Source: Loripinus fragilis
Lineage: Eukaryota; Mollusca; Bivalvia; Lucinida; Lucinidae
Assembly (NCBI GenBank): GCA_964019695.1
Contig: OZ026530.1
Coordinates: 29,618,690 to 29,682,689 of the forward strand
Length of the DNA: 64,000 nt
Reading direction: 5' to 3'
A program made the position numbers and the translations under genes. This document shows, one piece after another, positions 1 to 64,000 of the stretch. The notes beneath the pieces were generated by a model, which saw nothing but the letters and a program-made list of their open reading frames with translations, made no database searches and was not told where the DNA came from. Within the stretch, counting starts at the first letter, position 1; every line of letters starts with the position of its first letter.

Positions 1-1485
1 CCGCACGCAAAAGCTGTACACATGGCCTCGGGTCTTGTAAGAGAGGTGGCGGGATGTGAGAACTGGTAGTAGCTCCCTGAACTTCTTCCAGGCGATTTTC
101 ACACGAGTAGTGACCGCCATTTCACAGCCTCCACCAGCAGAAAGCATGTCCCCTAGGTAGCAGAAGGAAGCTACCACCTCAAGCTTATCAGGTCCGACCT
201 GGACTTCACTCTGTGGTCTGTCGTCAATAGGGCGAGCATTTCCCATGCACCGTGCACACCTATAATCAGGATTTGGTGTCAGTCGTTGTAGCCCACTGCA
301 TTTCTTATGCACCCAAAGTTTGCAGCCATTGCAGTAGATGCTGTTGTTGCCTACTCCTGTACGACAGACAGCGCATGGGTATTCGCCTGAACTCTGCAAG
401 AGGTCCAGGCCTGTACCACAGATCATGACCTTTGTCTTTCCTGCATTTACCCTCAATCCCTTCTTCTCCATGGCTTCTTTCCATATCAAGAGCCTCCTGA
501 CACATTCCTCTAGGGAGTCAGCAATGATGACAAGATCATCTGCATATAGGTCCTCCCAGGGAACACCAGCCGGAAACTCACGTGACAAGGCCTCCAGCAC
601 AATGATGAAGAGCAGGGGACTGAGTACGGATCCCTAATGGACCCCAACCTTCACCTCAAACTCTTTGCTGAAACCCTCGCCAACACGAACCCGGCTTCGT
701 GCATTAGCGTACATTTGCTGGACTAACCGCACAATCCATTCCTCAACGCCTAGCTTTCTCAGGGCCCACCAGATAACCTTCCGAGGGACACGGTCAAATG
801 CTTTCTCTAGGTCCACGAAGGCCATATAAAGCCTCTTGTTCACTGCTAGGTATTCTGCTTTGCCTCCTCGCTCATTGACATTTCCCCAGTGTCATTCTTC
901 ACTGGCTTGTCGCCTACAACATCAACATTCTCTTTTCTCATCTGGTTGGCAAGGCGGAAGATATCAGACGACTTGTGGTCAATGCCCTCATAGACCACCT
1001 TGTCTGCTTCGTGGCGTGCATGGTGCACCACACGTCTGGAGATGCGCTTGGCAGTGTTATATGATGCTCTTGTGCATTTGCCAGCCTTCCATGCTTTGAA
1101 AGCTTGGCGCTTGGCTGTGATGGCATCATCTACTTCCTTATTCCACCACCAAGTTTCACGTCGCCATCGGTGTACATCGGTGGGGCTTTGTTGTGCCGCA
1201 CACCTCCTCTGTTGTCTTCAGCAAACCTGTCTTGAGTTTCGCCCAGATTTCCTCAGTAGTAGTAGCCGCTTCAGTTTCCACAGCGGGCACATGTGCCTTG
1301 AAGACTTCCTGGAATCGGCTACATGTTTGAGGATCTCTGAGCTTCCACACTTTTGGACGTGGGGTGAATTTGCGCTTGATTTGGGGCGGCATATCAATCA
1401 TCGTGTCGCACACAAGGAGCTGATGCTGCAGAGCACCCTCCTCTCCAGGAATCACCTTCACATCCATAACAACACAGCATCTTCA
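1..1485 (-). pseudogene. Broken non-LTR (LINE) retrotransposon, endonuclease end to RT and C-terminal region
   Basis: Read on the minus strand, the piece from 1467 to 1156 resembles the end of an APE-type endonuclease and its linker (LLVCDTMIDMPPQ, then KRKFTPRPKVWKLRDP). Positions 1031-846 continue the linker, and 843-305 carry reverse transcriptase with FVDLEKAFDRVPRK, VKVGVH and the catalytic YADD near 534-545. A Cys/His-rich C-terminal segment runs off the left edge. Three defects are visible: the 5' part is missing beyond about 1485; a frame break near 840-846 joins the linker directly to the middle of RT, so the first RT motifs are deleted; and the conserved Gln after VGVH has become a TAG stop (634-636, consistent with CAG to TAG). 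The layout suits an RTE/CR1-like LINE, but the clade is a guess. It is a dead copy. Confidence 0.88.
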
Positions 1486-2245
1486 AACTTTGTTCTTAGT
1501 TAGGTCACATGATGTAGAGGGTACTGGGCAACATTTTGTGTGACCTTTACCTCAAGGTCAAGGTCAAAGGTCAAATAATGTAATTTCTTGTAAATGCATC
1601 TCCTCCTTAACCATTAGATGTAGCAACTTCAAACTTTGTACCTAGATAGGTCACATGATGTAGATGGTACTGGGCAACATTTTGTGTGACCTTGACCCCT
1701 AAATCAAGGTCAAAGGTCATATAATGTAATTTCTTGTAAATGCATCTCCTTAACCGTTAGACACCGCAACTTTAAACTTTGTACTTGGATAGGTCACATG
1801 ATGTAGAGGGTACTGGGCAACATTTTGTGCGACCTTGACCCTAGGTCAAGGTCAAATAATGTTATTTCTTGTAAATGCATCTCCTCCTTAACCGTTAGAC
1901 GTAGCAACATCAAACCTTGCAGGTGAATAGGCCACATGATGTAGAGGATACTGAGCAACATTTGTGTGGCCTTGACCCCCAAGGTCAAAGGTCAAATAAT
2001 GCACTTTCTTGTAAATGCATCTTCTCCTAAATTGTTCGATGTATCAATTTTCTAATTTTGCAGGTGCAAAGGTCATGTGATTTGTGTGACCTTGACCCAT
2101 AGGTCATATAGTGTATTTTTTGTAAATGCTTCTTCTCCTTAACCATTGGACATATTACCTTCAAACTTTACAGGTGCATAGGTCATATTATGTAGAAGGT
2201 ACTGAGCTACATTTTGTGTGACCTTGACCCCAAGGTAAAGGTTAT
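1486..2245. repeat. Tandem repeat, ~140-bp unit, about six diverged copies, rich in AGGTCA half-sites
   Basis: Units recur at about 1501, 1647, 1790, 1928, 2069 and 2175, each starting near TAGGTCACATGATGTAG. They continue with TTTTGTGTGACCTTGACC, then AAGGTCAAGGTCAAAGGTCA or a variant, then TTTCTTGTAAATGCATCTCC. Copies differ by substitutions and small deletions. No coding potential is seen. The array starts exactly where the LINE fragment ends. Confidence 0.85.
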
Positions 2246-2989
2246 AGGCCAAAAAGCGGGTATTTGCGATGGTGTACCATCGACTTCCGCTCTAGTCTTA
2301 AAATTGTGATCATTTTCTTATCCATCTTGCTTGTAAAAAATACACATCATATGTAGTCTAAAATACTGAAAAATACTAACACACATTTTGATTGGCTGTG
2401 TATAGATAGCTTGCCCAATAGAATAAATGCTGATGCAAAACAGTTAAAACTAAAACACATTCAATGGCCTCCCATCGCAAATCCCCACGCTCTTGAAGAA
2501 ATCTAATGGTAATTGACCCTTTGACCCCATCTCAAGGTCACCAGTTTCATTGTAGGGTAAAATTTTTCAGTGTATCCTGGGCTACTGTTCATCCTCTTTA
2601 ATTTGATATGCTACATGACCATGGTCAGGAAATAAAATTTTTGACCCCCCAGCACCCCAAGTCCCAAAACCTTGCGCTTGACCCAGGGGACCTAATGAAA
2701 ATCCAGTCTAATATGTTTTACATCTTTCATTTTTGAGAAGACATGCAAAGTTTGGTTTAAAAATATTTGAAATTGACTTAGTTATTGAGATTTAATGATT
2801 TTTGACCTTTGGCCCCTCCCTAAGGCCCTAGGGGGCGGGGGACCAAAAAAAAATGTGCTGGTGCATGTGCCATTCATGTAAGTAACTCACACACCAACTC
2901 TGGTTGAATTTCAGAAAAGAAAAAAAAATTGCCCCTCCCTTAGTCATTATTCTCGCTTGATATGTTTGATCTAATGTGACAATGGCTAT
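2246..2989. other. Non-coding stretch with scattered degenerate AGGTCA-type repeat remnants
   Basis: No open frame of note, no splice-bounded exon and no clear element end. Scattered fragments such as CTCAAGGTCACC resemble the repeats on either side, so this is probably decayed sequence of the same family. Confidence 0.5.
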
Positions 2990-3365
2990 AAATAAGTTCC
3001 AAAGGTCAAGGTTGACCTTTGACCTTTCAGCCAAGGCGCTCATATTGGAGTCCCATCAATATATTAAAACATAGTTTTCTAAGAAACCATTTGGCCAATT
3101 GAACTCAAATTTTATATGAAGACTCCTTACAATAAGTTAGGGAAGATTAATGCAAATTGGTTTGGTCACATGACCAAGATGGCCGACATGCCCATATATG
3201 GTAAAAACTTCTTCTCCAGAACCAGAAGGCTGATGACCTTGGAACTTGGTATGTAACATTTGGGATGTGGGGCCTACCAAATTTGTTCAAATGATGATCC
3301 TAGGTTGACCTTGATCTACTTAACATGAAGGTCAAAGGATCATTGAGGGTTTGGGCCTTATACGC
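2990..3365 (+). repeat. Dispersed repeat R1, copy 1 (palindromic AGGTCA core)
   Basis: The copy begins with AAAGGTCAAGGTTGACCTTT, an inverted pair of AGGTCA motifs. It continues through CCAATTGAACTCAAATTTTA, a segment near GGTCACATGACCAAGATGGC, CCCATATATGGTAAAA and GTTGACCTTGATCTA. The same order recurs at about 4592 and 5036, which defines a repeat of roughly 350 bp. Confidence 0.8.
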
Positions 3366-3971
3366 CTATTTTTCTGATTCCCAGAAAGCTGCTTTTGGGC
3401 TTCTAGTGTGGTGCATGTAGTATCAGTGCAATAGGTAATTCTAATGGCAAGAGCCAGCTAGCAAAACATTTGCAAAATTCCTACGCATTCGAGAGTTATG
3501 GTGGGTAGAAAGGGTAGGGGGTCTGAAATTTCATGAAAATAAAAAGTGCTTTAAAAAGTGATTTCTGCATGTTTTCTTGATTTATTTGGTAGGCATGGTG
3601 ATATCTATTGAAAATACCATACGCAGAGTATTAACGAATCACGATAATTGATGAAATTGTTTTAAAAACAAGATATGTTTTGTAATAAAATGATTTTGGG
3701 GAGATAATTTAGAAGTTACCTGTACATTTTTGACTACATGTACCGTAAATAATACAAAACTGAAAGCTCAACAAAAGAAATAAATATCTTTGAAGGAATG
3801 AAAGTGTCCCATTGAGCAATGGAAAGTAAAACTGATTCTAACTAGATCCTTTGAATATTACTTTTGCTTTGTTTAAAGGGCATAGCATGTTGAATGTATT
3901 TAAAGTATCCGAATATTTATGGTATACATATGCATGTATATCCCTATATGAGACAATATTACCTGTTATAA
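3366..3971. other. AT-rich spacer, nothing recognised
   Basis: There is no ORF above background, no tandem period and no inverted ends. It separates repeat R1 from a foldback element. Confidence 0.5.
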
Positions 3972-4190
3972 CTCTTTGCATGCCAGTGGATAATTTGGCG
4001 TCTGCCAATAGCCTTTTGAAAACAGGTTGAACTCAAATGAAGACCAACAGAATGTTGGTCTTGATCTGGATCCAAACTGTTTGACACTCTGGTGTTGGTC
4101 CTTGGTGGTTTATTTTAAAAAAATAATTTTGAAGAAAGTCAGCAGACGAAAATAAAAACATGAACAATTCCCTAGCATGCAAATATATAA
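3972..4190. mobile_element. Foldback MITE FB-1 (copy 1, decayed)
   Basis: The ends are CTCTTTGCATGCC and CTAGCATGCAAAT. The centre is a palindrome around GACCAACAGAATGTTGGTC flanked by GATCTGGATCCAAACTGTTTG, with a GTCAGCAGACGA subterminal motif. These four landmarks define a family found at least ten times in the window. The left half of this copy is damaged. Confidence 0.75.
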
Positions 4191-4591
4191 GTACAGGACG
4201 TTTGCAAAATAATGAGTCATTTAATAACAGTGAGATTTTTTTGAAAAAATGCATAAAACCTTGCTAATTCTACTTTTAATCTTTAAGTACTTTATATTAA
4301 ACTAGCACAGAATACAAAGTAATTTAGTAGGTTGGTTCATCCTCGAAGCATTTAATATCGAAAAAGGATTTCACATCCATAAAGTACTCAGGTCAGGGTA
4401 GCTTCAAGGTGAAGAAACGGACGATTGACAAACTTTTATTTTCACTGAAAACCATAGGCATTTACCCATAGCAAGTGTCAATGATCCTTTGCTTCCTTAT
4501 GCATTTAAATTGGATTTTTTTTAAAAGTTGATTATTTCAATACTGTTGAAGCCAAAGTCATTGTTTTCACTTGAGATGTTAAGAGGCAATT

Positions 4592-4945
4592 CCAAAGGTC
4601 AAGGTTGACCTTTGACCTTTCAGCCAAGGTCATTTATTGGAGGCCCTTCAATATATTAAAACAGTTTTCTCAGAAAGCACTTGTCCAATTGAACTCAAAA
4701 TTTATATGGAGACTCCTTTAGCTGAGTAGAGTAAATTTGAACCAAATGTTAATGGTCACATCACCAAGATGGCGGCCATGCCCATATATGGTAAAACCCT
4801 TTAAATATCTTCTACTCTGGAACCAAAATGCCAATGGCCTTGGGACATGGTATATAGCATTTGGGATGTGGACCCTACCAGGTTTGCACTAATTATTAAT
4901 CTAGATTGACCTTGATCTTTTTTACGGCAAGGTCAAATTTGATTC
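4592..4945 (+). repeat. Dispersed repeat R1, copy 2
   Basis: It shares the landmarks of the copy at 2990 in the same order, including the 20-bp AGGTCA palindrome, and differs by about one base in five to ten plus small indels. Confidence 0.8.
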
Positions 4946-5035
4946 CTAATGCATTTGTATATAACTGTTTAAGCGGAAATCATAATAATTGCGAAAAATG
5001 TTAAACCTATTGGGACACTGGTTTTATATAAGCAC

Positions 5036-5300
5036 CAAAAGTCAAGCTGACCTTTGACCTTTCATCCAAGTCCACTCATATTGGACTGCCTTACACATAT
5101 CTAAGCATCTTTTTCAAAAAAAATCACTGGGCTGTTTGAACTCAAATTTCATATGAAGTATTCAGTAGATAGAACCATATAAATATGATTATTTTTAGGT
5201 CACTTGATCAAAATGACCACTGTCCATATATGGTAATACCAAATATGTTTGAATGATAAGCCTAAGTTGACCTTGACCTATTTTAACATTATTAAGGAGA
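5036..5300 (+). repeat. Dispersed repeat R1, copy 3 (shortened)
   Basis: It starts at AAAAGTCAAGCTGACCTTTG and ends near GTTGACCTTGACCTA. The middle carries a deletion, and the palindrome is weaker than in the other copies. Confidence 0.7.
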
Positions 5301-5559
5301 TCAAGTAAGCGCTTCAGGGCCTGCAGGTCCTCTAGTTTCAAAATGCATGCATATAGTCAACTAGCATGCATATTTAAATACATTACTGTTCCTGCATTCC
5401 GCAGTTATGCTCTGCATGGTGAAGATGCAGCTAAAAGGGGAGGTTGGAGGCAGTGCATTAAATAATCATAATAATTACATTGTTGGTCATGGAAAATCAT
5501 GGAATTGTGTTTTTGAATTTCTGTGGGAACCCTGATTCATCTATGTTATTATATTTCAG

Positions 5560-5687
5560 CAATATATTCACGTGGCAGACCTACAATGCTCTCTTCATCA
5601 TCAGAAGTGTTTGTAAATATATGGTTGAACACCTCAGTGAAGAATTGCTGATTCAGCAGTTTGAAGCTACCTCACCTAACAATGACG
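5560..5687 (+). CDS. DYM: DYM exon w1 (first visible)
   Basis: The acceptor TTATATTTCAG ends at 5559 and the donor GTGAGT starts at 5688. The first base completes a codon from an upstream exon, and the exon ends in phase 1. It encodes [14 protein letters not shown], then [17 protein letters not shown]. The tryptophan-containing start matches human IFIWQTHNALFII. The 3' 75 nt with the donor are repeated downstream twelve more times, but reading past this donor meets GAG TAG at once, so this is the only usable one. Confidence 0.9.
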
Positions 5688-8600
5688 GTGAGTAGAATAT
5701 GTGTAAATATATGGTTGAACACCTCAGTGAAGAATTGCTGATTCAGCAGTTTGAAGCTACCTCTCCTAACGTTGACGGTGAGTAGAATATGTGTAAATAT
5801 ATGGTTGAACACCTCAGTGAAGAATTGCTGATACAGCAGTTTGAAGCTACCTCTCCTAACAATGACGGTGAGTAGAATATGCGTAAATATATGGTTGAAC
5901 ACCTCAGTGAAGAATTGCTGATTCAGCAGTTTGAAGCTTCCTCTCCTAACAATAATGGTGAGTAGAATATGTGTAAATATATGGTTGAACACCTAAGTGA
6001 AGAATTGATGATTCAGCAGTTTGAAGCTACCTCTCCTAACAGTGACGGCGAGTAAAATATGTGTAAATATATGGTTGAACACTTCAGTGAAGAATTGCTG
6101 ATTCAGCAGTTTAAAGCTACATCTCCTAACAGTGACGGTGAGTAGAATATGTGTAAATATATGGTTGAACACCTAAGTGAAGAATTGCTGATTTAGCAGT
6201 TTGAAGCTACCTCTCCTAATGTGCGTACATGAATTCAGTGAACATCGCTTTTTTGCGTTTATTTCGTTATGTGCGGACTGATCGCACAATGACCATCAGA
6301 ATTTAATATATCTATACACGGCCTAATTGGTGATATTTTTTTCGTTACACAATGTATTGTCAAATGGGCTGTGATATGATGGAATTTGTCCTCATTTGAG
6401 CATCTGCATTTTTTAATTTACCCTAAATGCACCTTTGTACGGACCACTGCCTTTAGTTTACTATCGATGAATAATTATACGGTTTTATAAGACCAAGTAA
6501 CAAGTTAGGAGAAAAGTTAATTATCGTATCAAAATAATTCCACCAAATGCAAATTATGGCCAAAGTTTGGGCTTAAAGAATTTTTGCATACAACAAAATA
6601 TTGAGGCCTTCCCAGTGGGCACCCGTCCGCTTGTTCCTATGAAGTCACGAATCTCTGTGTTCCCCTGTTCCTCAATTTAAAATATTGATTTTCTGTGTTC
6701 CCTGCTCCTTCTCTAATCATCAGATTTTAAATAATTGTCCAACTTGTTTTATTAAATAAATTGAACTTTCTATCTGTTTATTCCAAATACTGATTTGTTG
6801 ACACCAGACAATGCAAAATATGCATGCCAAAACGTAATTCCGAGCATCTATAATTGATAAGAGAAAATAATCACAGGGCTCACCCGTTAGGTGTGATTCA
6901 AGTGAAAAGACTCATCCAATAAAAATAATGCTGAGATCGGAAAGAGAAACTAGTGATGGGGTGGGAATGCGCTTGGAAATAGGTTGAACAAATATATCAG
7001 CGGATGTCATATTTTGTGTTTGAGGTGGCTGAGAACTAATGTTCACGCTAAGTGCATCAATGGCTATACATGGGCGGATCCAGAGGGGGGACAGTGGGTC
7101 CGGACCCCTCCCCCCCCCCTCCCTGAAAAATCACAAGAAATATAGGTTTTTTAGCAATATGGGTCAAAGCTACCAAGCAAGCATTCAATGTCGAGTCATC
7201 ATCGGCACGCTAGCGAATCGCCATTTAAATGGCGTTTTACTGGTGGGCCGATGATGGCCCGCTTATATAGTGGTATTTGGATCCTCCCATCAAAAAAAAC
7301 GTTGCCAAGTTGGACCCCCTCTGGCGACACTTTCTGGATCCGCGCATAGGCTATATATAATGCACCAGTCATTTGTAACCACTGCTTCACCCCAGCCCCT
7401 GAGCAGGACGGGGATATCCATAGCCTGGTGAATGTGCTGTGTTTTTACTTTTTCATTGTCCTCATAATGTGGAGGAAATGTTGTTGTTTGATAGACATAG
7501 ACAAACATGGCAGTGCAGTATAATAGCAGACTGCGGGGATGAACTGTCATGGTTTTGCCAGCTAGCTGTCCCCACAGTGTGGTGGTTACTATGGGGAACT
7601 TCAGACACAAAGTCAAAGTCCTCGACAAGCCTCGGGGCTTGGGCGTGGTCACAAATGACTAGTGCATAAAGACGAAAGAAATTATGCGCCCCAGTCATTT
7701 GTAGCCGCGCCCTAGCCAGGCAAATGCGCTGTTAGTACAGGGTCATACCAGGGACCTGTAGCCAGAAAAGCAAAGTCCCCGCCGTTCCCCGGCTCTGTGG
7801 GCCATAGTTACAACTGACTTATGTATTAGATGATGTAGAGTGCCATCAAACAATGTGACTCCCGTTTATACATCTGATGAACAGCATCCTCATTATATTT
7901 GTTTTTAATATTATTATCTGCAGCACTTAAAGTATTTGTCCTAGAGCTGTCGAGCAAGCAACACAGGCCACGACGCGAGAAAACCTGTCTTCTGGGAGTC
8001 CGACAAAGCGAGTCTCAAACCAGTCTCTTCGGCTAAACAGCTAGCTAGAAAATTTATTTTAGATATGATTCTTCTCTAAGCAGACAACAAAGTTGCTGAT
8101 GAGAACGCGCGGATGCACAAGCTGATCTGCGCCTTGATTGTTACAAATCACCGAAAACAGGTTTTCTCAGTCGCGGTCCAATTGCTGTATGTGTCATTTT
8201 ACCATGAACGCTTAGAAAATAAGATGCGAAATTTGTATATCGTGTAATATGATAACTCAGAATTGTAATTTGCGCAGTCTCTTCAAAGCATTTGCAGTGT
8301 ATATGTAGACATACCAAGAGTTATCATGCTGGTGACCGTTTTTTATCATACAACCTGAGATATACGACAGTAAACATGGTAATCATTGAACTGAATAAAC
8401 CACATGCTACCCATATGAAATACACTGAGGGAAAATAAGGAATTTTCTAAATTGAAAACGACTAAGTTATTTTAATTCACAAGAGATTCCAGACTTATTT
8501 TCCTATCATAAATATTCAAATATGCAAGTGTATATTAGGCGGTGTTTTATTATATGTATGTGCAAAATTTTAGTACAAAATTTTATCATTAAAGACATTT

Positions 8601-11600
8601 TAAAAGAGAAAAACAATGTTCACTGAATTTCTGTATGGACTATAACAATGATGGTGAGTAGAATATGTGTAAATATATGGTTGAACACCTCAGTGAAAAA
8701 TTGCTAATTCAGCAGTTTGAAGCTACATCTCCTAACAGTGACGGTGAGTAGAATATGTCTAAATATATGGTTTTAACACCTCAGTGAAGAATTGCTGATT
8801 CAGCAGTTTGAAGCTTCCTCTCCTAACAGTGACGGTGAGTAGAATATGTGTAAATATATGGTTGAACACCTAAGTGAAGAATTGCTGATCCAGCAGTTTG
8901 AAGCTACCTCTCCTAACAGTGACGGTGAGTAGAGTATGTGTAAATATATGGTTGAACACCTAAGTGAAGAATTGCTGATTCAACAGTTTGAAGCTACCTC
9001 TCCTAACAGTGACGGCGAGTAGAATATGTGTAAATATATGGTTGAACACCTCAGTGAAGAATTGCTAATTTAGCAGTTTGAAGCTACCTCTCCTAACAGT
9101 GACGGTGAGTCATTTATTTGTATACTGAGGGTTCAAAATTTTAAAATATTAGTGCTCATAGAGAAGTCTCTTATTATTTCATGTTGTATTGCTAAGGAAA
9201 GTCTTTCTTGCCTGGTTACTTCTTCATATTTTTATCTGTGAGATTTAAAAAAAAATATTTTTGCACAATATCTGTAACCTGAGTTTTTTTATCTCTCATG
9301 ATTAATATTTGGTATCAGAATGTGGATGACAAAACACAGAAAAGGCATATTGTCATACATGTATTTTTTCATGCTGCTGCAACAGGCCTTTAGTTCTGAG
9401 TTCAAACCAAAAAATTATTTTTCTTATTTCTAAGCCAAAATATATGTTGTGGGTACTCAAAAGAATCATCTCAGTGAGACGGTTCTTTTGCACACCCAAA
9501 ACATATGTTAAAACTGATGGGTAAGAAAATATTTACAATTTTACGCTAAAAATTTTAGTTTATCTAACCCTTTGTGCAAATGAGATACTTCTTGTGAGCA
9601 CCATCGACACCAAATGTAAGTTAACCATTTAGTTTTTGAAAAAAAAAAGGAGCCAAGTGGTAGAGTGCTTGACTCGAAATTGAGGGGTTGTGGGTTTGAG
9701 CCTCACCGGAGGCACTGCATTGTGTCTTTGAGCAAGACATATTATCCTCTGCTTAGTACTGGTTCAACCCAGGAAGACCCATCCAGACATGATTGAAAAA
9801 CTGTTGACTGGGATGTAAAGAATCAAAACAAACAAACAAGTATTAGAAACATATAGAGGATCTTACACAAGTGATCATTCCATATGAAAAAAATTATAAA
9901 ACGAGCCTTTGGCGAGTTCAATAAATTTAATTTGAAATCATCACAAGTGTAAGATTCTGTTTATCATATAACCTTTTGAGTGCAATTTTAAGTTTGTTTA
10001 TTTCCATTAAGATTTGCATTGTTGTAACGGATGTCGTCATGACGTTTCTTGTTCCCACTGAAAGTATTATGTAACGTGTGGTCATAATATTATTTATGAC
10101 ACGACGTTATCCACTGAATAACAGTAATGTCATATGATAAATACATGTATTCACCAATTGCCATTTTTAGGATGAAAATACTTTTTTCTAAAAGGTATGA
10201 ACCAACAACATTGGGCAAGTACATGAGATTTTGTAACTTGTTCCATATGGGCTTCATCGCGAGAAAACCTGTCTTCAGGGTTTCCGACCAGATCACACCC
10301 AAAACAAAGTACACCTGCGGATAATACTCAAAAGTGGGTCTGGTAGTATATAGAGAAAGAAAAAAACAGCCTGTCATGGACTTGCTAGAACATTGCAACT
10401 TCACTTGTTGTAAGTTTAGATATGCTACCTTCCAAAATGCGAATAACAAAAGTGCTGACCAGGCTGCACGAATGTGCAGGCCCATATGATTAAAACCATT
10501 ATTTAAACATACTTCACAGCTATCTAATTAAACTTTGTGTGTAAATTTTGGTTGAAACTTAATCGTCATCCATACTTTGTGTGTGCAAACAGCTAATGCT
10601 TTGTCAAGACTGTGCTAATCCCCAGTCTCATCTGAACCATGGCTGCTTGCCAGAACTTCAGTTAAGAGTGTGTAACAAAAAACTATTTTTTTTATTTTCA
10701 ACCAAAACATATGTTATGTTATGGGTACTCAAATGAGCCGTCTCAATGAGATGGTTCTTTTGAGCACCCTAAAGATAGGTTAAAGCCTATGAGTAAGAAC
10801 AGTTTACAGTATTTACAGTTTTACCGACAAAAAATGTATTTATCTAAACCTGTGCTGCTTACTGATACAATATGTACTATAATCTCATGAGCTGGCTCAT
10901 TTGAACCTTGTATTTTATAGGACAAACTGAAAAGGATGGTCAGACGGCGGTGGGTGAAGATTTTATGAATTCCCTTGTTGAATTAGTTGTTGATGTACCT
11001 GTTTTGTAAGTATTCTTTGATCTTCACACTATCAAATCTTTTGTTTGAGCCTCACCGGAGACAATGTGTTGTGTCCTTGAGCAAGACACTTTATCCTCAG
11101 CTTAGTCCCAGGAAGACAGGAAAATATCCCGACTTGACTAAAATTGTTGACAGGGACGTAAAGCACCAAATCACGTTAATCACAGATCACAGACCGACCC
11201 ATGGCACTATGAACAAGAAGATGGGAGCGCAGTGGCTCAGTGGTAGAGTGCTTGACTCGAGACCGAGAGGCCACCGGTTCGAGCCTCACTGGCATCACTG
11301 CGTTGTGGTCCTTGAGCAAGACACATTTATCCTGGCCTAGTACTGGTTCAACCCAGGAAGACCTGTCTCTGTTTAACTGAAAGATTGTTGATGGGACGTA
11401 AAGAATCAAATCAAACAAAATCCTTGAGCAAGACACATTAATCCTAACTTAGTACTGGTTCAACCCAGGAAGACCCATCCCTATATAACTGAAAGATTAT
11501 TGATGGGACGTAAAGCATCCAAACCATATGTTAAAAATGATGGGTAAGAAAATATTCACTAGAGTACACTGAAATTTTTTGTTTATCTAAACCTATGATT

Positions 11601-14600
11601 AAAATGCGGCAACCAGCAAGATACAGTAGTGGCCAAACTACATCACAGAACTAGGGGGAGCGCAGTGGCTCAGTGGTAGGGTGCTTGACTCGAGACCGAG
11701 GGGCCGTGGGTTCAAGCCTCACTGATGTCACTGCGTTGTGGTCCTTGAGCAAGACACATTTATCCTAGCTTAGTACTGGTTCAACCCAGGAAGACCCGTC
11801 CCTGTTTAACTTAAAGATTGTTGATGGGACGTAAAGAATCAAATCAAACAAAAAGCAGAACTAGGGAAATATACAATTGTATATGTTAACTCTTTCCTTC
11901 ATGAATATTCATGCTAGGATCCACTCACAAGAATGATTATATATAAATAAACTTTCATGTTGATACATAGAACAAAGAAATTACATGTCAGGTCCTCTAT
12001 TGTAGGATCAGATATCATATTTCTACAAGCAAACAGAGTTGACCCTGATCAGGCAGCTCTAGAGCTGCCTGATCTGGGTCTGCTCTGTTTGCAAAAGTGT
12101 TAAAAGGCATTGCTATGAGGTAAAGGGTTAAGGAATCACAGGTTACAATTAGCAGTGCAGTCCCTAAATAACACATATTGTTATAACACAGCTCTGGATA
12201 TAATCTGGTCATGTTGTGGTTCTCAAATTCTTTTAACCATGGAATTTTATAGAGGAATTACAGGAAAAAGACCATGACACATGTTAAAATTGATGGATAT
12301 TGAAGAAAACAGCCCAGTTTTAAGCTCAAAAGTTTTGCTTAGCTGTACAGTTGATTCATATATTGATTTCTCTGTTTCAGAAATTTTACGTATGCCCTTC
12401 ATCTGGAGGCCCTGAACACACTTCTAGTCTTACTGTCAGTACAGATGTTTCAGCCACAGCCGGCGAGTAAATTTCGCATATTCCAGTATATTATGCAGGG
12501 AAAATGGTAGGTTGTAACAGGACTTTAGTTAAGAGTTCGTGACGAAAATTTAGTTTTCTTATATCTGAATCAAAACATATGTTGTGGGTACTCAAAAGAA
12601 CCGTCTCACATTTGTTAAAATTGATCGGTAAGAAAATATTTACAATTTTACTCTAAAATTTTTGGTTTATCTAAACCTGTGTTGTAAGAATTTACATTTA
12701 TCCAACTCTTCTCTGGGAGCACAGTGGCTCAGTGGTAGAGTGCTTGACTTGAGACTTAGGGGCTGTGGGTTCTAGCCTGACTGGCATTACTGTGCTGTGT
12801 CCTTGAGCAAGACACATTAATTCTAGCTAAGTACTGGTTCAACCCAGGAAGACCTGTCCCGGCATAAATGTTGGTAGCGCAGTGGCTCAGTGGTAGAGTG
12901 CTTTACTCGAGACTGAGGGGCCACTGGTTCCAGCCTCACCAGCGGCACTGTGTTGTGTCCTTTAGCAAGACACATTTATCCTTGCTTAGTACTGGTTCAA
13001 CCCAGATAGACTGGTCCCGACATAGCTGAAAAGTTGTTGACTGGGGTATAAAGAATCAAATCAAACAAAAACAAACAAACAAACTCTTCTCAACAGGCCC
13101 AACATGAGAGTGTGTAATTAAAAAAATAATATACCAATTTCTCAAACAAAACAAATGTCATATGCTGTCATAATTTAGGCAGAATGAATAATAAACTGTC
13201 GGAGGTCCTTTCAATTGTTCTGTCCTCAGCCATAACTTAGTAAGAAATGAAGGGACTTAAATGAAACTTATACTAAGTATATATACTGACTGACAAAAGA
13301 AATGCTGCATCTATATTCAAAGTCATGTTGTATACTTTTTTATATATGAGGTAATAAATATGGAATACTTTTCATTTTAATGGCATATTTGTGTTGTACC
13401 TCAAAATGTTCTTACTTACTTACTTAATCCTGGTTTGATATTGAGACTTCAAATAATTTCCCAATTTGTGGGGTAAGCTGCAGTTGGATTGTCTTTCTCA
13501 CACCAGATCTGCAGGCTTATCTGTTCTGGGGATCAATGTCTTCTAGGTCGCACTGATTTCATGCACTTTAACATTTACTTGATTGATTGACCTTCTAACA
13601 TTTCAGTTCAATACATGCGGGTTTAATGGTGAAGACGTTATTACGGAACTTTATCAATCAGGAGAAATGTCCCAGTGAACTGTACAAGAATACGACAGAC
13701 AGTGTCAGTGCAATAGCTAGTGCCACAGCATCATTGGCTTGTAAGTTTTTTGCTTTTTTAGTCCATCAGGGTTCACACATGCTTGAAAAGTACTTGAAAT
13801 TAGAGAACTTTCTTGAAAAGTCCTTGAAATATAAATCTGCCTTGAAAAGTACTGGAAAATCACTAAAAGGCTTTGAAAAGTCCTTGAATTCTACTATTTT
13901 CTGTAGGACTTTGCACTGTTGATAGAGACCGAAATCAGTATAAAATTGTTGTACCTTTATTTGGTGCAGCATATGCTGCACCAAATGTAGGGACAACAAT
14001 TTTATATTAATTTTCCAGTACTAATGTCTCCATTATCTCAGTCTAGCATTTCTGGAGAATTTTAACAATTCGATCAGTATTTGTCAGTAACATTAAGTCC
14101 TTGAAAACTGTAGGAGAGGTTTTTAGAAGTCCTTGAAAAGTCCTTGAATTTTACTCATACTTTCCTGTTTGAGTCTTGTCCATGATGTACTGGTCCATGG
14201 TTAGCGTTAACCCTGTGTATTCTGATGGATTTTCTCATACATATAGATACAATAAGTATGGGGTTGTCCATTTTGCACTTTTAGGGGTCAAAGCTAGAAT
14301 CTTCTGAATTATGATGTATTTTTGTCAATGAAGGTTGTTTTTTAATATCAGCAAACAGTGCAGACCCTTATGAAATTCAGCATTATGCTCAATGAGACGG
14401 TTCTTTTGAGTACCCCAAACACATGTTTAAATTAATGGGTAAGAAAATAATTAAAATTTTGCACAAATAAAATTTCCTTATCTGGACCTAGGCCAGAGTT
14501 GATTCTAGGCTGCGGGAGTGTGATAATCCCGCTATTTTTGCAATATTGGCCCAAAATTTCAAGCTCCCTGCTTAGCTACTTCCTCACTGTGCCAAGATTT

Positions 14601-17600
14601 GGCGCATTTCTGGTAATCTTGTGCGTTTTTTGGTCATTCTATTTTTGCATTTCAGCACCTTTATTCTATTCTATTCGTTTAATTCCCTTAATTTCCGCCA
14701 ATCTGTCCTTCTGGCGAAAATTGATGACTATTGGTTGATTCTGAATTGGGCATTTCTACTTTCGCTTTTACCAAAATGGCTGTCTCATTTGCCAAATAAG
14801 ATGCAGAAATCTGATAATGTGTATGTGCAAACATGCGCACAGGAACCTGAAACTACAGACTAAAACACAGCTGTACCTCGTTTGGCCCACAGCAAAAAAA
14901 GATTGAGTGCATCATGATATTCCAAGACCACGAATGGCCTGGCAGGGAAATTACTATTTCTGAGGAATATTAATTAAATTGTTCTCAACCAACCATGGTC
15001 ACATAAGGACAAGGTATGTGCCATTTAGGTAATATATCTATTTTCCAAAAATCTATCATTCTGGAGAAGAGGGTGCTCTGATACCATTTGTTTATATTCA
15101 AATCAGATAGTATAGATACCCCTTCCACTCTTCTCCCTCTGTCTTTTGCCAACACTTTTGAAGGCCAGGGTTATTGTGGTTTCGGGTGCACAGAACAGCC
15201 CAGCGCTTTAGGACAACCCCTGCTCGATTTTTTTAGGTGTGGACTTAGTTAGGTGTGGACTTAGTTTTTTTAAGGGGTGAAACGGTGGTTGGCATTGTTT
15301 GTTTTTAGCTCACCAGAGCCGAAGGCTCAGGGTGAGCTTATAGTATGGGACTTGAGCTGGCATCTGTGAGTCCGTCCGTGCGGCCGTCCGTGCATCCACA
15401 CTTTCAAACATGAATATCTCCGAGACCAGCTGGCCAATCATAATCAAATTTCATCAGAAGCATCATTGGGGTACGGGATTGACTGCATTAGGTTTTAGGC
15501 TAGATCGGATCAGAACTCTGGTTTCCATGGCAACAGATAGCTCCCATAGGGTTATAATGGGGAAAATCTTGTGACCACTCTAGCTCCTTCATTTTTGATT
15601 TGTTCTTCTTTATTCTTGCAGGTACAAGGACAACCATAAAAACTCGAATGGGTTCGAAATTCGGCAGGATCCGACCAGGGACTTATGAGTTAGCTGCCCT
15701 TGAGCGTCTGGAAAAATCCCCATAGACTTATAATGGGAAAAATGTTGTGACCACTCTAGTACCTTCATTTTTGAATGGATCTTCTTTATTCTTGCAGATA
15801 ACAAGACCAATCATAAAAGCTTGGATGGGTATGAATTTCGGCAAGATTCCATCACTGACTTCGGAGTTAGCTGCCCTTGAGCGTCAGAAAAATTAATGAA
15901 TAATGTTGTGACCACTCTAGCTCCTTCATTTTTGATTGGATCTTCTTCATTCTTGCAGGCAGCAAGTAAACCCATAATATCTCGGATGGGTTCGAAATTC
16001 AGCAGGATCCGACCAGGGACTTATGAGTTACCTGCCCTTGAGCGTTTGGAAAAATCCCCATAGACTTATAATGGGAGAAATATTGTGACCACTCTAGTGC
16101 TTTCAATTTTGAATGGATCTTCCTCATTCTTGCATACAATAAGGACAACTATTAAAGCTTGGACGAGTTTGAATTTCGGCAAGATTCCATCACGGACTTT
16201 GGAGTTAGCTGCCCTTGAGCGTCAGAAAAATTAATGAATAATGTTGTGACCACTCTAGCTCCTTCATTTTTGATTGGATCTTCATTTTTGCAGGCAACAA
16301 TTAAACCCATAATATCTCGAATGGGTTTGAAATTCAGCAGGATTCGACCAGGGACTTATGAGTTACCTGCCCTTGAGCGTTTGGAAAAATCCCCATAGAC
16401 TTATAATGGGAGAAATGTTGTGACCACTCTAGTTCTTTCAATTTTGAATGGATCTTCCTCATTCTTGAATACAATAAGAACAATTATTAAAGCTTGGATG
16501 AGTTTGAATTACGTCAAGATCCAATCACACATTTTGGAGTTAGCTCCCCTTGAGCATCTTAAAAACTAATGAATAATGTTGTGACCACTCTAGCTCCTTC
16601 ATTTTTGATTGGATCTTCTTCATTCTTGCAGGCAGCAAGTAAACCCATAATATCTTAGATGGGCTCGAAATTCAGCAGGATCCGACCAGGGGCTATGAGT
16701 TACCTGCCCTTGAGCGTTTGGAAAAATCCCTATAGACTTACAATGGGAGAAATATTGCAACCACTCTAGTGCTTTCAATTTTGAATGGATCTTCTTCATT
16801 CTTGCATACAATAAGGACAACTATTAAAGCTTGGATGAGTTTGAATTTTGTCAAGATCCCATCACATAATTTTATTTTGGAGTTAGGTCCCCTTGAGCAT
16901 CTTAAAAATTAATGAATAATGTTGTGACCACTCTAGCTCCTTCATTTTTGATTGGATCTTCTTCATTCTTGCAGGTAACAAGGACAACCATAAAAGCTTG
17001 GATGAGTTTAATTTAAAGTAGAACCAACCTTAGACTGTGGAGTTAACTTCCCTTGAGCATCATAAAAAATCTGCATAGACTTACAATGGGAGATCTGTTG
17101 TGACCACTCTAGCTCCTTCATTTTTGAATGGATCTTCCTCATTTTTAGGTAACAAGGAGTTTGAATGAGTTTGATTTTCCGCCACACCCATCCACCAGCT
17201 ACAGAGTTAGCTGCCCTTGAGCATCTAAAATATAACTATATAATGTTGAGACTACTCTAGCACCTTCATTTTTCATTTGTTTTTTTTTCATCCCTGTAGG
17301 TTACCAGGACATACATAAAGGTATGGATGAGTTTGAATTTCGATCAGATCCCATAACTGACTACGGAGTTAGCTGCCCTTGAGTATCTGAAAACTACACT
17401 TTCATCAGGTTTCCAATGCAAGTTTTATTCAGATCTTTTTAATACTTGCAGATAACTAGAACCGGCATATTATCTTATGTTTTTGACTTAATTTCTGGTC
17501 ACTGTCTCAAGTTCAGAGTTATCTGCCTTTGAGCATCTTAAATTATGGTGTCTCCAAACATTATGCTTGCTCCATTGTGAGCGATCGTTGCCCATTGGGC

Positions 17601-20600
17601 TACTTGTTTTAGAAAAACACCATTACCAATTTGATTTGCAGGTTGGCCCCCTTTTGGGAACACAAGGGGGGGAGTTAGCCCCTTCTGGAAAAATCCTAGA
17701 ATCAACTCTGTATTCATTCTAATGTCTAACTATTTCTGGCAGTATAGCCGGGATATACTGTCCCAAATATCTAATGTTATCCAATCAAACGTCATGTTAC
17801 ATTTATAAGTACATTAGAATTATAATTTTGTGTCATAAAGATAAAATTGGCCTTGAGAAAACCTGTCTTTGGGGTTTATGAACACAGGCGCAGACCAGCC
17901 TGCGCATCCCCAGGTGCTCAACAGAACCGTCTCAATGAGACGGTTCTGTTAAGCACCCAAAGCATATGCTAAAAATAATGAGTAAGAAAATATTAACAAT
18001 TTTTTGCAGGATTATTTTTTATATATCTAGACCTGTGGAGGCCCAAATGGGAATGTTTTCTTTTTCAGCAAGTCTTTGGTCTGTGGTCACCCTAGGAATG
18101 GCAAATTCACCACAAGGCAAGAAGCCAGAAGAGGAATTCAGTGAAACATTATTAGCCAATCAGAGCCTCTTATTTCTGTTAGTGCTGGCCAATCACTGTA
18201 CTAGTGATAGAGGCTTGAAAAACCCCTACAGGGACGCCTTGTTCTCATTCACAAATTCACAAGGTAGGGGATATTTATTAGTTTTTATCTCTTGTATGCT
18301 GGGTATTTTTTGTTTGTCGTCTGCCGTCTTTTTCAAAATTAACTTTTTCAAATATTCTTTCTGGAACACTATCAGAGTGTCAAACATTTTGAATCCAGAT
18401 CAGGCCCGACATTTTGTCGAGCCTGATTTGGGTTTAAACTGTTGACAAAGATCAGCAGCAGACGGCAAAATTTGCTGCTGACCGGCAGAGTTGGAGAATT
18501 CAGTGAAACATTATTAGCCAGTCAGAGCCTCTTATTTCTATTAGTGCTGGCCAATCACTGTACTAGTATCAGGGGCTTTAAAAATCCCTATAGGGATGCT
18601 TTGTTCTCATTCACAAATTTACAAGGTAGGGGATATTCTTTGGTTTTTATCTCTGAGTAATTTTTCATGTTATTTTTTGTTGTCTGCTGACATTTTTCAA
18701 AATTAACCATTTCAAAAAATTCCTTCAGGAACACTTTCAGAGTGTCCACTGGTTGAATCCAGATCAGGACGAACATTTTGTCGGGCCTGATCTAGGTCCA
18801 AACTATTAGCAAAGATCAGCAGCAGATGACAAAATTCGCTGCTGGCAGTCAAAGAGTTAGAGATATTTAACACCTGTTTCATGCCAGTCATGACTTATGT
18901 AGTCTGCTCTCTTGGATGCTTATGTTGTTTAGTAGCCTATATTGCAAACAATATGAACCCTGATCAGACTGCTCCCAAGGAGCAATCTGATCAGGATTCA
19001 TAGCGTTTTCTTCCATGATAAAATATAGTCTGAAGTGCACTTGCAAATATGCAGCAGATGTAAAAAGCAGACAACATTTTCAGAACAAAGAAATATTGGC
19101 GGGACTGACTCTCTCTGTCTCTCTTTATACAGATCAGTCATCGGCTGCACCGACCATGACACTGGCAACTATTAAAATAGACTTTACAGATCTTTATAAA
19201 ACTTTGTGTACAACATCACTGTCACTATATGTTCTCTCTTTATACAGATCAGTCTGCAGCTTTACCAACCACAGCATTAGCAACATTAAAAATAGAATTT
19301 CCAGATCTTTATAAAACTTTGTGTACCGCTCAACTTAAACAATATATTCTCTCTTTTTACAGATCAGTCTGCGGCTTTACCAACTACAGCATTGGCAACA
19401 TTTAAAATAGACTTTACAGAACTTTATAAAACTTTGTGTACCGCTCCACCTAAACAATATATTCTCTCTTTATACAGATCAGTCTGCGGCTTTACCAACC
19501 ACGGCACTGGCAACTTTTAAAATAGACTCTACAGATCTTTATAAAACTTTGTGTACAGCTCCACTTAAACAATATATTCTCTCTTTATACAGATCAGTCT
19601 GCCGCTGCACTGACCACCGCACTGGCAACTTTTAAAATAGACTTTACAGATTTTTATAAATTTTTGTGTACCGCTCCACTTTAACAGTATATTCTCTCTT
19701 TATACAGATCAGTCTGCGGCTGCACCGACCACAGCATTGGCAACTTTTAAAATAGACTTTACAGATCTTTATAAAACTTTGTGTACCGCTCCACTTAAAC
19801 AATATATTCTCTCTTTATACAGATCAGTCTGCGGCTTTACCAACCACGGCACTGGCAACTTTTAAAATAGACTCTACAGATCTTTATAAAACTTTGTGTA
19901 CAGCTCCACTTAAACAATATATTCTCTCTTTATACAGATCAGTCTGCCGCTGCACTGACCACCGCACTGGCAACTTTTAAAATAGACTTTACAGATTTTT
20001 ATAAATTTTTGTGTACCGCTCCACTTTAACAGTATATTCTCTCTTTATACAGATCAGTCTGCGGCTGCACCGACCACAGCATTGGCAACATTTAAAATAG
20101 ACTTTACAGATCTTTATAAAACTTTGTGTACCGCTCCACTGTCACTATATGTTCTTTCTTTAATACAGATCAGTCTGCTGCTTTACCAACCACAACATTG
20201 GCAACATTTAAGATAGACTTTACAGATCTTTATAAAACTTTGTGTACCGCTCCACTTAAACAATGTATTCTCTTTTTATACAGATCAGTCTGCGGCTTTG
20301 CCAACCACAGCATTGACAACATTTAAAATAGACTTTACAGATCTTTATAAAACTTTGTGTACAGCTCCACTTAAACAATTTATATTCTCTTTATACAGAT
20401 CAGTCAGCGGTTGCACCAACCACAGCACTGACAATGTTTAAAATAGACTTAACAGATCTTTATGAAATGTAGTATACAACATCACTGACACTATGTGTTC
20501 TTTCTTAATACAGATCAGTCTGCGGCTTTACCAACCACAGCACTGGCGACATTTAAAATAGACTTTACAGATCTTTATAAAACTGTGTGTACAACATCAC

Positions 20601-23600
20601 TGACACTTTATGTTCTCTCTTTATACAGATCAGTCAGTGGCTGCAACAACAACAGCACTGCAACTTTTAAAATAGACTTTACAGAACTTTATAAAACTTT
20701 GTGTACAGCATCACTGACACTATATATTCTCTCTTTATAAAGATCAGTCTGCGGCTTTACCAACCACAGCGTTGGCAACATTAAAAATAGAATTTACAGA
20801 ACTTTATAAAACTTTGTGTACATAACTGACACTCTATATTCTCTCTTTATAAAGATCAGTCAGCTGCTGAACCAACCATAGACTAGCACTGGCAACATTT
20901 AAAACAGACTTTCCAGATCTTTATAAAACTTTGTGTATCACTCCACTTAAACAATATATTCTCTCTTTATACAGATCAGTTAGCGGCTCACCAACCACAG
21001 CATTTGGCAACATTTAAAATAGACTTTACAGATCTTTATAAAACTTTGTGTACCGCTCCACTCAAACAATGTAGTCTCTCTTAATAGGGGTGCAACGATA
21101 CGCCAAAAAGCGTATTGCGATATATTGCGATATGCAAAACCCGTATTGCGATACATATTGCGATACACCTGGTATCTTTATTTCTGTCTATTACTGCCCC
21201 TAGTTCAGAATTATAATATAATTCAAGGGTCATGAAATTGGCATCTATTACACACTGTCATATTTTCAGCTACTCCTTCTGTCCCTCGGCTTCCTTTCAA
21301 GGAGAAATGATCGTAATTGTGCCTTCCATTTTAGATATTTCACTATAATAATTCACGATTGTCTGTCCGCCATCTTTTTTGAAACCGAAAGTAGCTGTTT
21401 CCTGTTGGTCTAATTTGTGACACGAACGTATATTTACAAGTTTTAACAATAAAGCGTCAGTATTTGAAAAGCGGAAATAACTTGAAGGGGTGGATAGAAA
21501 ATGTGTAAAATATTCATAAACAATATGTTATGGCTCGCATTGATGTCTGTCATACAGAATAAACATCTTCCACTGCTTGAAAGTCGGCGATATGCTGTTA
21601 GACACAGTCGACGTTTGTGTAGTTCGTGTCAGGAATTATACCACAGCATCTTTTTTTTCCTTTATTTTTAATGCTTCCGGTTTTGAAAACGACCCGATTT
21701 TTGGGCAATTTTAAAGCCAATAATGGATATTTTCTTGCAAATTTTAGATGAAAACTGGCTTGATGACACATAGAGAAGGCTCTGTATCGGTACGGCCAAA
21801 AGTGTATCGCGATGCGATATTTATTAAGAGTAAACCGCGGTTTACCGGTATATCGGTATATCGTTGCACCCCTATCTCTTAATATAGATCAGTCAGCGGC
21901 TTTACCAACGACAGCACGGGCAACATTTAAAATAGACTTTACAGATCTTTATAAAACTTTGTGTACCGCTCCATCTAAACAATGTATTCTCTCTTTATAC
22001 AGATCAGTCTGCGGCTTTACCAACCACGGCATTGGCAACATTTAAAATAGAACTTCCAGATCTTTATAAAACTTTGTGTACCGCTCCACTTAAACTATAT
22101 ATTCTCTCTTTATATAGATCAGTCTGCTGCTTTACCAACCACGGCATTGGCAACTTTTAAAATAGACTTTACAGAACTTTATAAAACTTTATGTACAACA
22201 CTAAAAGATGACCAAACAACCTTACTACTATACCTGCTGATTCATAGAAATGTTCAAATGAAGGCGTTTATTCTGTCCAGGACTAACATAGACCAACTGG
22301 TAAGATTTTATCTTTACCTAATAAAGAACTCACCCCTATAAGCACTCTTTGGGCATAGCTTTTTCAGAATTCTAATTTGAAAAACAGTGTAGATTCAGAT
22401 CAGCTGGCTTCTGAAGAAGCCAGCTGATCAGGATCCACACTTTTTACATCCATCCGATGATTTTTTATAATTAATGAAATTACACCATTCGATACTGAAA
22501 ATGAAATTTCTTATGGTGTAAACAGCTTGTAAAGTATGATGTGTGTTTATTAGACCATGTGGGTATATTGTGTGCAACTCTGAAAGATGACCAGACAACC
22601 TTAGTACTATACCTGCTGATTCATAGAAATGTTCAAATGAAGGAGTTTATTCTGTCAAGGACTAACATAGACCAACTGGTAAGATTTTTTCTCACACACC
22701 AGATCATGATTTCCGTTGTTTTAACCCATGTCTCACATACCAGTACCAGCCCTTGGGAAAGATAAAAACCAACAGTGACATGTCGGTTGCACGTCGATCT
22801 GTGGCATCATTGTAATGCAAAAATGACGTCACCATGTCACATCTCAGCATATTTAGGATCTTCTGGAAATCTTTTTCATGTTATTTCAATATAAAATGAG
22901 GTGACCAAGAAAAAGAATCCATTATTGGTGTGAAGATTGGATAGAAAAATTCGTTCCTCACGATCACTGTCTGTCATCACTCGGCAAGCCTCATGATGCC
23001 AATCGGTGATACTCGGAACAGATTTTTCTATCCCACCCTCATACTCATGATAGATTCTTATATTCTTGCACACCGGTTAAGGATATCTGAGATTTTACCC
23101 TGGGATAGAAAATCTTATCTTACCCATGCTATCTTACCCAGGCTGTCACGTGATGGGTTCATACATTTGTTGTATTTGAACTCACACACATGGTCGTCAA
23201 GTGACGTCATTGTTATGTTTAAGTGACGTCATCATGTGAAATTGCATCTTAGCATATTCAGGGACTTCAGGAAGCTTATTTTAAAATATGAAAAAAGGGG
23301 TGAGCAAGAAAAAAGAATTCATTATTCGTATGAGGATAGAATAGAAAAATCCATCCCTCGCGATCACCGTTTGTCATAGCTCGGCAAGCCTCGTGATGCC
23401 AATCGGTGATACTCAGAACGGATTTTTCTATCCTACCCTCATACTCATGATAGATTCTTATAATCTTTATCCAATATCGTAATCAACCTTATAAGTACAC
23501 TGTGTCCGTAACATTTTCAAAATTGCCATACCTTCTTCTGAAAACAGTGTATATCCAGATCAGCTGCTTTCTGAAAAAGGCAGCTGATCAGGATCCACAC

Positions 23601-26600
23601 TTTTTGCATCAACACGATGAATTTGTATAATTAATGAATTTACAGTAAAACATGTGTTAAACGGCCACTCAAAAAAGACAAAACAAAGATCTTCATGGAA
23701 AATGGTAGCTTAATGAAGGTCAAAAAGTATTGCAGAATCTACCCTTGGAACATTATGCAATACTTTTGACCTGCATTAAGTGATTATTGGTCTTGAAAAC
23801 CAATTTTACGGTCTTTTTAGAGTGGTCGTTTTACACAGGTTTTCCTGTACACCAATGGATTGAATTTAAATCGAAGTTCATATATTATAACACATAAAGT
23901 ATGGTGTGTGTTGATAAGAACATGTGTGGTTATTGAGGTAAATATGGTATCTATCCACAATTTTTGCCATATTTTTCACAATTTTCCCACATTTTCCACA
24001 ATTTTTGCCATATTTTCCACAATTTTGCCATATTTCCCACAATTTTTTGCCACATTTTCTACAATTTTGTCATATTTTCCACAATTTTGCCATATAATTA
24101 CACAATTTTTGCCATATTTCCCTCGAGTCTGCCACATTTTCCACAATTTTTGCCATATTTCCCACAATTTTGATATATTTTGACAATTTTGCGATATTTC
24201 CCACAATTTTTGCCACATTTTCCCCAATTTTGTCATATTTTCCACAATTTTGTCATATAGTTCCACTATTTTGCCATATTTTATACAATTTTGTCATATA
24301 CTTACACAATCGTGTCATATTTCCCACAGTTATGTCACATTTTCCACATTTTTTGCCATATTTCCCACAATTTTGCCATATTTCCCACAAGTTTGCCACA
24401 TTTTCCACAATTTTTGCCATATTTCCCACAATTTTGATATATTTTGACAATTTTGCGATATTTCCCACAATTTTTGCCACATTTTCCCCAATTTTGTCAT
24501 ATTTTCCTCATTTTGTCATACAGTTCCACAATTTTGCCATATTTTATACAATTTTGTCATATACTTACACAATCGTGTCATATTTGCCACAGTTATGCCA
24601 CATTTTCCACATCTTTTGCCATATTTCCCACAATTTTGCCATATTTCCCACAAGTTTGCCACATTTTCCACAATTTTTGCCATATTTCCCACAATTTTGA
24701 TATATTTTGACAATTTTGCGATATTTCCCACAATTTTTGCCACATTTTCCCCAATTTTGTCATATTTTCCACAATTTTGTCATATAGTTCCACAATTTTG
24801 CCATATTTTCTACAATTTTGTCATATATTTACACAATCGTGTCATATTTACGTCAGTTATGTCACATTTTCCACATTTTTTGCCATATTTCCCACAATTT
24901 TGCCATATTTTCAAAAATGTTTGGTTCATTTCAGGTCATGCCACTACTTAAAATCTTGTACCATGCCCAGGATAAAAATTCTCACCATATATACATGGCT
25001 CTTATTATTCTGTTGGTGCTCTCGGAAGATGATGTCTTCAATAAAGCAGTCCATGAAATAGTAAGTAAATCTTTATTTTTATATATGTCTCATTATGGAA
25101 AAAAGTTTTTGTTGCAACATGCATGTTGTTTCATGTTTAGTGAGTCTAGATTAATCTTACAATGTGCACAAAGTCATATTAAACAGAATAAGCCCAACCA
25201 AATTATGAACAAGACTTTTATTTCTGCTCTCACAGAACTGACCTGAAATTATAGGTGCGCTTTTGATTAACCTTATCACATGACGTCGCGTCTGAGAGTG
25301 AAATAACGCCATGCAATAAAATCTGTAAACCACCAGTGGTTTATCGATTTACGGGAAACGTTATGACGTCCATAACAACGTTGCGTACATAATGACAAAA
25401 GTATAACGTTTTTACGCCAGAAATGAGATTTAAAACTATTTGTCATATGATAAATAGGATCTCACATTCATGCTCTTGTATTATTGAATTTATTAAACTC
25501 GTTGCGAAAAAGAGATAAAATGCTCGGCAAGCCTCGCATTTTATCTCTTTTTCCCAACTCGTTTAATAAATTCAATAAAACATGAGCACTCATGTAAGAT
25601 CCTCTATTTATAACTTATGAGGCATCAAGAGTTAAAAAAAAAGTGGATGGAACATTGTAAGAAATTGAAATCGAAATGAAAGTCCTTATCAAACTATGGA
25701 ATCTGAAAGTTGAACAAAAAGTTAGAAAGTTACAGATGTTTGTATAGTAGAGTATTTCAAGCTAAGGAGGGCAGCCATTTTAGGCTGTGTGACATCACGC
25801 AGCCCTAATTAAATATGCATAAATAGAATAACTGGTTTCCTGCTAGTCAAAATTTTGATTTTCTGTTATAACTTTCTTGATTTATATCTGATTCTGATTG
25901 GACTTGTGCCAGATGGCATTGTTTATTTAGGGCTTTACATGCTTACAATTCATTCAGTTACAAGCAAAAGTATGTGCACTAAGTACTGGTTAATGGCTTG
26001 TTCAAGCTGGCCCAGGAAAAAAGTGTGGTTAGGTGAACTGACAGTCCCAACATTACCATAGCTGTTGACTGGGACATAAAGCAACAAACCAAACCAAACA
26101 AACAAACATGCTTACAATGTCGCCGTTCCCTCTCAGTAAGAATCTCATTTAGTTTTTATTCCAGAATGTGTCCTGGGTGAAAGAGAGGGTCGTCTCAGAG
26201 ATAACTAAGTTGTGATGCAAATCTTTCAGTTTAATAATTTGTTTTTCCTGTCTTCCAGGGTTTAAAGAATGTGTCTTGGTTCAAAGAGCGGGTCATCTCA
26301 GAGATAACTCTTGGAGGACTTCTAATATAAGTTGTGATACAAACGATACAGTTTAATATTTGTTTTTCCTGCCTTCCAGGGTTTAAAGAATGTATCCTGG
26401 TTCAAAGAGCGGGTCATCTCAGAGATAACCCTTGGAGGACTTCTAATATTAGTTGTGATACAAACGATACAGTTTAATATTTGTTTTTCCTGTCTTCCAG
26501 GGTTTAAAGAATGTGTCCTGGTTTAAAGAGCGGGTCATCTCAGAGATAACTCTTGGAGGACTTCTAATATTAGTTGTGATACAAACGATACAGTTTAATA

Positions 26601-29600
26601 TTTGTTTTTCCTGTCTTCCAGGGTTTAAAGAATGTGTCCTGGTTCAAAGAGCAGGTCATCTCAGAGATAACTCTTGGAGGACTTCTAATATTAGTTGTGA
26701 TACGAACGATACAGTTTAATATTTGTTTTTCCTGTCTTCTAGGGTTTAAAGAATGTGTCCTGGTTCAAAGAGCGGGTCATCTCAGAGATAACTCTTGGAG
26801 GACTTCTAATATTAGTTGTGATACGAACGATACAGTTTAATATATCAAGAATGAGGGTAGGTCAGATAATAGGGTTCACACATGCTTGAAAAGTACAAGA
26901 ATATGGGTTCTGCCTTGAAAAGTTCTTGAATTTTTTAATTTTCAATGAAAAGTGCTGGAAAGAAGCATCATAAGGCTGTCTGAAGTACTTGGATTATGCT
27001 AGTGTCTGTAAGGCATAACCCAGTAAATGGAGACCAAATTCATTTTTAAATTGTTGTGTCTTTGGAACAACGTACACTGCACCAAACAAAGACACAACAA
27101 TTTTATTCTGATTTTCTAAAAAGTGTAAGTGAGTATGATCAGGAAATACCACATTTCACACTGCAGGCCATCCCATGGCACTCATTTACTTGAAGCATTT
27201 TTTTGCTTAGTTGATTTTATAAATGTAAATCAGTACTTTGCATAAACTTATAGTCCTTCAGAACTGTAAGTTTGTATGAACCCTGAATAAGATTAGTGCT
27301 AGATACATTGGTCTAGCTATTGGTACTTATTATACCCCCCGCAAACTTTGTTTGTGGTGGGTATACTGTTTTCACGTTGTCCGTCTGTATGTCCGTGCAT
27401 CCGTCCATCCGTAACGTTTTGTTTTTTTAATATCTTGAAGAGTCTTTGCTGGATTTTCATCAAACCTTGCAAACATGTTCATATATGCAAGACAAATACT
27501 TTAGACAAAAAAGTAAGGACTAGGGGCCATTTCCATTAGAGTTATTTCCCTTTGTAGTTCTAAATGGCTTTTAATATAGGGTTTTATGCTTATGCTATTA
27601 TAGGCCATACACGGGCCGATCAACTCCTACCACAGCTTTTGATGGAACAATCTGTGCGTCTGTCCGTCCGTAACGTTTTGTTTTTTTAATATCTTGAAGA
27701 GTCTTTGCTGGATTTTCATCAAACCTTGCAAACATGTTCATATATGCAAGACAAATACTTTAGACAAAAAAGTAAGGGCTAGGGGCCAATTCTATTAGAG
27801 TTATTTCCCTTTGTAGTTCTAAATGGCTTTTAATATAGGGTTTTATGCTTATGCTATTATAGGCCATACACGGGCCGATCAACTCCTACCACAGCTTTTG
27901 ATGGAACAATTTGATACTTTGCCTATACAATGTAGACACATTGAACATATGCATGAAGGAGTTTGGTTCTGAAAAAATAATTTTTGACAAAATGGCAGCT
28001 GTGAGAACTTAGACAATTTTTCCCTAATAGGCATTTTGTATATGCATAGAACGTAGACAATTTTTCCCTAATAAGGTGTTTGTATATGCATAGATGGTGC
28101 CTTCTTCATGGGCCGATCAACTCCTACCACAGCTTTTGATGGAGCAATTTGATACTTTGCCAATACAATGTAGACACATTGAACATATGCATGAAGGAGT
28201 TTGGTTCAGAAAAAATAATTTTTGACAAAATGACAGCTGTGAGAACACAGACAATTTTCCCCTAATAGGTCTTTTGTATATGCATAGATGGTGCCTTCAT
28301 GGGCCGATCAACTCCTACCACAGCTTTTAATGGAGCAATTTGATACTTTTCCTATACAATATAGACACATTGAACATATGCATGAAGGAGTCTGGTTGAA
28401 AAAAAAAATTTTTTGACAAAATGACAGCTATGAGAACTTAGACAATTGTTCCCTTATATGGCTTTTGTATAGGCATGGATAGTGCCTTTATGGGCCGATC
28501 AACTCCTACCATAGCTTTTGATGGAGCAATTTGATACTTTGCCGATACAGTGTAGACACATTGAACATATGCATGGAGGAGTTTATAATTTTTTTTGCAC
28601 AGATTCTACTGAAATCTTCTTTTCAAAACTAAGGTCTGCTGGTTTGAACTTTACCTTGACAAGTTTTTTCACTGAATCTTACTGTGCGGGAGGTATCTAA
28701 TAAGCATTGCTTATTGACTTTTTTCTTTATGCATAAAAGTGTGATTACTTTCTTATTCGATAATTAAAACATATTTTTTGGTACTCAAAAGAACCCTCTC
28801 AAAATTTTGAGTACTACAAAATATGTTTTGATTGAAAAATAACAATTTTTTTTCTGGAGGTCTATTGCATAAAGAATAAATGTTTTCCTAATCTGTATCA
28901 GACTGATATTTGGGGAGCACAGTGGCTCAGTGGAAGAATGCTTGACTTTAGGTTGAGATTGAGAGCTGCTGGCTAGAGGCACTATTGTGTCTTTGATTAA
29001 GACTCTTTATTATCTGCTTAGTACTGGTTCAATCCATGAAAGGGCTTGACATGACTGAAAATTATTGACTGGGACATAAAGCATCAAGTCGAAAAAGTAT
29101 CAGATTGATGTTAAGTATGTCATATCTGCATTGGCTTGTCAATCAATATCAGTCTCTAGCGAAATTATTGCAATGAAAGGCTAACCTCTGTGTTAGATAT
29201 TTAGAAATTGTTGATTGCCTTTCCGTGATATGATTGGTTATTTTAGATGTTAAATAAGTGTTTGGGTAAATGTTTGGAAACAATTGTCTGTTGATTTCAA
29301 ATAACTTGATTCTTGATAACTAGGAGTAGCTGTTTAAGTCAAAGTAGATACATATGTTTAGAGTAGTAAAATATCTCCCAAAAAACCCATTTCAGAGAGG
29401 TATTTCTTTTGAATGCTTGTTGAAAAATAAGAAGTTTAATTTAGTTAAACTTCCCTTATATTAAGTCATGCAGTATAATCTTATTTTTTTTTTCAGGATA
29501 AATATCTTCACACCAACTGTTTAGCAGCACTCGCTAATATGTCTTCACAGTTCACAAATTTACATCCTTATGTATCACAGAGATTGGTTAGGTAAGTCAT

Positions 29601-32600
29601 TAACACCCTTATGTATCACACATGGGTGAAAGTTTTCAGGATTAATCCTGAATTCGGGATTTTGAGGCTGACTTTCCATAGAAAGTCAGCCTCAAAATGC
29701 TGAATTAGGGAGATAATAATAGCTTCTCTGATTGATATTTAGATTCTCTAAACTCAATTTATCATTTAAACTTGAAATGATTTGTTTTTGTAGGCATCTT
29801 TCAAGTTTAAACTTTGAATTTCTAAAGTTCAGGATGATGGAAATTTTGCACTTTCACCCATGTATCACAAAGATTAGGTAAGTAACTGACACCTAAGTGT
29901 ATCAGATTGATTATACTTATCACTCATATATTTGGGACCCGGCTGTATACCTTGTATTTAATTTTTTGCTCTTTACTGATGAATGTAATGAAATATGATA
30001 ATTTACTTCATCATCACAATAGAGGCACACATTGATAGTGGGAACTATTTATCTTGTTGGATATAATTTACATTTCACACTCCACCCAATTTATCTAATA
30101 AGCCTGTTTTGATATATAGTATCCAAAAATTGCCAGGAAAAAATAAGGAAACCTTTTTAAGTTTTAATTAGAGATGAAATGTATGACATAATGAGCTTTC
30201 ATACCATAATATTTATTGCCTCAGAATGAGATTTTTTTGTTTTAAAGTCTGATTATCTAGGACTCCAGATAAGAGTGTGTAACTTAAAGTTATTTTTCTT
30301 ATTTCTCAACCAAAACATATGTTGTGGGTACTCAAAAGAATCGTCTCGATGAGACGATTCTTTTGAGCACCCAAAACACATGTTTAAACTGATGGATAAG
30401 AAAATGATCGCAATTATACGCGAAAGAATTTGCTGGCCCTATGCTATTGTGCAAAGCACATGATGCAGTTTGCTCAATAGTCAGACATGAAAAGTAACCA
30501 AAGAAAAAAGAAAACAAAGACAACAAAGCATTTCAATTTAAGGCTGTTTATGTTTTTGGCTAGGGGCTAAATAGCTGGGTAGATAGGAAACGGCATACAA
30601 ATATTTATTTTAGGCCTCACTGCACCCATTTTACTCCTGAGGCTTGTGTTAGAATCTTATATCTTAAAAGTCTTATCACTGCTTATCCCATGTTTAAGTG
30701 CTAAAGTTTAACTTTAAAATTTTGCTTTTCAGTTTATTTTCACAGCTTTGCAAGAAGCACACTAAACTGGTTGATCAGATACGTCATGCGGCAGTCACTG
30801 GCGGACAGAAACAAGAAACTGAGTCAGAAGACCAGGACCCAGAACAAGATTATGTAATTATTATTATCAATGGCGTAGCCAGAACACTGAAAAAGTTACG
30901 CACACCAAAGGGAGACTACTGGATCAAGCAATGATTCTCTTAAATTGCGCCCCTTTTCAAGATGGGAACTTCTCCTAAAGGAAAGAATTTGCTCTTTATG
31001 AGCAGTTCCTTATAGTATCGTAAATCACTTTTATCACATTAAGCCACCTCCCTTGAATGTGACTATTTTTATTATGCATGTGCGTAACCTGCGTAACAGG
31101 TGCTACGCCAATGATTTTTATGTACCTATCAATGCTATAGTTCTAGAACTTTTCCAGGTAGCTAATACAATTAACTTAAACAAGGCTATCCATATCATAA
31201 ACTTTGTAAAGCAGTTTCTAAATTCTATCATAGGCACTCTGTGTTTTGATCAATAAATACGTTGTTGGCTTGGAAACTCTTCTGCAACAAGGTATATCAG
31301 AGCCAGTATTTTTTGGTGATTTAGTATAAATTCAAAAGAATCATTCATGATCAGTTTAAAAAGATCATCAAGCCTTATAAAAGATATAATGTGACAGTCT
31401 GCATACCTGGATATAAACCCAATCAAGGTTTATAGCTATGGTTTCCTGTTTATTGTGGATCATGCCTGCGGCTCAATGATGACCCTGACCTAAAACTTTG
31501 ATTCATGGGTCAGTGCCTGATACTTGTCTTTGACTGGGTCCACCATGGTTCACTAGGGGTACTGTATGGGGTATGTGTCCTTCCCTGGCATGAATTACTG
31601 CTGTGCATTGTTGCCACAAGTCTTCTGATCATTTCAAATGTTGCCTAGCTGCCTTAAACACATGGCCATACCACTATTGAAATGTTCAAATTAACTGTAG
31701 TTAGTGTTTGAGATTGCATGAATCGGAGTTGACTGCTTTGACAATGCCTTATTGCTAGTTAAATGAATGAAAATCAATATTCTTTACTGATTTCTAATAA
31801 TGAGACAATGAATTTATTTTTGTAAAAAAAGATTCGTGTCAGTTGTTATATTTATGAAAATAAAAGTTGTTGCAAAACTTTGGCAATTAGTTATATAAAA
31901 TGCTTGACTTTATTTTCAGATGCAAGATCTGGCAGTGCTGGAAGAGGTTATCAGAATGGTGTTAGAAATTATCAACTCATGCTTGGCGTCAGCGTTACAC
32001 CATAATCCTAACCTAGTGTATACTTTACTCTATCAGAAAGACATGTTTACAATGTTTAGAACTCATCCAACATTTCAAGATATTATTGTAAATATAGATA
32101 CGGTAAGTGAATCTGTTAAACTCATGCTTGGCGTCAGCGTTACACCATAATCCTAACCTAGTGTATACTTTACTCTATCGGAAAGACATGTTTACTATGT
32201 TTAGAACTCATCCAACATTTCAAGATATTATTGTAAATATAGATACGGTAAGTGAATTGGTTCAACTCATGCTTGGCGTCAGTGTTACACCATAATTCTA
32301 ACCTAGTGTATACTTTACTCTATCAGAAATCATGTTTACTATGTTTAGAACTCATCCAACTTTTCAAGATATTATTGTAAATATAGATACGGTAAGTGAA
32401 TCAGGGTCCAACTCATGCTTGGCCTCAGCGTTACACCATAATCCTAACCTAGTGTATACTTTACTCTATCAGAAAGACATGTTTACAATGTTTAGAACTC
32501 ATCCAACATTTCAAGATATTATTGTAAATATAGATACGGTAAGTGAATAGGTTCAACTCATGCTTGGTGTCAGCGTTACACCATAATCCTAACCTAGTGT

Positions 32601-35600
32601 ATACTTTACTCTATCAGAAGGACATGTTTACAATGTTTAGAGCTCATCCAACTTTTCAAGATATTATTGTAAAAATAGATATGGTAAGTGAATCGGTTCA
32701 ACTCAAGCTTGGCGTTAGCGTTACACCATAATCCTAACCTAGTGTATACTTTACTCTATCAGAAAGACATGTTTACTATGTTTAGAACTCATCCAACATT
32801 TCAAGATATTATTGTAAATATAGATACGGTAAATGAATCGGTTCAACACATGCTTGGTGTCAGCATTACACCATAATCCTAACCTAGTGTATACTTTACT
32901 ATATCAGAAAGACATGTTTACAATGTTAAGAACTCATCCAACATTTCAAGATATCATTGTAAATATAGATACGGTAAGTAAATCAGTTCAACTCATGCTT
33001 GGCGTCAGTGTTACACCATAATCCTAACCTAGTGTATACTTTACTCTATCAGAAAGACATGTTAACAATGTTTAGAACTCATCCAACATTTCAAGATATT
33101 ATTGTAAATATAGATACGGTAAGTGAATCGGTTCAACTCATGCTTTGCGTCAAATTTACACCATAATCCTAACCTAGTGTATCCTTTACTATATCAGAAA
33201 GACATGTTTACAATGTTTAGAGCTCATTCAACATTTCAAGATATTATTGTAAATATAGATACGGTAAGTGAATCGGTTCAACTCAAGCTTGGCGTCAGCG
33301 TTACACCATAATCCTAACCTAGTGTATACTTTACTCTATCAGGAAGACATGTTTACAATGTTTAGAACTTATCCAACATTTCAAGATATTATTGTAAATA
33401 TAGATACGGTAAGTGAATCGGTTCAACTCAAATTTGGCGTCAACGTTACACCATAATCCTAACCTAGTGTATACTTTACTTTATCAGAAAGACATGTTTA
33501 CAATGTTTAGAACTCATCCAACATTTCAAGATATTATTGTAAATATAGATACGGTAAGTGAATCGGTTCAACTCATGCTTGGCGTCAGCGTTACACCATA
33601 ATCCTAGCCTAGTGTATACTTTACTATTTCAGAAAGACATGTTTACTATGTTTAGAACTCATCCAACATTTCAAGATATTATTGTAAATATAGATACGGT
33701 AAGTGAATCTGTTCAACTCATGCTTGGCGTCAGCGTGAAACCAAAATCCTAACCTAGTGTAACTTTACTATATCAGAAAGACATGCTTACTATGTTTAGA
33801 ACTCATTCAACATTTCAAGATATTATTGTAAATATAGATACGGTAAGTGAATCTGTTCAAATCATGCTTGGCGTCAGCGTTACACCATAATCCTAACCTA
33901 GTGTATACTTTACTCTATCAGAAGGACATGTTTACAATGTTTAGAGCTCATCCAACATTTCAAGATATTATTGTAAAAATAGATATGGTTAGTGAATCGG
34001 TTCAACTCAAGCTTGGCGTTAGCGTTACACCATAATCCTAACCTAGTGTATACTTTACTCTATCAGAAAGACATGTTTACTATGTTTAGAACTCATCCAA
34101 CATTTCAAGATATTATTGTAAATATAGATACGGTAAATGAATCGGTTCAACACATGCTTGGTGTCAGCATTACACCATAATCCTAACCTAGTGTATACTT
34201 TACTATATCAGAAAGACATGTTTACAATGTTAAGAATTCATCCAACATTTCAAGATATTATTGTAAATATAGATACGGTAAGTAAATCAGTTCAACTCAT
34301 GCTTGGCGTCAGTGTTACACCATAGACCTAACCTAGTGTATACTTTACTCTATCAGAAGGACATGTTAACAATGTTTAGAACTCATCCAACATTTCAAGA
34401 TATTATTGTAAATATAGATACGGTAAGTGAATCGGTTCAACTCATGCTTGGCGTCAGCTTTACACCATAATCCTAACCTAGTGTATCCTTTACTATATCA
34501 GAAAGACATGTTTACAATGTTTAGAGCTCATTCAACTTTTCAAGATATTATTGTAAATATAGATACGGTAAGTGAATCGGTTCAACTCAAGCTTGGCGTC
34601 AGCGATACACCATAATCCTAACCTAGTGTATACTTTACTCTATCAGAAAGACATGTTTACAATGTTTAGAACTCATCCAACATTTCAAGATATTATTGTA
34701 AATATAGATACGTTAAGTGAATCGGTTCAACTCATGCTTGGCATCAGCGTTACACCATAATCCTAACCTAGTGTATACTTTACTCTATCAGAAAGACATG
34801 TTTACTATGTTTAGAACTCATCCAACATTTCAAGATATTATTGTAAATATAGATACGGTAAGTGAATCAGGGTTCAACTCATGCTTGTCATCAGCGTTAA
34901 ACCATAATCCTAACCTAGTGTATACTTTACTCTATCAGAAAGACATGTTTACAATGTTTAGAACTCATCCAACATTTCAAGATATTATTGTAAATATAGA
35001 TACGGTAAGTGAATCAGGGTTCCAGCTGGGCCCTGACAATAGGGAGAAGTGACCTCTCCCTCCCGAAAGATAAGGGAGAAGTGACAGTTAGATAGGGAGA
35101 AGTTATAGTGCAAAATTTAACTTTTTTTGTCAGTTTAGAAGCAAATTAGCCATTACACATACTATTACCATTACATGGAAGAAGAAATACAATGCAGTGA
35201 TAGTAGATTGCAGCTTAAGTTTATGTGGTGACAGAACTAAAAGGAGGCTCCCTAAAAAAAATTTTTTTTTTTAGGGAGACTTCTACTTCTCCCTTGGGCC
35301 CATTTAGGGCGAAACTTCGGCCCCTAGGGCGACTTTTTCGCCCTGGTTGCCCCCTAGCTTATTCACTAAGTGAATGGTTTTCTTGTACAATTTGTGCAGC
35401 TAGTTAGCTACAAGGGGGAGGGAGGAAGGTGGGGTTTGGGGAGGAAGGGGTTTTGGAACAGCCACTGAGGTGATGTTAATGTTATGCAAACTTTTTGTCC
35501 TTTGTGTAAAACTTTTTGTGTAAAACTGATTATTTTCTTATCCATCAATCTAAACATGTGTTTTGGGTGCTCAAAAGAACCATCTTTTTCCCAAATCAGT

Positions 35601-38028
35601 CAATGTAAACCTCATCTGCGTTGGGAATCAATACTTTAGATTTTTAAGGATTTGTCTCCCTTTGAAAGGTACTTCACACTTTTTCATGGCTCCTGTAACT
35701 TTATAAAAGTCTGAAAAATAGCTTTAGTTAACTTGCTGCTGAGTAGCCACATTTGACATCTGCTGATAAACATTGCAAACTGTTTGAATCAAGATCACTA
35801 CCTGACAGATCTGGTCCTGATCTCGATCCAAACCGTTTGACACTCTGATAGTGTTTCTGAGAGAATTTAATGATGAAGTTAATTTTGAAAAGAGTCAGCA
35901 GCCGACAACAAAATAATGAAAAACTACCTAGCATGCAAAGAGTTACACCAACCCCAGTAAATTCTGAAATTTGCGACAATTTTTTCTGCAAATAGGGTTA
36001 GGTGTCTTCTGTGAGTTTGTCACTTTCCCATTGGTATCCTGGGTCAGGTGTGGTACTTGATTGTATGGATTCCTGATCTTTGCACCATTACTTACTTTTA
36101 AAAGACATATTTGCAACCTAAAAATTTGCGACAATGACATGATTTACCTTCATCAGTAAATGACAGAGTGATTTCACCACTCGCCAGGATTTTATTTTCG
36201 TGAAACTTTGCTTGCAGTGAAGTTTCGCAAAAATAAAACCCTCGTGTGGATTTAACTCTTTGCATGCGGGGTAATTTTTCATGCATTTTGTCGTCTGCTG
36301 ATTTTTTCAAAATCATCTTTTTCGAAAATTCTTTCAGGAATACCATCAGTGTCAATCAGTTTGGATCCAGATCAGGCCTGATATTTTGTCAGGCCTGGGT
36401 CCAAACTTATTGCAAGGGATATCAACAGACTTCTCTATTAGACAGAGTTAAAGTAGGTGTGGTTTTCGGAAAGATGAATCAGTTTCTTAATCTTATGCCT
36501 TGGCGATGTGATTTTTGCAGGTGTTATCCTACTTTTCTGGAAAACTTGAACAAAATGGCGGCCATCTGACCCCTCCAGAGGTTCTTGAAGTAATTAAACA
36601 GGGATCTGTACAGTTTAGAAGAGACCGGTTAAAGGTAGGCATTTTATGTTGAGACCATCACAATTCCTTTCATAACAGATAGAAATTAAATCTGAGCCAT
36701 AGAGTGCTTGCATGTATGGGTTTCAAATGCCAAAAATGATGTCAAATAAAAAAAAAAAGGCCATTTATGAATTTTGAACTTGATATTATAACATCGACAT
36801 GTCATGATGAGACTAACTACAGTAAGACCTCGAAAATTCAAACTCCAATTTTTCGAGATACTTGCTAATTTGAAATACAGTTTTGACAAAATGGATTCAG
36901 AGATTAGGGCCTATTTATGAACTATTTTTAAATACTATCAAATAAAAACAAATGTTTTGTGTGCAAAAAACACACACAAAACATATGTTTCACAGGAAAA
37001 AACTTAATAATAATCATTTCCAGCAATTTTGGGAAAAGGCCCCTGGCCAAAATTGGGAAAAAATGGTCAACTTAACATCAAAATTGGGAGAAATTAACGA
37101 CATAGAACATAACAAGGGTAGCAAAATATATCCTCGAAATAAAGTTATTATAGATTGTATTATGTCAAGAATACCACTTAAGCACAAGTGTTTAAGTATC
37201 ATTCTGATACGGGTCATTGTTTCTCATAAGTAGAAGTGGTCTCTAAAAAAAGTGAAAAAACAAACAAACTTTTCTTTATTGGGAAAAACAGACATAGTAT
37301 TGGGAAAAAGAAGGTGGCTATTTTCGATTGTGAATGGGGCCGAAATTGGGTCCCTAGGGAAGGGTAGAAAATCCTCTATTAGTACTGTTTCAACATAGGA
37401 AGATCCACCTCGACATGTCTCAAAAATTGTAGATTTGGACGTAAAGAATCAAACCATGCACTCAAACAATAGGCTTAAAATTACAAAATGCTTATCAGAA
37501 TAACAAACAGGGAAGACCCAGATCAGACTGCTTCTTTAGTCTTATCTGGGTCTGCACTGTTTGCCTAGGCCTTTTTGACAGGGAACTAGTGGGAGCGCAT
37601 CAGCTCAGTGGTAGAGTGCTTGACTCGAGACCGAGGGGAAGCGGGTTTTAGCCTCACAGGCGTCACTGTGGTGTGTCCTTGAGCAAGACACATTAATCCT
37701 AGCTTAGTACTGGTTCAACCAAGGAAGACCAGTCCCTACATAACTGAAAGATTGTTGATGGGACGTAAAGAATTAAATCAAACAAAAAAAACAAACAGGG
37801 AATTAGTGCTTAAGGTTTACCATAAGCGAGATATTGCCAAAGATTATTTCTTACAGAACTTTGGGTTTCTATATTTTCCAGAAATTTCCAGAGCTGAAGT
37901 TTAAATACGTGGAAGAAGAGTCTCCGGAAGAATTCTTTATTCCGTACATTTGGTCGCTCGTGTATCATTCATCAAATATGTATTTCAATGCATCAAAGAT
38001 TATACTGTTTTCATTAAGCTCTTCATGA
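5560..38028 (+). CDS. DYM: Dymeclin gene, 13 coding exons, 5' end outside the window
   Basis: Joined exons: 5560-5687, 10921-11005, 12381-12506, 13607-13740, 18069-18263, 22118-22299, 24935-25060, 26743-26856, 29497-29591, 30733-30853, 31920-32102, 36521-36634, 37882-38028. All introns are GT-AG and every phase matches, giving 1750 nt or about 582 residues plus stop. The product follows human dymeclin from its IFIWQTHNALFII segment to the C-terminus, with matches such as [76 protein letters not shown] and [18 protein letters not shown]. Dymeclin is a peripheral Golgi protein needed for Golgi organisation and secretory traffic; loss in humans causes Dyggve-Melchior-Clausen dysplasia. It is mostly helical, with no catalytic motif. 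About 95 N-terminal residues are missing here. Four exon borders carry tandem arrays of junction copies, and introns are loaded with repeats. I saw no clear polyadenylation signal. Confidence 0.93.
5613..6220 (+). repeat. Exon w1 donor array, left block: 90-bp unit x7
   Basis: Each unit holds about 75 nt of exon w1 (from GTAAATATATGGTTGAAC) plus about 15 nt of intron. Donor-like GTGAGT occurs at 5688, 5778, 5868, 5958 and 6138, and is mutated to GCGAGT at 6048. The seventh unit is cut at about 6220 by the element at 6221-8640 and resumes at 8641. The 90-bp period keeps frame, but every unit has TAG four bases into the intron part. Confidence 0.93.
6221..8640. mobile_element. 2.4-kb TIR element (copy 1) inserted in the DYM exon w1 array
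   Basis: The left end GTGCGTACATGAATTCAGTG and the right end, read on the minus strand from 8640 as GTCCATACAGAAATTCAGTG, form imperfect terminal inverted repeats of about 30 bp. A second copy starts at 56795 with the same left end and keeps the same internal order (TGTGCGGACTGATCGCACAA, then AATGCACCAGTCATTTGTAAC, then CAGACTGCGGGGA). The element sits inside one 90-bp unit of the DYM array, so it is younger than the amplification. Short ORFs inside match no transposase motif I recognise; it looks non-autonomous. I could not define a clean target duplication. Confidence 0.82.
7069..7348. mobile_element. 280-bp MITE nested in the 2.4-kb element
   Basis: The ends CATGGGCGGATCCAGA and (minus strand) TATGCGCGGATCCAGA form inverted repeats. 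The flanks GGCTATA at 7062-7068 and 7349-7355 are a 7-bp direct repeat. The paralogous element near 57875 has a single GGCTATA with nothing inserted, which is a natural empty site. Confidence 0.85.
8641..9115 (+). repeat. Exon w1 donor array, right block: 90-bp unit x6
   Basis: It begins with the second half of the interrupted seventh unit, whose donor is at 8654. Further donor-like sites lie at 8744, 8835, 8925 and 9105, with GCGAGT at 9015. One unit is 91 bp because of an extra T. After 9105 the sequence becomes ordinary intron. Together with the left block the array had 13 units. Confidence 0.93.
9383..9573. mobile_element. Foldback MITE FB-2 (copy 1)
   Basis: FB-2 is a palindrome-centred element. 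From the left it reads CAGG-CTTTAGTT, then CCAAAATATATGTTGTGGGTACTC, then the centre CTCAGTGAGACGGTTCTTTTG; the right arm is AAAACATATGTTAAAACTGA and the end is TTTATCTAACC. Other copies, whole or half, lie near 10651, 11519, 12518, 14390, 17916, 28764, 30257, 35518, 42126 and 51058. The outer ends begin CAGG, which would suit a hAT-derived MITE, but that is inference. Confidence 0.8.
9649..9841 (+). mobile_element. tRNA-derived SINE (copy 1)
   Basis: The head AAGTGGTAGAGTGCTTGACTC resembles a pol III A box region, and GGGTTTGAGCCTCACCG is a B box. The central segment is CTTTGAGCAAGACAT, then GCTTAGTACTGGTTCAACCC. The tail ends GGATGTAAAGAATCAAA with a CAAA-rich run. The family is about 205 bp when full length and is the commonest dispersed repeat here. 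The central CTTGAGCAAG block recalls conserved cores of metazoan SINE superfamilies; I cannot assign it by name. Confidence 0.85.
9842..10650. other. DYM intron sequence, no gene seen
   Basis: It holds a decayed inverted pair (ATAGAGGATCTTACACAAGTG near 9855, AAGTGTAAGATTCTG near 9946) and a fragment GAGAAAACCTGTCTTC near 10262 that is shared with the 2.4-kb elements. No exon-like match to dymeclin lies here. Confidence 0.5.
10651..10853. mobile_element. FB-2 foldback MITE (copy 2, full)
   Basis: The left end is CAGAACTTCAGTTAAGAGTG and the right end is TTATCTAAACCTG. The centre is CAATGAGATGGTTCTTTTGAG. It ends 67 bp before DYM exon w2. Confidence 0.8.
10921..11005 (+). CDS. DYM: DYM exon w2
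   Basis: The acceptor CTTGTATTTTATAG precedes it and the donor GTAAGT follows. It is phase 1 in and phase 2 out. It encodes [20 protein letters not shown] and then LVVDVPVL, aligning with the human stretch ending MQLITDIPLL. Confidence 0.88.
11041..11177 (+). mobile_element. SINE (5'-truncated, with internal loss)
   Basis: It starts at the B box TTTGAGCCTCACCGG and keeps the CTTGAGCAAGACAC core. It loses the segment around ACTGGTTCAACCC and ends GGGACGTAAAGCACC. Confidence 0.75.
11221..11420 (+). mobile_element. SINE (full length)
   Basis: It runs from GGGAGCGCAGTGGCTCAGTG to AATCAAATCAAACAAAA with intact A box and B box (GGTTCGAGCCTCAC). Confidence 0.88.
11421..11524 (+). mobile_element. 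SINE 3' half, abutting the previous copy
   Basis: It starts inside the core at TCCTTGAGCAAGACACATTA, directly after the tail of the copy at 11221. This suggests a truncated insertion into the A-rich tail or a partial tandem duplication. Confidence 0.8.
11519..11597. mobile_element. FB-2 half element
   Basis: Only one arm is present, from AACCATATGTTAAAAATGA to TTTATCTAAACC. Confidence 0.65.
11652..11852 (+). mobile_element. SINE (full length)
   Basis: It starts GGGGGAGCGCAGTGGCTCAG and ends CAAATCAAACAAAAA. The B box reads GGGTTCAAGCCTCAC. Confidence 0.88.
11890..12125. repeat. Dispersed element with hairpin core (copy 1, lacking a SINE)
   Basis: It runs from TTCATGAATATTCATG to AAAAGTGTTAAAAGGC. 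The core palindrome is GATCAGGCAGCTCTAGAGCT, then GCCTGATC. The paralogue at about 51800-52225 carries a SINE at the point corresponding to 11910, so this copy shows the pre-insertion state. Confidence 0.78.
12381..12506 (+). CDS. DYM: DYM exon w3
   Basis: The acceptor TTTCTCTGTTTCAG and the donor GTAGGT bound it. It is phase 2 in and phase 2 out. It encodes [20 protein letters not shown], then [20 protein letters not shown], matching human ISVEAISTMVVFLSCQLF. An FB-2 MITE begins 12 bp past the donor. Confidence 0.9.
12518..12679. mobile_element. FB-2 foldback MITE immediately after a DYM donor
   Basis: The left end CAGGACTTTAGTTAAGAG starts 11 bases after the first intron base, and the right end is TTATCTAAACCTG. 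The centre is partly deleted (AACCGTCTCACATTTG). Confidence 0.8.
12714..12867 (+). mobile_element. SINE (3'-truncated)
   Basis: The head and core are present and the copy ends at GACCTGTCCCGGCATAAATG, where the next SINE begins. The B box is damaged (GGGTTCTAGCCTGAC). Confidence 0.82.
12869..13084 (+). mobile_element. SINE (full length)
   Basis: It lies head to tail with the previous copy, starting GGTAGCGCAGTGGCTCAG. It has an extended CAAA tail and a B box of GGTTCCAGCCTCACC. Confidence 0.85.
13085..13606. other. End of DYM intron, no element recognised
   Basis: AT-rich intron with no tandem period. It ends in the acceptor CTAACATTTCAG. Confidence 0.5.
13607..13740 (+). CDS. DYM: DYM exon w4
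   Basis: The acceptor CTTCTAACATTTCAG and the donor GTAAGT bound it. It is phase 2 in and phase 1 out. It encodes [20 protein letters not shown] and then [15 protein letters not shown]. The first part is nearly the human LVKTLLYNFIRQEK. Confidence 0.93.
13768..14165. mobile_element. TIR repeat with TTGAAAAGTCCTTGAA motifs (copy 1)
   Basis: It starts AGGGTTCACACATGCTTG and contains many CTTGAAAAGT(C/A)CTTGAA pieces. A hairpin sits around GGTGCAGCATATGCTGCACC, inside a longer inverted pair ending in ATAAAATTGTTGT and ACAACAATTTTAT. The related copy at 26871-27283 has matching outer ends AGGGTTCA and TGAACCCT. Here the right end is less clear. Confidence 0.72.
14390..14493. mobile_element. FB-2 half element
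   Basis: It runs from CTCAATGAGACGGTTCTTTTG through AAACACATGTTTAAATTAATG to CCTTATCTGGACCTAGG. The left arm is missing. Confidence 0.7.
14494..17709. mobile_element. 3.2-kb element with perfect 16-bp TIRs, carrying a nested tandem-repeat element
   Basis: The ends CAGAGTTGATTCTAGG (14494) and CCTAGAATCAACTCTG (to 17709) are perfect inverted repeats. Inside, 15307-17612 is a different repeat family. The host element alone is about 0.9 kb and shows no transposase motif. A short inverted-repeat start of CAG suits hAT, but I see no matching target duplication. Confidence 0.75.
15307..17612. repeat. Repeat family starting GCTCACCAGAGCCGAAGG with an internal dimeric tandem array
   Basis: The start TTAGCTCACCAGAGCCGAAG and the GTCCGTCCGTGCGGCCGTCC tract mark a repeat I believe is widespread in bivalve genomes. 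From about 15569 it holds units beginning TTGTGACCACTCTAG at roughly 15569, 15744, 15904, 16083, 16243, 16421, 16578, 16754, 16921 and 17097. Spacing alternates between about 177 and 158, so the real period is a dimer near 337 bp (one half with CCGACCAGGGACTTATGAG, the other with TCGGCAAGATTCCATCAC). It ends near CATTGTGAGCGATCGTTGCC. Confidence 0.82.
17916..18037. mobile_element. FB-2 foldback MITE just upstream of DYM exon w5
   Basis: The centre AACCGTCTCAATGAGACGGT is a perfect palindrome. The right arm ends TATATCTAGACCTG, 31 bp before exon w5. The left arm is lost. Confidence 0.72.
18069..18263 (+). CDS. DYM: DYM exon w5
   Basis: The acceptor GTTTTCTTTTTCAG and the donor GTAGGG bound it. 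It is phase 1 in and phase 1 out. It encodes [20 protein letters not shown], then [19 protein letters not shown], then [14 protein letters not shown]. Human has LWTVFTLGG and SPLANQSLLLLLVLAN with NPYRQAIMSFKNTQ. Confidence 0.94.
18294..18490. mobile_element. FB-1 foldback MITE (inside duplication copy 1)
   Basis: The landmarks are GTCGTCTGCC, the palindrome CAGATCAGGCCCGACATTTT, then GTCGAGCCTGATTTGG, and CAGCAGCAGACGGCAAAA. Confidence 0.78.
18660..18850. mobile_element. FB-1 foldback MITE (inside duplication copy 2)
   Basis: It is the duplicate of the element at 18294, differing by scattered substitutions, and ends GTCAAAGAGTTAG. Confidence 0.78.
18853..19085. mobile_element. Foldback MITE FB-3 (single copy)
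   Basis: It has the landmarks TTAGTAGCCTATATTGCAAAC, the palindrome GATCAGACTGCTCC with GGAGCAATCTGATC, then TCTTCCATGATAAAA and ATGCAGCAGATGTAAAAAGC. The same order occurs near 39319-40310. Confidence 0.72.
19099..22117 (+). repeat. Exon w6 acceptor array: 115-bp unit, 19 decoy acceptors before the real one
   Basis: Each unit has about 34 nt of intron tail (ATATTCTCTCTTTATACAG) and about 81 nt of exon w6 head. Copies of the exon start lie at 19133, 19248, 19363, 19478, 19593, 19708, 19823, 19938, 20053, 20169, 20284, 20399, 20514, 20629, 20743, 20855, 20975, 21888 and 22003. Two have AAG instead of CAG (20743, 20855) and one has TAG (21888). None has a downstream donor, and reading on shifts frame because 115 is not a multiple of three. 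Units at 19478-19822 recur at 19823-20167 as a three-unit higher-order block. A hAT MITE splits the array at 21085. Confidence 0.94.
21085..21874. mobile_element. 790-bp hAT-type non-autonomous transposon
   Basis: The terminal inverted repeats are TAGGGGTGCAACGATA and TATCGTTGCACCCCTA. The flanks TCTCTTAA at 21077-21084 and 21875-21882 are an exact 8-bp target duplication, the hAT hallmark. Subterminal CGTATTGCGATA repeats are present. No transposase frame is seen. It lies in the intron part of one array unit, and removing it with one flank restores a normal unit. Confidence 0.93.
22118..22299 (+). CDS. DYM: DYM exon w6 (functional copy after the array)
   Basis: The acceptor TTTATATAG and the donor GTAAGA bound it. 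It is phase 1 in and phase 0 out. It encodes [40 protein letters not shown] and then [19 protein letters not shown]. This is the only unit that runs on into [13 protein letters not shown], matching human SDQATLLLYTLLHQN and ARTDMENL. Its acceptor ends TATAG rather than the TACAG of most decoys. Confidence 0.93.
22190..22680 (+). repeat. Duplicated 3' part of exon w6 with donor (379-bp unit)
   Basis: The piece from about 22569 to 22678 repeats the exon end ([17 protein letters not shown], then SRTNIDQL) and is followed by GTAAGA at 22679, like the real donor at 22300. The 379-bp unit includes a hairpin MITE (GATCAGCTGGCTTCTGAAGA, then AGCCAGCTGATC) at 22392-22455. It has no acceptor and is probably intronic. 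A further decayed piece of the unit's intron part lies near 23500-23935. Confidence 0.85.
22890..23480. repeat. Palindromic repeat, two copies in direct order
   Basis: Copies at about 22890-23075 and 23280-23480 each contain GGATAGAAAAATTC or a close variant, the centre CTCGGCAAGCCTC, and the opposite arm GATTTTTCTATCC. Arms end in AAGAATCCATTATT and ATGATAGATTCTTAT. Confidence 0.75.
23549..23620. repeat. Hairpin repeat copy (CAGCTGATCAGGATCCACAC)
   Basis: It resembles 22392-22455, with GATCAGCTGCTTTCTGAAAA facing GGCAGCTGATC. Confidence 0.7.
23955..24915. repeat. A/T-rich minisatellite, ~20-bp unit with ~263-bp higher-order period
   Basis: The unit is close to CCACAATTTTGCCATATTT. A marker pair, an ACACAATCGTGTCATATTT segment followed by an AGTTATG(T/C)CACATTTT segment, recurs at about 24304, 24566 and 24830, showing that a block of roughly 263 bp was copied. 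Because the unit avoids stops, ORFs of 60-180 codons open on both strands; they are low-complexity and I do not consider them genes. The array stops only about 20 bp before the acceptor of DYM exon w7. Confidence 0.92.
24935..25060 (+). CDS. DYM: DYM exon w7
   Basis: The acceptor GGTTCATTTCAG and the donor GTAAGT bound it. It is phase 0 on both sides and encodes 42 codons: [20 protein letters not shown], then [19 protein letters not shown]. Human has LEILYHVEERNSHHVYMALI, then ILLILTEDDGFN. Confidence 0.95.
25448..25612. mobile_element. Foldback MITE with TTTATTAAACTCGTTG arms
   Basis: TTGAATTTATTAAACTCGTT faces AACTCGTTTAATAAATTCAA, and GATAAAATGC faces GCATTTTATC, around the centre TCGGCAAGCCTCG. 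Outer ends are AGGATCTCACATTCATG and CATGTAAGATCCT. Confidence 0.78.
25978..26107 (+). mobile_element. Decayed SINE
   Basis: Only GTACTGGTTAATGG, GGCCCAGGAAAA and GACTGGGACATAAAGCA remain, with a CAAACAAACAAA tail. Confidence 0.55.
26140..26742 (+). repeat. Exon w8 acceptor array: 121-bp unit, five decoy acceptors
   Basis: Each unit has about 24 nt of intron (TTGTTTTTCCTGTCTTCCAG) and about 97 nt of exon head. Decoy exon starts lie at 26259, 26380, 26501 and 26622, and a diverged, shorter first one at 26165 after TTTATTCCAG. The unit at 26259 has an internal TAA (CTAATATAA). The rest read out of frame into the next unit, since 121 is 1 mod 3. None has a donor. Confidence 0.93.
26743..26856 (+). 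CDS. DYM: DYM exon w8 (functional copy)
   Basis: The acceptor CTGTCTTCTAG (TAG, while the decoys have CAG) and the donor GTAGGT bound it. It is phase 0 on both sides with 38 codons. It encodes [20 protein letters not shown], then [18 protein letters not shown]; human has SERVLTEISLGSLLILVV, then IRTIQYNMTRTR. Only this unit continues into ISRMR and a donor. Confidence 0.94.
26871..27283. mobile_element. TIR repeat with CTTGAAAAGT motifs (copy 2), 14 bp past the exon w8 donor
   Basis: The ends AGGGTTCACACATGCTTG and TTTGTATGAACCCT are short inverted repeats. An inner inverted pair AAATTGTTGTGTCTTTGG and CAAAGACACAACAATTT matches the layout of the copy at 13768. Confidence 0.78.
27331..28705. 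repeat. Repeat family starting TATACCCCCCGCAAAC with internal tandem units
   Basis: It begins with a TACCCCCCGCAAACTTTG head and a GTCCGTCTGTATGTCCGTGC tract. A 255-bp block starting near GTAACGTTTTG is present at about 27412 and 27667. Then units of about 190-250 bp beginning GGGCCGATCAACTCCTACCA recur near 27614, 27869, 28109, 28302 and 28492. The head resembles a repeat I associate with bivalve genomes. Confidence 0.8.
28764..28865. mobile_element. FB-2 core palindrome
   Basis: AAAACATATTTTTTGGTACTC faces GAGTACTACAAAATATGTTT with a shortened centre (AAAATTTTGAG). Confidence 0.65.
28913..29097 (+). mobile_element. SINE (diverged)
   Basis: It starts GGGGAGCACAGTGGCTCAG. The B box is degraded and the tail is GGGACATAAAGCATCAAG. 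Confidence 0.75.
29497..29591 (+). CDS. DYM: DYM exon w9
   Basis: The acceptor is a long T tract ending TTTTCAG and the donor is GTAAGT. It is phase 0 in and phase 2 out. It encodes [20 protein letters not shown], then [11 protein letters not shown]. Human has [19 protein letters not shown]. Confidence 0.96.
29567..29885 (+). repeat. 41-bp tandem duplication of the exon w9 donor region, split by a MITE
   Basis: CTTATGTATCACA at 29567 recurs at 29608. The second copy resumes after the MITE as GTATCACAAAGATTAG with donor GTAAGT at 29878 and the same following bases (AACTGACACC against CATTAACACC). It thus creates a second 5' splice site. Confidence 0.88.
29621..29861. mobile_element. 241-bp MITE with 8-bp target duplication
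   Basis: The ends CATGGGTGAAAGTTTTCAGG and (minus strand) ATGGGTGAAAGTGCAAAATT form inverted repeats. GTATCACA flanks both sides (29613-29620, 29862-29869). A hairpin GAGGCTGACTTTC, then GAAAGTCAGCCTC lies inside. Confidence 0.88.
30257..30435. mobile_element. FB-2 foldback MITE
   Basis: It starts CTAGGACTCCAGATAAGAG with arms ACCAAAACATATGTTGTGGG and ACCCAAAACACATGTTTAAA. The centre ATCGTCTCGATGAGACGAT is a perfect palindrome. Confidence 0.78.
30733..30853 (+). CDS. DYM: DYM exon w10
   Basis: The acceptor TTTTGCTTTTCAG precedes it. The donor GTAATT is weak but is fixed by phase and homology. It is phase 2 in and phase 0 out. It encodes [19 protein letters not shown], then an acidic Gln/Glu-rich variable stretch ending EQDY; human has LFSLLSKKHNKVLEQATQ and then PDY. 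Confidence 0.87.
30854..31919. other. DYM intron, nothing recognised
   Basis: No tandem period and no known element ends were found. An open frame of 67 codons near 31053 has no recognisable similarity. Confidence 0.5.
31920..32102 (+). CDS. DYM: DYM exon w11 (first unit of the donor array)
   Basis: The acceptor ACTTTATTTTCAG and the donor GTAAGT bound it. It is phase 0 on both sides with 61 codons. It encodes [39 protein letters not shown], then [20 protein letters not shown]. Human has [20 protein letters not shown] and [17 protein letters not shown], then FRTHPSFQDI. Only this unit has the acceptor and the first 17 codons. Confidence 0.96.
31971..35010 (+). repeat. Exon w11 donor array: 145-bp unit x21
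   Basis: Each unit has about 130 nt of exon tail and about 15 nt of intron (GTAAGTGAATCGGTT). Donor positions are 32103 (real), then 32248, 32392, 32539, 32684, 32829, 32974, 33119, 33264, 33409, 33554, 33699, 33843, 33988, 34133, 34278, 34423, 34568, 34713, 34858 and about 35005. Variants include GTAAAT (32829, 34133), GTTAGT (33988) and a destroyed site TTAAGT (34713). Shared variants show that units 32539-33264 were copied as a block of about nine units (1304 bp) to 33843-34568. Reading past any donor soon reaches TAA. Confidence 0.95.
35011..35420. mobile_element. Element with AGGGAGAAGTGAC and TTCTCCCTTGGGCCC ends
   Basis: It begins right at the end of the array with GGTTCCAGCTGGGCCC and several GGGAGAAGT motifs. 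It ends with the opposite ACTTCTCCCTTGGGCCC and a GCGAAACTTCGGCCCCTAGG segment. It looks like a small TIR element, but its borders are approximate. Confidence 0.55.
35518..35586. mobile_element. FB-2 half element
   Basis: It keeps TTATTTTCTTATCCATCAAT and TTTTGGGTGCTCAAAAGAAC, then breaks off. Confidence 0.6.
35727..35945. mobile_element. FB-1 foldback MITE
   Basis: It runs from TTAACTTGCTGCTGAGTAGC to CTAGCATGCAAAGAGTTA, with a GAGTCAGCAGCCGAC subterminal motif. The central palindrome is interrupted. Confidence 0.75.
36252..36451. mobile_element. FB-1 foldback MITE
   Basis: It begins TAACTCTTTGCATGCGGGG and GTCGTCTGCTGA, has a central CAGGCCTGATATTTTGTCAG, then GCCTG, and ends ACAGAGTTA. 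It ends 69 bp before exon w12. Confidence 0.8.
36521..36634 (+). CDS. DYM: DYM exon w12
   Basis: The acceptor GATTTTTGCAG and the donor GTAGGC bound it. It is phase 0 on both sides with 38 codons. It encodes [11 protein letters not shown], then [20 protein letters not shown], then RLK. Human has ISFFSSRLLQ and ERVLEIIKQGV with DRLK. Confidence 0.93.
36635..37374. other. DYM intron, little recognised
   Basis: It contains one short palindrome AACAAATGTTTTGTGTGC facing ACACACAAAACATATGTTT (36948-36988), an FB-2-like core. Nothing else is supported. Confidence 0.45.
37375..37468 (+). mobile_element. SINE 3' fragment
   Basis: It runs from TTAGTACTGTTTCAAC to GGACGTAAAGAATCAAACC. The head is absent. 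Confidence 0.65.
37589..37796 (+). mobile_element. SINE (full length)
   Basis: It starts GTGGGAGCGCATCAGCTCAG. The B box is altered (GGGTTTTAGCCTCAC) and the tail is rich in CAAA. It lies between an intronic hairpin (37508-37565, GATCAGACTGCTTC) and exon w13. Confidence 0.85.
37882..38028 (+). CDS. DYM: DYM exon w13 (terminal, with stop)
   Basis: The acceptor TATATTTTCCAG precedes it. It encodes [40 protein letters not shown], then ILFSLSSS and a TGA stop at 38026-38028. Human ends [30 protein letters not shown] and then a short variable tail. The 3' untranslated region starts here. No AATAAA is seen before the repeat at 38064. Confidence 0.95.
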
Positions 38029-38063
38029 TAGTGAGAAACCAACATTACAGTGAGACTTATTGT

Positions 38064-38308
38064 TTAACACTGCATGCTGGGTAATTTTTGCTGTCGTCTG
38101 CTGACTTTTTTCAAAATAACTTTTTCAAAAAATTCATTCAGGAACACAATCAGTATGTCAAACAGTTTGGACCCAGATCAGGACCGACAGAATGTCGTTT
38201 GGACCCAGATCAGGACCGACAGAATGTCGGTCTTGATCTGGGTCCAAACTGTTTGCAATGGTTATCAGCAGACGTTAAAAGTTGCTGCTAGCAAGGGAAG
38301 AGTTAAAT
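38064..38308. mobile_element. FB-1 foldback MITE (duplication copy 1)
   Basis: The palindrome centre is enlarged: GGACCCAGATCAGGACCGAC occurs twice before the opposite arm GTCGGTCTTGATCTGGGTCC. Confidence 0.82.
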
Positions 38309-38481
38309 TTTATCTAAAGAAATTTGATCTTTTAAATTAATTGTAGGAGAATTCCTCATACAAGGTATTTGGTCACTCTTATATCATTCATCGAATATGT
38401 ATTTCAATGCATCAAAGATTATACTGTTCTCATTAAGCTCATCATGATAGTGAAAAATCAACATTACAGTGAGACTTGTTG

Positions 38482-38697
38482 TTAACTCTTTGCATGCTGG
38501 GTAATTTTTGCTGTCGTCTGCTGACTTTTTTCAAAATTGACTTTTTCAAAAACCTCTTTCAGGAACACTATCAGTGTAACAAACAGTTTGGATCTAGATC
38601 AGGACCGACATTCTGTCAGTCCTGATCTGGGTCCAAACTATTTGCAAAGGTTATCAGCAGATGTTAAAAGTTGCCGTTAGCAAGGAAAGAGTTAAAA
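38482..38697. mobile_element. FB-1 foldback MITE (duplication copy 2, best preserved)
   Basis: It runs from TTAACTCTTTGCATGCTGGG to GGAAAGAGTTAA. The arms GGATCTAGATCAGGACCGAC and GTCAGTCCTGATCTGGGTCC flank a short loop. Confidence 0.85.
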
Positions 38698-38740
38698 TTT
38701 TATTTAAAGAAGTTAACTTCTCTGGAAAAAATCTGTATTC

Positions 38741-39318
38741 AAAATTTTCATTTGGGGAAGTAAATCGTCTCAGATATATTATGGAATATACGGTCGGAAA
38801 TGTAGTGAAGTGTAACCTTATAAATTTGATTAGTGGCGGTATATCAGATGTTATACCACCCAAAATGAAAAATTTGAATATGGTAATCCCCATTCTAATG
38901 AAAATTTTGTACTTGTTTACTATTAAAATCTTTGTTTTGTCTCAAACTTGCGTGCTGCAAGCCACTGAAGGCTGTGTGTTGTCCAATGAAGTACGTCTTA
39001 ATTAATGACTTTAAACTTTTTCAACAGTGTATCGCGGATATTCTTGCATAATCAACATCAGTGTAGTTCGGTTTTAATGTATAGTTTTTTTTTAAATTGA
39101 ACATTCTATATTCTACCAGACTTACACTGTGTGTAAAGTCTGTGTAGTGGAGTCTGATGAGACCCATCTGAGTATTCACTGATGTTCTAGGTACTAAAAT
39201 TTTGTCGTTTGAAATCGTTCTTTAAGATTTTACCATATTTCATTAAGTTTTTCATGATTGTGTGAAATCAGCATTTAAGTGTGAATCATTTCATTTATAT
39301 CATAAAGGGAATTAAACA
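38741..39318. other. Non-coding, nothing recognised
   Basis: A 114-codon open frame spans 38661-39005, but its start lies in the MITE copy and the rest has no similarity I can name. Confidence 0.45.
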
Positions 39319-40310
39319 CTTTCCTGCCATTTGTGAAATTGCTGTTTGCTCTATCATCTGCCTTTGTACTTTGGTAGCCTATCTTGCAAACAATATGGAT
39401 CCAGATCAGACTGCACTCTTTGGAGCAGTCTGATCTGGGTTCATAATGTTTACATCCCTTTGGAGCAGTCTGATCTGGGTTCATAATGTTTGCATCCCTT
39501 TGGAGCAGTCTGATCTGGGTTCATATTGCTTGCTTCCATGGTAAAAGTGACAATTGTTTCCTGCTTTATCATCTGCCTATGTACTTTGGTAGCCTATCTT
39601 GCAAACAATAAGGATCCAGATCAGACTGCTCCCTTTCCCTTTGGAGCAGTCTGATCTGGATTCATATTGTTTGCTTCCATGGTAAAAGTGTGACAATTGT
39701 TGTCTGCTTTCTCTTCTGCCTATGTACTTTGATAGCCTATCTTGCAAACAATATGGATCTAGATCAGACTGCTCCCTTTGGAAGGTTCATAATGTTTGCT
39801 TCCATGGTAAAAGTGACAATTGTTGCCTGCTCTATCATCTGTCTATGTACTTTGGTAGGTTATCTTGCAAACAATATGGATCAAGATCAGACTGTTCCCT
39901 TTGGAGCAGTCTGATCAGGGTTCATTATGTATGCTTCCATGGTAAAAGTGACAATTGTCGTCTGCCCTATAATCTGCCTATGTTCTTTGGTAGCCCATCT
40001 TACAAACAATATGGATCCAGATCAGACTGCTCCCATAAGGATTCATAGTGTTTGATTCCATGGTAAAAATGCTCTGGAATGCATTTAAATATATGCAGCA
40101 GATATAATAAGCAGACAGCATTTTCAGGCCGTCTGCTGAAATGTATAAGTAACTTTTTGACAAACAATGTGGACCCAGATCAGACTGCTCCTATAGGAGC
40201 AGTCTGATCTTGGTCCACACTGTTTGCCCCCATACTTATATAAGTCAAATAATGTTAGCAAAATATGCAGCAGCTGACTTAAGCAGATGACATTTTTAGA
40301 TGATTTTTTT
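39319..40310. repeat. FB-3 MITE region, internally amplified (~150-bp units)
   Basis: Units carry TTTGGTAGCCTATCTTGCAA, then CCAGATCAGACTGCTCC, its complement GGAGCAGTCTGATCTGGG, then TTGCTTCCATGGTAAAAGTG. They recur from about 39370 to 40080 roughly five times, with variable loss of the hairpin arm. The segment GGAGCAGTCTGATCTGGGTT is tripled at 39423-39525. A final hairpin lies at 40170-40230. Confidence 0.82.
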
Positions 40311-40430
40311 TTTGCTTAAAGGGTTAAATGGTTAATTTTCTTGAAGAATTCTCTTTTCAATACATATCATTCATTGAATATTGTGTATCATATATGTAAT
40401 ACATAATTTATTTCATTCATAGATATAGTG

Positions 40431-40627
40431 GAGGGCAGTGGGTCAGTGGTAAAGTGCTTGACTCAAGATCGAGGGGTTGCGGGTTCGAGCCTTATCGGCT
40501 GCACTGCATTGTGTCCTTGAGCAAGACACGTTAATCCCTGCTTAGTACTTGTTCAACCCAGGGAGACCCATTCCTTTATAACTGAAAGATTGTTGATGGG
40601 ACGTAAAGAATCAAATCAAACAAAACA
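40431..40627 (+). mobile_element. SINE (full length)
   Basis: It starts GGAGGGCAGTGGGTCAGTGG, with B box GGGTTCGAGCCTTATC and tail AATCAAATCAAACAAAAC. Confidence 0.86.
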
Positions 40628-40933
40628 GCTCTACATTTTGATGTAAATTTCATGAAAATCCAAACAAAAATAGAAAAGTTTAATATAGATGCATGAAATT
40701 TTGCATAAAAAAGTGAATGAAAAATGTTTTCATTCACATTTTTATGCAAATTTTCATGAGTTTTATGAAAGGCAAATAAAGCAATTTCTTATATACTTTT
40801 TAATCCTTTTAAAATGGAGGTCCAGTTATTTTGGACTGCATAATATTTTCACAATTTTGATGATCCAAATACTTTTTACCCAAAACGCAACAAGCCTCAG
40901 GCCCCAACTTCAGAAAGGTAGGAAAATTTGGCC

Positions 40934-41020
40934 TTTGTTTAGTACTGAAACCCTGGAAAGGGTCTAGACATGACTGAAAAATTGTTGACTGGGATGTAAA
41001 GCATCAACAAAAACAAAATC
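40934..41020 (+). mobile_element. SINE 3' fragment
   Basis: It runs from TTTGTTTAGTACTG to GGGATGTAAAGCATCAAC. Confidence 0.65.
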
Positions 41021-41059
41021 ATGCATGGATATACTCTTCATTTAGTTGCTCATTTATCT

Positions 41060-41235
41060 CATTGCCTCCTAGTGTCGTCAGCTCATAAGCTTTGTAATCA
41101 GATTGGATTGAGATCAGGCTCGATAGGCCTGATCTGGATTCAGTCTGTTTGACATTTGGATGGTATTCCTGAATTTTTCGAAAAGGTTGACCGCAGACGA
41201 CAAAAAGCGGGAAAAATTTCCCAGGGGGCATAGTA
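41060..41235. mobile_element. FB-1 foldback MITE (reverse orientation)
   Basis: It runs from CTCCTAGTGTCGTCAGCTC to ACCGCAGACGACAAAAAGCG, then GGAAAAATTTCCCAGGGGGC. The central arms are GATCAGGCTCGATAGGCCTG, then ATC. Confidence 0.75.
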
Positions 41236-41524
41236 AATGGAGCAGCCTATCTTAACCCTTTGTATACTAATGAATTCTTCCGTCTGGTTTGATACTATAA
41301 ACTTAGAATGGTTCATTATGTATATCAAGGGGTCAGGGGTTATATTTAATTGTTATAAATAAATAATATTGTATATGTTTCATAGAAGATCATTTAATAT
41401 GTCTTAGCAAACAGTGCAAACCCTGATGCAATGCGGCACTCTGCTTTAGATTTTATGGCATATTTGATAATACGTGTTTTAAATGTAAATTAAAGAATTG
41501 AATTTCAGATATTTAGCTTGCATT

Positions 41525-41640
41525 AGATGATGAAAAAATAGCTTTTTAATGTCTCCAAGATGCTCCTTGGGCCTCACAGACATTAAAAAAGCTACTATGA
41601 ACTTTTTGCATCATCTAATGAAAAGCTAAAAATTTTAATT
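41525..41640. repeat. Inverted repeat (stem about 45 bp)
   Basis: ATTTAGCTTGCATTAGATGATG faces CATCATCTAATGAAAAGCT, and AGCTTTTTAATGTCT faces AGACATTAAAAAAGCT, around a CCTTGGGCC loop. It lies just left of an FB-1 copy. Confidence 0.72.
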
Positions 41641-41660
41641 TCAATCTTTTACTTTTTATC

Positions 41661-41854
41661 TCCTAGTGTCGTCTGCTGATAACTTTTGCAAACAGTTAGG
41701 ACCCAGATCAGGCCCGACACAATGTCGAGCCTGATCTGGATCCAAAATGCTTGACACTCTGATCGTATTCCTGAAAGAATTTTTCGAAAAAGTTAATTTT
41801 GAAAAGTCAGCGGACGACAAAAAAGCGGGAAAAATTTCCCAGGGGGCAAAGAGA
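41661..41854. mobile_element. FB-1 foldback MITE (reverse orientation)
   Basis: It runs from CTCCTAGTGTCGTCTGCTGA to CAGCGGACGACAAAAAAGC, then CCAGGGGGCAAAGAG. The arms AGATCAGGCCCGAC and GTCGAGCCTGATCT flank ACAAT. Confidence 0.82.
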
Positions 41855-42125
41855 TAATAGATGAAACTCATAAGCACCATATAAATGCAATTTCTGTAGT
41901 ATTTATTGTAGATAGTTGTAATTACATGGCCAAAACACTTGGAGTGATTGATTTACCTGTTAATGACCAATGAAATATTCCATCCAGCTTGATACCTTAA
42001 GTTTGAATGGTTGATTACATTATATTGAAGGTTCATAGGCAGTTTTCATTCAGTTGCACTGCCCAAAGAAACAACAAAAAATGGTTGTAATTGAAAAAAA
42101 ACTTGGGCCAAATCAAAGGACCCAT

Positions 42126-42316
42126 AGGCCCAGATAAGGAAATTTTATGAGTGTAAAATTGTAATTATTTTCTTATCCATCAATTTAAACATGTGTCTTG
42201 GGTGCTCAAAAGAACCGTCTCATTAATGAGATGGTTCTTTTGAGTACCCACAACATATGTTTTGGATGAGGAATAAAGAAAATAGTTTTCCAATATGCAC
42301 TCTTATCTGGAGGCCT
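42126..42316. mobile_element. FB-2 foldback MITE (well preserved)
   Basis: The ends AGGCCCAGATAAGG and CTTATCTGGAGGCCTG are inverted. The centre is AACCGTCTCATTAATGAGATG, then GTT. Confidence 0.82.
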
Positions 42317-42360
42317 GGGGACCAGCTCAGTCTTTATAGTAAGCCACAAAATATTGCTAT

Positions 42361-42564
42361 GGGAGCACAGTGGCTCAGTGGTAGAGTGCTTGATTTGAGA
42401 CTGAGGGGCTGCGTTTCGAGCCTCATCGGTGTCGCTGTGTTGTGTCCTTCAGCAAGACATATTTATCCAAGCTTAGTACTGGTTCAATCCAGGAAGACCC
42501 ATCCCTGTTTAACTGAAAGATTGTTGATAGTACATAAAGAATCAAATCAAACAAAACAAACAAA
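42361..42564 (+). mobile_element. SINE (full length)
   Basis: It starts GGGAGCACAGTGGCTCAG. The B box lost two bases (GCGTTTCGAGCCTCATC). Confidence 0.85.
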
Positions 42565-44123
42565 TCAAGAGTCTATAAAGGGCAATGTAAATAATTGTTT
42601 CTTTTTGGGCAGTAATGTCATGGAGGACAGGAATAATGTTTTCGTGTCACCAATATAAATGTATATCTAAACTGCTGTATGTTTTGTAAATACTTTTTGG
42701 TCAACTGTTCAATAAACTACCAATGACTCTAGTTATGGTATTAAAGGGAAATGCTCACCATATAATTAATGAGCTTTGAATAAAGGGATTTGTCTATTAA
42801 ATCAGTTTGCTGCAATTTTTATCAAAATCTATCAAGAAATAAAGAAGTTATATGCATTTGAAGATTCCATTAATTCTTTTTTTGGAAGCCGCCATATTTG
42901 TGTGTTTATGACGTCATAGCCTCCTAATTATATATGCAAAAATGAAACCAATAAGATTTGAAAAATAATTTTCACTCTACTTTTATGTATATGTCTAATA
43001 TAACAATAAAGGATCATTTATACATGAAATCATGTGATTATATGCTAAAATAAAGATTTTATGCATCTTAATAACTTTTCATGCATCTCATTAGCATCTA
43101 TTTTATATTCAAAATTGAGGCTGTGACAGGATGTTATGAAAACTTCATTTATTAATAACATTCTTAATTCTCAACCGATTTTGATCAAGTTTGCACTAAA
43201 ATTGTTTTTGTTCAAATGCCTGTCTTTTCAGACACATTTACTTCTTGATCTGCGTTTTCCTTGAAATGCTGCATGCTTCTATAAGCGCACATTGAGCAGG
43301 CCTTTAGTTAAAAGTGTGTACAAAAAAAATTGAATAGACTGACCAGCGTAATTTACAGGTCAAGCTACATGTTTACTGTACATTAAACATGAATTGATCA
43401 ATCAAGGGCATGCTCGTGAGCATTCAACCGTTACACAATAGACGGACCGAAAGATAATTGATTAACTACCCTTAAATACATCTGATCAATTATTTAGACT
43501 TGGACCAGTGAGTGTCAGTATGTGCTCACATATTATGCAAAATATCTATAATTTACTTTCAAGCGTGTTCACATACTTATTAAATAAATGGTACTAAAAA
43601 GTGATTGTTTTTTTAGAGAAAAAAGACAATGCCATTGCATTGCCAGTTAAAGTCGACAATTAAAATGTACCCCTATTCTATGCACTATGTACAACTTAAC
43701 CAACTTGAGACCAGATGAAATACGGAAAGCACCTAGTTTCAACCATTGGAAATGAACAACTAAACACATACTTCAGACAACATTTGGCAGGACATTTAGC
43801 TTGCAGTTATAATTTTTGCGGGTACAACAGACCGCAAAAATTAAAAAACGCAAATATTTATCCTCATGTTTTTGAGGCAAAAACGCGAAAATTTGGCGAC
43901 CCGAAAATATTTCATTTTACAGTATATACTGTTCTTTACCTGTTTCTATGAAAAATAGTATAGTCTTATTATCATGCGTCTTTGAACCAACAGTAAATGA
44001 TTTAGCTGTAGATACTTTAAAAACTAACTTTATGTAGATAGGTACATTTAACATATTTTATGGGCTGAAAAGGCTGGCAACTTTCCATTCAACATTTTTT
44101 TCAGTAGTCTAGACCTCTCTTAT
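42565..44123. other. Non-coding AT-rich stretch
   Basis: The part from about 42745 to 43250 (AAAGGGAAATGCTCACC to TGATCAAGTTTGC, with GCCGCCATATTTGTG and ATGACGTCATAG) looks like a dispersed repeat relic. An FB-2 end fragment (CAGGCCTTTAGTTAAAAGTG) is at 43302. No gene is seen. Confidence 0.5.
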
Positions 44124-44320
44124 AGAGTGCAGTGGCTCAGTGGTAGAGTGCTTGACTTGAGACTGAGAGGCCACCGGTTCGAGCCTCACCGGCATCACTG
44201 TGTTGTGGTCCTTGAGCAAGACACATTTATCTTAGCTTAGCACTGGTTCTGTCCAGGAAGACCCGTCCCTGTTTAACAGAAAGATTGTTGATGGGACGTA
44301 AAGAATCAAATCAAGCAAAC
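44124..44320 (+). mobile_element. SINE (nearly full length)
   Basis: It runs from ATAGAGTGCAGTGGCTCAG to AATCAAATCAAGCAAAC. The A box and the B box GGTTCGAGCCTCACC are intact. Confidence 0.86.
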
Positions 44321-44388
44321 TCTTATAGACCTTTACAATGTCATTGTTTTCATCCTGGCTTATTGACCACATGATTTCATACCTATTA

Positions 44389-44460
44389 GCAGCTAGTAGC
44401 AAATTGTGTCCTCTGCTCATTATCTTTGCAAACAGTTTGGACCCAATGAAGGTAAACCGG
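44389..44460. mobile_element. FB-1 fragment
   Basis: Only GTCCTCTGCTCATTATCTTT and GCAAACAGTTTGGACCCA remain. Confidence 0.5.
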
Positions 44461-44852
44461 TTTTCTGCCATCAAAATTATGACCTGCTTTCAGATAAGTA
44501 CCAAGGGTTACAAATGATATTGGTTTGTGACCTTAGGCTAGTATTTGTAAATGAAAGTTTTTTTTCATTTGGAAGAAAATTTCATCTACACAAGAATCAG
44601 ATTCCCCCAATATTAAATTTAGAAGGGAAACTCTGTTTATATGTTTAACAGAAAAAGTACTTTACCTTAATAGGTATAAATGTGTAAATTTCATATTTAA
44701 GTGTATATTTAAGTGTTAATTTATAAGAAAATGGCTATCTATACATGTTTAACAATATACATGAGAACTTTAAAAATTTAGCCTTATGATACCAACGAGG
44801 ACTACAGCAGACGACTAATTTTATGATATCTGATTTTTCTCAGAAAATATGA

Positions 44853-44906
44853 CTTGATATTGCATGCGAATCGTCTGCTAGCAGACGATTCACATGCAAT
44901 ATCAAG
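44853..44906. repeat. 54-bp near-perfect palindrome
   Basis: CTTGATATTGCATG pairs with CATGCAATATCAAG and GAATCGTCTGC with GCAGACGATTC, centred on GCTAGC. There is one mismatch. A weaker outer pair (CAGCAGACGACTAATTTTA and AAAATATTGTCTGCTAC) suggests a small foldback element. Confidence 0.8.
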
Positions 44907-45280
44907 CCATATGTGGTGTCTTAGAGCTGAGACAAAATTTGAAAATATTGTCTGCTACAACATTTGGTGGTGCTTCTAAGGTAAGTTATTGGTATAATGA
45001 ATAAAGTCAGCATGCTGCAGTCTGAGGTAAACTGTTTTTTGCCTCACAAAGAAGAAAGTGATTGCGGGGTGGTCGACTTGATCCAAACTTATCTTGACAC
45101 ATTTAAGCGATTGTAGCTGCTTAGTACATTTGGCATTTTACGTCTGTTGACGTAATGGTTGCTAATCAGTCTCTTCTAGCCCATATTGGTTGTTGGCCAC
45201 GAAAGTATAGGGGACTGAAACTTCCGTGGACAGAGACATGCTGCTTATGCCTGCTGTACTGGAGAAGCACATGCTAATTT

Positions 45281-45285
45281 ATGGG
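45281..45285 (+). repeat. Target site duplication of the gypsy element, left
   Basis: ATGGG directly precedes the TG of the left LTR. The same five bases follow the right LTR at 50054-50058. Confidence 0.8.
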
Positions 45286-45443
45286 TGTTATGTCGCTGAA
45301 TTAATAACCAAAGTTCATTAGTGTGAATTTAATCAGCCATTACTCTAGTAGTACATTACAGATATTACGTTAGTAACGTTACGTTAGAAACGACGTCGTC
45401 TATAATTAGAAAGTCTATAAATATCACAATAGTCAATATCACA
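45286..45443 (-). repeat. 3' LTR (158 bp)
   Basis: It begins TG and ends CA on either strand and abuts the polypurine tract. Read on the element's strand it contains TGATATTTATAGAC, a plausible TATA region, and a GACGACGTCG palindrome. These lie in the part missing from the other LTR. Confidence 0.82.
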
Positions 45444-45594
45444 TTCCTCCCTAATTTTAAAAGAAGAAGCTTATATAAAAGTTAAGATAAATATTACAGT
45501 TGTGTTTAAAGAAATTATAAATAAGGAAATAAGTGTATATGTTAAAAGTTATATGAACCATTTTAGATTACTTGAACTAGATCTATATGTTGGT

Positions 45595-48500
45595 TCAAAG
45601 TTCTGTCTCTCTGTTTTTAAAACCTACAATATAGTCTTTTAGTTTAGATGGTGGTCTTCGTGTTCTTTGTGGTTGTTGCCTTCTCAGAGGTTCTTGTTGC
45701 CTGTTATCTTGTCTTCTTACTTCAACATTGTGTTGCTGGTTTCCATTCTCTTCGTTTCCGGAACCCTCTTGCATCGCTTCATTCTCTCCCTCATTTCTTC
45801 CCCCCTGTGTAGGTATCACCTCGGCTGTGTTAGGGATTCTTATCTGGCTGGGTCTGGATGAGCGCAGCAAGTGTTCTCGCCAGCCTCCGCTCCTAGCTTC
45901 ATGGAACAGCTTAAACTTTGAAGCATCTCTCTGCATGGTACGTCCATCCGATTTCCTCTTCGCCTCTATTGTCGATCCGCTTATCCCAATTATGAAATAA
46001 AATTCTTTTTCACAAGCTGAGGACCATTTATTTTGCTTTTTCTTCTTCAGCAGAACTCTGTCACCAATCTTAAATTGGTGCTTCTCAACTTTTGGATTTC
46101 TGTGCTGATTATTCCATTTCTGCTTGTACTGTTTGTCTCTTTTGGTTATCTCTCTTTCCATTTTGTGATATTTTCTACTGATAGAAAAAGAGCCATAATC
46201 AAGTTTAGTTCTGACATTTCTTTTCATAAGGGCTTCATATGGAGAGTATCCTGTCGCTGGATGCGGAGTTGATCTGTAACCCATTAGCATGTACTGTAGT
46301 GCAGAGTTGCTGGATCTTCCTTCGCTGTGTGCTATTTGTTCTGTCTTATTCAGCACCTTCATAAAACTTTCTGCCTCTCCGTTTGCCCGCGGGTGCTCAG
46401 GGGTAACTCTGTGGTGCTTAAACCCCATTTCACTGGCGAAGTTTCTGAAATCTAAGGAGTTAAATGGTGGTCCATTGTCTGATTCGAGTCTCTCAGGTAT
46501 TCCATGCATCGCGAATACCTTTCTTAGTCTATCGCATGTAACCTTGCATGAGGTTGATGTTAATTGCTCGACCACTGGAAATCTCGTCCGCTTATCTATG
46601 ATCACTAGATTGTAGTGACCATCTGGGTAAGGTCCACCAAAATCAACAGACAATGTATGCCAAGCTGTCTCTGGTATGTCTGATGGTTTCACTGGTTCCT
46701 GTCTGTGTTCAGTAGTGCATATCTGACATTCAAAGCATTTTGATACAGCGTCTTCGACCATGCTGTTGAGTCTTGGAAACCAATACTTGGCCCGTAGCAT
46801 CTGTTTTGTTTTTGTCATCCCGAAATGTCCCATGCTGTGGGCAGCTGTTATAACCTTTTTCTGTAATCTCTCTGGAATTACTATCTGTCTACAACGTAGA
46901 AGCAGTCCTTTAGCTTTACACAGTTCATGCCTTATCAGGAAATAAGGCTTTATTTCAGGCCTATCCTTGTGTTTTTCCCAGTCATTTTGTTTCATTATTT
47001 TCAAGATGTCTTGCAGGACTGGATCTGAGGATGTTGCTTCTTTTATGCTTTTCATAACTACCCCGTGTTCATTGCTGACTATCAAATTTATCGTTTTCTC
47101 TGTGTCGTCTTTTCCAGTTTCAGGTAGTGGATGTCGCGACAAGTAATCCAGGGGATCTGCTGCGTCCTTGCCTGGTTCATACACAAGCTCATAGTCAACA
47201 TCCTGCATTTCCATGATCCATTTCTCTATTCTAGGAGGTAGTTTTGTACAGGATTTGTTGAACATGGGGATCAGCGGTTTGTGAGAGGTCATAATCGTGA
47301 ATCTTGGCGCTCCTAGCAGGTACATGCTGAACCTTGATTTCGCCCATTTCACAGCCAACGCATCCTTTTCTGTCTGGCTATATCGCTTCTCCGCACTGGT
47401 CATCGATCTGCTTATGTAATGAACAGGCTGTAGTCCCTTTGCTGTCCTCTGAAATAACCCAGCAGATAGTCCTTCGTGGAAGCTAGCTTCTGTGCGAATA
47501 ACTATTGGTTTTCTTGGGTCGAAAAATGCCATGGTATCATCACTTGTTATACTGTCTTTTAATCTTTTAAAAGCTGCATCTTCCTCAGGGCCCCATGAGA
47601 AGGGAACATCTTGACTGGTTAGTCTCCTCAATGGTGCTGTAAGAACTGAGTAGCATGGAATGAACTTTGATAAGTAACCAATCATGCCGAGAAAGCTTTT
47701 CACCTCATCTCTTGATCCAGGTGGCTTGCATTCTTTCACTGCTATTACTTTCTCTTGTGTCGGTTTCAGCCCCTTATTTGTAAATCTATAGCCATAGAAT
47801 TCAAGCTCTTGAACTCCAAAAAGACACTTCTCTTTATTGAAAGTAATGCCGAAGTCACTTGCTCGCTGTAGGACTGTCTCTAGTGTTTTATTATGTTCAG
47901 CTATTGTGGTACCACCTATCAAGATGTCATCTCTTTGGTTTAGACAATGGGGGATATCTCCAAAAATTCTATACATTGCTTCGTCAAATAAGTCTTGCGA
48001 TGACTTTGCACCGAATATTAATCTTTTGGGTCTCATATTTCCCCATGGTGTACTAAATGTTGCAAGAGCTCTTGAGTCAGGGTGAAGGACCAGTTGGTGG
48101 TAACCTTGCTTCAAGTCCATTTTTGAGAAAATTGTGCAGTCATGAAACTTACATGTGAAATCTTCCACGACTGGCGCTTGTGAAATTCTGTTTCGCTCCA
48201 TTTGTTTGTTCAGGACTCTCAAGTCGACACTGGCTCTGATCATATGTGGCTCTAAGCTGTCTTTACTTACTTTGGAGTATCTTGGCTTTGGCTGCACAAC
48301 CAGAGGTGAACACCAAGTCACTGGCTCTCCTGGTTCAACTTTCTCAAATATCTCTTCTTTGACACATTCTTCAAGCCATTTTCTCAGAGGTTCTTGCAAG
48401 TAGTAGGGAACAGGTCGAGGTTTCTGTGCAACTGGCGTAGCGTCTGGTTTCATGGAAAACTTGACCAAAAAATCCTGCTTGTTTTTCTTGTCAAAAATTT

Positions 48501-49929
48501 CCCCGATACCCTTGAATACCTCCTCATGTTGTTGCAATATGATCTCTATATCAGACTTTGCTTTGTTGTCTAATATAGATTTGACGGCTTTGGTGTCTGT
48601 TCGTCGCAATTCATTAGATCCTTTAAGACTTCCATCTGGTCTGATCTCCAACATGCCAAGTTCGATAAGTGTCCTCCTACCCAGCAGTGGTGGTGAGTTA
48701 ATCTTGCCTTTTACAACTACGAATGTGGTGTCAGTCCCTCTTGTTTCATTGCGAGCTGTTGCCTTAAACTCGCCGGACACAAGCAGTTCGTTCTGTAGGG
48801 TGCTTAATCTTGTGCTACTGTCATGAAGTGCTAAGTTTTCATAAGATTTACGTTTCAATGCTTTGTAATGATATTCGTCCATCACATTGACGTCTGCTCC
48901 ACTGTCAGGTTCCATATGGACAATCACATCATTTATGACAATTGGCACAGTTTTTTCAAAGTCATTAACCTTGTTTACTTTTATCTTTCCAACTGTTAGA
49001 TGTCTCACAGTTTCATCTATGAAATGAGGGTCTCGGTCTTCATCACTCTCAGAATCATCACTCTCGGATTCGTTTGTTGCTCGTCTGACGTCTCTCCTGT
49101 CTCTCCTGTTGTCCGAAAATTGGTTCCCCCGTTTTCGCAGTGTCTCTTTTGATGACATACAAACAGTAGAAAAATGATTTGGCCTTCCACATTTGCTGCA
49201 GAATTTCCCATAAGCTGGACAAAGTTCCTTTTGCATTGGATGTGTTTTGCCACAATATTTGCATGTTTTACTTGACTCTTTTTGTCTAGCGTCATTTAGA
49301 CTCTTGTTTTTCTCCTTTTTGCGCTTACCGACCTTTGAAATACTGTTTGAGTTTTGCCTACCCATAACTTCTACTTGTTCAGAGGTATCCTCAAGAACCT
49401 GCATTTCTGCCAAAGTTTCTTTTAATGTCCATTTCTTATTCAGAACTCTGCGTACAAGATCTGTATTCTCAGTTGTTTGGATAATATGCTCCAATATTCT
49501 CTCGTCATCATCATGGAAATCACAGCTCTTGGATTTCTCTCTCAACCGGGCTGCATATGACACAGTTCCTTCCCATGCATGTGGCTTCATTTTCAGAAAT
49601 AAGTATCTGGCATAGTGTACATTTTTCTTTGGGGAAAAATAGTTACTCAACTTACTTTGCAATTTAGAATATACATCACCATCTTCAGAATCTTGCAGAC
49701 TCTTCTCTAATCTCCGTATTTCTGCACCTCCGTAGATCAGCATGGCGTCTTTCTTATCAGCTGCGTCGCTGATGCGGAAAAATCGCATTTCCCGCTCCAA
49801 TTCCTCAAGCCAGTCATCCCATTTTTCTCCCGTTGCTATGTGGTCTTCATCCACAGTAAACGGTTTTATCCTGAGATTCCTTCCTCCTTCAGCCATTTTG
49901 CAATTCTGGTTCTCTAGGATGTGCAGCAA
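45595..49929 (-). CDS. Gag-Pol polyprotein of gypsy retrotransposon (1444 codons)
   Basis: A single open frame encodes everything needed for retrotransposition. Domains in order: a Gag-like N-terminus; a Cys-rich zinc knuckle region at about residues 223-256 (CKYC, then CSKCGRPNHFSTVC); aspartic protease DSGADV near 342; reverse transcriptase with MDLKQGYHQL near 603 and the catalytic DD in QRDDIL near 667; RNase H near 810-885; integrase with an H-x3-H, C-x2-C finger near 1031-1067 and the D, D, E triad (VDFGGP near 1095, SDNGPP near 1150, NGEAESF near 1185). There is no chromodomain or envelope. Met12, in the context AAAATGG, is a likelier start than Met1. The RNase H motifs are atypical: TEAS for the usual TDAS, KDALA for the usual EALA and TSHKPL for TDHKPL. 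No stop or frameshift was seen. Confidence 0.95.
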   Translation of the reverse strand: MLHILENQNCKMAEGGRNLRIKPFTVDEDHIATGEKWDDWLEELEREMRFFRISDAADKKDAMLIYGGAEIRRLEKSLQDSEDGDVYSKLQSKLSNYFSPKKNVHYARYLFLKMKPHAWEGTVSYAARLREKSKSCDFHDDDERILEHIIQTTENTDLVRRVLNKKWTLKETLAEMQVLEDTSEQVEVMGRQNSNSISKVGKRKKEKNKSLNDARQKESSKTCKYCGKTHPMQKELCPAYGKFCSKCGRPNHFSTVCMSSKETLRKRGNQFSDNRRDRRDVRRATNESESDDSESDEDRDPHFIDETVRHLTVGKIKVNKVNDFEKTVPIVINDVIVHMEPDSGADVNVMDEYHYKALKRKSYENLALHDSSTRLSTLQNELLVSGEFKATARNETRGTDTTFVVVKGKINSPPLLGRRTLIELGMLEIRPDGSLKGSNELRRTDTKAVKSILDNKAKSDIEIILQQHEEVFKGIGEIFDKKNKQDFLVKFSMKPDATPVAQKPRPVPYYLQEPLRKWLEECVKEEIFEKVEPGEPVTWCSPLVVQPKPRYSKVSKDSLEPHMIRASVDLRVLNKQMERNRISQAPVVEDFTCKFHDCTIFSKMDLKQGYHQLVLHPDSRALATFSTPWGNMRPKRLIFGAKSSQDLFDEAMYRIFGDIPHCLNQRDDILIGGTTIAEHNKTLETVLQRASDFGITFNKEKCLFGVQELEFYGYRFTNKGLKPTQEKVIAVKECKPPGSRDEVKSFLGMIGYLSKFIPCYSVLTAPLRRLTSQDVPFSWGPEEDAAFKRLKDSITSDDTMAFFDPRKPIVIRTEASFHEGLSAGLFQRTAKGLQPVHYISRSMTSAEKRYSQTEKDALAVKWAKSRFSMYLLGAPRFTIMTSHKPLIPMFNKSCTKLPPRIEKWIMEMQDVDYELVYEPGKDAADPLDYLSRHPLPETGKDDTEKTINLIVSNEHGVVMKSIKEATSSDPVLQDILKIMKQNDWEKHKDRPEIKPYFLIRHELCKAKGLLLRCRQIVIPERLQKKVITAAHSMGHFGMTKTKQMLRAKYWFPRLNSMVEDAVSKCFECQICTTEHRQEPVKPSDIPETAWHTLSVDFGGPYPDGHYNLVIIDKRTRFPVVEQLTSTSCKVTCDRLRKVFAMHGIPERLESDNGPPFNSLDFRNFASEMGFKHHRVTPEHPRANGEAESFMKVLNKTEQIAHSEGRSSNSALQYMLMGYRSTPHPATGYSPYEALMKRNVRTKLDYGSFSISRKYHKMEREITKRDKQYKQKWNNQHRNPKVEKHQFKIGDRVLLKKKKQNKWSSACEKEFYFIIGISGSTIEAKRKSDGRTMQRDASKFKLFHEARSGGWREHLLRSSRPSQIRIPNTAEVIPTQGGRNEGENEAMQEGSGNEENGNQQHNVEVRRQDNRQQEPLRRQQPQRTRRPPSKLKDYIVGFKNRETEL

Positions 49930-49970
49930 ATAATCTTACTACAAAAAAATGTTTCTATCCTCGTCGCCAA

Positions 49971-50053
49971 TGTTATGTCGCTGAATTAATAACCAAAGTT
50001 CATTAGTGTGAATTTAATCAGCCATTACTCTAGTAGTATATCTGTAATGTACA
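49971..50053 (-). repeat. 5' LTR, shortened to 83 bp
   Basis: The first 68 bp on the + strand match the other LTR exactly. The remaining 15 (TATCTGTAATGTACA) are the reverse complement of the sequence at the same point in the 3' LTR (TGTACATTACAGATA, allowing one base). The outer 75 bp or so, with the putative TATA region, are absent. It still ends CA and is followed by the ATGGG target duplication. Confidence 0.8.
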
Positions 50054-50133
50054 ATGGGGTTTCTCGTTTTTGACAACTGGGTGGCAGGTCCTGACCAGAC
50101 TGAAGTGGAAAAAAGTACAAGGACGTGACTGAG

Positions 50134-50243
50134 AAATCTAGCCGGGCTGACACCACTATGGACTCCTGGGCTTTGTCCATGGCGTGTTCAAGCCATGGAC
50201 AAAGCCCAGGAGTCCATAGTGGTGGCAGCCCTGGCTAGATCTT
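50134..50243. repeat. Near-perfect hairpin, ~50-bp stem and 8-nt loop
   Basis: The left arm 50134-50183 and right arm 50192-50243 pair through CACCACTATGGACTCCTGGG and GGCTTTGTCCATGGC without mismatch. A one-base gap and one or two mismatches lie only near the open end. The loop is GTGTTCAA. It may be a foldback MITE or a transcribed hairpin; I cannot tell which. Confidence 0.85.
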
Positions 50244-50280
50244 GTATTTATTGCCACAGACTAGTTTACTCATTCTCATT

Positions 50281-50416
50281 CACTGGCGTCACTTTGTTGT
50301 GTCCTTGAGCAAGACACATTAATCCTAGCTTTGTACTGGTTCAACCCAGGAAGACCCGTCCCTACATAACTGAAAGATTGTTGATGTGACATAAGAAATC
50401 AAATCAAGCAAACAAA
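50281..50416 (+). mobile_element. SINE (5'-truncated)
   Basis: It starts just after the B box at CACTGGCGTCACTTTG and ends AATCAAATCAAGCAAACAAA. Confidence 0.82.
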
Positions 50417-50470
50417 TTCACACAGCTTTACATTTCATATGAATCTCCAGAGAGAAGACCATTTGCTTGA

Positions 50471-50638
50471 ATGGAGCACAGTGGGTCAGAGGTTGAGTGC
50501 TTGACTCGAGACAGAGGGGCCGTGGGTTCGAGCCTCACTGGCATCACTGTGTTGTGTCTTTGAGCAAGACACATTTATTCTTGCTTAGTACTGGTTCAAC
50601 CCAGGAAGACTGGGACGTAAAGAATCAAATCAAACAAA
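50471..50638 (+). mobile_element. SINE with internal deletion
   Basis: The head, B box (GGGTTCGAGCCTCACTGG) and core are present. About 35 bp between GGAAGAC and GGGACGTAAAG are missing. Confidence 0.84.
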
Positions 50639-51057
50639 CCATTTTCATGAAATGTCAAGCTGTGTTTGGTTTCTTAAAACAGTGAGTCTCAAAGTTTGAA
50701 ATGTCATTTCTTGCATACTTTTACTGGTGCATGGAGGGTTGATTAAAATTTCTAAAATTTCTAAACTCTAGTTGCCTGCAGAAAAAGGCGGAAATGAACA
50801 GAACCAAATAAGACTGCTTCTGATCAGGGTCTTCCCTGTTGCATATTCTGACCAGAATTTTGTGAATTCTTGCCTTTTATTTGATAACCGAAAGGAAAAG
50901 TGTTAGAAATTTTAGATCTTTAGTGTAATCTAATTTAACTTGCTATTTTCTGTTAGCTTTTCAGCCCTGTAAGCTTTACGAAATTGCACCAATTAACTTA
51001 GTGACAGTAATTTTTACAAAAAAATCGGGAAATATACAGTTTTAAACAGTGATGTCC

Positions 51058-51244
51058 ATAGCTTTTGTTAAGAAAGTGTAACAAAAAACAATTTTCATAT
51101 TTTTCAATCAAAACATATGATGTGGGTACTAAAACGTGTCTTCTCAATGAGACAGTTCTTTTGAATGCCCAAATCATATGTTAAAAGTGATGGGTAAGAA
51201 AATATTTACAATTGTACGCTGAAAGAATTGTTTATCTAAGCCTT
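51058..51244. mobile_element. FB-2 foldback MITE
   Basis: The left arm is AATCAAAACATATGATGTGG, the centre CTCAATGAGACAGTTCTTTTG, the right arm CCCAAATCATATGTTAAAAG and the end TTTATCTAAGCC. Confidence 0.78.
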
Positions 51245-51411
51245 TGGACATCACAGAGTTGCGATTACTTTTATTCAGCATCTGTAGTAGAGCTGGATCT
51301 GGAGAGATTGTGCAGTTTACAGAAATCATCCACAAATGCAAAAAATTCAGTCAGTGGGCGTCCTGACACATTTTTTAGTCATCAATGCATCAATGTATTT
51401 CACAGAGGGCA

Positions 51412-51479
51412 GTACGGACCCTACTAGAGAAGCAATTGGACCCCTTAGGGTCCAATTGCTTCTCTAGCGGGGTCCGTAC
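51412..51479. repeat. 68-bp hairpin, 32-bp stem and 4-nt loop
   Basis: GTACGGACCC pairs with GGGTCCGTAC and CTAGAGAAGCAATTGGACCC with GGGTCCAATTGCTTCTCTAG. There are two mismatches and the loop is CTTA. Confidence 0.85.
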
Positions 51480-51789
51480 CAGTCTTTTTTTAAAGAAAAC
51501 CTAAAGCCACTTATTCTTTTTTTAGGGGGGGGGGGGTATAGAACCTCTGGATCTGCGCTTAGGAATGACTGCTAAAGTTATTGGTTGTGTAAGAGATAAG
51601 TACATGTACCAGGATCTTATCCCATGCTGTAAATGCTTATTGTTTTATTGTTAAGTCTTCATATCTGTTAAATATGTGGTATCTCAACGAGATCTATGAA
51701 AGAAAATATAATATATTCATGGAAGTCGTTCTTGTCATTAATTATCTCTATTGGAACAACTCCCAGAATGCCATCTGATAGCGTTCCAA

Positions 51790-52240
51790 CCCTTTTCTTC
51801 ATGAATATTCATGGGGAGCGCAGTGGCTCTGTGGTAGAGTGCTTGACTCGAGACCGAGTGGTTGCGAGTTCGAGTCTCACCGGCGTCACTGCATTGTGTC
51901 CTTGAGCAAGACACATTAATCCTTGCTAAATACTTGTTTAAACCAGGAAGACCTGTCCAGACATAAGTGAAAAACTTTAAGAATCAAATCAAGCAAAACA
52001 CACAAAAAATAAATATTCATGATAAGGTCCACCCACTATGAATATTAATAAACCTTAATATTTGTACATAGGACAAAGAAATTACTTGTCAGGTCCACCA
52101 GTGTAGGATCCTGTCTAATCAGATTTCCATAAGAAAACAGAGTTGACCCTGATCAGGCAGCTCTTAAGAGCTGCCTGATCTGGGTCTGCTCTGTTTGCAA
52201 AAGTATTAAAAGGCGTCTATATGAGCTAAATAAAAGGGTT
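51790..52240. repeat. Dispersed hairpin-core element (copy 2) with SINE inserted
   Basis: It shares TTCATGAATATTCATG, ACAAAGAAATTAC, TGTCAGGTCC and GTTGACCCTGATCAGGCAGC, then the complementary GCTGCCTGATC, with 11890-12125. The SINE at 51811 sits after the first landmark. Confidence 0.78.
51811..52007 (+). mobile_element. SINE with target duplication
   Basis: It starts GGGGAGCGCAGTGGCTCTG and ends AATCAAGCAAAACACAC. AATATTCATG flanks both sides. Confidence 0.88.
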
Positions 52241-52603
52241 AATTGACCAATGACTGACCAGGAATGACTGCACCTTCATTGGTTGTGTAAGGGATAAGTA
52301 CCAAGATCTTATCCCATGCTGTAAATGCTTATTGTTTTATTGTTAAGTCTTCATATCTGTTAAATATATGGTATCTCAACGAGATCTTTGATAAAAAAAT
52401 ATAATATATTCATGAAAGTCGTTCTTGTCATTAATTTGCCTTTCCGAAGACCATGCCTACTTTAACTCTGTCTACTAGTGTTGTCTGCTAATAACATGCT
52501 AACAGTTTGGATACAGATCAGGCCCAACAAAATGTTGGGCCTGATGAGGATCCAAACTTTTTGACACACTCTGATGGTATTCCTGAAAGAATGTTTCAAG
52601 AAA

Positions 52604-53073
52604 CAGGCCCTGAGGTTATAACACTTTTTTCATACTCAACTCAGTTGAGCACTAATTTTAACCAGCTCATAAATGTTAAAATGCCAACAATTGTTGGAGG
52701 GAGCGCAGTGGCTCAGTGGTAAAGTGCTTGACTCGAGACTGAGGGGCCGCAGGTATAAGCCTCACCGGCGTCACTAGGTTGTGGTCCTTGAGCAAGACAT
52801 TTTTATCCTAGCTTGGTACTGATTCAACCCAGGAAAACCCATCCCTGTTTAACTGAAAGATTGCTGATGGGATATAAAGAATCAAATCAATCAAACAAAA
52901 CAAAACCAACAGTTGATTCCATTTTAACATTTAGTAGCATGATAAATACAACACCTGAGAGATTCAAAGCAAGAAACTTCTTTATTTGTCAGTATTTTTG
53001 TTTTTATGAGCTGTTGAAATTTCATGCACAGTTGAGTTGAGTATGAAAAAAGTTTTATAACCTCGAGCCCTGC
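52604..53073. mobile_element. TIR element with GAGGTTATAA ends (middle of the nest)
   Basis: The left end is CAGGCCCTGAGGTTATAACA and the right end, read on the minus strand, is CAGGGCTCGAGGTTATAAAA. Both continue into TTTTTTCATACTCAACTCA. A related copy without the SINE begins near 63730. Confidence 0.82.
52697..52905 (+). mobile_element. SINE (innermost of the nest)
   Basis: It is full length, with the B box changed to GCAGGTATAAGCCTC. The flanks CCAACAATTG and CCAACAGTTG form a target duplication with one difference. Confidence 0.86.
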
Positions 53074-53265
53074 ATTTGAAAATAATCAGCAGACGACAAA
53101 AAGCATGAAAAATTACTTGTAAAGAGTTAGACAGGTATGCCACCATCCACTAACTGTAAGGTACGTGTAAACCTCAGGTTAATTGTGGGAGATTGAACAT
53201 GTGTGGATTTCGTTTTTGGGATTATGTCACATGCTAAGGCGGCATTGCATTGGTCATTACACACT

Positions 53266-54812
53266 ATCACCTGACTTGAGTGACATTCTGGGCGTGGCTT
53301 AGAATCATCTATTAGATCTACCAATGGTAGAGCTTATCCTAACTTTAGTCTCTGGCATCACATGACTTGTAACATTCTTGGCGTAGCTTTAAATCATCTA
53401 TTAGATCTACCAATGGTAGAGCTTATCCTAACTCTAGTCTCTGGCATCACATGACTTAAGTAACATTCTGGGCGTGGCTTAGAATCATCTATTAAATCTA
53501 CCGATGGAAGAGCTTATCCTAATTCTAGTCTCTGGCATCACCTGACTTGAGTGACATTCTGGGCGTGGCTTAGAATCATCTATTAGATCTACCAATGGTA
53601 GAGCTTATCCTAACTTTAGTCTCTGGCATCACATGACTTGAGTAACATTCTGGGCGTAGCTTAGAATCATCTATTAGATCTACCAATGGTAGAGCTTATC
53701 CTAACTCTAGTCTCTGGCATCACATGACTTAAGTAACATTCTGGGCGTAGCTTAGAATCATCTATAAGATCTAACGATGGTAGAGCTTATCCTAACTTTA
53801 GTCTCTGGCATCACATGACTTGAGTAACATTCTGGGCGTGGCTTAGAATCATCTATTAAATCTACCGATGGTAGAGCTTATCCTAACTCTAGTCTCTGGC
53901 AGCACATGACTTGAGTAACATTCTGGGCTTGGCTTAGAATCATCTATTAGATCTACCAATGGTAGAGCTTATCCTAACTCTAGTCACTGGCATCACATGA
54001 CTTAAGTAACATTCTGGGCGTGGCTTAGAATCATTGATTAAATCTACGGATGGTAGAACTTATCCTTATTCTAGTCTCTGGCATCACATGACTTGAGTGA
54101 CATTCTGGGCTTGGCTTAGAATCATCTATTAAATCTACCGATGGTAGAACTTTTCCTTATTCTAGTCTCTGGCATCACATGACTTGAGTAACATTCTGGG
54201 CGTGGCTTAGAATCATTGATTAAATCTACCGATGGTAGAACTTATCCTTATTCTAGTCTCTGGCATCACATGACTTGAGTGACATTCTGGGCTTGGCTTA
54301 GAATCATTTATTAAATCTACCGATGGTAGAACTTTTCCTTATTCTAGTCTCTGGCATCACATGACTTGAGTGACATTCTGGGCTTGGCTTAGAATCATCT
54401 ATTAAATCTACCGATGGTAGAACTTATCCTTATTCTAGTCTCTGGCATCACATGACTTAAGTAACATTCTTGGCGTGGCTTAGAATCATTTATTAAAACT
54501 ACTGATGGTAGAACTTATCCTTATTCTAGTCTCTGGCATCACATGACTTGAGTAACATTCTGGGCGTGGCTTAGAATCATCTATTAAATCTACCGATGGT
54601 AGAGCTTATCCTAACTCTAGTCTCTGGCATCACATGACTTGAGTGACATTCTAGGCGTGGCTTAGAATAATGTATTAGATCTACCCATGGTAGAGCTTTT
54701 CCTTACTCTAGTCTCTGGCAGCACTTGACTTGAGTGACATTCTGGGCGTGGCTTAGAATCATCTATTAAATCTACCGATGGTAGAGCTTATCCTAACCCT
54801 AGTCTCTGGCAT
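53266..54812. repeat. 91-bp satellite, about 17 copies
   Basis: The unit contains GTGACATTCTGGGCGTGGCT, TAGAATCATCTATTA, then ATCTACC-ATGGTAGAGCTT, ATCCTAACTCTAG and TCTCTGGCATCACATGACTT. The spacing of TCTCTGGCATCAC is 89-91 bp. Two subtypes (AGATCTACCAATGG and AAATCTACCGATGG) alternate in the left half. The second dominates on the right, with a GAACTTATCCTTATTC variant. Confidence 0.93.
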
Positions 54813-55143
54813 CTACCAGTCCTTTCTGTTCTCTATGTATCTTTAAATTTGGAAATTTTCGCAAGAATTTTATTTTCGCGAATAGCGTTAAAAGGCATAT
54901 TTGAGAAGTTCAAATTTCGCGACTAAGGCGTGATTTACCTATATAAGTAAACGACAGAGTGATTTTGCTTCTTCGCATGGGTTTAATTTTCACGAAACTT
55001 CGCATATGCGGATTTTCGCAAAAATAAAACTCGCGAAAATTTCCGAATTTACAGTATCTGTAAACTATTCTTGTTATCCCATTTCCACCAAATCTGTCCA
55101 GGATATTCCCGTACTGGTCAAGTTGCTTACCTGTGATTTTGGC

Positions 55144-55280
55144 TGCGTTGTGTCCTTGATCAAGACGCATTTATCCTTGTTTAGTACTGTTTCAACCCAG
55201 TGCATAACTGAAAAATTGTTGATACGACGTAAAGAATAATAATAATAATAATAAAAAATAAATAAATAAAAAAAACTCCT
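55144..55280 (+). mobile_element. SINE 3' part with A/T simple tail
   Basis: It starts TGCGTTGTGTCCTTGATC. The tail has turned into an (AAT)n and (AATA)n microsatellite at 55238-55272. Confidence 0.78.
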
Positions 55281-55600
55281 TTGATTTTGGTTCTGATCAT
55301 CATCAACGAAAGGGGCGTGTGGTCAATTTCCACTTTAATGTTATCACATCTCCTCTGAGCCCACAGATCGGATTTGGCTCATGGTGACCTATTGTGATCG
55401 CTGGATGTCCGTCGTCGTCGTCAACAATTGCTTAAAAGGACATCTCCTCCTGAACTACTGGCTGCATTTGGACCAAACTTGGCAGGAATGATCCTTACAT
55501 GGCCCTCTTTAATAATTATTCAAATGGTTCCGGTCCGTTGCATGTTTAGGTCACACAGGAGTCTTAGCTGAAATGTGAGAAATATAAGTGTATCATTATG
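55281..55600. repeat. Fragment of a GTGACC/GTCCGTCGTC repeat family
   Basis: CTCATGGTGACCTATTGTGA, TGTCCGTCGTCGTCGTCAAC and ACATCTCCTCCTGAACTAC resemble the heads of common invertebrate repeats of the kind at 15307. The borders are unclear. Confidence 0.45.
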
Positions 55601-55827
55601 GCTATGGTCTATATACAGGTACATGTATGTGTGGATGAACTATCAAAAGTGGCCATGGAAAAATTAAAAACTACATTTACAATTTCATGTAATTTTAATA
55701 ATTTAACACAAACGCATATCGTGTACCGGCTTCCATTAGCTCCGTCTCAAGATAGTCAAATTATATTAAAGTTTATTACTTTTAGAGTGAGGGAGAACAA
55801 AGGTAGGTAGGTAGGCGGGCGGCCGGT

Positions 55828-56048
55828 ACTGTCCTGCCAGGCAAAAGTGACAGTGACAGTATCGGGGGACTTAGAATCGATAGATCACTTGTGTATTAAT
55901 CCTATCCACAGGATAGGATTAATACACAAGTAATAGGATTAATACTATCGATTCGCATTAGCTCAAAAGGAGTGTACAAGTTGATATTTCACTTAACATT
56001 AGTAAACAAAACACGACGTCATTGTCACTCTTGACTGGCAGGACAGTA
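55828..56048. mobile_element. 220-bp MITE with TACTGTCCTGCCAG ends
   Basis: The left end TACTGTCCTGCCAGGC faces the right end TGGCAGGACAGTA, with inner GTGACAGTGAC and GTCATTGTCAC. A central hairpin pairs TGTGTATTAATCCTATCC with GGATAGGATTAATACACA. Confidence 0.83.
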
Positions 56049-56604
56049 TACATGAAGGTAGGTCGTGCTGAAAAAATATCAGTCTATATCACCATTCCAA
56101 ACATGAAATAAATCTTTCACAAAGCTCTGAAGAAATGCGCCATTAAAACACAAATCTTTAAGATGATAATTTCTAAATTCTGCGACCTTAATCTTCTCTT
56201 CATTGGTACTTATGAGCTTTAAAATCATTGGTATTGGTGGAGATAAGACTGACTTGTCATCAAAATAATAATAAAAACAAACAAACTAAATCATAACCAT
56301 AATATAGTCTTCACGTAATGCGCACTTACTGCGGCAAAATCAAAGTTCTAATATAGTGACCGTTTGACATTGCCCCTATGGTCACCGGCATTCATCGAAA
56401 TAGCTTTGGTTAAATCCTTAGTATGGATTTTTGTCAGTTTTACAAAAATGGCGGTAAATTTTGTACTCGATCTCCACCTCAGCACATGTACCCAGCAGAG
56501 AACCGCTTCACATGCACCTATTGTCTAAACATGAATACTTTGGCTACTGATTATACTTTATAGCAGCATGAGTACACTGCACAAAGCTGTTCAATCTGCC
56601 TCCC
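56049..56604. other. Non-coding, nothing recognised
   Basis: There is no tandem period, inverted end or plausible exon. Confidence 0.45.
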
Positions 56605-56740
56605 CATGCGCGAATCCAGAAAGTTTTGTCAGAGGGGGTCCAACTTTGACAACTTTTTAGTTTGATGAGGAGAGGTAGGATCCAAATACCGCTACTAGCG
56701 GGTCATCAACGGCCTGCCAGCGAAACGCCATTTAAATAGA
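56605..56740. mobile_element. Truncated copy (opposite orientation) of the 280-bp MITE
   Basis: The sequence from GCGCGAATCCAGAAAG through AGAGGGGGTCCAACTTTG and GGATCCAAATACCGCTA to CGAAACGCCATTTAAAT is the reverse complement of about 7200-7348, with substitutions. Confidence 0.78.
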
Positions 56741-56794
56741 ATAATAAAAGTTATATCTTTTCAAGAGGAAAACATATCGGACACGATTACTACT

Positions 56795-58850
56795 GTGCGT
56801 ACAGGAATTCAGTGAACAACGCTTTTTTGCTTTCATTTTGTTATGTGCGGACTGATCGCACAATGGCCATCAAAATTTAATGCATCTATACACCGCCTAA
56901 TTGGTGATATTTTTTTCGTTACAAAATGTATTGTCAAATCGGCTGTGATATGATGGAATTTGTTCTCATTTGAGCATCTGCATTTTTTAATTTACCCTAA
57001 ATGCACCTTTGTACGGACCACTGCCTTTAGTTTACTATCGATGAATAATTATACAGTTTTATAAGACGAAGTAACGTGTCTTATCATATCAAAATAGTTG
57101 CATGAAAAGCGATTTATGGCAATAGTTTGGGCTTACAGAATTTTTGGCATGCGAGAAAATATTGAGGCCTTAATCCCAGTGGGTACCCGTCCACTTGTTC
57201 CTATAAAATGAATCTCTGTGTTCCCCTGTTCTTCAATTTAAAATCTTGATTTTCTGTGTTCCCTTCTTATCTGATCATCAGATTTTAAACATTTTCCAAC
57301 TTGTTTTATGAAATAAATTGAACTTTCTATTTGTTTATTCCAAATACTGATTTGTTGACACCAGACAATGCAAAATATGCACGCCAAAACGTAATTCTGG
57401 GCAATTATAAATCATAAGAGAAAATTATCACAGGCTTCACCCGTTAGGTGTGATTCAAGTGAAAAAGGACTCATCCAATAAAAATAATGCTGAGGTCGGA
57501 AGGAGAAACTAGTGATGGGGTGGGAATGTGCATGGAAATAGGTTGAACAATATATCAGCGGATGTCATATTTGAGCCGTGAAATTAGATTTCCAACAATG
57601 TGTCATTTTGACATGTGTAGACTCGGACGAGCCTCTGCAGCCTCCTTTTAAGCTTAGAAACTCCAAATGGTGTTCAATCAGTAGCTTAACAATCATAGAA
57701 TACTCAAGCGACTATCAAAGGCTCTGATCAGACTGCGCGTATGCGCAGGTTGAGCTGAGGCTTTGCTGGTCGCACATACCTTATTGTTGGAAATCTAATG
57801 CACTGGCTCATTCTGTGTTTGGGGTCAATATAGGTTTGGGGGTGGCTGAGAACTAAATTTCCATGCGATGTGCATTATAGGCTATAAATAATGCACCAGT
57901 CATTTGTAACCAATGCTTCACCCTAGACCCTGAGCAGGACGGGGATATCCATGGCCTGGTAAATGTGTTGTGGAGGAAATGTAGGGTTTGACAGACCTAG
58001 ACAAACATGACAGTGCAGTATAATAACAGACTGCGGGGGAGAACTGTCATGGTTTTGCCAGCTAGCTGTCCCCACAGTGTGGTGGTTACTATGGGGAACT
58101 GCAGACACAAAGTCACTGTCCTCGACATTCCTCTGGGCTGGTGCATGGTCACAAATGACTAGTGCATAAATGCGAAAAAATAGCGCACCAGCCATTCGTA
58201 ACCATGCCCCAGCCGGGCAAATAGGCTGTTAGTACAGACAGGGTCAGACCAGGGACCTGCAGCCAGGAAATCAAAGTCCCCGCCGTTCCCTGGCTCTGCG
58301 GGGCGTAGTTACGAATGACTTGTGTGTTTGACGATGCAAAGCGCAATAAAATAATGTGACTCCCAATAATACATCTGATGAACAGCCTCCTCATTATTTC
58401 TTTTAATATCATTATCTGTTGCACTTGTAATATGTGTCCTAGAGCAAGCAACACAGGCCACGACGCGAGAAAATCTGTCTTCTGGGTTTCCAACAAAGCG
58501 AGTTTTAAACTAGTCTCTTTGGCTAAACAGGCTAGCTAAAAATTGAAATTTCTCTCGTAGCAAGTGTAGATATGATTCATCTACAAAAGCAGACAACAAA
58601 GCTGCTAATGGGACTGCGCGGATGCGCAGGCTGGTCTGCGCCTTTATTGTTACAAATCACCGAAGACAGGCTTTTGTAGTCGCGGTCCAATTGCTATCCA
58701 TGAACGCTTAGAAAACACGGGAAATATGATAACCCAGACATAATTGTAATTTGCGCAGTCTCTTCAAAGCATTTGCAGTGTGTATGTAGACACACCAAGA
58801 GCTATCCTGCTGGTGACTGTTCTCTATATAATACAACCTGATATCACTGT
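56795..58850. mobile_element. 2.4-kb TIR element, copy 2 (right end lost)
   Basis: It starts GTGCGTACAGGAATTCAGTG and follows copy 1 (6221-8640) in the same order without the nested 280-bp MITE. Similarity fades near ATACAACCTGATATCAC, so the right inverted repeat is missing. It has insertions of its own near 57580-57830. Confidence 0.82.
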
Positions 58851-58902
58851 CTGTATCGAGCTCCGGATCGGCCGTTTTTGGAAGTGGAGCGGACCACCCA
58901 AG

Positions 58903-58928
58903 ATGGCGGACCATTCAACACAGGCAAG
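58903..58928 (+). CDS. Possible first coding exon (weak)
   Basis: CCAAGATGGCGGACC is a good start-codon context. The open frame ATG GCG GAC CAT TCA ACA CAG GCA AG ends at a GTAGGT donor. It follows a GC-richer patch after the end of the 2.4-kb repeat. No continuing exon is found to the right within the window, so this could equally be chance. Confidence 0.2.
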
Positions 58929-59419
58929 GTAGGTGTCTCATTGTATCCAATATGATTACTGTATGAGGCATGCATCAGCCAAACGAGCCAAATTACCGCA
59001 CGTAGAATTGATTTATCTGCATAAAACAGCAAGTTCTGTGGCGAAAAATACACACAGTTTCTTGCATCGGTTCATTGAACTGTCATTTTCTGTGCTGATA
59101 ATTTTTGAAGCGATGACCCAAATATTTTCTTGTCATTCCTTTGAAACTGCATGTATATATCCGTATCATATCTATGAACTACGATGCACAATTCAATTCT
59201 GATCCAGACGCGGAAAACCGTAATAAAATCCCTTGGCTGGATTTTGAGAAATAGTTGTTTATGTTAGCCGTGTAAACGGCAATTGTCGACGGATTGGACT
59301 AGCTAGTTCAACACAAATTATGCCACTATATGCAGTCGTTTGTCAACGGATTGGCTCGCGAAAAATGATGAAAATGTCTGCGGATTGGACGAACTTTTGT
59401 TTTCACAGACAACATACAA

Positions 59420-59622
59420 AACTCTTTTCATTTTGTCTGTTGATACCTTTGTAAACACTTTGGGCTCAAGCCAGGACTGACAAAAATGACAGACTTGTCA
59501 TAGTGTCTCTCCTGATCTGAGTCCACACTGGTTTACACCCTGATGATACTCCTGGAAGAACGTTATGAAAAAGTTAAAATTTGAGAAACAAATCCTACTT
59601 TAGACACCACAAAAGCGTGAAA
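59420..59622. mobile_element. FB-1 foldback MITE (diverged)
   Basis: It has TTTTGTCTGTTGATACCTTT, a palindrome around GACTGACAAAAATGACAG and CTGATCTGAGTCCACACTGG, with a decayed right end. Confidence 0.6.
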
Positions 59623-59633
59623 AAATACCAACA

Positions 59634-60245
59634 TCAAGGCATGGTGTCCGTATTGTTGAGCCTGATCTAAATCCATAGTGTAGAGCCTGATCTTAATCAA
59701 TCTTGTAGGGCCTGATCTCAATCAATATTTTTGGTCCTGATCTTAATCCATATTGTTGGGCCTGATCTTAACCCATATTGTAGGGCCTTGTCTAAATCCA
59801 TATTGTCGGGTCTGATCTTAATCTGTATTGTAGGGCCTGATCTTAATCAATATTGTAGGGTCTGATCTTAACCCATATTGTTGGGTCCGATCTAAATCCT
59901 TATCTAGGACCTGATCTTAATCCACATTGTAGGGCCTTATCTTAATCCATATGTAGGGTCCAATCTTTATCCATATTGTAGGGCCTGATCTTAATCAATA
60001 TTGTAGGGCCTAATCTTAATCCATATCGCTGGGCCTGACCTCAATCCACATTGAAGGGCCTGATCTTAATCCATATTGTAGGGCCTGATCTTAATCCATA
60101 TCAAACGGCATGGTATTAATCACTATTGTAGGGCCTAATCTTAATCCATATCGCCGGGCCCTATCTTAATCAATATTGTAGGGGCCTGATCTTTATCAAT
60201 ATTGTATGGCCTGATCTTAATCAATACTGTTTGGCCCGTTCTTGA
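59634..60245. repeat. ~25-bp minisatellite, about 24 units
   Basis: The unit is close to TTGTAGGGCCTGATCTTAAT followed by CCATA, with variants TTGTTGGGTCTGATC and ATCAATA. It lies right after an FB-1 copy, and the unit resembles the FB-1 arm TGTCGGGCCTGATCTGGGTC. Confidence 0.9.
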
Positions 60246-60290
60246 TCCAAGCGGTTTGAGTCTGACCACATTCATTTGCTGATATCATTT

Positions 60291-60790
60291 GCCAGGGTGG
60301 TAGTCACGTGGTTTCTGTTAGGATACCCTGTACGGAAAAATGGCGGACTTCTTTCCACACCGATGTTTTAAGCAAAAGTAAGTAGATATTTCTGCGTGTT
60401 TTTTTCATCTTTACACAGAAAGTTATACACCATTTTCCAGCCCCCATTTTTCCCGATCTAACGATGCCAGGATATCCTCATAAAGCTTCTTACTTTGAGT
60501 ATAGACTCTGTCACAAATTTTTAAGCGGCGAAGATCGGGCCTGAATTTGGAAATAAGCTGTATGGACAACATTTGTGACAGAGTTAGTACTCAAAGTAAG
60601 AAGCTTAAAGATGCTATCCTGGTAGCGTTTGATAGGGGAAAATGTGGGCTGGAAAATGGTGTATAACTTTCTGGGTATAGATGAGTAAACATAGAGAAAT
60701 CTACCTACATTCGATCTGAATGTCCGTACAGTGTATTCGAACATCCGTACAGTGTATCCAAGCAAAAACCACGTGACTACCCACCCTGAT
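60291..60790. mobile_element. Long foldback element, ~220-bp arms
   Basis: The ends are CAGGGTGGTAGTCACGTGG and CCACGTGACTACCCACCCTG. Inner arms pair over AGAAAGTTATACACCATTTT and CCAGGATA, then AAGCTTCTTACTTTGAGTA and CTCTGTCACAAAT. ATTTGC borders both sides. The left arm holds ATGGCGGACTTCTTTCCACA, absent from the right arm. Confidence 0.83.
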
Positions 60791-60796
60791 TTGCGT

Positions 60797-60900
60797 TTGT
60801 TTTGTTTGTTTGTTTGATTTGATTCATTACGTCCCATCAACAATCTTTCAGTTAAACAGGGATGGGTCTTCCTGGGTCGAACCAGTACTAAGCCAGGATA
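60797..60900 (-). mobile_element. SINE, minus strand, 5'-truncated
   Basis: Read on the minus strand it runs from GGATAAATATC with TTAGTACTGGTTCGACCC to the tail CAAATCAAACAAAC. ATTTGCG flanks both sides. Confidence 0.82.
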
Positions 60901-60987
60901 AATATCATTTGCGTACAATTTGCATTTGATCTGGAACAAACTACTTTTTAAATTCTGTGTGCTGATATATTGTCGATTGGCACTCTA

Positions 60988-61100
60988 AGCAAATTCGTCT
61001 GCTGATAACCTTTGAAAACAGATTTGATCCAGATCAGGCCTGACATCTTGTCGTGTTTGAACTGGGTTTAAACAATTTTATATTCTGGTCGCATCTCTAA
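60988..61100. mobile_element. FB-1 fragment
   Basis: AATTCGTCTGCTGATAACCT, then CCAGATCAGGCCTGACATC, then GGGTTTAAAC. A second fragment (CAGTTTGGATCGAGCTCAGG) is at 61140. Confidence 0.6.
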
Positions 61101-61429
61101 AGAATGATAGCTTCGAGGTCGCAATTTACCTTTGAAAACAGTTTGGATCGAGCTCAGGCCCAACGACATTGGGTGCTGTGCTTTCAACCAATTTATGCCT
61201 AATAGTATTTCCTACCCTTATCATTCAGACGAATCTGTCTCCGTTTTAAGGGATGCTTGGTAGTGTAGTTTATTTCAAATTTAAATAGAAAATTAGGTAA
61301 GCAAACAGTATCTATCAGTGGAGACCCTGATCAGATGCCGCGTTTTGCAGCGTCTGATCTGGGTCTGTACAGTTTGCCTATGTCCCATAAAAAGACGCCA
61401 GGCTAATATGGGTTAATGTGTTCTTGGGG

Positions 61430-62515
61430 CCTCCCAGGGGGAGTCTGTGCTCCCTTGCTCCCTTAAAATAATGCATTGATCTCCCAAAATCCCTGAAAAA
61501 AAATCTCAGCTCCCTGAAAGTATTTTGTCTTGCTTCACAAATCCCTAAAATTAATACAGCTTCTCCCCAAATCCCACAAAATATAAGCCAATTTTCCCTA
61601 AAGTGTATTTTTCTCTCCGTAGGATTAAAATCACATACTTAAAAACTTTGAAGCAATACGCAAGCACATTACTTAATGTTCACTAAGTATTTGGCGTCAT
61701 ACATGTAAGACAGAGCTAAGCCAAATAAAACATGACATATATAATTATTTTAATGTAGCTCAAAGTTGAGGTCATCCTTAAAATGCGTTTGCTGTACCTG
61801 GTAGGGTAGCTATGTAGGTGTGCTCTCTAGATTAATTGTTTAAAATTAGAGACAGACCATTTGCTTTTCTGGTTAGAGGGAGAGAGGGGCATTTCGTTGT
61901 TCCAACAGCTTAAACTTGAATATTTTTCAAAAAAAAAGTGAAAGCATTTAATTTTTGGTAACTGTACAAAGTCTTTTTACAATTCGATCAGCATCCTTCA
62001 AAGTTTTAATAAAAATCAGTGAGTTAACTAGAGGGAGTGCGCATGTAGCCCTGTAAGGATGAGGAATGACACTTGTGCTAGGGGGGTCCCGGGGCATGCT
62101 CATCCGTGAAGTTTTGAAAAAAGGTGCTATCTGGTGCATTCTGAGCGTTCCGAAATAATCAACCTAAAAATCAACAACTCTAGGGATAATAAATCAACAA
62201 CAACAAAAATCATTCGGCATATTTTTCTTTGATCAATCTAGATGTGCATGTAAATAAACAAAAACATTTTATTAAGGGGGTCTTGGGGGCATGAGTCCCC
62301 CCCCCCCCCCGAAGCATTTTTTTTTAAAACTAACAAAATGGAGGCTTTTCCTTTAAGATGAAATTTTATATATATAAATATTTTTTTGCTTTTTGGCAGT
62401 GCTCACTAAATCCCCAAAACTATGAGCTTGCTCCCCAGATCCCCTAAAATAATTACCAGTGCTCCCCAGCTGCCTGAAAAGAAATAGCTATTCTCCCCAA
62501 ACCCCTGGGGGCCAG
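61430..62515. mobile_element. 1.1-kb TIR element with CTCCC-rich flanks
   Basis: The left end TGGGGCCTCCCAGGGG and the right end, read on the minus strand, TGGCCCCCAGGGGTTTGG are inverted. Both sides continue into repeated GCTCCC and CCCCAAATCCC phrases. A C15 tract is at 62298. A minus-strand open frame at 62139-61948 has no domain I recognise. Confidence 0.65.
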
Positions 62516-62665
62516 ATCTTGCGGTCTTGTAGCTGTCTGTGCTCTATGCGTTTTCCTCATGGTATCCTATTTGGCATATCTTGGCCATATTCACGTGTTT
62601 AATTATATTTTATTAATATTGAGTATTACTAAACAGTTTCCCTAAGTGCGACAGACATAACACAT

Positions 62666-62767
62666 TACCCAGCAGGCACATGTCGTCGTATTGACGTTAA
62701 TGTGACGTCATTACATCACATTGACGTCGACACGGCGTTCCTTTTTTGTTCTGTGTCTGCTGGGTAT
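62666..62767. mobile_element. ~100-bp MITE with TACCCAGCAGGCACA ends
   Basis: TACCCAGCAGGCACA faces TGTGTCTGCTGGGTA. The inner part is rich in GACGT (TTGACGTTAATGTGACGTCA). A similar ACCCAGCAGGCAC terminus is common among metazoan MITEs. Confidence 0.82.
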
Positions 62768-63038
62768 GGACAGCCAGTATTCAAGCCAATGATGCTGACT
62801 TCAGAGTTATTTGTTAATTTGCTGAAATTTGTGTTTCATACAAATTCAAACGTTTTAATTCAGTCGAGTCGAATAAGCAAATCGTAGGCCGTTATTTTAT
62901 TCACTAGAAACCCGAGTTTCTTATACTTCAACAACAAACGACTCTAGGGCGGAGATTTCGTACCAGTAAAATGTATTTAAGCCCCTAGTGGCTTACACTG
63001 CTGTCGGTTCTAAGGCGGCGGCTCTGTTGTTGTTGATT

Positions 63039-63246
63039 TGTTTGTTTGTTTGATTTGATTCTTTACGTCCCTTCAACAATCTTTCAGTTATAAAGGGACG
63101 GGTCTTCCTGGGTTGAACCAGTACTTATAAGCTAGGATTAATGTTCTTGCTCAAGGACACAACACAGTGACGCCGGTGAGGCTCGAACCCGCGGCCCTTC
63201 GGTCTCGAGTCAAGCACTCTACCATCGAGCCACTGCGCTCCCTCAA
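63039..63246 (-). mobile_element. SINE, minus strand, full length
   Basis: Read on the minus strand it starts GAGGGAGCGCAGTGGCTCG, with B box GGGTTCGAGCCTCACCGG and tail AATCAAATCAAACAAACAAA. TTGTTGTTGATT at 63027-63038 and 63247-63258 is an exact 12-bp target duplication. Confidence 0.92.
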
Positions 63247-63258
63247 TTGTTGTTGATT

Positions 63259-63725
63259 CATTGTTTATTGTTACTCCCATTGTGGTAGTCTGTAATTTTT
63301 CAATGTTTTGTTGTACGTAACTATCCATTCTGTCCTTTCTAGTTTGCAATCATCTTGATTGTGAAGGGAGAGCTGGTTGTTTTGCTTGGTTTGTCTTGCT
63401 GGTGCCTCGTGATTGATGTGTGGCTCTTCCTCGCGGTGCCATGAGTTTGTCTGCAGTTTGTGATTGTGGTATTTCTTGATCATACTCACTTACTTTTTTC
63501 CTATAATCACAACGTATAACTACAAAGCCGTGCATTTTATTAATACGCTCACGCGCAAAGGTAAACGTTTTGTAATTGGGTATCTAACTGTTTGCATGCT
63601 GGTATACTCTGCTGTGCCTGAAAAATCGCACCGAAAGTCGTAGACAAATGAATCGCACGATGCCCGTGGCAAATGTACTTGGGACATACGAGATTAAATT
63701 ATATATATCTACGCTATGCAAGAAA
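63259..63725. other. Non-coding, nothing recognised
   Basis: Open frames of 60-70 codons on the minus strand overlap each other and lack any family signal. Confidence 0.45.
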
Positions 63726-63729
63726 TAAG

Positions 63730-64000
63730 GCCCCGAGGGTATAAAACTTTTTTCATGTTCAACTCAACTGAGCACAAACGTTATCATGCTCATAAATGTT
63801 AAAATGCTGACAATTGTTTGCATTTTAATATTTATTACCATGATACATACTTTGGGTGTATGCAAGATGCAGGGGTGTGGAAATATTAAAATTATATACT
63901 AGTCCAGGGACAAATAAAGGGCCATAATGTACTTGTCCAAAGAAAATGTTATTTGTCCGAAAGAACAGATTAGCTTAAACCTTTCTGTGCTTAAACAATT
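63730..64000. mobile_element. TIR element with GAGGGTATAAAACTTTTTTC end (second copy)
   Basis: It shares the TTTTTTCATGTTCAACTCAA end and TCATAAATGTTAAAATGC, then GACAATTGTTTGCATTTTAA, with 52604-53073. No SINE is present at the matching point. It may run off the window. Confidence 0.68.

Follow-up and report, generated by a model that had tools for sequence, protein, structure and literature searches.

Minisatellites that straddle exon-intron boundaries have been described in two lancelet globin genes, BflGb6 and BflGb9, where they were termed mirages (PMC3087553). The portion of that report on which we draw also cites Adh3, counts 6 and 3 units in two haplotypes of BflGb6, offers data suggesting that regular splicing is undisturbed, and proposes that introns could be gained from mirages. 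Similar repeats occur in lancelet PGBD5, in a paper whose excerpted text also cites troponin C (PMC3902484), and internal tandem repeats across exon-intron boundaries have been reported, again going by an excerpt, in human segmental-duplication paralogs (PMC2812944). Tandem duplication has further been discussed as a source of introns (sections of PMC4974935, PMC2891723 and PMC3443670); in one such case, from potato, a duplication across a junction brought into use a cryptic site lying within the copied exon sequence (PMC4974935). The dymeclin gene of the clam Loripinus fragilis has the same anatomy as the lancelet mirages as those excerpts portray them, namely tandem repeats across exon-intron boundaries, and the initial annotation erred in stating that no system of this kind was known (PMC3087553, PMC3902484). 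The novelty lies in the host, a mollusc, and in the scale, with unusually many, long arrays in one gene: unlike the lancelet cases, the affected gene is that of a bivalve, with seven junctions involved and up to 21 units. Among the open-licence papers listed for a few phrases, there was no report of exon-boundary minisatellites in bivalves. Such minisatellites, described in lancelets and, as internal tandem repeats, in human paralogs, are thereby known from a mollusc as well, and from many exons of a single gene.

In the 64,000-bp stretch of genomic DNA analyzed here (the window), 13 exons on the + strand between 5560 and 38028 join into one open frame of 582 residues with a stop at its end, and residues 2-560 of the product match the Pfam Dymeclin model (E 2.2e-184). 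Among the best 120 of 1956 protein matches (7992 candidates scored), the closest relative is a 678-residue protein from a 2162-bp contig (92% identity), followed by bivalve proteins such as those of Ruditapes philippinarum (83%) and Mya arenaria (79%); a lancelet protein stands at 53%. The product aligns to the 678-residue relative with 0 gaps across its 582 residues, which backs every exon join; the alignment starts at residue 97 of the relative, and the residues before this point are encoded upstream of the window. The exon joins, the Pfam match and this gapless alignment bear out the 13-exon dymeclin gene that had been proposed at the outset. E1 (5560-5687), the first exon in the window, is intact, has AG/GT bounds and an open frame, and contributes to the Pfam-matching protein. 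Also intact are E5 (18069-18263; open frame and exon BLAST), E6 (22118-22299; in frame with E5 and E7), E8 (26743-26856; the final unit of its array), E9 (29497-29591) and E11 (31920-32102), the last four being gapless to the relative. E2 (10921-11005), E3 (12381-12506), E4 (13607-13740), E10 (30733-30853) and E12 (36521-36634) are without edge copies in both of the searches described below. E7 (24935-25060) is without junction-spanning copies, an AT-rich 20-bp intronic array stopping just upstream of it, and the coding part of the terminal exon E13 runs from 37882 to the stop TGA at 38028. All these exons lie on the + strand.

Copied exon edges were sought by two procedures: each exon with 60-bp flanks was compared by BLAST with the window, and each of the 26 exon edges was searched for in the adjoining 3 kb (intron side), with 60 shuffles for reference. 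Adjacent copies spanning the edge were found at 8 of the 26 edges, in 7 of the 13 exons, namely the donor edges of E1, E5, E6, E9 and E11, the acceptor edges of E6 and E8, and the 3' end of E13. The initial annotation had counted eight exons with a copied edge; eight is the number of edges, and the exons are seven, since E6 is copied at both of its edges. Its claim that the duplicated piece always spans an exon-intron junction stands for seven of the eight, the exception being the E13 copy, which consists of the coding end, the stop and downstream DNA. Thus 7 of the 25 splice junctions (5 donor and 2 acceptor) have adjacent junction-spanning copies, so that both 5' and 3' boundaries are affected, as they are in the mirages of the excerpted lancelet report (PMC3087553). 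The other 18 edges showed no edge-spanning copies within 3 kb on the intron side (60 shuffles): the significant match at the E7 acceptor is an AT-rich intronic repeat that does not span the junction, and the E11 acceptor gave a borderline match only (z 3.6). Tandem duplication of whole exons, as in alternative-exon arrays, was rejected, no copy in the exon BLAST bearing both original edges of an exon.

Four of the copied edges form large arrays of 12, 20, 6 and 21 units, with periods of 90, 115, 121 and 145 bp, respectively. Earlier counts of 13, 20, 6 and 21 hold for the 115- and 145-bp arrays; the 90-bp array has 12 units and the 121-bp array comprises 5 full units and 1 degenerate one. The 90-bp array copies the donor edge of E1 (5612-9110, + strand; unit of 76 nt exon and 14 nt intron) and carries 11 extra donors (9 GT, 2 GC), the pieces at 6152-6219 and 8643-8667 being parts of a single unit that a 2.4-kb insertion interrupts. 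The 115-bp array copies the acceptor edge of E6 (19118-22206, + strand), with the intact copy last and 19 extra acceptors, every one AG. The 121-bp array at the acceptor edge of E8 (26163-26843, + strand) holds 4 extra acceptors, and the 145-bp array at the donor edge of E11 (31972-35015, + strand; unit of 131 nt exon and 14 nt intron) holds 20 extra sites (19 GT, 1 TT). In these four arrays exon sequence makes up about 70-90% of each unit, and the intron tails are short. The remaining copies, all on the + strand, are single: a 362-bp tandem pair of the E5 donor edge and intron with 1 extra donor (18134-18863); a copy of the E6 donor edge 379 bp downstream (22568-22692); a short duplication of the E9 donor edge, split by an element, with its second donor GT at 29878 (29570-29904), the copy being weak (75% over 49 columns, E 9e-4) yet aligned across the junction; and the copy of the 3' coding end of E13 with downstream DNA, 419 bp downstream (38367-38714), which is not at a splice junction.

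Across the seven junctions (E1, E5, E6 acceptor, E6 donor, E8, E9 and E11) the extra splice sites sum to 11+1+19+1+4+1+20 = 57, a count that replaces the figure of about 50 decoy sites given originally; 54 of them are GT or AG, 2 are GC and 1 is TT, and the degenerate E8 unit has one further acceptor-like site beyond the 57. The intact exon had been said to sit always at the outer end of its copies. The E6 exon lies mid-way between copies; for the others the position is forced by geometry, because a tandem-duplicated segment covering only one junction leaves the intact exon on the exon side, i.e., upstream for donors and downstream for acceptors. The anatomy of the clam gene fits the testable defining features of a mirage. 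The retention of splice signals by many but not all units is among the mirage traits in the lancelet excerpts (PMC3087553). Length instability between haplotypes and tissues, together with regular splicing, comes from the excerpted lancelet reports, whereas the clam gene is known from one genomic sequence; similarly, the human paralog repeats vary between paralogs and have transcript evidence for novel introns in the excerpted account (PMC2812944), whereas the clam copies are known from DNA alone.

We consider it very likely that the copies are mirage-type minisatellites, that is, tandem duplications of exon edges, four of which have grown into arrays, and that the extra units are spliced out. 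What was observed of this reading comprises tandem copies in the DNA with one intact exon apiece, decay close to neutral, insertions that came later, and duplicated blocks of units. As the units hold both intron and exon DNA, their source was DNA or RNA that had not yet been spliced, rather than a spliced transcript. Short segments (~42-420 bp) that by chance covered one exon edge would have been tandemly duplicated in DNA, perhaps by slippage or repair, and four of them may have expanded into arrays via unequal exchange. Duplicating a single junction would keep a complete exon with its splice site and land the extra units within the intron. The spliceosome favors a close pair of sites (exon definition), and it would pair the nearest acceptor and donor, the sole pair giving the normal exon; the extra units would be removed with the intron and would then drift, their sites being ignored by splicing. 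Reading on from the intact exon to the extra sites meets an in-frame stop for 11/11 extra E1 and 20/20 extra E11 sites, after 44 or 76 residues, respectively. Splice sites were scored with a small matrix built from the gene's own sites (13 acceptors). By this gene-derived matrix the intact acceptors of E6 (10.0) and E8 (12.1) score under most of their own decoys, which reach 7.5-15.2 at E6 (eight of them at 12.3) and 13.8-14.5 at E8; at these two exons the spliceosome would have to choose the close pair despite decoys that mostly score higher. With as many as 20 copies of one splice site in competition, the gene is a natural test of how the spliceosome copes.

Insertions break up three of the clusters. 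The 2.4-kb insertion within a unit of the E1 array (6219-8642, unstranded, ends approximate) has terminal inverted repeats, with 14/16 matches in the inner repeat; a 3-bp TAA target duplication was seen by eye only, the script having given none. The E6 array contains an element (21085-21874, unstranded), presumably hAT-like, with inverted ends matching at 16/16 positions and an 8-bp target duplication, TCTCTTAA. The E9 pair is split by an element at ~29621-29862, for which a 7-bp target duplication is the second-ranked solution. The splitting of all three clusters implies that duplication came first and insertion later. Moreover, units 4-6 of the E6 array recur as units 7-9 (d 0.000-0.010) and units 5-9 of the E11 array recur as units 14-18 (d 0.000-0.028); such block repeats are what unequal exchange predicts, and resemble the tandem-repeat turnover of mirages as excerpted (PMC3087553). 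Given the insertions and block repeats, the edge copies are old duplications. According to the same excerpts, cluster-end units of BflGb6 escape homogenization, which is not a defining trait (PMC3087553); in the clam the ends of the E6 array do diverge from the consensus (0.102 and 0.070), whereas those of the E11 (0.007 and 0.021) and E1 (0.022 and 0.024) arrays are not above the inner units. Some E6 decoys retain the residues A and D of the relative at positions that are L and E in the intact exon, so the decoys and the intact edge have a mixed shared history.

Assemblies are known to be error-prone where nearly identical units are arrayed in tandem, which might suggest that the copies are an assembly or haplotype artefact, and the exact copy numbers of the arrays could still be wrong. 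However, full units differ by up to 15% from their own consensus, the insertions interrupt three clusters, one of them with a clear target duplication, and the copies occur at eight edges with differing periods; a wholesale artefact is scarcely credible. A mobile element as the agent behind the E5, E6 donor and E13 copies was also considered and rejected. The palindromic repeats that intervene there are common hairpins, which at E5 and E13 also lie within the second copy, and the stretch between the E6 donor copies has a relative further downstream; plain tandem duplication hence suffices. Hairpins of the form GATCAG...CTGATC have 15 simple matches in the window, of which those at 18762, 22398 and 38597 adjoin the E5, E6 donor and E13 copies. 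The duplication joins show, by eye, just short shared letters.

The placement of the duplications was compared with chance. Self-BLAST gave 22 tandem loci in the window, and 15 in-gene events were defined by merging and splitting by hand; random placement used the same unit lengths, the E9 copy being omitted as below the length limit and the E13 copy counted as non-spanning. Of the 15 events, six cross a junction, where 1.8 would do so by chance (P 0.004); for crossing exactly one junction the expectation is 1.3 (P 0.0009), and among the 9 events judged by eye to be non-transposon the six compare with 1.0 expected (P 0.0001). Uniform neutral placement does not account for this proportion (6/15). 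The enrichment would fit a mutational or selective process that targets exon edges, which then expand more than introns, e.g., transcription- or splicing-linked repair, or repeated splice sites aiding exon recognition; the high exonic share and short intron tails of the four large arrays point the same way. However, the enrichment is suggestive only, being post hoc in a window picked for this trait, with hand-made event lists. Purifying selection, moreover, can set a minimum intron tail, because a shorter tail would break the functional splice site, and decoy splice dinucleotides are not clearly better kept than other sites. On balance, we regard edge targeting as unlikely.

The extra units of the mirage-type arrays have decayed in a near-neutral manner. 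The exon and intron parts of decoys are about equally diverged in three of the four arrays, at 3.4 vs 2.7% for E1, 3.2 vs 3.8% for E11 and 7.2 vs 6.1% for E6; the values for E8 are 3.4 vs 1.3%, this last intron value representing one change in 80 cells, too small a sample to judge by. Among 77 coding changes confined to a single unit, 25 are synonymous, 47 nonsynonymous and 5 nonsense, a synonymous share of 32% vs 25% expected at kappa 2 (P 0.15); the 70 transitions vs 58 transversions give a kappa of ~2.4 and a synonymous expectation of 25-27%. At kappa 1 the decoys tend toward synonymous changes (singletons, P 0.038; shared changes, P 0.016), and for shared changes the synonymous excess has P 0.052 at kappa 2. 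Against the unit consensus, intact units have 6 synonymous and 3 nonsynonymous changes and decoys 44 synonymous and 84 others, a contrast in constraint that runs in the expected direction and is not significant (P 0.073). The decoys also carry stops and one-base gaps, and no selection keeping their splice sites is evident in the four arrays, where the dinucleotides are changed in 3/54. The extra units look neutral, the lean to synonymous changes counting against full neutrality. The original suggestion of repeated local expansion that stays neutral while one full exon survives is upheld by the near-neutral decay, the stops and one-base gaps, and the block duplications. If decoys overwrote the functional edge, faster edge evolution would be expected; relative to the 678-residue protein, the array-covered parts of the product have not evolved faster on the lineage of the window. 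Residues differ at 17/173 covered and 29/409 other positions, of which 4 covered and 11 other changes are derived in the window (P 1.0), while 11 and 14 differences, respectively, are assignable to neither lineage.

The E11 array bears on a further alternative, in which new exons or introns arise from the arrays and extra E11 units are spliced in as 66-nt, 22-codon cassettes, each formed by a cryptic acceptor in the exon part and the unit's real donor. The initial annotation's statement that no extra unit has both splice sites is true of authentic sites; nevertheless, 19 of the 20 extra E11 units hold such a cryptic acceptor, scoring 6.9-14.0 (the gene's own acceptors score 2.9-13.2 leave-one-out), and donor scores in the array reach 12.1. 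The 66-nt stretch is kept stop-free in 19/20 extra units, with AG, GT and length all retained in 17/20; its reading phase matches those of E11 and E12, and it is slightly less diverged than the remaining exon part (2.6 vs 3.9%, P 0.076). The potato case, in its excerpted form, has the mirror geometry (PMC4974935). Against these points, the acceptor scores depend on a matrix from just 13 acceptors, and the distinct changes in the stretch (11 nonsynonymous, 4 synonymous) are near neutral, such counts across the extra units giving no sign of coding constraint on it. The 678-residue relative is without the extra 22 residues. By the same cut-off, the E6 and E8 decoys are without a donor, and weak acceptors occur in just two of the E1 units (5.3 and 6.2). 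Compared with the tandem-duplication systems of the excerpted literature (the potato case, ATP2A1), the clam gene shows no sign of intron or exon gain, its product being gapless to the relative. We therefore find inclusion of E11 cassettes quite improbable. It is likewise a long shot that duplication in the clam lineage is truly edge-biased and that mirages form a reservoir for new in-frame cassette exons; if true, the E11 array, with a ready 22-codon exon in 17/20 extra units, would be a snapshot of exon birth. The locus is a natural test of whether exon-edge arrays seed new exons or introns.

Several other features of the window were recorded. Between E4 and E5, a 338-bp tandem array (15565-17143) has TTCTTGCAGG-like acceptor motifs in its units and possibly represents transposon-internal repeats; outside the dymeclin gene, a 91-bp tandem array of 17 copies lies at 53266-54813. 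Upstream of E1, open frames on the - strand at 634-1217 resemble, by eye, fragments of a LINE reverse transcriptase, and a single 1446-residue open frame on the - strand at 45595-49935 is, again by eye, like a retrotransposon Gag-Pol polyprotein. The short tRNA-like repeat GGGAGCGCAGTGGCTCAGTGGTAGAGTGCTTGACTCGAGAC and its variants were recognized by eye at 9650-9840, 11224-11860, 12714-13070, 37590-37790 and 40430-40620, and the sole Rfam match over the gathering score in the window is a tRNA-like sequence at 51817-51888 on the + strand.
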